DNA of 34,684 nucleotides. Origin: an uncultured Bacteroidota bacterium (GTDB lineage Bacteria; Bacteroidota; Bacteroidia; Bacteroidales; P3). Location: the NCBI GenBank assembly GCA_902790215.1, contig CADAQX010000025.1, forward strand, positions 1-34,684. The letters are read 5' to 3'. The notes below the pieces were generated by a model. That model ran no database searches, was not told where the DNA came from, and saw only the letters and a list, made by a program, of their open reading frames with translations. The stretch's first letter is position 1, and every line of letters starts with the position of its first letter. Below are positions 1 to 34,684 of the stretch, piece by piece. A program made the position numbers and the translations under genes.

Positions 1-35
1 GTCATCATCATAATAATAGCAACAATTCTTTTCAT
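1..35 (-). CDS. start of a secreted protein, truncated by the window edge
   Basis: Reading leftwards from the ATG at 35 gives MKRIVAIIMMM, a basic residue pair followed by a hydrophobic run, as at the start of a signal peptide. The gene continues beyond base 1, so nothing can be said about its function. It follows the small secreted-protein gene ending at 109 on the same strand after a 73-base gap. The call rests only on this start pattern and the shared orientation. Confidence 0.4.
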   Translation of the reverse strand, partial: MKRIVAIIMMM

Positions 36-108
36 TTCATTAAGTGTTATTTAATTGTCATCCCGGACTACGGGTTTCTTAAACATTAAGACGGAACTAT
101 CAGACTTG

Positions 109-504
109 CTACATACTGTAATCTTCAATCCTTTTCAAGAACCACTTGCTGTCAACCAGACCGAAACGGTACTCTACCAAAACCCCGTTATCTTTCCCTT
201 GCACTATCATAACCGTCGCACCATCCGTGACACTCGGCCCAACCTTCACTATATAATCAGAAAAAGACACACACTCTCCCCAATCTTTTTCGTCAACGAC
301 AACCACCCTGACGGTGTCCTCTTCGTGCAGCAATGCCTCCACAGAGAACAGCACCCTTGACCGCTGAAACTCGCAATCGCTCACAAACCGCACCACAAAC
401 TCCTTGAAATCCTCAGCCTTCTCCTGCCCGCGTGCAACGCCCGCCGGCAACACCATCACCGCAAAAAGCAGCAAAACCTTGATAATCTTTTCCAAATCAT
501 TCAT
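109..504 (-). CDS. small secreted protein, DUF4348-like
   Basis: A 131-residue protein with a hydrophobic N-terminal segment (about residues 8-25, ending near ARGQ) that looks like a cleavable signal peptide, so it probably acts in the periplasm. The mature part begins with a pattern of the type F-x-x-F-x-x-x-F-x-x-D-x-x-F-Q-x-S-R-V (about residues 33-52). From memory this resembles DUF4348 proteins of Bacteroides, whose function is unknown. It starts 13 bases after the stop of the outer-membrane receptor gene and is probably its operon partner. The family assignment is tentative; the coding call is supported by the signal peptide and spacing. Confidence 0.7.
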   Translation of the reverse strand: MNDLEKIIKVLLLFAVMVLPAGVARGQEKAEDFKEFVVRFVSDCEFQRSRVLFSVEALLHEEDTVRVVVVDEKDWGECVSFSDYIVKVGPSVTDGATVMIVQGKDNGVLVEYRFGLVDSKWFLKRIEDYSM

Positions 505-517
505 ATTGATAAATAAT

Positions 518-3124
518 CTACATATAACTATTAACGGTTGTAATAGGCTTGGCTGGACTATGAGCGAAGCTTGTCCTTACCAAGCCCAATTGACTGAGCT
601 GGCCGGAGGTGTTGGCGGTGCGCTCCAGTTCGTCGAGGGTGCCGACATTGCGGTGTTTGAGGGGGCGCTGGGCGGTGCCGAAGTTCCACTGCAGGCCGAA
701 ACTGACTTTCTGATACAGGAAGGTCTGTTCAGTTGTCGAGACAATTCCGTCGGCATACAGCACATCGAAGTTGCTGTTCATGGTGCGCAGCAAGTCTCTG
801 ACTTGCAGGGAGAGAATCAGGCGACCCTCCAGGGCGGTCTTTTTCACGCCCAGGTTGACCAACTCGTTGGAGCCGGTTTTGAGGTATCCCACCACGATAG
901 GGCTGGAGTAGTATCCATCCAGCTGCACCTTCCAGTCTTTGGGCAGGTTGAAGGTGAGACAGGCATAGGCCTGGCCGAGGAAAGAATGCTTGTCGTAAAC
1001 TGTTGGCGCGCCCTCCTGCCCAATGACGCGGCTGGTGGAGTTAAGCTCCAGACTACGGTAGTCGTAGGCGTTAGCGTTGAGGGTAAAGGAGATGTATTTG
1101 CCTATAGGCATCTCCGTCAGTGCCACACCGCCGCCAAGGAGCGTGGTGGAGCCGAAATTGTCGTGGTGCATCACCTGGTCGCCTGTGACGGGGTCGAGGA
1201 TGGGGATGACGGTAAGCTGGTCTTTGGTGCGGATGAAGTTACCCATCAAGGTGAAATAGCGGCCGAAGCCAGCAGTGAGCGACACATTGTCGCTGTAGCT
1301 GGGTTTGAGGTCGGGGTTGCCCATGTTCGAGGTATAGGCATCGACATAGTTTTTGAAGGGGTTGAGCTGATAGTAGTTGGGGCGTGTAATGCGGCGGGTG
1401 TAGCTGAGGCCAAAACGTTTCATCATGTCGGGGGTGTTGTAGCCCGCATAGAGTGTGGGGAAAAGGTCGAAATAGTCCTGTGCGACGGTGTGGGTGGAGT
1501 TATAGGCGTAGGTGTATTCGCCGCGCAGACCTGCCTTGACGGTCCAGCACTGGTTGAACTGGCGGGCAAGGGTGGCATAGAGGGCACCGACGTGTTCGGA
1601 ATAGTCGAAGGGGTTGTCAACAGAGCTGCCGTAAATTGTGTCATTGCCCCGATACTGACGACCTACAATCTGGTTGAGCATATTGTCGGTATGCGACAGT
1701 GCCCACTTGGCACCCGCCTCCATCATAAAGCCGCCCAGCACCATGCTCTGGTAGTCGAGTTTGGCACTGTAGATGTCGATGATGTTGTCGTTGTGGAGGG
1801 TGAGATACTGAGCCGAGTCGAAGGTCTGGCCAACCCACACCATCGGCGAGAGGATGGGCAGATAATAGTTGTTCTGAATATTGTCGGCGGAGGTGACGTT
1901 GTGGAAATAGTCGAGGTTGGCGGTCAGTTCAGCCGCACGCGCCGCGTCGAAGACATGCGTGAAATTGAGGTTGGCTATATACTGGTTGGCGGTGTATTCG
2001 GTGATAGGCTGCGAGAGGATTTGCTGCGTGGGCTGTCCATTGACCAGTTGGTAGGCGAAACTGGAGTCATCCCACTGACGCACGTAGCCAAATGGCATGG
2101 TGAAGATGACACCGAGGGTGTTGCTGCTGTCGATGAACCAGTCGTTGCCGAGTTTCAAGCTAAAATTGCGGGAATTGATATTGCACAGCGATCCGCTGTA
2201 CTGCTTGAGCTGAACGCCGTTGAGAGCAGCATCGGTGGTGATTGTGAGGTCAACACCCTGTTTGGACTCCTGTTCAGAGAGTTGGAGGAATGTATTGGTC
2301 TTCTCTGTACGAAGACTGATATTGGCACTCAAGTTATGGTCGAGGAAGAACTGTGTACGCTCACCCCTGCCCTCCATGTTGCGGCTGAAAGCCATGCCGC
2401 CCAAGTTGGCGGAGACCGAACCGTTAAGCCCCTGCGCAAAGTGGTGCTTGGTGCGGATATTGATGATGCCGCCCTGTCCCTCGGCGTCGTATTTTGCCGA
2501 CGGGTTGGCAATGATTTCAATGCGGTCGATGTTGGTGCCGTCGGTGCCGCGCAGGAGGGTTTCGAGGCTCTTGCCGTCGAGGTATGAAGGCCGACTGTCA
2601 ATCCACACGGCGACGGGCTGCCCATTGAGCAGCACATTGCCGTCCTTGTCGATACTGACTCCGGGAGCCTTGCGCAGGAGGTCGAAACCATTGCTGCCCT
2701 GTGCAAAGGCGGTCTTGGAAACATTCATCACCAATTTGTCCATCTGCTGTTCCACAATCGGCGCCCGGTCCACCACCTGCACGGCCTGCAGCATCGTGGC
2801 ATCGGGAGCAAGGGCAATGGCGGGCAGGTCTATTTTGGCCTTGTCAGCGTTGAGCGACTGGTAATACGTTTGATAGCCGATAAATGAAACCGACAATAAA
2901 TATTGTCCCCGCACAGGGATATCGACTCGGTATTCACCGTTGTCGATTGTCACAGAGCCCGCCACGACCGTGCTGTCGGCGCTCATAACCGCCACCGTGG
3001 CGAAAGGCAACGGCTCGTTATTTGACTTGTCAACAACTGTGCCACGGAGTACGGTCTGAGCCGAAAGTGCCATGGAGATGCTCACAAACAGGAGTATGAA
3101 TACGTACTTTTTCATGGGTTTCAT
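518..3124 (-). CDS. outer-membrane beta-barrel receptor with carboxypeptidase-regulatory-like N-terminal domain (TonB receptor-like)
   Basis: An 868-residue outer-membrane protein. A signal peptide (to about residue 22, ending SAQ) is followed by a CarboxypepD_reg-like domain (about 24-110, with GTVVDKSNNEPLPFATV and GYQTYYQS), a plug-like domain (about 115-230, with the LLRKAPGVSID and IEIIANPSAKYDAEGQGGII patterns), then a long barrel rich in alternating aromatic strands. This is the arrangement of the outer-membrane beta-barrel family 3 relatives of TonB-dependent receptors. I see no SusD partner, so a glycan substrate cannot be inferred. The start at 3124 could instead be the ATG at 3115, which gives a tidier signal peptide. 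It lies 18 bases after the TIGR04076 gene and 13 before the small secreted protein, probably one transcript. The ligand is unknown. Confidence 0.92.
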   Translation of the reverse strand: MKPMKKYVFILLFVSISMALSAQTVLRGTVVDKSNNEPLPFATVAVMSADSTVVAGSVTIDNGEYRVDIPVRGQYLLSVSFIGYQTYYQSLNADKAKIDLPAIALAPDATMLQAVQVVDRAPIVEQQMDKLVMNVSKTAFAQGSNGFDLLRKAPGVSIDKDGNVLLNGQPVAVWIDSRPSYLDGKSLETLLRGTDGTNIDRIEIIANPSAKYDAEGQGGIINIRTKHHFAQGLNGSVSANLGGMAFSRNMEGRGERTQFFLDHNLSANISLRTEKTNTFLQLSEQESKQGVDLTITTDAALNGVQLKQYSGSLCNINSRNFSLKLGNDWFIDSSNTLGVIFTMPFGYVRQWDDSSFAYQLVNGQPTQQILSQPITEYTANQYIANLNFTHVFDAARAAELTANLDYFHNVTSADNIQNNYYLPILSPMVWVGQTFDSAQYLTLHNDNIIDIYSAKLDYQSMVLGGFMMEAGAKWALSHTDNMLNQIVGRQYRGNDTIYGSSVDNPFDYSEHVGALYATLARQFNQCWTVKAGLRGEYTYAYNSTHTVAQDYFDLFPTLYAGYNTPDMMKRFGLSYTRRITRPNYYQLNPFKNYVDAYTSNMGNPDLKPSYSDNVSLTAGFGRYFTLMGNFIRTKDQLTVIPILDPVTGDQVMHHDNFGSTTLLGGGVALTEMPIGKYISFTLNANAYDYRSLELNSTSRVIGQEGAPTVYDKHSFLGQAYACLTFNLPKDWKVQLDGYYSSPIVVGYLKTGSNELVNLGVKKTALEGRLILSLQVRDLLRTMNSNFDVLYADGIVSTTEQTFLYQKVSFGLQWNFGTAQRPLKHRNVGTLDELERTANTSGQLSQLGLVRTSFAHSPAKPITTVNSYM

Positions 3125-3142
3125 ATTTATTCTTGTTACTTT

Positions 3143-3448
3143 CTATTCTTCAACCGTCTCCAACAGAAAACTGACGGGACGGAAGCCGTCATTGCAGCTT
3201 ATCATGGCGCTGTGGGGATTCTTCATCCAGCCGTCATAGAAGTTGCCTCCGCCATGCGCCAGCTCTTCCACAAACTCGCGCATGGTTTTCCATGCCTCCT
3301 CGCAGAGGCCTTCGGGTTTCATTCCCCCATGGCTGACCCACGTCTGGCCTTCCAGCACATCGCATGTGTGCTCTATGGGGTTCTCATAGAGTGCCTGCAA
3401 GTCCCTGTAGTCAGCCCTTCTGATAGCCGTAATCTTCACTTTTTTCAT
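3143..3448 (-). CDS. TIGR04076 family protein
   Basis: A 101-residue cytosolic protein (no signal peptide) matching TIGR04076 over its whole length, from MKKVKITAIRR to the C-terminal block with AHGGGNFYDGWM and SCNDGFRPVSFL. Invariant-looking cysteines occur in the middle and in the C-terminal block, suggesting a metal or redox role, but the family function is not established. The promoter box at 3453-3460 lies only 4 bases upstream of the ATG, so the transcript may be leaderless. It is the first gene of a probable unit with the outer-membrane receptor and small secreted protein, and diverges from the alpha/beta hydrolase. Confidence 0.9.
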   Translation of the reverse strand: MKKVKITAIRRADYRDLQALYENPIEHTCDVLEGQTWVSHGGMKPEGLCEEAWKTMREFVEELAHGGGNFYDGWMKNPHSAMISCNDGFRPVSFLLETVEE

Positions 3449-3452
3449 AATG

Positions 3453-3460
3453 CAAAGATA
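3453..3460 (-). promoter_or_regulatory. Bacteroidota -7 promoter box for the TIGR04076 gene
   Basis: On the minus strand this reads TATCTTTG, a perfect match to TAnnTTTG. The ATG at 3448 begins after only four intervening bases, implying a start of transcription at or very near the start codon. A TTTG lies upstream but at 16 bases rather than the usual 19-21. Confidence 0.75.
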
Positions 3461-3489
3461 CGACTTTTTCTTTATTCAAAAAAAAAGTG

Positions 3490-3497
3490 TACCTTTG
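3490..3497 (+). promoter_or_regulatory. Bacteroidota -7 promoter box for the alpha/beta hydrolase gene
   Basis: TACCTTTG, matching TAnnTTTG, sits 27 bases before the ATG at 3525. It is back-to-back with the minus-strand box at 3453-3460, with only an A/T-rich spacer between them. Confidence 0.7.
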
Positions 3498-3524
3498 CAA
3501 CTTTATTTAATACCTTTTCATGAC

Positions 3525-4529
3525 ATGAAACGTATTTTGTTTTTAATACTTGTTTTATCATCTTTCACCGCTGCAAGCCAAACATTTACCGCTTACCGCA
3601 ACACGGTTGAAAACGGTTACAACTTCTGGGTCTCGACACCCAAAGACTACGACTCGCTGCAGTCGGACAAACCCATTATCCTCTTCCTGCACGGCGCAAG
3701 TCTATGCGGACACAACCTCGAAAGGGTGCGGCGCTATGGACCCCTCGACGCCTTGAAAATGGGACGCCAGATCGACGCCGTCATCATCGCCCCGCAAAAC
3801 CCCGGCGGAGCATGGAATCCTCAGAGAATAAACAACGTGGTGAACTGGGTCTTCGACCACTACGCGGGCGACACCAACCGTTTCTACGTCATCGGCATGA
3901 GCCTCGGAGGCTACGGCACCATCGACTATTCCGCCGCCTATCCCAACCGCATCGCTGCGGCAATGGCGCTCTGCGGCGGCGGCAACCCCAAGTCGTACTG
4001 CGGACTTAATGACCTTCCCCTATGGATACTGCACGGCACTGCCGACCGCGCCGTGCCTGTGTCGCAGTCCGAAAAGGTCATCAACGCCATGTCCAAGTGC
4101 GGCGACAGCCCCCGCCTGCGTTTCACCAAGCTCCCCGGCGTAAGCCACGGTGGCCTGGCACGGGCATTCTACATCACCGAGACCTACGACTGGCTGTTTC
4201 GCCACCGCCTCGACGACCCCGACCGTTCGGTAAACAAAGACTACGACATCACTGTCGATAGGCTGCACAAGGCTTACAAGGACATCGACCGCAAGGCCAA
4301 CCACCTGATTGTCCGCAACAGCCATTCGTCAAAAGAAAGCAACAACTCCGTTGCTGAGGCCGACAGCGAAAGTCCCTCCACCGGCACCGAATACCACACC
4401 ATCCGCAGCGGCGACACCCTTGGCAAGCTGGCCAAGCGCTACCACACCTCCATCAGTTCCCTCTGCAAACTGAACAACATCAACCGCAACACCACCCTCC
4501 GCATAGGCAAACGCCTCCGGATAAGGTAA
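3525..4529 (+). CDS. secreted alpha/beta hydrolase with C-terminal LysM domain
   Basis: A 334-residue protein with a signal peptide (residues 1-19, ending AASQT), an alpha/beta-hydrolase fold and a C-terminal LysM domain (about 289-334, beginning EYHTIRSGDTLGKLAKRY). A likely catalytic triad is visible: Ser126 in GMSLGGYG, Asp174 in HGTADRAVP and His208 in GVSHGG. The catalytic part resembles secreted esterases of the feruloyl-esterase/PHB-depolymerase type (phospholipase/carboxylesterase relatives). LysM usually binds N-acetylglucosamine polymers, so the enzyme may be held at peptidoglycan. The open frame extends back to 3450, but that ATG lies upstream of the promoter box at 3490, so 3525 is preferred. 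The substrate is unknown. Confidence 0.88.
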   Translation: MKRILFLILVLSSFTAASQTFTAYRNTVENGYNFWVSTPKDYDSLQSDKPIILFLHGASLCGHNLERVRRYGPLDALKMGRQIDAVIIAPQNPGGAWNPQRINNVVNWVFDHYAGDTNRFYVIGMSLGGYGTIDYSAAYPNRIAAAMALCGGGNPKSYCGLNDLPLWILHGTADRAVPVSQSEKVINAMSKCGDSPRLRFTKLPGVSHGGLARAFYITETYDWLFRHRLDDPDRSVNKDYDITVDRLHKAYKDIDRKANHLIVRNSHSSKESNNSVAEADSESPSTGTEYHTIRSGDTLGKLAKRYHTSISSLCKLNNINRNTTLRIGKRLRIR

Positions 4530-4530
4530 A

Positions 4531-4664
4531 TTGAGAGTTGAAAGTTGAAAATTGAAATATTGCTTGAATGCTTGAATGTGTAAGTGCTTGAGTGCTGACG
4601 CGGTCAAATCACTCAAACAATCAAGCAATCAGACAATCAAGCAATCATATTTCAACTTTCAATT
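4531..4664. repeat. nested palindrome between convergent genes (families A and B)
   Basis: The left arm runs TTGAGAGTTGAAAGTTGAAA-type units (4531-4560) and then TGCTTGAATG-type units. The right arm carries their complements in reverse order (CAATCAAGCAATC units, then TTTCAACTTTCAATT to 4664). The centre, at about 4594-4609, is GCTGACGCGGTCAAAT, also found in elements at 20357 and 22044. It begins two bases after the hydrolase stop and runs through the stop of the dihydrofolate reductase gene, so it fills the whole convergent gap. It may act as a bidirectional terminator. Confidence 0.8.
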
Positions 4665-5188
4665 CTATAGTACTCTGCATAGGCGTATTCCAGGCCGGTT
4701 TCGGGGTCGGTCATGCGGTCGGTCTGACTCACTTGGCGGAACGCCGAGCGGTCGATGACGGGGAAAAATACATCCGCCTCGAAATCCTTATAGACCCAGG
4801 TCACATACAGCCTGTTCACCAACGGGAGGAAGTCGCGGTAGATAGTGCCGCCGCCCATGATAAAGGTTTCCTCCTCCCCTTCCACCATGCGCAGCACCTC
4901 CGTCATGCTGTGTGCTACCTCCAGCGTGCCCGTTGCCGTCTCCGGCACTTCATAGCGGAACCCCTCGTCGTGCGTCAGCACGATGTTGCGACGCTTGGGC
5001 AGGGGCTTCTTGGGCAAGGAGTCGAACGTGCGCCGTCCCATAATGACGGTGTGGCCGCTTGTGAGGGACTTAAACCGTTTCAGGTCGTCGCTGAGATGCC
5101 ACAGCAAATCGTTGTCGCGGCCGATAGCCATATTCTGCGCCACCGCCACAATGATGGAAAGGTTGTATTTGGGTCTAATATCAATCAT
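4652..5188 (-). CDS. folA: dihydrofolate reductase
   Basis: A 178-residue cytosolic enzyme that reduces dihydrofolate to tetrahydrofolate with NADPH for thymidylate, purine and methionine synthesis. Family marks are visible: NLSIIVAVAQNMAIGRDNDL at the N-terminus, LLWHLSDDLKRFK with the catalytic acidic residue in SDDL, the NADPH-binding GHTVIMGRRTFDSLP, and FIMGGGTIYRDFLP. Length is slightly above the usual 160-170. The last residues (IES) and the stop codon lie in the intergenic palindrome at 4531-4664. It lies downstream of hydF on the same strand, separated by a 90-base gap that holds another palindrome, so co-transcription is uncertain. Confidence 0.96.
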   Translation of the reverse strand: MIDIRPKYNLSIIVAVAQNMAIGRDNDLLWHLSDDLKRFKSLTSGHTVIMGRRTFDSLPKKPLPKRRNIVLTHDEGFRYEVPETATGTLEVAHSMTEVLRMVEGEEETFIMGGGTIYRDFLPLVNRLYVTWVYKDFEADVFFPVIDRSAFRQVSQTDRMTDPETGLEYAYAEYYRIES

Positions 5189-5205
5189 AATTAATTCGTT
5201 AAGTA

Positions 5206-5286
5206 AATTGAAAAGTGAAAAGTGAAAAAGGCTGGCGCACCACTTGTCAACATTTTTTCAATTTTCAATTTTCAATTTTCAATTTC
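5206..5286. repeat. family A palindrome between hydF and dihydrofolate reductase genes
   Basis: The left arm has TTGAAAAGTGAAAAGTG-type units (about 5206-5230) and the right arm four TTTTCAATTTTCAATT-type units (about 5252-5286). The centre is GGCTGGCGCACCACTTGTCA, which shares GCTGGCGCA with the family B centre at 20357. The right arm ends at the hydF stop codon (5279-5281). Confidence 0.75.
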
Positions 5287-6478
5287 TAAAAATTCTCATT
5301 GAGCGTTCAAAGATGCCGTTCATGTAGGCGATGGCCAGGCCGTAGTTGCTGACAGGCACCCCAGCCTCGATGGCCGGAGCCAGACGCGAAGCCAGCTGTT
5401 TGGCCGTCACCACGCAGCCGCCGCACTGAATCACCAGCGCATAGCTGCCCAGGTCGTGCGGCAGAGCCGAAAGCCCCGCCACTGCCTCGCAGTGCAGCTG
5501 CTTGCCCGTATATTTGGCCAACAATTTAGGCAACTTCACCCTTCCGATATCCTCGCAGGTGACGTTGTGCGTGCAGCTCTCCAGCATCAGCACCCGGTCG
5601 CCGTCCTGCAGGCGGTCAATCGCGGGCGTGCCCTTCACATACTCAGCAAACAACCCCTTGGCACGTGCCAGCACCACACTGAACGACGTGAGAAAGACCT
5701 CGTCCGTCACAATCTTCGCCACCATACCATACACCTGGCTGTCCGTCACCACCACCCGGGGCTTTTCCTTCAGACCTGCCAGCGTGCCCTCCAGCTCCGT
5801 CTCGCGGCACACCACAGCGCGGGCGTGGTTGTCCAACACATCGCGCAGCACCTGCACCTGTGGCAGAATCATGCGTCCCTCGGGAGCCGACGAGTCGATG
5901 GGCGTAACCATCACCACCGTGTCGCCCTCGCCGATTACATCGCCCAGCAGCGAGCGGTGCACGTAAGCCGTCTCGGGCAGCGCCTCGCGGATGCGGGCAG
6001 TGAGGGGTTCGCGCAGCGCGACGTCCTTCACCGTCAGCACGAAAATCTTCGTGTCATAGTCGGCCTCAATACGCTCAAGCAAATCGGGGTCGGGCTTCAG
6101 GCGGTCGGCCTGCGAATAGATAAGCACGTATGGGATACCGCGCTTGCGGCACGTGTCCACCAGCATCACCTCCTCCGCCTCAAAGCGATTGTCCGTAAAA
6201 AGAATCAATGCAAGGTCGGCCTGAGCCAGCATTTCAAGGCTCTTGTCGATGCGCATGCGACCCACAGTGCCCTCGTCGTCGATGCCCGCGGTGTCAATCC
6301 ACACCACAGGCCCCACGCCGCCAATCTCCATCGTCTTCTTCACCGGGTCGGTGGTAGTGCCCGCCATGTCCGACACAATGGCAATCTGCTGACCCGTGAG
6401 GAAATTCACCAAGGAGCTCTTGCCGTAGTTGCGCCGGCCGAAAATACCTATATGGGGTTTCAATTCGTTTCCTTTCAT
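5279..6478 (-). CDS. hydF: [FeFe]-hydrogenase H-cluster maturation GTPase HydF
   Basis: A 399-residue GTPase that scaffolds assembly of the 2Fe subcluster and delivers it to [FeFe]-hydrogenase. The N-terminal G domain has the P-loop GRRNYGKS (residues 14-21), a TT pair in AGTTTDP and the switch motif DTAG. A dimerisation region follows, then a C-terminal cluster domain with Cys302-x-His304 (ESCTHNVTC) and Cys352-x-x-Cys355 (QCGGC). The residue before CxxC, often His in this family, is Gln here. The frame is open to an ATG at 6496; the ATG at 6478 gives the family-like start just before the G domain. Neither hydE, hydG nor a hydrogenase lies in this window. Confidence 0.95.
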   Translation of the reverse strand: MKGNELKPHIGIFGRRNYGKSSLVNFLTGQQIAIVSDMAGTTTDPVKKTMEIGGVGPVVWIDTAGIDDEGTVGRMRIDKSLEMLAQADLALILFTDNRFEAEEVMLVDTCRKRGIPYVLIYSQADRLKPDPDLLERIEADYDTKIFVLTVKDVALREPLTARIREALPETAYVHRSLLGDVIGEGDTVVMVTPIDSSAPEGRMILPQVQVLRDVLDNHARAVVCRETELEGTLAGLKEKPRVVVTDSQVYGMVAKIVTDEVFLTSFSVVLARAKGLFAEYVKGTPAIDRLQDGDRVLMLESCTHNVTCEDIGRVKLPKLLAKYTGKQLHCEAVAGLSALPHDLGSYALVIQCGGCVVTAKQLASRLAPAIEAGVPVSNYGLAIAYMNGIFERSMRIFRN

Positions 6479-6513
6479 GCCCCAATAACGCAACACAGCC
6501 CAGAATATTGTCT

Positions 6514-6600
6514 GAAAAGTTGAGAGTTGAAAGTTGAAAGTTGAAAATTATCCGGGTGCGGCAGCTAACTCTCAACTCTCAACTTTCAACTTTCAACTAA
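6514..6600. repeat. family A palindrome upstream of the sigma-factor gene
   Basis: The left arm is GTTGAGAGTTGAAAGTTGAA-type (6519-6545), the right arm AACTCTCAACTCTCAACTTT-type (6567-6598). The non-repetitive centre at 6546-6565 recurs exactly, in reverse complement, at 13954-13973. It lies between divergent hydF and the sigma-factor operon. Confidence 0.8.
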
Positions 6601-6641
6601 AAAATTTCCGTCCAGGTGTAATAAACTGCACCCTCTGCACG

Positions 6642-6649
6642 TATATTGT
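6642..6649 (+). promoter_or_regulatory. weak candidate promoter box for the sigma-factor operon
   Basis: TATATTGT approximates TAnnTTTG with one mismatch (G for T at the seventh position is shifted) and lies 31 bases before the ATG at 6681. A weak match would fit an operon read by its own sigma factor rather than the housekeeping one, but this is inference. Confidence 0.35.
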
Positions 6650-6680
6650 GCAAAAAGAACAACGGGAAAAGAAACGGCCG

Positions 6681-7154
6681 ATGAATCCGAAAGAGTACAA
6701 CACCATAGTCGACAAATACAGCGACGACCTATATCGCTTCGCCCTGCGCTACACAGGCGATAAGGACGACAGCAACGACGCCGTGCAGGACTGCTTCGTC
6801 AAGCTATGGGAACACCACGAACAGGTTCATGCCGACAAAGTCAAAGGCTACCTGATGCGGGTACTCTACCGCCTGCTGGTTGACCGCTACCGGCGACGAA
6901 AGCGCCTGGTTGGCGAGAGGCTGATTCCCGAAGAAGCCTGCAACCCGCACAACGACTACGAGCTGCACGACAGCATAGAGAAGATGCTGGCCACACTGAC
7001 CGGAGAGCAACGGATGCTGTTGCTGCTGCGCGACCTCGAAGGCTATTCCTACAAAGAAATGGCCGTCATGACCGGACTGAACGAGCAACAAGTAATGACC
7101 TACCTCTACCGAGCAAGGGTGAAAGCAAGGAAATACCTGACAGAAAACAGATAA
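6681..7154 (+). CDS. ECF-type RNA polymerase sigma factor
   Basis: A 157-residue sigma-70 family protein with only regions 2 and 4. Region 2 spans about residues 5-70 (YSDDLYRFALRYTGDKDDSNDAVQDCFVKLW, with the core-binding and -10 recognition helices); region 4 spans about 98-152 (LTGEQRMLLLLRDLEGYSYKEMAVMTGL, a helix-turn-helix). It is short for the Bacteroides ECF group. The frame is open upstream to 6534, but that start lies inside the intergenic palindrome, so the ATG at 6681 is chosen. It heads a five-gene unit in which the next gene looks like its membrane anti-sigma factor, so it probably controls the downstream envelope proteins. Confidence 0.92.
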   Translation: MNPKEYNTIVDKYSDDLYRFALRYTGDKDDSNDAVQDCFVKLWEHHEQVHADKVKGYLMRVLYRLLVDRYRRRKRLVGERLIPEEACNPHNDYELHDSIEKMLATLTGEQRMLLLLRDLEGYSYKEMAVMTGLNEQQVMTYLYRARVKARKYLTENR

Positions 7155-7179
7155 CAACACTATAACACCGAAAAGCAAT

Positions 7180-7851
7180 ATGATTACCAAGGATAATTAC
7201 GAAGCCATGCTGCTGCAATACCACGAGGGGTTGCTGGACGCCCGGCAACGGGCGGAGGTGGAGGCGTTTCTGCAACAGCATCCCGACATCGAACAGGAAT
7301 ACCGCCTATATTACAGCAATGAGCCGATTGTTACGCCGCCCGATGCCCGCTACATGCACAAAAGGTCTATAAAACAGCGGCCCGTCCGCGCTATCGCCTG
7401 GCAGCATTGGGCAGCGGCAGCCTGTATTGCAGTGCTTTTCGCCACTGCCGTCTGGCTGTGGAGTCCGTCGCAACCTGGAAGCAACACCACCCCATCGACA
7501 ATTCATGTGGCCTCCGCCGAACCAGCAACGGCCGTTGCCACCGCCGACAGCAGCACACCAGCCGTAGACCCCCGCATGCCGGAGTACTCCGCCGCGGTAA
7601 GAGAACGCCACACCGCAGTCGCATCCGTTGCCGCAGAGCCTGAGACCATACAGGCCGATGCGACACCAGTAGAACACTTTGTGGCCGCTGCATCGGAGCA
7701 AACGCCCGTATGCGAGAGCGACAAACTGGTGGTGTACGGTTGCCGCGTGGAGAACAGGCAGGATCTGGTTGCCACCCCCGACGTGCTTGGACCCTGCAAC
7801 AGTCTGGCTTGCCGCCTGATTGCCACAGGACAAAAAATAGGAATGCTTTAA
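7180..7851 (+). CDS. probable membrane-bound anti-sigma factor
   Basis: A 223-residue protein with a short cytosolic N-terminal region (NYEAMLLQYHEGLLDARQRA then FLQQHPDIEQEY), a layout seen in anti-sigma factors of Bacteroidota. One transmembrane helix follows (about 76-94, AAAACIAVLFATAVWLW). The rest is a low-complexity Ala/Thr/Pro-rich periplasmic region with four cysteines near the C-terminus (residues about 170-215) that could form disulfides. There is no zinc-binding HxxxCxxC motif and no FecR domain. It starts 25 bases after the sigma factor and 16 before the next gene. The anti-sigma role is inferred from position and topology. Confidence 0.75.
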   Translation: MITKDNYEAMLLQYHEGLLDARQRAEVEAFLQQHPDIEQEYRLYYSNEPIVTPPDARYMHKRSIKQRPVRAIAWQHWAAAACIAVLFATAVWLWSPSQPGSNTTPSTIHVASAEPATAVATADSSTPAVDPRMPEYSAAVRERHTAVASVAAEPETIQADATPVEHFVAAASEQTPVCESDKLVVYGCRVENRQDLVATPDVLGPCNSLACRLIATGQKIGML

Positions 7852-7867
7852 ACAACAAATACGCTAT

Positions 7868-8749
7868 ATGAAGAAGATATTGAACATCGTTATCACCTGT
7901 TTGGTTGTGGCTGGGTGCGGGAAAGCATATTTAGAACCGCCTGAGCCGGAATTAAATATTGTGTGGGCTCCCGATGCGACAGCGGCACAACGGGAGTCGA
8001 TACGCAAAATGGCGGAGGACCTCGTGCAGGTGGAGGGCGGCACCTACTACATGGGGGTGCAGCACACCTTCCCCGCCTCGCCGGGATTTGACTCCACCAC
8101 ATGGTATGAGCAGACCCCTGTGCACCTTGTCACCCTCAGTGCCTTTAAAATAGGACGCTATGAGATAAGCCGCAAGCAGTGGTACGACATCATGGGCGAC
8201 GGTACCGGAATGGACGGACACTACACCATCGAGACCGCCGACCTGCCCATAGAAGGCATGATGCGCGTTGAAGTCGATACCTTTCTGGCTCGCATCAAAC
8301 ACCTCTCCGGCCTGTGTTTCCGTCTGCCCACCGAGTCAGAATGGGAATATGCCGCCCGTGGTGGCCGCAACGGCTCGACGAGCAACCGTTTCAGCGGCGC
8401 GTACTATTCGGACGAGGTGGCCTGGAGCTACTACAACAGCGGCGGACAGCTGCATCCCGTGGGACAACTGAAAGCGAACAACCTGGGTCTGTACGACATG
8501 AGCGGGAATGTGGCGGAACTATGCAGCGACATCTACGCACCCTACCCAGCCGAAACCCAATTCGACCCGCAGGGACCGTCACACTGGGAAAACGACCTGA
8601 TGGCTGTGCGCGGAGGGCATTACATGTCCAACGACCAGCACTGCCGGGTGTATTACCGCAGCTACGCCTCTGCCGACTACCCGATGACCTATGTCGGCCT
8701 GCGGCTGGTCTATATTCCCAAAAAAGAACATCATTCAACAACGAAATAA
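7868..8749 (+). CDS. FGE-sulfatase (SUMF1)-domain lipoprotein
   Basis: A 293-residue lipoprotein. The signal peptide ends in a lipobox (VVAGC, Cys17). The rest is a formylglycine-generating-enzyme-like domain: VEGGTYYMGV at about residue 56, FKIGRYEISRKQWYDIMG, CFRLPTESEWEYAARGG, NNLGLYDMSGNVAELCSD and a C-terminal RGGHY...YVGLRLVY. Bacteroidota have many such proteins; most are not sulfatase activators. I do not see the paired active-site cysteines of true FGE in the expected region, so a structural or binding role is likelier. It is the third gene of the sigma-factor unit, 11 bases before the next gene. Confidence 0.9.
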   Translation: MKKILNIVITCLVVAGCGKAYLEPPEPELNIVWAPDATAAQRESIRKMAEDLVQVEGGTYYMGVQHTFPASPGFDSTTWYEQTPVHLVTLSAFKIGRYEISRKQWYDIMGDGTGMDGHYTIETADLPIEGMMRVEVDTFLARIKHLSGLCFRLPTESEWEYAARGGRNGSTSNRFSGAYYSDEVAWSYYNSGGQLHPVGQLKANNLGLYDMSGNVAELCSDIYAPYPAETQFDPQGPSHWENDLMAVRGGHYMSNDQHCRVYYRSYASADYPMTYVGLRLVYIPKKEHHSTTK

Positions 8750-8760
8750 TTACCCCTGAT

Positions 8761-9822
8761 ATGAAAAAAACACTTTTGGCAACAATCATCCTGCTTGCCG
8801 CTGGCACCGCGTCGGCACAGCACCTGCCCGTGCGCATCCTTAACCAGGAGGTGCAACGCATAGACAGCGTGCGGATAACGGCGGGCTGCCATGTGACCGT
8901 GGTGACCGATACGGTGGACTGTGTGCGAGTGTCCGTTTATGCCGACAGCCCAAAGCAACAGCCCGACAACCTCTTCTTTTACACGGGACGGACACTCACC
9001 GTGCTTCCTGCAGCCATGAGTTATGGCATTACCATCGGATCCAGCAACAAGCAGGTAGCAATGGAGTATGTGGAAGCGGACAAGATGAATGAAGGCGCCA
9101 TCCTTGTCGACTCGGAACCCGCGGTACAGCACCGCTACGACAAGCTTGACGACCGGCTGTTCTACAAACTGATGGCAGGGTGGTCGAACTGGGGCGACGG
9201 AGTACTGAAAGGCTTTGGAAGCATAGACCCTGCCGTAGGCGGTGGTGCGTATAGCCTGAAATGGAAGTTCCACTTGGCGGGATATGAACTGAGCTACGCC
9301 TTTGTCATGCACGAGCACTGGAGCCTCGGCATCGGCATCGGGTTTCGGTTCGACAATTACTATTTCAACTCGCCCTACGTCTATTACTATTCCACCGACG
9401 ACATGCAGGGATTCCGCTCGCGCAATGTGGACAACCGCGGAGGCTGGCAAAGCCAAGTGAGCAGCACTAACATGGTGTTCCCCATCCAGTTCAACCTCTT
9501 TGCCAAACCCTCGCACACGGGGCTGTTCTGCCAAGTGGAACTACTGCCGGGACTTTCGATTCCCGCACTTACGGAGCAGACATATAAGAGCTACGAAAAC
9601 GGCATCAATACCACGACAGAAACGAGCATGTCCACGTGGAAGAACCTTTTCTTTACCTGCGACCTGCGGCTGTCGCTCAACTGGGGAATCCTGGGCTTTT
9701 ACATAGAGAGCAGCCTGATTCCCATGTTCAGCCACATGGATACCGGCAACGGGCAGCACATCAACCTCTATCCAGTGCATATCGGTTTCTCCACCGACCT
9801 GTCGAGACTTTCCAGAGAATAA
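8761..9822 (+). CDS. probable outer-membrane protein of unknown function
   Basis: A 353-residue protein with a signal peptide (to about residue 20, ending ASAQ). The N-terminal third (about 20-125) has short beta-like stretches (VRITAGCHVTVVTD, VRVSVYADS) resembling adhesin-like auto-transporter domains often seen in Bacteroidota (a loose resemblance only). From about residue 140 the sequence has alternating aromatic and polar residues (YSLKWKFHLAGYELSYAFV, LGIGIGFRFDNYYF, LSLNWGILGFYIESSLIPMF), as in a small beta barrel. Fourth gene of the sigma-factor unit. I do not recognise a named family. Confidence 0.8.
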   Translation: MKKTLLATIILLAAGTASAQHLPVRILNQEVQRIDSVRITAGCHVTVVTDTVDCVRVSVYADSPKQQPDNLFFYTGRTLTVLPAAMSYGITIGSSNKQVAMEYVEADKMNEGAILVDSEPAVQHRYDKLDDRLFYKLMAGWSNWGDGVLKGFGSIDPAVGGGAYSLKWKFHLAGYELSYAFVMHEHWSLGIGIGFRFDNYYFNSPYVYYYSTDDMQGFRSRNVDNRGGWQSQVSSTNMVFPIQFNLFAKPSHTGLFCQVELLPGLSIPALTEQTYKSYENGINTTTETSMSTWKNLFFTCDLRLSLNWGILGFYIESSLIPMFSHMDTGNGQHINLYPVHIGFSTDLSRLSRE

Positions 9823-9850
9823 AAGAACCTATCTAAACTGAAATATTATC

Positions 9851-11458
9851 ATGAAAAGGATTGTATATTTATTATTCTTCATGGCCGCTGCCACAACGGC
9901 TGTTGGTCAAAACGACTGGGTGGTTTCGCCTTCGGGTCATCGTATCAGGGTCTCTTGCGGGGAATACAATGCTTTTGTCACCCAGCAGGATTCGACCATG
10001 GCAGGGCATGTTGCCCTGCCCGATAGTGCCTCGTACTGGGAATACTTTTTCGAACCCGATGCCGACTGGCCATACGACTCGGTGCTGCACACGGTGCCAG
10101 TTACGGTGGTCGAAGACTATGCTTTTGCCCATTGTCGGAGACTTACGGGCATTACCATTCCCGCAACGGTGACACACATAGGGTATGGGGCTTTCTCGTA
10201 CTGCACGGAGCTTGACAGCATGGCTGTGCTACCGGGCAACAGTGCCTACGCCACGCCGCAGGGTTGCAACGCTTACATCGACACACGGGAGAATGAACTG
10301 ATATGCGGCTGCCGGCGTTCCACAATCCCGCCCACTGTTACCTCCATTGCATCACGTGCTTTCCAGGGCATAGAGGAGCTTGCAGCAATTGTCCTGCCGG
10401 ACAGTTTAGAGGTTATCGGGAACTACGCTTTTGACGGTTGCACCGCTTTACGGTCTTTCCATATTCCCGCCAAAGTACGCAGTGTAGGATATATGTGTCT
10501 GGCGCACTGCCGGGGGCTCACCTCGCTGACAGTAGACCCGGACAATGCGGTATTTGACAGCCGCGGTGGCTGCAACGCTGTCGTCAACACTGCCAATAAT
10601 TGGCTGGTTGTGGGCTGTGCCGCCACTGTGATACCCGGAGATGTGCGACGTATTGACCAGAATGCCTTTGTCGGATTTGACAGTCTTCGTCAATTAACAC
10701 TGCCTGATTCCATTGTGGAGATTTGCAATTTTGCTTTCCAGGACTGTACCGGGTTGACATCGATACACATCCCCGCATCGGTATTTTATATAGGGAATAA
10801 CCCATTCGCGGGATGTACCAGCCTTGACACAATCACTGTTGATTCAGCCAACACCAAGTATGACAGCCGCAGCAGTTGCAATGCCATCTACGATAAAAAC
10901 AACGGACAGATTGTCAGCGGATGCAGAAGCACGGTCATCCCCAACAACACTTATCGCATAGCCCCCTACGCTTTTTATGGCATCGAGGGACTGCACCGTA
11001 TCGTCCTGCCGAAGAATGTTTTCAGTATTGGCGAAGAGGCTTTTGCCGGATGCACAGGGGTGACCACCATCATTTCGGCTAACGAGACGGCACCACAGGT
11101 GTCGTGGGGTACCTTCGACGGCATAGACCCCGATATAGCGGTGCATATACGTCGCGGCAGCCTTGCATCGTACACCGAGCGATGGAGCCACTTCCACAAC
11201 TTTGTCGAGGACTTCCCCGTGGGCTTGGACGAACCGGCGCCGCAAGAAAAAGACTACAGGGTTGTTTTCCGTGCGGGGTTGCTTACCATAGATGCCGACC
11301 ATCCCCTGCCGCTGCGCATCTACGACCTGACGGGGAGACTGCTGCACAGCACAGTCCCCGCAGTCCACACCACTCTGCATCTACCCACCGGCACACACGT
11401 GGTGCTGGTGCAAGCAGGCTGTCATCCAGTGGAAAAAGTGCTGACAACCAGCTTCTAA
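9851..11458 (+). CDS. BspA-type leucine-rich-repeat surface protein
   Basis: A 535-residue secreted protein: signal peptide (to about residue 19, ending AVGQ), then at least eight LRR_5/BspA-type units (about 85-430) built around the pattern I-x-x-x-A-F-x-x-C-x-x-L-x-x-I-x-I-P-x-x-V. Groups of units are separated by a recurring insert with G-x-C-N-A. The C-terminal 75 residues (LTIDADHPLPLRIYDLTGRL, then a T-x-L-x-L-P-T-G-T pattern) resemble type IX secretion sorting domains, though degenerate. BspA proteins bind host or microbial surface ligands in oral relatives. It is the last gene of the sigma-factor unit, 28 bases after the outer-membrane protein. Export route is inference. Confidence 0.88.
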   Translation: MKRIVYLLFFMAAATTAVGQNDWVVSPSGHRIRVSCGEYNAFVTQQDSTMAGHVALPDSASYWEYFFEPDADWPYDSVLHTVPVTVVEDYAFAHCRRLTGITIPATVTHIGYGAFSYCTELDSMAVLPGNSAYATPQGCNAYIDTRENELICGCRRSTIPPTVTSIASRAFQGIEELAAIVLPDSLEVIGNYAFDGCTALRSFHIPAKVRSVGYMCLAHCRGLTSLTVDPDNAVFDSRGGCNAVVNTANNWLVVGCAATVIPGDVRRIDQNAFVGFDSLRQLTLPDSIVEICNFAFQDCTGLTSIHIPASVFYIGNNPFAGCTSLDTITVDSANTKYDSRSSCNAIYDKNNGQIVSGCRSTVIPNNTYRIAPYAFYGIEGLHRIVLPKNVFSIGEEAFAGCTGVTTIISANETAPQVSWGTFDGIDPDIAVHIRRGSLASYTERWSHFHNFVEDFPVGLDEPAPQEKDYRVVFRAGLLTIDADHPLPLRIYDLTGRLLHSTVPAVHTTLHLPTGTHVVLVQAGCHPVEKVLTTSF

Positions 11459-11510
11459 GAATCCTGAACCCCCACCGAAACCCAATGACAAATCACTCAA
11501 GCGTCGTCAT

Positions 11511-11595
11511 TTATTCGATCGTTATTCGATCGTTTTCCACTCTTTTTCCGTTTCAGAAAGGGAAAACGATGGGAAACATATCGAAAAACGATATG
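11511..11595. repeat. tandem 11-mer followed by two hairpins
   Basis: TTATTCGATCG occurs twice head to tail (11511-11521 and 11522-11532). ATCGTTTTCC (11529-11538) pairs perfectly with GGAAAACGAT (11561-11570), with an inner CTTT/AAAG pair. CATATCG (11577-11583) pairs with CGATATG (11589-11595) around five A residues. None is followed by a T run on the plus strand, so a standard terminator is not supported. Confidence 0.8.
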
Positions 11596-11765
11596 ATAAA
11601 GAACGACGCAACATCGAGCCATGAAGGCTCACAGAGGAACGTTGGGGACAAATATGCGACACTATCGGAACGCTGACGAAAGGTGACGTAAGGTGTCGTA
11701 ATCCCTCACAGAATAAAAAGTAAATTACGCGCGAAGCGGCAGAAAGCAAAGTAAGAGTTAAGCAA

Positions 11766-11835
11766 TAAGAACCAGGATTGTATGCCACAGTTCCTGGTTC
11801 TTAGTTCTTACCTTTAAACCCAAATTGGGTTTAAA
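11766..11835. repeat. 12-bp hairpin and 23-base palindrome after the LRR gene
   Basis: TAAGAACCAGGA (11766-11777) pairs perfectly with TCCTGGTTCTTA (11792-11803) around a 14-base loop; this is the family E unit also used at 12612-12683. It is followed by a 23-base palindrome (11813-11835) with 11-base arms TTTAAACCCAA and TTGGGTTTAAA. Either could end transcription from the sigma-factor unit. Confidence 0.8.
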
Positions 11836-11893
11836 AACGGAAACAAATTGAATAATTTAGGGTGCAATTGAACGCCATGAGAATTATTATTTG

Positions 11894-11901
11894 TATATTT
11901 G
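11894..11901 (+). promoter_or_regulatory. Bacteroidota -7 promoter box for the glutathione peroxidase gene
   Basis: TATATTTG matches TAnnTTTG. It lies 61 bases before the ATG at 11963, leaving a leader that contains the palindrome at 11914-11930. An upstream TTG is 23 bases away, a little long. Confidence 0.65.
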
Positions 11902-11913
11902 CAATTGACAATG

Positions 11914-11930
11914 TGCGGACAGTGTCCGCA
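11914..11930. promoter_or_regulatory. perfect palindrome in the glutathione peroxidase leader, possible operator or hairpin
   Basis: TGCGGAC-AGT-GTCCGCA is a perfect 7-base inverted repeat around three bases. It begins 12 bases after the -7 box, so it covers or closely follows the transcription start. It could be a repressor site or a 5' mRNA hairpin. No regulator is assigned. Confidence 0.6.
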
Positions 11931-11962
11931 TAATTTTATAATTATCAACAAAATAATATCAG

Positions 11963-12619
11963 ATGAAGGCTTTTAAATTATTAGGCGTTTGCCTGACAGC
12001 CGCGCTGCTGCTGTGGTCCTGCAACCAGAAAGCCGCCGAACCGGCCGAGATGGCCAACCTCGACAACATCTATCAGTTCTGCGTGGTGAACGGGTCGGGC
12101 GACACGGTGTCGCTTTCCGACTATCAGGGAAAGGTGCTGCTGGTGGTTAACACCGCCACCCAATGCGGTTTTACGCCCCAGTACGCCGAATTGCAGGCTC
12201 TTTATGCCACTTACCACGACCGCGGACTGGAAATCCTCGATTTCCCCTGCAACCAGTTTGGGGAGCAGGCTCCCGGCACCATTGAGGAAATCCACGCGTT
12301 CTGCACGGGCACCTACGGCACCACTTTCCCGCAGATGGCCAAGGTGGAGGTGAACGGCGAGAACGCCATACCCCTATACTCCTGGCTGAAAAGCAAGGCG
12401 GGATTTGGCGGTTTCGACACCACCGACCCGCGCGGTGCCTACCTCCACGCCGCTTTCAAGGCGCAGGACAGCCTGTATGACCAGAACCCCGACATCAAGT
12501 GGAATTTTACCAAGTTCCTTATCGACCGCGAGGGCAATGTGGTTTGCCGCTTCGAGCCCACCACACCCGGTGCCGCCATCGTCGAGGCAGTGGAGATACA
12601 GATAAGAGATAAGAGATAA
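11963..12619 (+). CDS. glutathione peroxidase-family thiol peroxidase, lipoprotein
   Basis: A 218-residue peroxidase carrying a lipoprotein signal (LLWSC, lipidated Cys20), so it works on the outside of the inner membrane or at the outer membrane. The catalytic Cys68 is in NTATQCGFTPQY; Cys96 in FPCNQFG is placed like the resolving cysteine of thioredoxin-dependent members; WNFTKFLIDR carries the Trp/Asn of the catalytic tetrad. It uses Cys, not selenocysteine. It probably reduces organic or hydrogen peroxide using a thioredoxin-like donor (inference). The last residues RDKR and the stop lie in the first bases of a family E inverted repeat, so the C-terminus may have been altered by it. Confidence 0.93.
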   Translation: MKAFKLLGVCLTAALLLWSCNQKAAEPAEMANLDNIYQFCVVNGSGDTVSLSDYQGKVLLVVNTATQCGFTPQYAELQALYATYHDRGLEILDFPCNQFGEQAPGTIEEIHAFCTGTYGTTFPQMAKVEVNGENAIPLYSWLKSKAGFGGFDTTDPRGAYLHAAFKAQDSLYDQNPDIKWNFTKFLIDREGNVVCRFEPTTPGAAIVEAVEIQIRDKR

Positions 12620-12683
12620 GAAGTAAGAACTAAGATTTGTCTGCCTCGCCATTCGTAGCTCTCAGTTCTTAGTTCTTATCTCT
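12612..12683. repeat. family E inverted repeat at the glutathione peroxidase 3' end
   Basis: The 24-base left arm at 12612-12635 and right arm at 12660-12683 pair at 22 of 24 positions, built of TAAGAAC-type units. The left arm overlaps the last codons and stop of the glutathione peroxidase gene (stop at 12617-12619). This is a strong candidate for an mRNA 3' hairpin. Confidence 0.85.
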
Positions 12684-12691
12684 AATAATGT

Positions 12692-12750
12692 GTTAGTCCT
12701 TGGCGCATCAAAGACTCACGAATTAACGAATTAACAAATTAACTCATTTC
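12692..12750. repeat. family C repeat upstream of the GNAT-HD gene
   Basis: Bases 12697-12735 match 25744-25782 at 37 of 39 positions, and 12692-12727 match the reverse complement of 17712-17747 at 33 of 36. The core has AGTC/GACT arms around CTTGGCGCATCAAA, followed by AATTAACG-type tandem units. Confidence 0.85.
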
Positions 12751-12753
12751 CAT

Positions 12754-13899
12754 ATGGAATCTGTTCTTAATAATGACGGCGGTGCGGCGTTGGCAGTGCG
12801 GCCCGCCGTCATGAATGATATACCGCGCATTCTGCAGCTGGTGGACCACTCGCGGAGCATCATGCGGGCCAACGGCAACTTCGTGCAGTGGGACGGATAC
12901 CCCGGCAGCGACCTGATAGGAAGCGACATAGACCGGGGCATCGGGCATGTCGTTGTGGCCGATGGTCAGGCTGTGGGCTATTTCGCCCTGCTGCTTGACC
13001 CCGAGCCCACCTACGCCTATATCGAGGACGGGCTGTGGTTAGACGACACCACACCCTACGGCACCATCCATCGGTTGGCCTGTGCACCGGGAGTGCACGG
13101 AATTGCCCGCTGCGCCTTTGCGTGGAGCGAGAGCCGCTGCGCCTCTATCCGGGTGGACACCCACAAGAACAACCACATCATGCTGCATATCATAGAGAAG
13201 TTTGGCTACAGCCGCTGCGGCGTGGTGTATATGCGCGACGGCACACCGAGGGAGGCATTCCAAAAGATGATGTACCCCATGGTGACGGCCTCGCTGCGAC
13301 AGTATGTGGAGCAGGAGATTCTGCCACGGTACAACCACTTCGACAGAGCACACCGGTTAGACCATATCTACACCGTCATGGCACAGAGCATGGAGCTGGC
13401 TGGTCACTACCCCGAGCTGAACCGCGACATGGTCTATACCATCGCCGCCTACCACGACACCGGTGTGGTGGAGGGACGCGAGCGGCACCATCTGGTTTCG
13501 GGCCGCATTATCAGGGAGGATGCCCGGCTGCGTGAGTGGTTCAGTCCAGAGCAGATAGAGACCATGGCCCAGGCAGCAGAAGACCACCGTGCTTCGGCCG
13601 ACATAGAACCGAGAAGCATGTATGGCCGCATCGTGGCCGAGGCCGACCGCGACATAGAGCCTATAAATATTGTCCGCAGGACTGTGCAGTTCGGGCTTTC
13701 GCATTTTCCCGAGCTGGACAAGGAAGGCCATTGGCAGCGCACGTTGCAGCACCTGCACGAGAAGTACGCCGAAGGGGGCTACCTGAAACTGTTTATCCCC
13801 TGCTCGCGCAACGGGGTACAACTGCAGAAGCTTCGCGCCCTGATAGCCGACGAAACCCGTCTGCGACAAGTCTTTGAAAAGTTGAAAATTGAAAATTGA
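12754..13899 (+). CDS. fusion of GNAT acetyltransferase-like and HD phosphohydrolase-like domains
   Basis: A 381-residue cytosolic protein with two parts. Residues about 14-178 look like a GNAT N-acetyltransferase: VRPAVMNDIPRILQLV at the start, GQAVGYFALL in the middle, and HRLACAPGVHGIARCAFAW in the acetyl-CoA-binding region, followed by VDTHKNNHIMLHIIEKFGY. Residues about 185-375 look like an HD hydrolase: His204, the His234-Asp235 pair in AAYHDTGV, a following RERHH, and His279 in EDHRA. The substrate of neither part can be told. The last residues (KLKIEN) and the stop come from TTGAAAATTGAAA-type repeat units. A family C repeat lies just upstream; no clear promoter box was found. Confidence 0.85.
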   Translation: MESVLNNDGGAALAVRPAVMNDIPRILQLVDHSRSIMRANGNFVQWDGYPGSDLIGSDIDRGIGHVVVADGQAVGYFALLLDPEPTYAYIEDGLWLDDTTPYGTIHRLACAPGVHGIARCAFAWSESRCASIRVDTHKNNHIMLHIIEKFGYSRCGVVYMRDGTPREAFQKMMYPMVTASLRQYVEQEILPRYNHFDRAHRLDHIYTVMAQSMELAGHYPELNRDMVYTIAAYHDTGVVEGRERHHLVSGRIIREDARLREWFSPEQIETMAQAAEDHRASADIEPRSMYGRIVAEADRDIEPINIVRRTVQFGLSHFPELDKEGHWQRTLQHLHEKYAEGGYLKLFIPCSRNGVQLQKLRALIADETRLRQVFEKLKIEN

Positions 13900-14087
13900 A
13901 AATTGAAAATTGAAATATTGCTTGAATGCTTGACGAATTGAAAATTGAAAGTTGCTGCCGCACCCGGATAATTCTCAATTTTGAATTTCGAATTTCGAAT
14001 TTGAGACTCTAAACTCTCAACTCTAAACTCTCAACTCTCAACTTTCAACTCTCAACTTTTAAGCAATCAAACAATCAAGCAATAAAA
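13874..14087. repeat. compound family A/B repeat between the GNAT-HD and DUF456 genes
   Basis: Five TTGAAAATTGAAA-type units (13880-13912) run into TGCTTGAATG units, then more family A units, then a centre at 13954-13973 identical in reverse complement to 6546-6565. The right side has TCGAATT units and a long CAACTCTCAACTCTAAACTC-type run (about 14005-14057), then AAGCAATCAAACAATC units. It fills the whole 193-base gap, starts inside the GNAT-HD gene and leaves only a few bases before the next ATG. Confidence 0.8.
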
Positions 14088-14092
14088 ATGCT

Positions 14093-14587
14093 ATGAATAC
14101 TTTTCTGATTATTCTGGCCGTCATCCTTGCACTTATCGGCATTGCCGGCTCCATCGTTCCCGGGCTGCCGGGGCCACCGCTTAGCTGGGCTGCCGTGCTG
14201 GTGCTCAGTTTCACCACTGCAGCCGACTATAGCGCCATGTTCCTGTTTGCGACAGGTTTTATTGCAGCCGTCATCACTGTGCTGGACTATGTGGTGCCAT
14301 CGCTCAGCACCAAGAAGTTCGGCGGCAGCAAAGCGGGGATATGGGGCTGCAACATCGGCTTGGTAATCTCGATAATAGGGCTTCCCTTCGGCCCCCAGGG
14401 ACTGCTGGGCGTTATCCTGTGGCCTTTTATAGGGGCATTTGTGGGTGAGCTGATTAGCGGTAAGCAGTCGCGCGAGGCGCTGCGTGCCGCGTGGGGTGCC
14501 TTTGTGGGTTTCCTCACCGGCACCGGGTTGAAGTTTGTCTATGCGATAGTCTTGGCGGTCATCATTGCCCGCGACCTATTTGTGTAG
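14093..14587 (+). CDS. DUF456 family membrane protein
   Basis: A 164-residue very hydrophobic protein with about four to five membrane segments. Family features are the N-terminal GIAGSIVPGLPGPPLSW loop (residues about 16-32), FGGSKAGIWG in the middle and WPFIGAFVGELISGK with a following helix pair, all typical of DUF456. Function is unknown; these are inner-membrane proteins. No promoter is visible because the upstream gap is filled with repeats. Its 3' end overlaps the 3' end of the convergent lipoprotein gene by 26 bases. Confidence 0.9.
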   Translation: MNTFLIILAVILALIGIAGSIVPGLPGPPLSWAAVLVLSFTTAADYSAMFLFATGFIAAVITVLDYVVPSLSTKKFGGSKAGIWGCNIGLVISIIGLPFGPQGLLGVILWPFIGAFVGELISGKQSREALRAAWGAFVGFLTGTGLKFVYAIVLAVIIARDLFV

Positions 14588-14999
14588 GTAGATTGTCACT
14601 GTGTAGGTAGCGTGTCACACCGTCGGAGGAGTTCACGGGGTTGGTGTTCTGGGTGTTCATGCCGGTGAAACTGATGTCGATGTGAATGGGGTTCTTGTTG
14701 TCGAGCTCGAAGATATCCTGACAGTACCACTCAATGATTTTGCCATAGAGGATTCCTTCCACACCCACAACGACATAGTCGGCCAAGTCGGAGGATGTTA
14801 TCTCGTAGATGTTGTTGGGTTTAATCAGTTTCACCTCGCGCTGGGCCACCAAGTTGTAGGAATAGTCGTACTCAAAAAGAGTGACGTTGGCCACATCGGT
14901 TTCTTCGCCTATATAGGTGATGGAATACTGCGACTCTTTGAAACAGGAGGTGAAGGCGAGGCTTAGCACTGCCATCAGAACAAGTATTGCTTTTTTCAT
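14562..14999 (-). CDS. small lipoprotein of unknown function
   Basis: A 145-residue protein with a lipoprotein signal (AFTSC, lipidated Cys19). The mature part has beta-type sequence (YSITYIGEETDVANVTLFEY, KLIKPNNIYEITSSDLADYVVVGVEG) like small immunoglobulin-like envelope proteins. I do not recognise the family. The C-terminal 15 or so residues are encoded within the tandem 19-base repeat at 14581-14618 and then run into the end of the convergent DUF456 gene, so the native stop may have been lost. Confidence 0.75.
   Translation of the reverse strand: MKKAILVLMAVLSLAFTSCFKESQYSITYIGEETDVANVTLFEYDYSYNLVAQREVKLIKPNNIYEITSSDLADYVVVGVEGILYGKIIEWYCQDIFELDNKNPIHIDISFTGMNTQNTNPVNSSDGVTRYLHSDNLPTQIGRGQ
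14581..14618. repeat. tandem 19-base duplication at a convergent gene overlap
   Basis: The units at 14581-14599 and 14600-14618 agree at 17 of 19 positions (unit begins TGTGTAGGTAG). The first contains the DUF456 stop codon; both are read through by the lipoprotein on the other strand. Confidence 0.85.
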
Positions 15000-15039
15000 T
15001 TGTAGAGTGTTTTATGTTATATGATTTCGTGAATTGTGA

Positions 15040-15178
15040 AATGTTTTGTTGATATGTTGATACGTTGATATGTTTTGTGTTGATATGTTGCGAACCGTAT
15101 AACTTATCAACTTATCAACGGACAACGATAAATCATAAACTTATCAACTTATCAACGGCCAACGATAAATAACTTTCA
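15040..15178. repeat. family D palindrome between apt and the lipoprotein gene
   Basis: GTTGATATG/GTTGATACG units (about 15048-15088) pair with AACTTATCAAC units (about 15101-15118 and 15139-15156) around a centre GCGAACCGTATAA (15090-15102). The centre and arms recur at 27490-27572. AACGATAAAT appears twice (near 15124 and 15161) and again near 22100. The left end of the element lies close to the lipoprotein start at 14999; the right end touches the apt stop. Confidence 0.8.
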
Positions 15179-15179
15179 A

Positions 15180-15755
15180 TCAGTCGCCGGCCACCTGTGC
15201 GAAGGAGTGCACGGGGGCTATGGCGTTGATGCGTTCATGGTCGTAGAGGTCGGGGAACTCGACCAAGAAGAGGAACTCTTTGACCTTGACCTTGTAGGTC
15301 TTGCCTTCCAGCGAGATAGTTTCCTTGTTCAAGGACTCAGCGATGCCGCAGGCGGTGCCGCCCGTGGCCAGGATGTCGTCGAAGAGTGTGATATAGAACG
15401 TGTCGCCCTCCGGCACACCTGAGGCAATGTCGCTAAGGCGGTAATAGACGAGGTCGCTGCCGTACTCCTTTTCGATTTCCACACCGCGCAAGTCCCCTTC
15501 GCTGAACGGGAGCTTGCCTTTTTTTCGGATAGGGATGATATTCTGCACCTGAGCGGACTGTGTGAGGAGCGGTGCGGCAAAGAGAAATCCGCGCGCTTCG
15601 ACGGTGGCCACATTGGGGCAGTGGACATGGGCATCGATGTCGGACACGACCTGTTTGAAAGCCTCCTTTTTGTGCAGAAAAGGCAATATATCAATAAAAT
15701 CAATCCCTTTCTTGGGGAAATCGGGATAATGGTTAATAATATCCAGATAGTTCAT
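15180..15755 (-). CDS. apt: adenine phosphoribosyltransferase
   Basis: A 191-residue cytosolic enzyme making AMP from adenine and PRPP. The PRPP-binding motif is FDDILATGGTA (about residues 124-134) and the N-terminal YPDFPKKGIDFIDILPFL matches the family start. VEARGFLFAAPL and PIRKKGKLP are the usual conserved blocks. Length is slightly above the typical 170-180. A TATCTTTG promoter box lies 23 bases upstream. Together with upp and uraA on the same strand it forms a nucleobase-salvage neighbourhood. The stop TGA is immediately followed by a TTGAAAG repeat unit. Confidence 0.95.
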   Translation of the reverse strand: MNYLDIINHYPDFPKKGIDFIDILPFLHKKEAFKQVVSDIDAHVHCPNVATVEARGFLFAAPLLTQSAQVQNIIPIRKKGKLPFSEGDLRGVEIEKEYGSDLVYYRLSDIASGVPEGDTFYITLFDDILATGGTACGIAESLNKETISLEGKTYKVKVKEFLFLVEFPDLYDHERINAIAPVHSFAQVAGD

Positions 15756-15778
15756 ATTAAAACAGCATTAACAATTTG

Positions 15779-15786
15779 CAAAGATA
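15779..15786 (-). promoter_or_regulatory. Bacteroidota -7 promoter box for apt
   Basis: Reads TATCTTTG on the minus strand, 23 bases before the ATG at 15755. The upstream A/T tract has no clear TTTG at the standard distance. Confidence 0.7.
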
Positions 15787-15815
15787 CGACTTTTTTTTTA
15801 ATTGAAAAGTAAAAA

Positions 15816-15904
15816 TATTGATTGCTTGATTGCTTGAATGTTTGATTGTTTGAGTATTATTCACTCAAGCATTAACACAATCAAGCATTCAAGCATTCAT
15901 TCAG
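15816..15904. repeat. family B palindrome at the HD hydrolase 3' end
   Basis: TGATTGCTTGATTGCTTGAA-type units on the left pair with CAATCAAGCATTCAAGCATT-type units on the right around GAGTATTATTCACTC, itself palindromic. The right arm runs through the stop of the HD hydrolase gene. Confidence 0.8.
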
Positions 15905-16321
15905 GTAGTGCCATGCACGCAGATACTTGCGCAGACGCACTACATCGCGGTCGGTGATGTCGGGAAGGCGGCGGATGTCCATATTGTCCTCCAGGTCGGC
16001 TATTTTCACCTGCCGCCCTATGGGACTGAGGGCTGCGCGGCGGATATAGGCCTCGTAGTCCTCGTCCGCCCGCCGTGTGACAGAAAGAACGGCATCGACG
16101 ATGTCGTCGGGGACTCCCTGCTGCCTCAGATATTCTTCTGTGACATCGGTGTCCTCTATTGTATCGTGCAGCAGTGCCACAATCTTCGCCTTAGGCGATA
16201 CGCACCTGTCTGCCACACGCATGGGATGGAGAATGTAGTCTTCCCCCGCCTTGTCGTGCTGTCCGGCATGTGCACGGGTGGCTATCTGCACGGCTTTGTC
16301 GTATAATCCTTCCCACTCCAT
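15881..16321 (-). CDS. small HD-domain phosphohydrolase, SpoT/Mesh1-like
   Basis: A protein of about 146 residues consisting of a single HD domain. It has the RelA/SpoT hydrolase pattern: an early AHAGQHDKAGEDYILHPMRVAD (His and the substrate-loop basic residues), then the VALLHDTIEDTDV motif with the metal-binding HD pair and ED. It resembles small alarmone hydrolases that break down (p)ppGpp; no synthetase domain is present. This substrate is inferred. An alternative start at 16339 would overlap the upstream atoE gene by 13 bases; the ATG at 16321 starts 5 bases after its stop. The C-terminal residues ECLNA and the stop are encoded by family B repeat units. Confidence 0.85.
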   Translation of the reverse strand: MEWEGLYDKAVQIATRAHAGQHDKAGEDYILHPMRVADRCVSPKAKIVALLHDTIEDTDVTEEYLRQQGVPDDIVDAVLSVTRRADEDYEAYIRRAALSPIGRQVKIADLEDNMDIRRLPDITDRDVVRLRKYLRAWHYLNECLNA

Positions 16322-16326
16322 AACCA

Positions 16327-17673
16327 CTACATTGCCCACACAAGCAATCCACTACAGATTACCACACCCGTGACCAGAAGGTCGATGAGACAGAATCCCA
16401 TGATGTCCTTGGCGTCAAGTTTGGCAATGGCCAACGCCGGGATGGCCCAGAAAGGCTGAATGAGATTGGTCCATGCGTCGCCCCATGCGATGGCTGTGCC
16501 CGTCAGGCCGGGGTCAACGCCGAGGTCGGCACCAGCAGCGAACATGATGGGGGCCTGGATAGCCCAGTGGCCACCACCCGAAGGCACAAACATGTTCAGC
16601 ACGGCGGCACAGAGGAAGGTGAGCAGCGGATAGGTGGTGGCGTTGGAGATAGAGATACAGGCATTGCTGAGCACGGTGCCGAAGGAGATGCCGCTGGCGC
16701 CCACACCCGTGATAATGCCCATGATGCCCGCATAGAAGGGGAACTGGAGTATGATGCCCGCCGCGCCCTTGGAAGCGTTGGTGAAAGCCTTTACGTATGC
16801 CAAGGGGGTGCCATGCAGCAGTACGCCCAAAAAGAGGAAGAGCATGATGACGCTGCCCAGGTCGAATGAGCCGCCGCCCCAGCCCAGATGGATGATGAGA
16901 TAGGCAAAACCGATGCCCGCCACTATCCACGAAAGCAGACGGCTGTGCTCCATGCGCTGGGCAGGAGTAAAGGCACCCTGCTGCGGCTTAGGAGTGACAG
17001 GGGCATCCTCTTCCAGCAATGCCGGATCGACTGTCACAACATCTTTCTTGGGATACATGAGGGAATTGGTCACCACGATGGCTACCATCACCACCAGCAC
17101 AATGACGATATTGTGCGGATCCAGTATTGTCTGCGAGATGGGGATGGGTTCTGTCAGCACCCCGTTGGTGGCCTTGGTGAGTGCCTCGCCCGGTGTGGCC
17201 ATGGTGAGGGGTATGGAGCCCGACAACCCTGCATGCCACACGACAAAGCCGCTGTAGGCCGAAGCTATCAGCAGACGGTAGTCTATTGCCGGCATCTTGC
17301 GGGCTATCTCTTTGGCAAAGACAACCCCCACGATAAGGCCAAAACCCCAGTTCAGCCAGCATGCCAAGGCGGAGACTCCCGTCACCAATGCGATGGCGGC
17401 AACAGGCGTTTTAGGAATAGCAGCCAACAGACTGATACCGCGTTTCACCACAGGTGCCGCCGCCAGCGTGGAGCCGCATACCAGCACCAAAGCCATCTGC
17501 ATGGCAAAGGCCAGCAGGTTCCACACGCCACCGCCCCAGTGGTCAATGACCTCCAACGGAGTTTGGTGACATATAGGCATAGCCAATGCCGCCGCCACAA
17601 GGGTGAGAATGATGGCAAAGATGAAAGGCTCAGGCAACCACCGCTGAACCAACCGCACACAGAACTTAATCAT
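16327..17673 (-). CDS. atoE: short-chain fatty acid transporter, AtoE family
   Basis: A 448-residue inner-membrane protein with about 11-12 membrane helices. It matches the AtoE (TIGR00366/DUF401-like) family: N-terminal VQRWLPEPFIFAIILTLVA, SALACWLNWGFGLIVG, SAYSGFVVWHAGLSGSIPL and NMFVPSGGGHWAIQAPI. Members are thought to import short-chain fatty acids such as butyrate or acetoacetate. In a fermenting gut-type organism the direction could be export (inference). It is followed by the small HD hydrolase and preceded by alkaline phosphatase after a 113-base gap holding a family C repeat. Confidence 0.92.
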   Translation of the reverse strand: MIKFCVRLVQRWLPEPFIFAIILTLVAAALAMPICHQTPLEVIDHWGGGVWNLLAFAMQMALVLVCGSTLAAAPVVKRGISLLAAIPKTPVAAIALVTGVSALACWLNWGFGLIVGVVFAKEIARKMPAIDYRLLIASAYSGFVVWHAGLSGSIPLTMATPGEALTKATNGVLTEPIPISQTILDPHNIVIVLVVMVAIVVTNSLMYPKKDVVTVDPALLEEDAPVTPKPQQGAFTPAQRMEHSRLLSWIVAGIGFAYLIIHLGWGGGSFDLGSVIMLFLFLGVLLHGTPLAYVKAFTNASKGAAGIILQFPFYAGIMGIITGVGASGISFGTVLSNACISISNATTYPLLTFLCAAVLNMFVPSGGGHWAIQAPIMFAAGADLGVDPGLTGTAIAWGDAWTNLIQPFWAIPALAIAKLDAKDIMGFCLIDLLVTGVVICSGLLVWAM

Positions 17674-17696
17674 AACAAATCATTTTTTAGAATTCG

Positions 17697-17780
17697 TTAA
17701 TACGTTAATGTGTTAATTCGTTAGTCTTTGATGCACTAAGGACTAACACATTAACGCATTCACACATTAACACATTCTTT
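17697..17780. repeat. family C repeat between alkaline phosphatase and atoE
   Basis: GTTAATTCGTTAGTC (17712-17726) pairs with GACTAACACATTAAC (17741-17755) around TTTGATGCACTAAG. Bases 17712-17747 are the inverted form of the family C core at 12692-12727. ACATTAACGCATTCACACAT-type units extend it to the alkaline phosphatase 3' end. Confidence 0.85.
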
Positions 17781-17786
17781 TCCACT

Positions 17787-18890
17787 TCACTTGGCACCCA
17801 TAAGAAGCATGAGTTTGCCGTAGAAGTCGGTGTTCTGCATCACTCCGCTGAACAGATTGGCTCCCGGACCGAAAGAGAACACAGGCACCATGACCCCAGA
17901 GTGTCCACCAGTGGCCCATGTGGGACGGCTGACACCTTCCTCTATGCTGCCCTTGAGCAGCGTGAGGCCGCCGGTCTCGTGGTCGGCAGTCACCACCACA
18001 AGGGTCTGCCCGTCGCGCTCGGCAAAGTCGAGCACGGCATTGAGCATGTCCTCGAAATCCTCCATCTCGGCAACGAGATAGGCGCTGTCGTTGTTGTGGC
18101 AGGCCCAGTCTATCTGCGAACCTTCTATCATCAGTACAAACCCCTTGTCATAACGGTTAAGGGTCTCGATGGCTTTCAAGGCACCCAGTGTGAGCATGCG
18201 TCCACGTTTCGTGGCCTTGGGGGGATTGTCGTCCGAAAGCAGGGCACAGTACTTGCGGCTGCGGGTGGAGGCCAAATCCAACACTGAATAGAGCATGTCG
18301 TAGCCACGAGCCTTGAGGGTATCAATCGGTGCCTTGCCGTCCTTCCTGTTTTCGGGAAGGAAACTGTTTCTGTCGCCGCCAATCATCACCTCGAAGGGGC
18401 ACTGTGCCATCTGCATACTGATGGAGTCAAACGCCTTGCGGTTGGCCACATGGGCATAGGTCGAGGCAGGCGTGGCATCCAGCACACTGCTGGTCACCAC
18501 AAAGCCTGCCGCCTTGCCGAAGAAACGCTTGGCATCAATCAGGAAGGAGTTGTAGTCGGTACCGTCAGGACCTTTGGCCACATGGTGGTTCTGCACCTTA
18601 TGGCCTGTCATCAGAGCCGTGCCACCGGCTCCCGAGTCGGTGGAATAACGGTTGTAGGAATAGGTGCGGGAGAAGCCCGAATAAGGGAAGCGCAGGAAAG
18701 CACTGTGGGCATCGCGCTGCGCCACGATTGAGGTATAGACCTGTGCCGTACCCATGCCGTCACCTACTATGAAGATGACGTTGCGGGGGTGAGGCATGGC
18801 GGGAGCATCAGAGTTTTTCTTAGAGCGTTGTGCGGTGGCCAAAAGAGGCAGCACACAGAGTAGCAGTACCAGTATTCTTTTCATGTTCAA
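17787..18890 (-). CDS. phoA: alkaline phosphatase
   Basis: A 367-residue secreted phosphomonoesterase. The signal peptide ends near residue 20 (LLATAQ). Metal-site and catalytic motifs are NVIFIVGDGMG (Asp44), STDSGAGGTALMTGHK (nucleophile Ser86), IEGSQIDWACHNND and VVTADHETGG, with a final zinc-ligand histidine in ATGGHSG. It is shorter than E. coli PhoA but normal for Bacteroidota. Its ATG overlaps the uraA stop as ATGA (18887-18890), suggesting translational coupling; an ATG at 18884 is an alternative start. Pairing with uracil uptake suggests it helps free phosphate and nucleosides from nucleotides outside the cytosol (inference). Confidence 0.93.
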   Translation of the reverse strand: MNMKRILVLLLCVLPLLATAQRSKKNSDAPAMPHPRNVIFIVGDGMGTAQVYTSIVAQRDAHSAFLRFPYSGFSRTYSYNRYSTDSGAGGTALMTGHKVQNHHVAKGPDGTDYNSFLIDAKRFFGKAAGFVVTSSVLDATPASTYAHVANRKAFDSISMQMAQCPFEVMIGGDRNSFLPENRKDGKAPIDTLKARGYDMLYSVLDLASTRSRKYCALLSDDNPPKATKRGRMLTLGALKAIETLNRYDKGFVLMIEGSQIDWACHNNDSAYLVAEMEDFEDMLNAVLDFAERDGQTLVVVTADHETGGLTLLKGSIEEGVSRPTWATGGHSGVMVPVFSFGPGANLFSGVMQNTDFYGKLMLLMGAK

Positions 18891-20245
18891 TCAACTATTT
18901 TCTCCACTTCTTCAATCTGTTCAAACTCCACATTCTCCGTGTCGCCCTTCTTGTTGGGCAGGATAACTGCGGCCAGGATACCCACAATGGCTGCCACAGC
19001 CAGACCCGAGATGCCAATGCTGCCGAAGTGCAGCGCACCGCCTTCGCAACCGTAGCTGATGCCTACGGCAAGCGTGATGGTCAGGGCTGTGATGATGAGG
19101 TTGCGGCTGTCGGTCAAATCCACGCGGTTCTCCACCAGACTGCGGATACCCACCGAGGAGATCATACCGTACAGTATCAGCGACACGCCGCCGATGGTAG
19201 CAGTAGGCATGGCATAGATAAGGGCAGCAAACTTGGGCGAGAAGCTGAAGATAACAGCAACCACCGCAGCAATGCGGATGACGCGGGGGTCGAACACCCT
19301 CGTGAGGTTCAGCACTCCGGTGTTCTCACCGTATGTGGTGTTGGCGGGGGCACCGAAAAGCGAAGCCAGAATGGTGGCCGCGCCGTCGCCCATCAGGGTG
19401 CGGTGCAGGCCTGGGTCTTCGAGATAATTGCGGTTGCAGGTGGAGCTGATGGCGCACATGTCGCCGATATGCTCAATCATGGTGGCAAGCGCAATGGGCA
19501 TGATGGCCACAATAGCGGTAATCAGGAAACTCCAGTTGCCGCTGCCCAAGGCATACATGCCGGTGTTCTGCCAATAGAACGGAACGCCTATCCAGGCAGC
19601 ATCGTGCAGCGCCTGCACCTTGTCGGCCTCCAGCTGTCCAAACACCGCTGCCACCACATACGATGCCAGCACACCCAGCAGGATGGGGATAATCTTAATC
19701 ATACCCTTGCCCCAGATGTTGCACACGATGACTACTAGAATGGCAATCAAGGCAATCCACCAATTGGTCAGGATACTGCTCACAGCCGTGCCGGCCAGAA
19801 TCAAACCGATAGAGATGATGATGGGACCTGTCACCACAGGCGGAAAGAGTTTCATCACCCTTTTCACGCCGAAAAGCCTGAAGGCTGCTGCCAATACGAA
19901 GTAGAGCAGACCGGCAGCCACCACGCCCACGCAGGCGTAAGGCAGTGCCTCTTCCTGACTCATACCCAACTCATTGCCCATGGCCACCACTGTGGCATAG
20001 CCGCCCAGGAAAGCGAAACTGGAACCCAGGAAGGCGGGCACCTTCATCTTGGTGAAACAATGAAACAACAGGGTGCCGAGACCGGCAAAAAGCAGTGTTG
20101 CCGACACTGACAAACCCGTGATGGTAGGCACCAGAATCGTGGCACCAAACATGGCAAACATGTGCTGGAGACCCAATACGAGCATCCTGCCCTTGCCAAG
20201 CTGTCTTGCATCATAGACAGCTCCCGAAGTATTAATTGTTGACAT
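18887..20245 (-). CDS. uraA: uracil permease (NCS2 family)
   Basis: A 452-residue inner-membrane nucleobase:proton symporter with 14 predicted segments. Family marks are LVLGLQHMFAMFGATILVPT at the N-terminus, FLGSSFAFLGGY, the substrate-site Glu in IALATMIEHIGD and the second key Glu in APANTTYGENTGVL. The usual phenylalanine/serine surroundings of UraA are kept, favouring uracil over xanthine. It lies downstream of upp (171-base repeat-filled gap) and overlaps alkaline phosphatase by four bases, fitting uracil uptake and salvage. Confidence 0.94.
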   Translation of the reverse strand: MSTINTSGAVYDARQLGKGRMLVLGLQHMFAMFGATILVPTITGLSVSATLLFAGLGTLLFHCFTKMKVPAFLGSSFAFLGGYATVVAMGNELGMSQEEALPYACVGVVAAGLLYFVLAAAFRLFGVKRVMKLFPPVVTGPIIISIGLILAGTAVSSILTNWWIALIAILVVIVCNIWGKGMIKIIPILLGVLASYVVAAVFGQLEADKVQALHDAAWIGVPFYWQNTGMYALGSGNWSFLITAIVAIMPIALATMIEHIGDMCAISSTCNRNYLEDPGLHRTLMGDGAATILASLFGAPANTTYGENTGVLNLTRVFDPRVIRIAAVVAVIFSFSPKFAALIYAMPTATIGGVSLILYGMISSVGIRSLVENRVDLTDSRNLIITALTITLAVGISYGCEGGALHFGSIGISGLAVAAIVGILAAVILPNKKGDTENVEFEQIEEVEKIVD

Positions 20246-20257
20246 ATCTGAAAAATT

Positions 20258-20412
20258 ATAATGTGTTAATTATTGCTTGAATGCTTGAGTTATTGCTTGA
20301 ATGCTTGAATGTGCTAATGCTTGAGTCATAGCTTGAATGTGTAAATGTTTGAGTGGGCTGGCGCAGTCAAATTACTCAAACAATCAAGCATTCAAACAAT
20401 CAAGCATTCATG
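20258..20412. repeat. long family B palindrome between upp and uraA
   Basis: Six or more TTGCTTGAATG-type units on the left (about 20272-20350) and four ATCAAGCATTCAAACA-type units on the right (about 20375-20412). The centre GCTGGCGCAGTCAAAT (20357-20372) matches 4594-4609 and, inverted, 22044-22059. The stretch of 34 bases from 20357 differs from that at 4594 at only three positions. It separates two genes that would be expected to be co-transcribed. Confidence 0.85.
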
Positions 20413-20416
20413 AATG

Positions 20417-21040
20417 TTATTTCGTACCGAAAATTCTGTCGCCGGCATCGCCCAGACCAGGCAGGATGTAGCAGTTCTCATTCAACCCGTCGTCCAAAGC
20501 CGCTGTAAAGATATCCACCTCGGGATGTGCCATCTGCACACGTTTCACACCCTCTGGGGCAGCTACCAGGCACATCATGCGGATATTGCTGTACCCATCG
20601 GCTTTCAGCCGCTTGATGGCATCGCACGCGCTGCCGCCTGTGGCCAGCATGGGGTCTGTCAGGATGACCATACGGTCTTTGCCCTCCGGCATCTTGTAGT
20701 AGTAGAACACCGGCTCATGGGTGCTCTCGTCGCGATACATGCCAATATGTCCCACCTTGGCAGCAGGGATAAGGGTCAGCAAACCCTCCACCATGCCCAG
20801 TCCGGCACGCAGGATAGGCACCACAACAACCTTCTTGCCCGCCAGCTCGTGCGCCACCATCTTCTGCATGGGGGTTTCAATCTCCACGTTTTTCAGGGGG
20901 AAGTCGCGGGTAATCTCATAACCCATCAACATGCCTATCTCCTTCAGCAACTCGCGGAACTCGCGCGTGCCGGTTTCTTTTTTACGCATAATTGTCAGCT
21001 TGTGCTGAATCATCGGGTGATTGATAATATGTAATGCCAT
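20417..21040 (-). CDS. upp: uracil phosphoribosyltransferase
   Basis: A 207-residue cytosolic enzyme making UMP from uracil and PRPP. Conserved blocks are [40 protein letters not shown], the PRPP loop [13 protein letters not shown] and the uracil-binding C-terminus [15 protein letters not shown]. An in-frame ATG exists at 21106 but lies inside the promoter box (21104-21111), so the start must be downstream; the ATG at 21040 gives the family-typical MALHIINHP. It heads the upp-uraA-phosphatase series. Confidence 0.95.
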
Positions 21041-21103
21041 AATCTTGTATTTTAAATTATTATCTATTTTGAGTCTAAACATACCCCCCACAAAAGGGCA
21101 TTG

Positions 21104-21134
21104 CAAAGATACAGGAAATCCCCCAATTCACAAA
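21104..21134 (-). promoter_or_regulatory. consensus Bacteroidota promoter for upp
   Basis: On the minus strand TTTG (21134-21131), a 19-base spacer and TATCTTTG (21111-21104) match the Bacteroidota -33/-7 consensus exactly. Transcription should begin close to 21100, giving a leader of about 60 bases. Confidence 0.85.
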
Positions 21135-21221
21135 ATATTTAACATTATTACTTATCAACATCATGTTCACAATGACCCTCGCAAAACAAATTCTCAGCCT
21201 ACCCCAAAGGAAATACCGTTG

Positions 21222-21965
21222 CTATTCCCCGGCAACATCATGCACCAACCGCACCGAATACTGGTTTCCCGGTCCGCGGCTTGCCTGTGCCAGATAATAG
21301 CTGTAGAAGAAGACGTACTGTGCCGCCTGCGGCCCCCGCGTGGAAGACGACCAATAGAAGCCCATCGCTGCCACACGGCAAGCCGACACTCCATACCCAT
21401 CGCCTGCAGCAGGCAGGAACACCGCACCGGCAGTTTCCATCTTGTCCCAATCCGAAAACGTGTATTCGTTGAGGCTCCAGTCATCGTTGTCCTCTGCAAA
21501 TCCCGGCACAAAATGTTGCCCCTCGGGCATTCTCCATACATCGGGCAGCAGTACCAACCCCCCAATGCTATCGACACTGCCTGTTCCCAGCTTCTCTTCC
21601 GCTCCGTCACGGCCAATGAGCAGATACATCCACTCTTCTATTGTCAAAGTGCGCCAGCCTCCTTCTATGCGGTTGCCCCAGTCGGTAAAGTCAGCGTAAT
21701 ACAATACGTTGCCCTGTTCTGTCGTGCTCCAGTCAAAGAGGCCGCCGAAATTCCACTGGTTTTCTTCAAAAGAAAGACCATCTGGAGACAAGTTTCCCGG
21801 TGCAAACACAATCCTTTTACCCTGCGACACAGAGAAGCCTACAACATTTTCTTCCTGTGGATCCGAAGGCTCTACGGGCAACTCCTTACCACAACTGCAC
21901 AAAACAAGCAAGAGGCAAAGCAGCAACGTCTGCCACAGTTTCAATCCATTTGTATTCATAATCAT
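21222..21965 (-). CDS. lipoprotein with FGE-like C-terminal region
   Basis: A 247-residue lipoprotein (lipobox VLCSC, Cys25). The mature part has the pattern FSVSQGKRIVFAPGNLSPDG followed by an aromatic-rich block (NQWNFGGLFDW, YYADFTDWGNRIEGGWRTLT) and ends with GFYWSSSTRG...YSVRLVHD. This is a common Bacteroidales lipoprotein type related to the FGE-sulfatase/C-type-lectin-like fold, often present in several copies per genome; the function is unknown. The ATG at 21959 is an alternative start. It is flanked by upp (divergence in function, same strand) and a family B/D repeat. Confidence 0.82.
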   Translation of the reverse strand: MIMNTNGLKLWQTLLLCLLLVLCSCGKELPVEPSDPQEENVVGFSVSQGKRIVFAPGNLSPDGLSFEENQWNFGGLFDWSTTEQGNVLYYADFTDWGNRIEGGWRTLTIEEWMYLLIGRDGAEEKLGTGSVDSIGGLVLLPDVWRMPEGQHFVPGFAEDNDDWSLNEYTFSDWDKMETAGAVFLPAAGDGYGVSACRVAAMGFYWSSSTRGPQAAQYVFFYSYYLAQASRGPGNQYSVRLVHDVAGE

Positions 21966-21987
21966 GGGGTTTTGTCTATATGTGAGA

Positions 21988-22125
21988 AATTGCTTGAATG
22001 TGTAATTGTTTGAATTATTGCTTGAATGTGTAATTGGTTAGTTATTTGACTGCACCAGCTAATCAGACAATCAAGCAATCATAAACTTATCAACGGGCAA
22101 CGATAAATCTTCATCTTATCAACGA
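21988..22125. repeat. compound family B and D repeat upstream of the lipoprotein gene
   Basis: TTGCTTGAATGTGTAATTG units (from 21988) and ATCAGACAATCAAGCAATC (about 22061-22080) flank the inverted family B centre at 22044-22059. These are followed by family D AACTTATCAAC and AACGATAAAT units to 22125. The right end supplies the stop codon of the GH89 gene. Confidence 0.8.
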
Positions 22126-24842
22126 AAAAGGAGCGGCAGAATCTCACGTTCAAACAGGTCGCGGCGAACGATGCGATAATGGGGTGCGTAGGCATCCTTG
22201 AAACGTTGGCTGTGGTGGCAGTCAACTTCGCCGGAGTTGAGCATACCCTCTATTGCCGCCTCGTCCTCTTCAAACCGATGCGGACGGATGGACTGGTCAA
22301 AGCCTCGCAGTGCCACCTTTATCCGCTCCCACTGTCCGCGCCAGTCATACAGCGGCATCTTCTTCGCCTGCCGTGCGCTCTCCATCATCAGCCGCACAAG
22401 GTGTCCCACTTCCACCTTTCCCGCTTTCAACACCCGCAGGTTCACCCTCACATAGTTGCCCTCCACACCTGTATATTCATAATCCGGAAACCGGTGGTCG
22501 CCCGTGTCCGAATACTGCAATTCTTGCTCGACATACTGTGCACATTGCGCCGAGTCCTTGATGATATGCCCCGGCCCGTACACATCTTGGAAGCAGCTCT
22601 TATACACATCCCTCAACTGCGCCTCGGGGAACCGCCGCATATAGGCACCCATCACATCGGCCACACGGTTGGGCACGTCGTATTGTCCTTTGTCGATTTT
22701 CCGCATGATGTACTTTGCCACTTTCACGGTGCCGTCGCTCCGCCCTTCGGCAATCACCCACCGGGATCCCTGTGTCCATTGATGTTCAAACTCCGAGAGT
22801 TTTTCGCCAAAGGCTTTTTCGTCGAAACGGCTTCCAGTTGCCAAGGTTGAATCCACCGCATCGAAAAACAGACTCCACCGCGTGCGGTAGTAGTCCTTCA
22901 GCAGCCAAGCCCACATGCGGTTGGCGTAGTCGTTCAGCACAGGACCACCCCACACGGTGAGCAGTGTGCGCGCCTGCGTCTCGTAGTATATCTGCTCACG
23001 CTCTCCCCTGCCCCACGCATGGGCCTGTTTTGCCCACTCGTAGAAGTCAAAAGGCTTCACTGTGCGTAGCAGCATGTCGGCATCGTCAATCAACTCAAGA
23101 GCCAAAGCAGCATAGCGATGCATCAAAGCGGTATCCCCCCTGCGGTAGGCGGCGGTGTAGGCATCGCGAACCTCCATAAAATGGTTGCCCAACCATTGCG
23201 ACAGCAAATTGGCCACATCGTACTGGTATGCCGACCGCTTCGACGGCGACTGCATCATCAGCCGCACAGCCCTCAGCAGCGTGCCGTTGTCGTAAGAATA
23301 ATAGGGCTTGGTGTAATAGGTGCCGTGACCCGAAAGTGAAGGCCGCGCCACCATCTGGGTGCCAAGACCATAGAACGACCAGTCTTTATAGACCGAATCC
23401 ACCAGCAGCCGCCACGCCTCGCGGCAGCCTTCGTCCTCCTTGCCATAGCGCAAGTCGGCCCAGCGGCGGGTGAATGCCGACACCCTCTGGGCTGAATCGT
23501 CCAACCCCCACGGATGCTCCAACAATAGTTCGAAAATCTGCGGACTGTTGTCGAAACTCTCCAGCGTGGAGCCCACACCCATCATGTTGCCTCCTTGTTC
23601 GCTATAGGCTGCGTCCAACTTGTTGCTCAGCACGTTCAAGTCGCCCACCAACATGGTGTTTCCTCCGAAATTGCCAAGATAGCACCAGATAAAGGGCTGG
23701 CCGAAGAAACCCTCGGTCTCGCGCCACACCTCAGTCTTCTCGCAGAAGTAGTCGAGCAGCACCATCCTGCCCTGCGGCACAGCGGTGAGATAGGCCCGCA
23801 ACCTCTCAGGTGTCCACTGCTTGCGCTTGTAGTAGAACACCCACGACATCTGCAGCCATCGCGCCGCCGAATCCACCTGCTGCAGCGAGGCATAGATATT
23901 CTCCGACACCGAGGCCAAGTACTCGGGCTCCCAGCTGGGCGGATCCATCTCGTTGAAAGGGTCCACCCCATAGATGTGGTCGGTGCCGTACAGCGCGGTC
24001 TGCTTGGCAAGATACAGCCGCTGAATGACTGCAAACAGGCTGTCGGTGGAATTCATAAAACAGGTAGGTTCAAAGCCGCACCAGCTGCTCAGCTGCTTGA
24101 TGTCGGCCTGGGGGTAACGCTCGGCAATCTGCTTCGGCACATGTCCGGCAAAAGCCGGCAGCACCGGGGTCATGCCCAAGGCACGTTCCCGTGCCAATAT
24201 CTTCTTCTGTAAATTACGCTGCCCGTCAATCCACCTTTGCGGCAAGGGTCCGCCAAATCCGTCCAGATTGGCCATACGGTGCCAGGGAAGGTGCGCCGGA
24301 CCGCTGAAATAGGCGCGTATTTCGTCGTCGGTCATGCCCAGCTCGCGCCACACCTCCTGCCACACGGCCTCCTGTCCCGTCAGCGCCAGCGGCATATTCA
24401 CTCCGTTGAGGGCCATCCAGTCGATAAACCGTTCCCACTCTTTCCATTGCCACCACACCATCGTATAGCCGTAGGTGCAGTAATTGAGAAAGAACCTTAC
24501 CGGCACCTTGCAGCGGTGAGTCACTGGCTCCGTCATCTTGGGCATCCGCCGAGGCAGCTCCACAGGCTGGCTGGCATACCACGAAACATGCACGTGGGCA
24601 TACTCTTTCAAGTAGTAGTTCAGCCCCATGCACATAGCATTGTCGTTGCTGCCCTCGATGCGTATTTTCCCGCCATTCTGACTGAGGGTGAACACATCGC
24701 CGCTGTCCTTTGTCAGAACAAACTCAAACGCCGAGGCTTTGTCGCCCAGAATACGCTGCGCCAATCCTCGCGCGGCACGCTGTGCCTGGCCGACAGTAAC
24801 TACGGCACACAGCAGCACCCCTATCACGAAACATTTCTTCAT
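22119..24842 (-). CDS. GH89 alpha-N-acetylglucosaminidase with C-terminal extra domain
   Basis: A 907-residue secreted glycosidase (signal peptide to about residue 20). The NAGLU/GH89 part spans about 25-715: N-terminal small domain, then the TIM barrel with FLNYCTYGYTMVWW, NGVNMPLALTGQEAVW, the likely acid/base Glu298 in DPFNEMDPP and nucleophile Glu428 in GSTLESFDNSPQ, and an all-helical C-terminal domain. It should release terminal alpha-linked GlcNAc, for example from mucin O-glycans or heparan-type chains. Residues about 725-907 (FQDVYGPGHIIKD, EGNYVRVNLRVL, APHYRIVRRDLFEREILPLL) are a further module beyond the usual GH89 length that I cannot name. The final Arg and stop (CGT TGA) are part of a family D unit. 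Confidence 0.95.
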   Translation of the reverse strand: MKKCFVIGVLLCAVVTVGQAQRAARGLAQRILGDKASAFEFVLTKDSGDVFTLSQNGGKIRIEGSNDNAMCMGLNYYLKEYAHVHVSWYASQPVELPRRMPKMTEPVTHRCKVPVRFFLNYCTYGYTMVWWQWKEWERFIDWMALNGVNMPLALTGQEAVWQEVWRELGMTDDEIRAYFSGPAHLPWHRMANLDGFGGPLPQRWIDGQRNLQKKILARERALGMTPVLPAFAGHVPKQIAERYPQADIKQLSSWCGFEPTCFMNSTDSLFAVIQRLYLAKQTALYGTDHIYGVDPFNEMDPPSWEPEYLASVSENIYASLQQVDSAARWLQMSWVFYYKRKQWTPERLRAYLTAVPQGRMVLLDYFCEKTEVWRETEGFFGQPFIWCYLGNFGGNTMLVGDLNVLSNKLDAAYSEQGGNMMGVGSTLESFDNSPQIFELLLEHPWGLDDSAQRVSAFTRRWADLRYGKEDEGCREAWRLLVDSVYKDWSFYGLGTQMVARPSLSGHGTYYTKPYYSYDNGTLLRAVRLMMQSPSKRSAYQYDVANLLSQWLGNHFMEVRDAYTAAYRRGDTALMHRYAALALELIDDADMLLRTVKPFDFYEWAKQAHAWGRGEREQIYYETQARTLLTVWGGPVLNDYANRMWAWLLKDYYRTRWSLFFDAVDSTLATGSRFDEKAFGEKLSEFEHQWTQGSRWVIAEGRSDGTVKVAKYIMRKIDKGQYDVPNRVADVMGAYMRRFPEAQLRDVYKSCFQDVYGPGHIIKDSAQCAQYVEQELQYSDTGDHRFPDYEYTGVEGNYVRVNLRVLKAGKVEVGHLVRLMMESARQAKKMPLYDWRGQWERIKVALRGFDQSIRPHRFEEDEAAIEGMLNSGEVDCHHSQRFKDAYAPHYRIVRRDLFEREILPLLFR

Positions 24843-24920
24843 ACCCGCCTGTATTTTTATTAAAATGATTTATAAAATTTAAGACTACAATTGCAAGCAA
24901 TTAATAGAGCGCGCCATTAC

Positions 24921-25673
24921 TCACACCACCGCGCGGGTGCGCCGCACCACAAGGATGCTGACCTCGTAGAGGGCATAGATGGGCAACGCCACCAGCGAGA
25001 GGGTGACGGCATCGCCCGTGGGCGTGATAATGGCGGCAATGATAAGCACCACCACCACTGCATGGCGGCGGTAGCGCGTCATAAACTGCGCCTTGAGCAT
25101 ACCCATCTTGGCCAGCAGCCACGAGAGCACAGGCAGTTCAAAAACCACCCCCAACAGGAAACACAGCATCAGGAGTATGTCGATATAAGAGGTGAGGGCA
25201 ATCTGGTTGGGCACATCGGGACTGACCTGATAGGTGCCGAGAAAGCGGAACGTGAGGGGGAAGATGAGGAAGTAGTTCAACGCCACGCCTGCAAGGAACA
25301 TGATGTAGCCGCACCCCACAGCCCGGACAGCATGGCGGCGCTCATGGGCATACAGCCCGGGAGCGACAAAATGGAACAGCACATACAGCACATAGGGAGA
25401 TACTATTAGCAACCCCGCCCAGAGAGCCACACGCATGTGGACGATGAACTGCTGCGCCAGCTCGGGATTGAAGAGACTGATATGGAAGTCTGTGCCGACA
25501 CCCGCAATGCGCTTGAAGAGCTGATAGGTAATAAAGTCTGGCCGCGACGGCGCCATAACGGCGGTAAAGAGCCAGTCCTTGCAGCAAAAGGCTGCCACCG
25601 CACCCACGGCCACCGCCGCCAATGCCTTGAGCAGACTGCCGCGCAGCTCGTCGAGATGTCCCCAGAAATCCAC
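24921..25673 (-). CDS. tatC: Sec-independent (twin-arginine) translocase subunit TatC
   Basis: A 250-residue inner-membrane protein with six membrane helices, the receptor for folded proteins with twin-arginine signals. Conserved features are MDFWGHLDELRGSLLKALAA at the N-terminus, the ALWAGLLIVSPYVLYVLFHFVAPGLY segment, a cytosolic HERRHA loop, the Glu in LGVVFELPVLSWLLAKMG, and IITPTGDAVTLSLVALPIYALYE near the end. It is on the same strand as tatA and a Tat-exported reductase but separated from tatA by a 142-base gap holding compound repeats. Confidence 0.96.
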   Translation of the reverse strand: MDFWGHLDELRGSLLKALAAVAVGAVAAFCCKDWLFTAVMAPSRPDFITYQLFKRIAGVGTDFHISLFNPELAQQFIVHMRVALWAGLLIVSPYVLYVLFHFVAPGLYAHERRHAVRAVGCGYIMFLAGVALNYFLIFPLTFRFLGTYQVSPDVPNQIALTSYIDILLMLCFLLGVVFELPVLSWLLAKMGMLKAQFMTRYRRHAVVVVLIIAAIITPTGDAVTLSLVALPIYALYEVSILVVRRTRAVV

Positions 25674-25677
25674 TTTA

Positions 25678-25797
25678 ATTTGAGAATTGAAAATTGATAA
25701 TTGAGAATGCTTGATTGCTTGAATGAATGTGTTAATGTGCGAATCCTTGGTGCATCAAAGACTCACGAATTTACGAATTAACACATTAACGCAGTCA
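25678..25797. repeat. compound family A, B and C repeat between tatA and tatC
   Basis: Contains family A units (TTGAGAATTGAAAATTGATA near 25678), family B units (TGCTTGATTGCTTGAATGAA near 25708) and the family C core (25744-25782, matching 12697-12735 at 37 of 39 positions), then ACATTAACG units. Confidence 0.8.
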
Positions 25798-25815
25798 CTC
25801 GATTTTCCAATATCC

Positions 25816-26022
25816 TCAAATTCCATCTTCACTCTTTTTCTTTTCAGATGATTCTCTCTCTTGGGGCTTGGGGTCTTCGATGCCATTCATGCCGTCCTTG
25901 AAACTCTTCACGCCTTTGCCCATGCCGCGCATGAGCTCGGGGATTTTCTTGCCACCGAAAAGCAGCAGCACCACCAGCACAATGACGATGATTTCCCATG
26001 TACCTAAGAACAACAGTTTCAT
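25816..26022 (-). CDS. tatA: twin-arginine translocase subunit TatA
   Basis: A 68-residue protein with one N-terminal membrane helix (about residues 6-23, TWEIIVIVLVVLLLF), the FGGKKIPELMRGMGKG amphipathic-helix motif and a charged disordered tail. It forms the variable pore of the Tat pathway. It lies 7 bases after the Fe-S aldo/keto reductase gene, which has a twin-arginine signal, an arrangement suggesting that the reductase is a dedicated or major substrate. No tatB is visible, as usual in Bacteroidota. Confidence 0.96.
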   Translation of the reverse strand: MKLLFLGTWEIIVIVLVVLLLFGGKKIPELMRGMGKGVKSFKDGMNGIEDPKPQERESSEKKKSEDGI

Positions 26023-26029
26023 AAAGCGA

Positions 26030-27466
26030 TTATTTGTTTGAAATGTTGGTAATGTAGTTTTCTATGGCGGCGAGTTTTACAGGGATGTTGATACCCTGCG
26101 GGCACTCGTGGAGGCACCGCCCGCAGCCGATGCAGTGGTCGGCTTGGCGCTCGCGGGCCAGTTCACGGCCGTAGCTGACGAGATAGGCGCGGCGGGCTTT
26201 GCGATAGGCGCGCTGCTCCTCGCTGGTGGCGTCGTCGCCGGGAGCGTCGAGCAGGTGACCTTCGTTGACCATGCGGTTGTAGTGGGCAAAGTTGCCGGGA
26301 ATGTCGATACCGTAGGGACAGGGCATACAATACTGACAACCCGTGCAGGGCACCAGCGGAAACTCTACATAGCGGTCGGCGATGGAACGTAGCATGGACA
26401 TCTCCTCCTCGGTGAGGGGGTTGAGCGGCGACATCGTGCGCAGGTTGTCCTGCAGATGCTCCATATAGGTCATGCCGCTGAGCACCGTGAGGATGCGCGG
26501 CATGCTGCCCGCAAAGCGGAATGCCCATGAGGCAAGACTGCTCTCGGGCGCACGGCGTTTGAACTCGTCAACGGCAAACTGCGGCAGGTTGGCCAGCTGT
26601 CCGCCCAGCAGGGGCTCCATAACGAAGACGGGAATATCGCGCTTAGCCAGTTCGCCGTAGAGGTATTCGGAATTGGCGTCCCCGTTGCCGTCGGGCGACA
26701 GGGAGGCAGCGTGCTGCCAGTTGATGTAGTTGTGCTGGATGAGGACATGATCCCAATGCACTTTCTCGTGCATGGCCAGCGCTTCGTCGAATACATTCAC
26801 GTCGCCGTGATAGGAGAACCCCAGGTTGCGGATGCGGCCTTTGCTGCGCTGCTCCATGAGGTATTCTATCATGCCGTTATCGACAAAACGGCGCATGAAG
26901 GCATCGTGGGGCGAGACGGGATTGCCGTCTTTGTCGCGTCCAGGCAGACCCACGCAGTGGAGCATATAGAAGTCGAGATAATCGACCTGTAGCCGTTCAA
27001 GGGACTGCTGGAACATCTCAATGCTACCCTGTCGGTTCCAGAGGGATGGGTTTTGGTTGGAGAGCTTGGTGCTGATGAGGTATTCCTCGCGGCGGTGACG
27101 GCTCAGGGCCTTGCCCATAGCTATCTCGGAGCGTGCCTTGCAGTAGCGCGGGGCTGTGTCGAAAAGGTTGAGACCATGGGCTATGGCATAGTCTGTAAGC
27201 TCGTTGATGCGGTCTTGGTCGAGGTCGCCCTCGGTTTGGTTGCCGTCCTTGCCGTCCTCGGTGGAGGGCAGGCGCATGCAGCCATAGCCGAGAAGAGACA
27301 CTTTCTCCCCGTGTGTGCCTGTGCGGTAGGTCATTTTGTCGGTAGGCACCTCTCCAGTGGAGAAACCTTCGGCTGTGGTTTGGTTGGGCGAATCACAGCC
27401 TGCGGCCAAGGCGGCAGTGGCGAGAGCTCCGGCTCCCATGCTTTTAAGAAATTCTCTGCGGTCCAT
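26030..27466 (-). CDS. Tat-exported aldo/keto reductase with C-terminal ferredoxin domain
   Basis: A 478-residue protein. The N-terminus is a twin-arginine signal (DRREFLKSMGAGALA, Arg3-Arg4) ending in LAAGC, so it may be a Tat lipoprotein (Cys24). An aldo/keto reductase domain follows (about 48-345): LGYGCMRLP, NLFDTAPRY with the Asp/Tyr pair, STKLSN with Lys and LHCVG with His. The C-terminal part (about 370-470) has two iron-sulfur motifs, CTGCQYCMPCPYG and CIGCGRCLHECPQG. It is an oxidoreductase acting outside the inner membrane; the substrate is unknown. It lies 7 bases before tatA. Confidence 0.93.
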   Translation of the reverse strand: MDRREFLKSMGAGALATAALAAGCDSPNQTTAEGFSTGEVPTDKMTYRTGTHGEKVSLLGYGCMRLPSTEDGKDGNQTEGDLDQDRINELTDYAIAHGLNLFDTAPRYCKARSEIAMGKALSRHRREEYLISTKLSNQNPSLWNRQGSIEMFQQSLERLQVDYLDFYMLHCVGLPGRDKDGNPVSPHDAFMRRFVDNGMIEYLMEQRSKGRIRNLGFSYHGDVNVFDEALAMHEKVHWDHVLIQHNYINWQHAASLSPDGNGDANSEYLYGELAKRDIPVFVMEPLLGGQLANLPQFAVDEFKRRAPESSLASWAFRFAGSMPRILTVLSGMTYMEHLQDNLRTMSPLNPLTEEEMSMLRSIADRYVEFPLVPCTGCQYCMPCPYGIDIPGNFAHYNRMVNEGHLLDAPGDDATSEEQRAYRKARRAYLVSYGRELARERQADHCIGCGRCLHECPQGINIPVKLAAIENYITNISNK

Positions 27467-27489
27467 TGTATAGCGTTTTTATTTTAATC

Positions 27490-27574
27490 TGTTTTGTGTT
27501 GATACGTTGATATGTTGATATGTTTTGTTGATATGATGCGAACCGTATAAACTTATCAACATATCAACATCTAA
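27490..27574. repeat. family D palindrome upstream of the Fe-S aldo/keto reductase gene
   Basis: GTTGATACG/GTTGATATG units (about 27498-27533) and ACTTATCAACATATCAAC units (27551-27568) flank the centre GCGAACCGTATAA at 27538-27550, the same centre as at 15090-15102. The right end touches the CPBP protease stop codon. Confidence 0.8.
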
Positions 27575-28876
27575 CTAACGAATAGTGATATAGGTTACCT
27601 TGCGTCCGTCGCGATAGTCTATGCGGTAGTTCTTGCGCTGTAGTTTGTCCAGCACATCGTTCATCTGGCTCAACTCTTCCTGCATGGGGTTCTCGCGCAG
27701 GCGGCAATAGTAGCGGTGAGCGACGGTGCTGTCGTTCACCTCCTCCATCACGTCAATAATATCGTTGCCTCTTAGGCCGTATGGGTTGGACATGATGCGG
27801 CTCCAAACTTCCATGAATTCATCCAGGGAGTCGTTGAGCATCACCTCGCGACCATCGTCATACACAAGCCATATCTCCTTGAGCATCACCTCGGAGGTGT
27901 CAAACTTCAGCGGCTCGTCGAGATAGGTATTAATCTGGCTCATGTAGTGGTCGAAGAGGTCTTCGAAGTTGAATATCTCAGGGTTGATGTCGTTGACATG
28001 CAGAACCACCCGTTCCTCCAGCCCGGAGCCCTTCGACTCCCAGTCGAAATAGACATCGGCGGGGACAAAGGGTCGCTGCGGGGCTATCATGCGGGCTATC
28101 TCGGCCGGTTCACCCACCAAGTAGAAGTCGGTGGTGCCGGGATTCAACATCCCCGGATTGGCTGCTTCCTCAATAAGCTGGGTGTTGTCGGCAAAGGGGC
28201 GCAGCGGCTCGATGACCGTCTGGAATGCATGCATGTTGGGGCCGTCTTCAAACGATACCGTCACACTGCCCGACTGGGCAGCGGGCAAAAACAGCATGGG
28301 CAGGATAATGGCCAACGAATTGTTGAGCACATGCAGCAGGCACGAGAACCAAAAACTGAGGTTGATGGTCAGCCAGCAGCATACGAGGGCCATACCGAAG
28401 ATGTCGATAAGTCCGAGGTACATTCCCAGCGAGTAGTCGCCGAAACCGGAGATATGGCACACCGTGAAGGCCAGCGAGCTGATAATGGCGTTGAGCCACA
28501 CCTGCACGAACTTGTTTTTCACCAGCAGCGTCACCACGATGATGGCAGCGACAAGTATCACGCCCCACAGTCCGACCGAGCCGACCGTAAAGAGGGCCAT
28601 GAGTACGAAGCAGAGTATCGTGGTCCACTTCTTGCCCACACCCCACAGCCGGAAACTCATCTCCTCCAGTATGGGCTGGAGAAGACACAGCATCAGCAGG
28701 GTGAAGATGGGTGCGCTGCGGAACATGAGCTTGCCCAAATCCATAAGGGTCTCCTGACCGGTGACCATCACGCCTGCCTTTTCTAAGATATACGACACCA
28801 GCATGGTGCCCAGCCAAAGGGCCAGGCCTATCCACAGCATGGGGAGGTAACGCTTGTTGTATCGTTTAAATTTCAT
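27575..28876 (-). CDS. CPBP-family intramembrane glutamic endopeptidase
   Basis: A 433-residue protein. The N-terminal half (about 10-195) has eight or so membrane helices with the Abi/CPBP motifs: Glu71-Glu72-x3-Arg76 in PILEEMSFRLW, Phe137-x3-His141 in FTVCHISG and His182-x3-Asn186 in HVLNN. These are the active-site residues of Rce1-type glutamic proteases. The C-terminal half (about 205-433) is soluble and unlike the usual family architecture; it probably faces outside and has no recognised domain. It lies 19 bases after the YitT gene. Substrates are unknown. Confidence 0.9.
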   Translation of the reverse strand: MKFKRYNKRYLPMLWIGLALWLGTMLVSYILEKAGVMVTGQETLMDLGKLMFRSAPIFTLLMLCLLQPILEEMSFRLWGVGKKWTTILCFVLMALFTVGSVGLWGVILVAAIIVVTLLVKNKFVQVWLNAIISSLAFTVCHISGFGDYSLGMYLGLIDIFGMALVCCWLTINLSFWFSCLLHVLNNSLAIILPMLFLPAAQSGSVTVSFEDGPNMHAFQTVIEPLRPFADNTQLIEEAANPGMLNPGTTDFYLVGEPAEIARMIAPQRPFVPADVYFDWESKGSGLEERVVLHVNDINPEIFNFEDLFDHYMSQINTYLDEPLKFDTSEVMLKEIWLVYDDGREVMLNDSLDEFMEVWSRIMSNPYGLRGNDIIDVMEEVNDSTVAHRYYCRLRENPMQEELSQMNDVLDKLQRKNYRIDYRDGRKVTYITIR

Positions 28877-28895
28877 AATGTGTTTGGATTAAAAA

Positions 28896-29858
28896 TTATC
28901 TATTCTCTGCTTGGGATTTGATAGCCTTTTTCTTGCTGTGCTTGGTCCACAGGCCATAAACCTCGCTGACGTTGCCAGCCGTTGTGAAGGCGGGTACTTC
29001 GTTGTCTTTGAGGAAAGCCATCAGTTTGCTGAACTCGTCTTTGGTGAGCAGCACTTCCAGCTCGATGCTGCGCTCGTTGCTGTAGCCGCCGATTACCTCG
29101 TAGAGGGTGCAGCCGCGATGCAGCTCGTCGATGATGTAGCGGCGTATGCGGTCATAGTCTTTCGACACGATGCACACTCTCTTGCGGTTGTTCAGCGAGG
29201 CGGTGAAGTAATCGACCACCAGTCCGTTGATCCAGGTGCCGATAAGTCCGATGACCACCATGCGGAAGGGGTTGATGAAGAATGCCGTGCAGCAGATGAC
29301 GGCACCGGCGATGCTCACCGAGGCACCGATGTCGAAGTGCAGATACTTGTTCACAATCTTGGCCAGAATGTCGAGACCGCCGGTGGAGGCGTTGATGCTG
29401 AACATCAAAGCCTGTGCGGCACTCAGCAGCAGCACGAAGCAGCAGAGGTCCAGCCAGGGGTCGCCCATCACCGAAGGGGTGCCGGTCACCAGGTTGTCGT
29501 TGGCAATCTTCTGCCAAGGGAGGATGGCGTCCCACACATCGGTGAGAGGACCGAGAATCATGGCGGTATAGACCGTCTTGGCTCCGAACTCATGCCCAAT
29601 CAGCAGCCACGCCAGGATGAGGAGGATGGCGTTGATGGCCATGATGATGACGGACAGACCGATGTGGATGCCCGCGGCCTCGAAGATGTTGTTCAGCACA
29701 ATCGAGAGACCCGAGATGGTGCCGATAATCAGCTTGCTGGGCACCAAAAAATAATATACAGCGGCAGCGGTTACAAACATGCCGAGAGTCATGATAACTA
29801 ACTCTTTCCAAAACTTGCCGGTTTTGACAACGCTCAGTGTGTCAAGAATCTTACTCAT
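28896..29858 (-). CDS. YitT family membrane protein with DUF2179 domain
   Basis: A 320-residue protein of the YitT/DUF161 family: five to six membrane helices in residues about 18-215 (FLVPSKLIIGTISGLSIVLNN, INASTGGLDILAKIVNKY, DYFTASLNNRKRVCIVS) and a C-terminal DUF2179 domain (about 235-305, with RGCTLYEVIGGYSN and a final AFTTAGNVSEVYG). Function is unknown; a transport role has been suggested for the family. It lies between the Fe-S membrane protein and the CPBP protease with short gaps, probably in one transcript. Confidence 0.93.
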   Translation of the reverse strand: MSKILDTLSVVKTGKFWKELVIMTLGMFVTAAAVYYFLVPSKLIIGTISGLSIVLNNIFEAAGIHIGLSVIIMAINAILLILAWLLIGHEFGAKTVYTAMILGPLTDVWDAILPWQKIANDNLVTGTPSVMGDPWLDLCCFVLLLSAAQALMFSINASTGGLDILAKIVNKYLHFDIGASVSIAGAVICCTAFFINPFRMVVIGLIGTWINGLVVDYFTASLNNRKRVCIVSKDYDRIRRYIIDELHRGCTLYEVIGGYSNERSIELEVLLTKDEFSKLMAFLKDNEVPAFTTAGNVSEVYGLWTKHSKKKAIKSQAENR

Positions 29859-29902
29859 AGTTTTTTTAGTTTTAATCTGTTATATTTGTTGATTGATTTG
29901 TT

Positions 29903-31360
29903 CTAACAATTGGTGTGCACCTCGCGACCCTCCACGTAGATGGCGCTGAACGGGCGCACCGGGCAGTAGTATTCGCATGCTCCGCAGCCTATGCAGCGTG
30001 TCTCATTGACGGCAATGCGGCTGTGTCCTGTGGCGGCATCGCTCTGTATGCTGATGGCCGCCGCCGGGCAATGGCGCGAACAGGCGTTGCACTCTACTCC
30101 CTGCGACAGCAGGCAGTTGCCCGCCACCGTCACCGCATGTCCGATGCTGATGGCGCTCTTCTGTGCCGTCTCTATGGGTTTGATGGCTCCCGTGGGGCAC
30201 ACGCTGCTGCAGCGGTTGCAATCCACCGGACAGTAGCCTTTCTCAAAGCCCATCTCGGGCTGCATCAAGGTCGAAAGGCTTTGCGACGGGCGCAGCACAT
30301 GCTGCGGGCATTCCGTCACACACAGCTGGCACGCGGTGCAGCGTGCGGAGAAATGCTTCAGGCTCACCGACCCTGCGGGTTTCAGCGGCACATTGCGCTC
30401 CGGCAGCTGTTTGTCAACCAGCACGGCCAAGCCTCCGTCAACTTTCTTCTCCTGCGCCTGCACGGCCAAAGCGGCTCCCACAGCGGCTGTGGCAGCCATA
30501 AACTTACGGCGCGAGCCATCCACCTCTTCTGTCTTCACAACGGCCTTGCCGCGACGGAACTGGATGGCATGCTGGCTGCAATTCTCTATGCAGTCCATGC
30601 ACGACACACAGCGCGACATATCGATTGTATGCTCCTTGGGGTTGATGCACATGCTCTTGCAATTCTTTGCGCATTTGCCGCAGCCGTTGCACTTGGTGGT
30701 GTCGATAACTGGACGGAAAAGGGAGAATTTCGACACAAATCCCAGCACCGTACCCACCGGGCAAATGGTGTTGCACCACAGGCGGCCCCAGCGGAACGAC
30801 ATAAAACCGATGACCACCAAAGTCACCGCCGCCACAGCCAGCACCACGCCGCTCTTCACCCACACATCCACATGGTAGAAAGCATAGCTTCCCGCCCGCT
30901 CGGCAAAATAGGCGCACAGGTTGTTAATCCACATATAGACAGGCTGGAACAAATTCGACGCAATGCGCCCGTATGCGCTGTATGGGGCTATCAGCACGGC
31001 GATGCTGTTCAGTCCCAGCACCATCAGCAGCACAAACACCACCAGCATGGCCACACGCAGCCAAGGCAGGCCTTTGGTATAGTGGAAACGGTTCTTCTTC
31101 ACCTTGCCGCCTATGTGGCCGAACACGTCCTGCATCACGCCCATCGGGCATATCACCGAGCAATAGGTGCGGCCGACAAGCAGGGTTACCAGCAAGAAGA
31201 AGACAACCACTACAACATTCACCGCCAGCACCGCCGGCAACAGTTGAATCTTGGCAATCCAGCCAAGCCAATGGTGCAGAACACCCGTAAAATCAAGAAA
31301 CAACAGCGTGGCCGCTACAAAGCATATCAAGGCCAGCGCAACACGTATTTTTCTAAGCAT
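29903..31360 (-). CDS. membrane Fe-S electron-transfer protein with internal twin-arginine motif (NapH-NapG-like fusion)
   Basis: A 485-residue protein. Residues 1-215 form a NapH/CcoG-like polytopic domain with two CxxxCP motifs (YCSVICPMG near 71 and WCNTICPVG near 200) and about four to five helices. Two cytosolic 4Fe-4S motifs follow (CNGCGKCAKNC at 224, CVSCMDCIENC at 251). At 283-300 there is a complete twin-arginine signal in the middle of the chain (SRRKFMAATAAVG and a hydrophobic run). The rest (about 335-480) has four more ferredoxin-type motifs and looks like periplasmic NapG. This suggests a chain that passes electrons from inside to outside. Its partner is unknown. Confidence 0.88.
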   Translation of the reverse strand: MLRKIRVALALICFVAATLLFLDFTGVLHHWLGWIAKIQLLPAVLAVNVVVVVFFLLVTLLVGRTYCSVICPMGVMQDVFGHIGGKVKKNRFHYTKGLPWLRVAMLVVFVLLMVLGLNSIAVLIAPYSAYGRIASNLFQPVYMWINNLCAYFAERAGSYAFYHVDVWVKSGVVLAVAAVTLVVIGFMSFRWGRLWCNTICPVGTVLGFVSKFSLFRPVIDTTKCNGCGKCAKNCKSMCINPKEHTIDMSRCVSCMDCIENCSQHAIQFRRGKAVVKTEEVDGSRRKFMAATAAVGAALAVQAQEKKVDGGLAVLVDKQLPERNVPLKPAGSVSLKHFSARCTACQLCVTECPQHVLRPSQSLSTLMQPEMGFEKGYCPVDCNRCSSVCPTGAIKPIETAQKSAISIGHAVTVAGNCLLSQGVECNACSRHCPAAAISIQSDAATGHSRIAVNETRCIGCGACEYYCPVRPFSAIYVEGREVHTNC

Positions 31361-31393
31361 ACTGTTTTGTATTATAAACGATTATCAATTTAA

Positions 31394-32581
31394 TTAACGT
31401 AACTTGTTCCGGGTGAAATGCCCTTTGACATATAGCCAGAAACCTGCAAATCCTACCAGGTTCACCACCCATGCCATCCAGAAGGCCATCCCGTAGCCGT
31501 AGTTCTCCGTCAGCACACCGCCCAGCAGGATGCCCAGTCCCACGCCCACGTCCCACGACACCAGTATCGAGCTGTTGGCTGTGCCGCGCTGTGTGTGCGG
31601 AGCCAAATCCACAAACATGTTCTGATAGGCCGGGTACATGTGGCCGTTGCCCAGTCCGATTATCAACGCTGCGCCGTAGTAGCCTATCTCGTTGGGCACT
31701 GCGGCAAACAGCAGGTATCCGAGCAGCGACACACACACGCCTATCGAGGCGTTGTAGGTGATGCGCCGCTCCCGCAAAGCCTTGTTGCCCTGCAGACGCG
31801 ACAATATCAGACCCACCGACAGCAGCAGGAAGAATGTGCCCGAGCCGCCCTCTATGCCGAGCGTCTCTTTGCCGTAGATGGCCACATACGTGCTCATCAC
31901 GCCGTAGGAGAAGGCATAGCACACCATCGTCAGCGCCGCGCCGGTCCCCTTCACCAGGAAAAACCGGTCGAGCGACACTTTCTGCTTGCCCTTCACCCGC
32001 TCGCGCGGACGGGTCTTCACCGTACCGTCGATTATCAGGCCTATGGCCGCCACCGCCGTCGCCATCCAGAAGATGATGTCGAAGTTGTGGGTCTCGGTAT
32101 AAATCCAGATGGCCACCATGGGGCTGATGGCCGAAGCCAGGTTGTTGCTCAAGCCATACAGGCCTATTCCCTCCGTCCTGCGCGACGAGGGCAGCACATC
32201 TATCGCCACCGTGCTGTTGGCCACAGTGGTGAAACCGAAAGGCATACCGTGCACCGTCCTCACTACGGCAAACAGCACCAGCGTGCCTGCCGCCACATAT
32301 CCCACAAAGAAGAGCGTAAACACCGCAAAACTCAGCAGCAGCACCGTCTTCCTCGGAAAACTATCTACTATATAGCCACTGAACAGCCTCGCCACCAACG
32401 CCATCACCGCGTAGCCGAACAGCACCAGACCGATGGTGTCCTTGTTGGCGGCAAACTGCTCACTCAGGTAGATGGGCAGCAGCGGCGTGAGCAGCATGAA
32501 TGAGAAGAATATCATGAAATTGGCCACCCACACCTTCGTGTAGTTGGCATTCCAAAGCCGTTCAGTATCCTTCTCTTTCAT
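31394..32581 (-). CDS. MFS transporter
   Basis: A 395-residue inner-membrane protein with 12 predicted helices of the major facilitator superfamily; the loop 2-3 motif is G-x-x-x-D-x-x-x-R/K-like (VARLFSGYIVDSFPRKTVLL, residues about 62-81) and a central cytosolic loop (about 190-210) is rich in basic residues. The specificity is not visible. The frame is open upstream to 32653, but that stretch is the in-frame 9-base repeat that also ends the LuxR gene, so the ATG at 32581 immediately after the repeat is the better start. It follows the LuxR regulator closely and precedes the Fe-S membrane protein by 33 bases. Confidence 0.92.
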   Translation of the reverse strand: MKEKDTERLWNANYTKVWVANFMIFFSFMLLTPLLPIYLSEQFAANKDTIGLVLFGYAVMALVARLFSGYIVDSFPRKTVLLLSFAVFTLFFVGYVAAGTLVLFAVVRTVHGMPFGFTTVANSTVAIDVLPSSRRTEGIGLYGLSNNLASAISPMVAIWIYTETHNFDIIFWMATAVAAIGLIIDGTVKTRPRERVKGKQKVSLDRFFLVKGTGAALTMVCYAFSYGVMSTYVAIYGKETLGIEGGSGTFFLLLSVGLILSRLQGNKALRERRITYNASIGVCVSLLGYLLFAAVPNEIGYYGAALIIGLGNGHMYPAYQNMFVDLAPHTQRGTANSSILVSWDVGVGLGILLGGVLTENYGYGMAFWMAWVVNLVGFAGFWLYVKGHFTRNKLR

Positions 32582-32626
32582 AAATCTATCAATTCTATAA
32601 AATCTATCCCCTCTATCAAATCTATC
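32582..32626. repeat. five tandem 9-base units at the LuxR stop and MFS start
   Basis: On the plus strand the units are AAATCTATC, AATTCTATA, AAATCTATC, CCCTCTATC and AAATCTATC. The last unit contains the LuxR stop (32622-32624) and the first ends one base before the MFS start codon, so the whole intergenic gap is repeat. Confidence 0.9.
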
Positions 32627-33200
32627 CAGTAACCAAATTATGCAGCATAGCATACACCGCCAAACCCGCCACCGACTTGATGCCCGTCTTGTGGGTGATG
32701 TTCTTGCGGTGCGAATTCACCGTGTGGATGGAGATATTCAGCTCGTCGGCAATCTCCTTGCTGCTCAGCCCCCGCGCCACAAGCACCAACACCTCCGACT
32801 CGCGCTCGCTCAGCTCGTAGCTCTCCTCGCCGCCTTCCTGCTCCGGCTGACAGCACTCCCGCATCAGCTGCGCCACACGGCTGCCGCTCTCGCGGATGTC
32901 GAGCACCGTCTTGAACAGCGACAGCACCTGCGGATCTACATACTGATACACCAGCGCCACAATCGCCATACTCGGCCTTGCCTGCTGCAGCGACACCACC
33001 TGCATCCGTGCGGGGGTGTTCAGCAGCGTGGGGTTCAGCAGCAGGATGTCGGGCTGCTGGCGCATCAGCCGCTGCGGCATATCTACGGGCACTTCCCGCA
33101 ACGGAGCCTGCAGCACAAACTCGTCGCCCAGCAACGCCTTCAGCCCCTCGCGGATAATGTCCGAGGGCTCCACCACCAACACCTGTGTCAGCGGTTTCAC
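32622..33200 (-). CDS. LuxR-family regulator with degenerate receiver domain
   Basis: A 192-residue protein with a receiver-like N-terminal domain (1-115) and a LuxR/FixJ-type helix-turn-helix (about 128-190: ELSERESEVLVLVARGLSSK, ADELNISIHTVNSHRKNI). The phosphorylation Asp is replaced: the LLLD strand end reads ILLLNPTLL with Asn56, and the N-terminal acidic pair is VVEPSD rather than DD. It is therefore unlikely to be controlled by phosphorylation. The start codon is GTG and overlaps the hemerythrin stop as GTGA (33197-33200), so the two proteins are probably made together. It probably senses through or is informed by the di-iron protein (inference). Confidence 0.9.
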   Translation of the reverse strand: MKPLTQVLVVEPSDIIREGLKALLGDEFVLQAPLREVPVDMPQRLMRQQPDILLLNPTLLNTPARMQVVSLQQARPSMAIVALVYQYVDPQVLSLFKTVLDIRESGSRVAQLMRECCQPEQEGGEESYELSERESEVLVLVARGLSSKEIADELNISIHTVNSHRKNITHKTGIKSVAGLAVYAMLHNLVTG

Positions 33201-33961
33201 CCAAGCCTCCTTTTCTCCGGGACGGTATCGGGTCTCGGCGTAGCACAGTCAGGATCGTTGCCCTGCTCCCGGCAGTCGCACCGTTCCAGCTGATAGATAT
33301 ACGGCAGCAGAATCTTCTCCTCCATCAGGGCGTGCTTCTGCAGGTCGGCCGACAGCTGCATGATGGCAAACACCAGCTCGTTCAGCTCCTCGGTCAGCTG
33401 CTCGCCCGGGATGTATTTATAGAGAATCTGCGTCAAGTCCGACAGCTTGTCAACCAAGTCGCTGTGGTTTTCGGTAAAATGCTCCGACAGCGGGCGCTCC
33501 TCGCTCTCACCTGCCAGCAGGTGCTCCAGATAGGGGAACACCTCGCACTCCTCCGACCCGAAATGGCTGCGCACCTCCTCGCGGTAGTCCTCAAAAAAAG
33601 ACTTCAGGATGCTTCCGTACCTGTCGCCCGCGTGGCCGGCCACATGCACCAAATGGCGCTCTATATGCGGCAGACGCTCGTCGAGATAGTAGCGGTGCGA
33701 AGCCTTCAGGTAAGGCACCAGCAGACTGAAATCGGTCCGCTGCAGGTCGTCCTCGTCGGGCAGGTAGTCGTCGAAAGTATAGACATTAAACACCAGCAGA
33801 ACAAAGTCCACCGGCAGCCCGTACCGACTGCAAACCTCCTGCACGCTGAGCTCGCCAAACCCCAAAGGGATGCCGAAACGAGGCAGCACCAAAATCAACG
33901 TATGATTGGCAGCCACAACGTCTGACAGCTTCATCCGCGCCGTAAAAAAACTATTTTTCAT
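33197..33961 (-). CDS. hemerythrin-domain protein related to RIC/YtfE iron-sulfur repair proteins
   Basis: A 254-residue cytosolic di-iron protein. The hemerythrin domain (about 85-225) has all ligands in the YtfE arrangement: His89, His133-x3-Glu137 (HFGSE), His166 (ENHSD) and His210-x3-Glu214 (HALME). The N-terminal 60 residues look like ScdA_N (VLPRFGIPLGFGELSVQEVC), but the paired cysteines of that domain (CCGG) are replaced by LGFG. RIC proteins relieve nitric-oxide and oxidative damage to iron-sulfur clusters. The Cys-rich tail (CDCREQGNDPDC) is another oddity. A TATTTTTG box lies 4 bases upstream. It heads a unit with the LuxR regulator and probably the MFS and Fe-S genes. Confidence 0.92.
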   Translation of the reverse strand: MKNSFFTARMKLSDVVAANHTLILVLPRFGIPLGFGELSVQEVCSRYGLPVDFVLLVFNVYTFDDYLPDEDDLQRTDFSLLVPYLKASHRYYLDERLPHIERHLVHVAGHAGDRYGSILKSFFEDYREEVRSHFGSEECEVFPYLEHLLAGESEERPLSEHFTENHSDLVDKLSDLTQILYKYIPGEQLTEELNELVFAIMQLSADLQKHALMEEKILLPYIYQLERCDCREQGNDPDCATPRPDTVPEKRRLG

Positions 33962-33965
33962 AATG

Positions 33966-33973
33966 CAAAAATA
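33966..33973 (-). promoter_or_regulatory. Bacteroidota -7 promoter box for the hemerythrin-LuxR unit
   Basis: Reads TATTTTTG on the minus strand, matching TAnnTTTG, with only four bases before the ATG at 33961, so a very short or absent leader is expected. No good TTTG at the usual upstream distance. Confidence 0.65.
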
Positions 33974-34030
33974 CTATTTTTTTTTCAATTAATCGAAATC
34001 CGCACAAAAAAGAAAAGAAAACCCCACACT

Positions 34031-34057
34031 CCTATTACTCCTATAACTCCTATCACC
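34031..34057. repeat. three tandem 9-base units
   Basis: CCTATTACT, CCTATAACT and CCTATCACC follow one another. The period equals that of the repeat at 32582-32626, but the sequence differs. Confidence 0.75.
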
Positions 34058-34083
34058 CCGCCCCCACTAAGGCGGCTCCCTGC

Positions 34084-34133
34084 TATCACCACCGGCGGTT
34101 CGCCCCTTATCACCACCGGCGGTTCGCCGGCGC
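34084..34133. repeat. two 25-base tandem units with GC-rich hairpins
   Basis: TATCACCACCGGCGGTTCGC begins at 34084 and again at 34109. The second copy is followed by CGGCG, completing a perfect CCGGCG-GTT-CGCCGG-type hairpin (about 34117-34131). Confidence 0.8.
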
Positions 34134-34162
34134 CGCTTCTTCCCCACATTCAGCGGCGTGCT

Positions 34163-34432
34163 GTGGGGAAATGCCTCCGTATAAGCCTCGTCGAGGACTG
34201 CCTGGCGCTGAGCGGCCCCGTCAACGGCGGTGTGGCGATGGTGCACAGCCGCAAGCTGAAAGGGCAGACGGTGGTCAGCACCCAGTCGTTTGTGGTGAAC
34301 AACAGCTATCTGGCCAGCTATCAGACGGCAGCGGCTTTCAACAGCGCCGTGAAGAGCTACGGCGGTGTGGATTCCGACCAGTTCCTCACCCCGAACCTCG
34401 ACGACGTGGTGGCAATCGATGTGAACCCCTAA
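34163..34432 (+). CDS. small protein of unknown function, start uncertain
   Basis: An 89-residue frame opened by GTG at 34163. The central and C-terminal part (VVSTQSFVVNNSYLASYQTA, AVKSYGGVDSDQF, DDVVAIDVNP) looks like a real folded domain, while the first 20 residues are less convincing. It may be a shortened copy of a longer gene whose front lies in the GC-rich repeats just upstream. No family recognised. It is followed 11 bases later by a single-helix membrane protein, so the two may be one transcript ending at the terminator near 34600. Confidence 0.5.
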   Translation: MGKCLRISLVEDCLALSGPVNGGVAMVHSRKLKGQTVVSTQSFVVNNSYLASYQTAAAFNSAVKSYGGVDSDQFLTPNLDDVVAIDVNP

Positions 34433-34443
34433 TCGCAGCTGCT

Positions 34444-34575
34444 ATGGACAGACTGAAACTGAAAGGGGTCATCCCCGAATGGCTGGTGGTGGTGCTGAAG
34501 GTGCTGGCCTATCTCATCGGGCTGCTGCTGGCAGGCTACGGCACCTCGGCCGCCGCACAGACACTCTTCATGTAA
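34444..34575 (+). CDS. 43-residue single-helix membrane protein
   Basis: Encodes 43 residues beginning MDRLKLKGVIPEW, then one hydrophobic helix (about 14-32, VVVLKVLAYLIGLLLAGY) and a short Ala-rich tail ending TLFM. The positive N-terminus and single helix suggest a small inner-membrane protein. It resembles the very short membrane ORFs ('smalltalk' type) that follow DNA-binding protein genes in Bacteroides, but the match is only in style. Good spacing after the 89-residue frame and a terminator 10 bases downstream support it. Confidence 0.6.
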   Translation: MDRLKLKGVIPEWLVVVLKVLAYLIGLLLAGYGTSAAAQTLFM

Positions 34576-34584
34576 CTCTATTAG

Positions 34585-34627
34585 AAGAGGGTGTCCCATA
34601 AGTTTTGGGGCACTCTCTTTTTTTTTT
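34585..34627 (+). terminator. rho-independent terminator
   Basis: GAGGGTGTCCC (34587-34597) pairs with GGGGCACTCTC (34607-34617), allowing G-U pairs, around a 9-base loop, followed directly by about ten T residues. It ends the two-gene plus-strand unit. Confidence 0.85.
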
Positions 34628-34646
34628 GCAAAAAGTTGCAGTTTTA

Positions 34647-34678
34647 TTTTGCCATGTTGGATATTTTTCGTATCTTTG
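34647..34678 (+). promoter_or_regulatory. consensus Bacteroidota promoter for a gene beyond the window
   Basis: TTTTG (34647-34651), a 19-base spacer and TATCTTTG (34671-34678) match the -33/-7 consensus. It directs transcription out of the right edge. Confidence 0.8.
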
Positions 34679-34684
34679 CATTTG

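What the first reader, a model, noticed from the sequence alone, without database searches (positions are those of the whole stretch)
4531..27574. Several families of intergenic palindromes whose arms are tandem short units around conserved centres
At least ten gaps hold imperfect palindromes with arms made of iterated 6-11 base units. Families seen: A (TTGAAA/TTGAGAG) at 4531, 5206, 6514, 13874, 25678; B (TGCTTGAATG) at 4560, 13920, 15816, 20258, 21988, 25708; C (TTAACG with a CATCAAAG core) at 12692, 17697, 25744; D (GTTGATATG) at 15040, 22081, 27490; E (TAAGAAC) at 11766, 12612. The arms could be slippage products, but each family keeps a distinct non-repetitive centre. They look like an organised multi-family 3'-end or mobile element system. 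Related simple repeats may be known in other Bacteroidota; I cannot check.
Basis: seen in the sequence. Interest (0 to 1): 0.8.

Follow-up and report, generated by a model that had tools for sequence, protein, structure and literature searches.

The report
Nested palindromes with tandem-repeat arms
The gaps between genes of this rumen bacterium are strewn with small mirror-image DNA repeats built from stacked 7-8 base words, sometimes nested inside one another and mostly just behind a gene's end; they look like a fast-changing, REP-like family of genomic hitchhikers in an unusual arrangement.

Summary
In 799,684 bp of this rumen Bacteroidales genome (27%) I found 237 palindromes; one shuffle each gives 3 per 231 kb and 9 per 400 kb. 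132 fall in families with tandem arms (period mostly 7 in A, E; 8 in B, C, D, G; 9 in H). Centres recur genome-wide: one exact 27-mer (B) 26 times, one 18-mer (D) 31 times, neither in 24 other genomes. Families nest concentrically more often than chance (14 vs 5.6 expected).

In same-direction gaps 75 of 83 elements are nearer the upstream stop than the next start. They are not enriched between convergent genes, sit in divergent gaps too, and one lies inside a dcw-like cluster, so a plain terminator role is unlikely. In 108 orthologous gaps of relatives, for 12 elements, none holds the same centre; some hold another family. No target-site duplication, no RAYT link, and little covariation between arms of one copy.

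Best reading: REP-like dispersed palindromes, copied as palindromic units, landing in or beside older ones, tolerated behind stop codons. The copying mechanism is inferred. A shared centre motif (GGCTGNYGC) was strong in one set of relatives and did not replicate significantly in unseen genomes. New variant of a known kind.

The parts
4531..4662 (.). A(B) nested palindrome between a LysM-domain gene and folA (DHFR), centre gctgacgcggtcaaat
5205..5278 (.). A palindrome (variant centre ggctggcgcaccacttgtcaac) between hydF and folA; relatives carry C or D here
6518..6598 (.). A palindrome, centre atccgggtgcggcagc, in the divergent gap hydF / ECF sigma factor; five relatives hold a different palindrome here
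11501..11816 (.). F-E composite, a MITE-like repeat of about 320 bp; E palindrome at 11752-11816
12609..12686 (.). E palindrome; its arm holds the stop codon of the glutathione-peroxidase-like gene ending at 12619; relatives have short gaps without it
12688..12746 (.). C element with centre ccttggcgcatcaaagact, weak arms
13874..14083 (.). A(B(A)) nested element (nesting read by eye), centre ctgccgcacccggat; the 3' end of the HD-domain gene (stop at 13899) lies in the arm
15048..15156 (.). D palindrome, centre gttgcgaaccgtataac, followed by a second D right half
15819..15899 (.). B palindrome with short centre attattc
17689..17778 (.). C palindrome (reverse orientation), centre agtctttgatgcactaagg
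20258..20410 (.). B element, long left arm array, centre ggctggcgcagtcaaattactca (a match of the B centre pattern at 20351-20378)
21988..22123 (.). B element (centre in reverse) followed by a D right half
25678..25793 (.). A half-arm, B half-arm and C palindrome in series, between the - strand ORF 25816-26022 and tatC (24921-25673, - strand)
27490..27568 (.). D palindrome, centre gatgcgaaccgtataaac

Best explanation
These are non-autonomous, REP-like dispersed palindromes. SHOWN: each family is a set of copies of one palindromic unit (a centre flanked by inverted arrays of a 7- or 8-base word, median 65-84 bp in all), spread over gap types in proportion to noncoding bases, hugging upstream stop codons in same-direction gaps, concentric with arms of another family more often than chance, and turning over between related species. 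INFERRED: new copies are made by copying an existing palindrome, most likely when its single strand folds at a replication fork and synthesis switches template or a strand is rejoined, and they land in or next to older palindromes, whose halves remain as outer rings or half-arms. Copies that fall elsewhere are lost by selection; the space behind a stop codon tolerates them, perhaps helped by the stop codons in the first-met arm. The word arrays lengthen and shorten by slippage. In RNA they can form long hairpins, which may tune translation or decay as E. coli REPs are reported to do, but nothing here shows that this is why they persist.
For: Excess over shuffles in two samples. Lengths: medians A 83.5, B 82, C 82, D 73, E 64.5 bp among copies with short centres. 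Centres: B pattern (27 bases) 26 copies, D (18 bases) 31, A (13 bases) 38 in this genome, versus 0, 0 and 0-5 per genome in 24 others. Orthologous gaps: for 12 elements and 108 relative gaps a 16-base window at the element's middle is nowhere found with fewer than 4 mismatches (for the element at 13917 that window misses the A centre, which I checked by eye in the seven rows). Replacement read by eye in two gaps: at 5206 a C arm stub lies beside A here and beside D in L025, where four relatives have C; at 13874 a C right-arm stub lies in L024 and L025 where L026 has a C palindrome. Concentric families 14 of 132 against a permuted mean of 5.6, maximum 11 in 300. Stop adjacency 45 of 49 and 30 of 34. 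Gap types follow gap bases, p = 0.18. Arms of one copy match no better than arms of different copies when copies are chosen by centre alone in B, C, D, E, as expected if ready-made palindromes are copied.
Against: No enzyme was identified and no target-site duplication was found (132 elements). The same gaps are not clearly re-hit: 16 of 106 relative gaps with an own element against 12 of 110 without, so a preference for old palindromes rests on nesting and on examples only. The nesting count depends on word patterns that I chose. Arm matching in A is weakly above chance (125 of 5000 permutations reach it).
Confidence: 0.6

Rival explanations
1. They are transcription terminators or 3'-end protectors of the genes they follow, kept by selection; families swap because any strong hairpin will do.
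For: Median 6 and 10.5 nt from the upstream stop in same-direction gaps of the two samples. Strong RNA hairpins, z -2.9 to -9.5 in seven folds of six window elements. At C2:135189 an A element stands where relative G006 (neighbour proteins 81% and 99% identical) has, by eye, an ordinary GC hairpin with T run.
Against: No enrichment in convergent gaps (20 of 126 placed; gap bases predict 21) and 23 of 126 in divergent gaps. A D element lies 3 nt behind a mraY-like stop inside a dcw-like cluster. Wobble pairs do not favour the transcribed strand, 51 sense versus 60 antisense in the first sample. Ordinary terminators were found at 0 of 89 element-bearing ends versus 40 of 245 others, but the antisense control falls likewise, 0 of 89 versus 29 of 245, so this is uninformative.
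Confidence: 0.2
2. REP elements mobilised by the genome's own RAYT (Y1 tyrosine) transposases.
For: Own genome has two PF01797 matches above the cut-off.
Against: No A-D centre pattern within either fetched RAYT locus (L113, 2109 bp; L114, 3279 bp); a GC-rich palindrome lies upstream of the C8 gene instead. Relatives with A arms and no RAYT match: G006 82 A-arm matches, G008 46, G017 15, G014 6, G009 5; with RAYT and no A arms: G003, G005, G013, G018 (assemblies 72-97% complete). GT[AG]G is not enriched in the centres: 29 of 122, against 38-49 for three rearranged tetramers (a rough test).
Confidence: 0.08
3. MITEs of a classical DD(E/D) transposon with terminal inverted repeats.
For: The genome has MITE-like repeats (F-E composite) that carry an E palindrome; A copies have fairly constant ends (shared extent 33-39 nt in 10 of 19 copies on the left and 14 of 19 on the right).
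Against: Ends are ragged in B (5-70 nt left, 22-64 nt right, 20 copies); no duplication; in five loci with paired D centres (L176-L180) 15 ORFs were scanned and none matched a transposase family, three having no match at all.
Confidence: 0.12

Closest known systems
REP / REPIN / BIME elements with RAYT (TnpA-REP); passages of PMC12306157, PMC3733652 and PMC6006769 read
   Same: Many short extragenic palindromes, species-specific families, some close behind stop codons, foldable in RNA; REPs within 15 nt of a stop are said to stall ribosomes (PMC12306157).
   Different: Arms are arrays of 7-8 base words, AT-rich; families nest; GT[AG]G not enriched; no RAYT link found here.
TAACTGA heptamer repeats of Beggiatoaceae, cyanobacteria and some Bacteroidetes (PMC4679880, abstract and section 12 read)
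   Same: Intergenic heptamer arrays, also in Bacteroidetes, absent from matching gaps of some relatives.
   Different: Direct repeats (169 direct sets and one indirect in the main genome), mostly before start codons; no palindrome around a centre.
BrickBuilt MITE of Porphyromonas gingivalis (PMC4596501, abstract and part 1 of section 7 read)
   Same: Bacteroidales intergenic element combining tandem repeats with inverted ends.
   Different: 23-nt minisatellite between leader and tail with IS5-like TIRs, 19 copies; here the tandem array itself is the inverted arm and the unique part is in the middle.
Intrinsic terminators (survey PMC13155455, passages read)
   Same: Inverted repeat behind a stop codon.
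   Different: Bacterial inverted repeats in that survey peak 50-80 bp behind the stop and mostly have 4-5 bp spacers; here the arm starts within about 10 nt, centres are mostly longer, arms are AT-rich and copies also lie in divergent gaps.

Membership tests
REP (RAYT-associated) | Short extragenic palindrome in many copies per genome | tested here: met
REP (RAYT-associated) | Cognate RAYT gene flanked by the repeat | tested here: not met
   two RAYT matches, no A-D centre in the 2.1 and 3.3 kb fetched around them
REP (RAYT-associated) | GT[AG]G tetranucleotide at the foot of the stem | tested here: not met
   GT[AG]G in 29 of 122 centres, three rearranged tetramers in 38-49; exact position at the stem foot was not modelled
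MITE | Fixed terminal inverted repeats | tested here: inconclusive
   A extents cluster, B ragged; the D pattern in that call was faulty and gave 2 copies
MITE | Target-site duplication | tested here: not met
   direct repeats in the flanks no longer than with permuted flanks, 132 elements
MITE | Autonomous parent element | tested here: inconclusive
   none in five loci with paired D centres; the genome was not searched exhaustively
Intrinsic terminator | Enriched where transcripts must end (convergent gaps), absent from divergent gaps | tested here: not met
Intrinsic terminator | Causes RNA 3' ends | not testable with these tools
   needs Term-seq
Structured RNA family (Rfam) | Match to a curated family | tested here: not met
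   0 matches at gathering threshold in the window

The most novel reading that the evidence does not exclude
A lineage-wide class of palindromic repeats in which the centre is the replicating identity and the arms are exchangeable word arrays: centres of the type GGCTGNYGC are carried through many species inside arms made of unrelated words (TTGAAAG, TTGAATGC, TAAGAAC, TTAGGAA), and elements multiply by entering the centres of one another, without RAYT or DDE transposase.
Probability: 0.25. Interest if true: 0.78.

Novelty: new variant of a known kind. Interest (0 to 1): 0.55.

Why it matters
In the sampled 27% of this genome there is about one such element per four gene gaps (126 placed elements, 504 gaps), of a type for which Rfam gave no match in the window. 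If the reading is right, it offers a natural record of palindrome-into-palindrome replacement, a testable case for how extragenic palindromes spread without RAYTs, and a set of natural hairpins placed at stop codons in a rumen lineage.

Tried and rejected
1. Arm covariation within a copy: one search gave a strong signal for A and E, but the copies had been chosen for good pairing. With copies chosen by centre alone it vanished except weakly in A. Rejected.

2. RNA-level constraint through G-U wobble on the transcribed strand: 51 sense, 60 antisense, first sample only. Rejected.

3. Gaps as insertion hot spots: 16 of 106 relative gaps versus 12 of 110 (8 of 59 when the own gap is 40 bp or more). 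Not supported.

4. Replacement of terminators: sense scan and antisense control fall together. Uninformative.

5. Shared centre motif: in relatives fetched with HydF and by search, GGCTGNYGC sites are palindrome-centred (score 24 or more) in 10 of 173 ('near') and 7 of 191 ('far', HydF 77% or less) cases; none of 48 scrambled motifs reaches either rate (12 of 3699 and 10 of 4876 sites in all). These are not all independent or alike: two of the 10 are one GC palindrome (L141) seen on both strands, L072 and L074 carry the same element, and L073 (both strands, score 21) and one L084 hit are inverted pairs of the motif. The motif follows from A and B centres here, but I fixed it after seeing the list. 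In genomes not looked at before: 1 of 80 in the genus (scrambles 3 of 1991; one scramble did as well) and 0 of 30 in other families. Not confirmed. In this genome 15 of 176 sites are palindrome-centred; of 10 in same-direction gaps the motif is sense in 3, antisense in 7.

6. Polarity (G over C, stop codons in the first-met arm): 132 of 132 in families A-H, stops 1085 versus 255, but family assignment used polar words; opposite-polarity copies were sought by script only in the held-out half (1, with a long loop) and by eye in the first (2). In unassigned palindromes G exceeds C in 35 of 105 and stops run the other way, 139 versus 294; other species show opposite cases by eye. Kept as a description, not a law.

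7. Literature: searches (PMC open library only) listed no paper that I recognised as describing palindromes with tandem-word arms around a conserved centre in Bacteroidales; several returned mostly unrelated papers. Subscription papers and preprints were not searched.

8. The strict nesting script finds no triple nests; three are read by eye: C2:100258, C8:70930, C8:159149. It also lists 45 of 132 elements with an extra family on one side only.

9. Gene calls are my own ORF/codon script, not a published gene finder.
Full report
WHAT IS THERE. The window is contig C25 of a 2.98 Mb Bacteroidales genome. Its HydF is 94-97% identical to those of uncultured rumen isolates RGIG6559, RUG264, RGIG7974, UBA1208 and RUG360. 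I compared each position's left flank with the reverse complement of its right flank by local alignment. In the window plus C2:1-231000 and C5:1-134000 (399,684 bp) 126 palindromes score 26 or more; one block-wise first-order shuffle of C2 gives 3 where C2 has 78. A later sample, C1:1-200000 and C8:1-200000, gives 111 against 9. By arm words 73 of the 126 and 59 of the 111 fall in families: A TTGAAAG, B TGCTTGAA, C GTTAATGT, D GTTGATAT, E TAAGAAC, G AGGGTTTA, H GATAGA. The other 105 were not classified; by eye they include ordinary hairpins, inverted promoter-like pairs and a longer MITE-like repeat F. Periods are mostly 7 for A and E, 8 for B, C, D and G, 9 for H. Seven RNA folds of six window elements give z from -2.9 to -9.5.

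CENTRES. Patterns for the centres were searched in this genome and 24 relatives, 15 of them of the same genus. B (27 bases, three degenerate): 26 here, 0 elsewhere. D (18 bases, one degenerate): 31 here, 0 elsewhere. A (13 bases, degenerate): 38 here, 0 to 5 elsewhere. A relaxed D pattern finds three matches in L025, so D is shared with at least one near species. By contrast A arms occur in 14 of 19 genomes of the genus (own included) and in 1 of 12 genomes of other families. In L024 and L023 A arms surround a different centre.

POSITION. In same-direction gaps 45 of 49 elements, and 30 of 34 in the held-out sample, are nearer the upstream stop than the downstream start; median distances are 6 and 67 nt, then 10.5 and 68 nt. 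Of distances to flanking stops, 21 of 63 and 13 of 60 are zero or negative: the arm reaches into the gene end. At 12612 and 13874 the gene's last codons and stop lie in the element, and relatives have other C-termini. Yet over 126 placed elements (6 of 132 were not placed) the split is 83 same-direction, 23 divergent, 20 convergent, in line with gap bases (chi-square p = 0.18). On C9 a D element lies three bases behind the stop of a mraY-like gene (PF00953), before a 179-aa gene without a Pfam match, ftsW (named by reading), a murG-like gene and a Mur ligase. A strong terminator there would be costly. These points favour tolerance over a terminator role.

TURNOVER. For 12 elements I could compare the orthologous gap in relatives, 108 relative gaps in all; rows of at most seven relatives per element were read. 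None holds the own centre: the best match of a 16-base window at the element's middle has 4-7 mismatches (at 13917 that window misses the A centre, checked by eye in seven rows). Gap 5206: A here, C in L024, L026, L067 and L027, D with an A half-arm in L025, an A-like half-arm without palindrome in L023, nothing in L028. Gap 13874: A within B here, C in L026, D in L025, A with another centre in L024, none in L027, L028, L030 and L067. Gap 6514: A here, an ACGATACTTCA palindrome in L023, L024, L025, L026 and L067, none in L028. Gap C2:135189: A here, a GC hairpin with T run in G006. Half-arms of one family beside another (5206, 13874) read as remains of serial replacement. Against a hot-spot view, relatives carry an iterated palindrome in 16 of 106 gaps matching own elements and in 12 of 110 gaps without (that detector misses short ones).

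NESTING. With word patterns, 14 of 132 elements have two families in the same concentric order on both sides; permuting right sides within the innermost family gives a mean of 5.6 and at most 11 in 300. By eye C8:159149 reads E(B(D)), and C8:70930 and C2:100258 read A(B(D)).

HOW IT MAY WORK. Identical centres in dozens of places make independent slippage at each place very unlikely. Chosen by centre alone, copies do not show that left and right arms of one copy match better than those of different copies in B, C, D and E, and only weakly in A, so pairing is inherited with the copy, not mended copy by copy. No flanking duplication appears. RAYT genes exist but lack these centres in the few kb fetched; five relatives with A arms show no RAYT and four with RAYT show no A arms (incomplete assemblies). 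Fifteen ORFs beside paired D centres in five loci match no transposase family. I therefore infer copying of folded single strands or template switching between palindromes; quasipalindrome template switching is a known process (abstract start of PMC7202029 in the listing). The step itself is not shown.

WIDER VIEW. Palindromes with iterated arms (score 30 or more, both arms periodic) per 100 kb: 11.3 here (90 in 800 kb), 5.3 in HydF relatives at 83% or more (16 in 305 kb), 0 in 52 kb at 75-77%, 3.8 in those at 72% or less (36 in 956 kb), 3.1 in other stretches of genus members (12 in 392 kb) and 0.5 in other families (2 in 365 kb). These counts include some GC-rich and coding hits. Words differ from genome to genome. 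The centre GGCTGNYGC recurs within different arms in several of these genomes, far above scrambled motifs, but not significantly in the unseen set. I hold it as a lead.

COMPARISON. REP/REPIN elements are nearest in behaviour; they fail here on the RAYT link and, in a rough test, on the GT[AG]G tag. MITEs fail on duplication. Heptamer repeats of Beggiatoaceae and others are direct, not palindromic (PMC4679880, abstract and section 12). BrickBuilt has its tandem array in the middle and TIRs outside (PMC4596501, abstract and part 1 of section 7), the reverse arrangement. Hence: a new variant of dispersed extragenic palindromes, well supported as a pattern, weak in mechanism.

Noticed in passing
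window 11501-11816: F-E composite, a MITE-like repeat with many copies in the genome; in C2:8440 and C2:138200 its E right arm is replaced by a B palindrome.
   Followed up: partly
L114:2988-3199 and own C5:4536, C5:48734, C2:26263: Another MITE-like repeat with 22-27 bp inverted ends (TTTAACCCAAATCGGTCATTAGG) and, in C2:26263, its inner palindrome.
   Followed up: no
L180:5071-5610 (own C9): Behind a D element and before ftsW, where murD is usual, stands a 179-aa ORF without a Pfam match.
   Followed up: partly
L113:35-204 (own C8, upstream of the PF01797 gene): A GC-rich palindrome (with GGCCTTTCAGGCC) upstream of a RAYT gene, unlike families A-H.
   Followed up: partly
L218:14098-14280, L219:606-709, L222:9934-10042: Other genus members carry long near-perfect palindromes of 11-base words (TTTAAAGGGAC; TACGGTAGTAT).
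   Followed up: no
window 3451-3499 and C2:126342, C2:129600, C5:92127: Inverted pairs of a promoter-like end (TGCAAAGATAC...), recovered by the palindrome scan.
   Followed up: no
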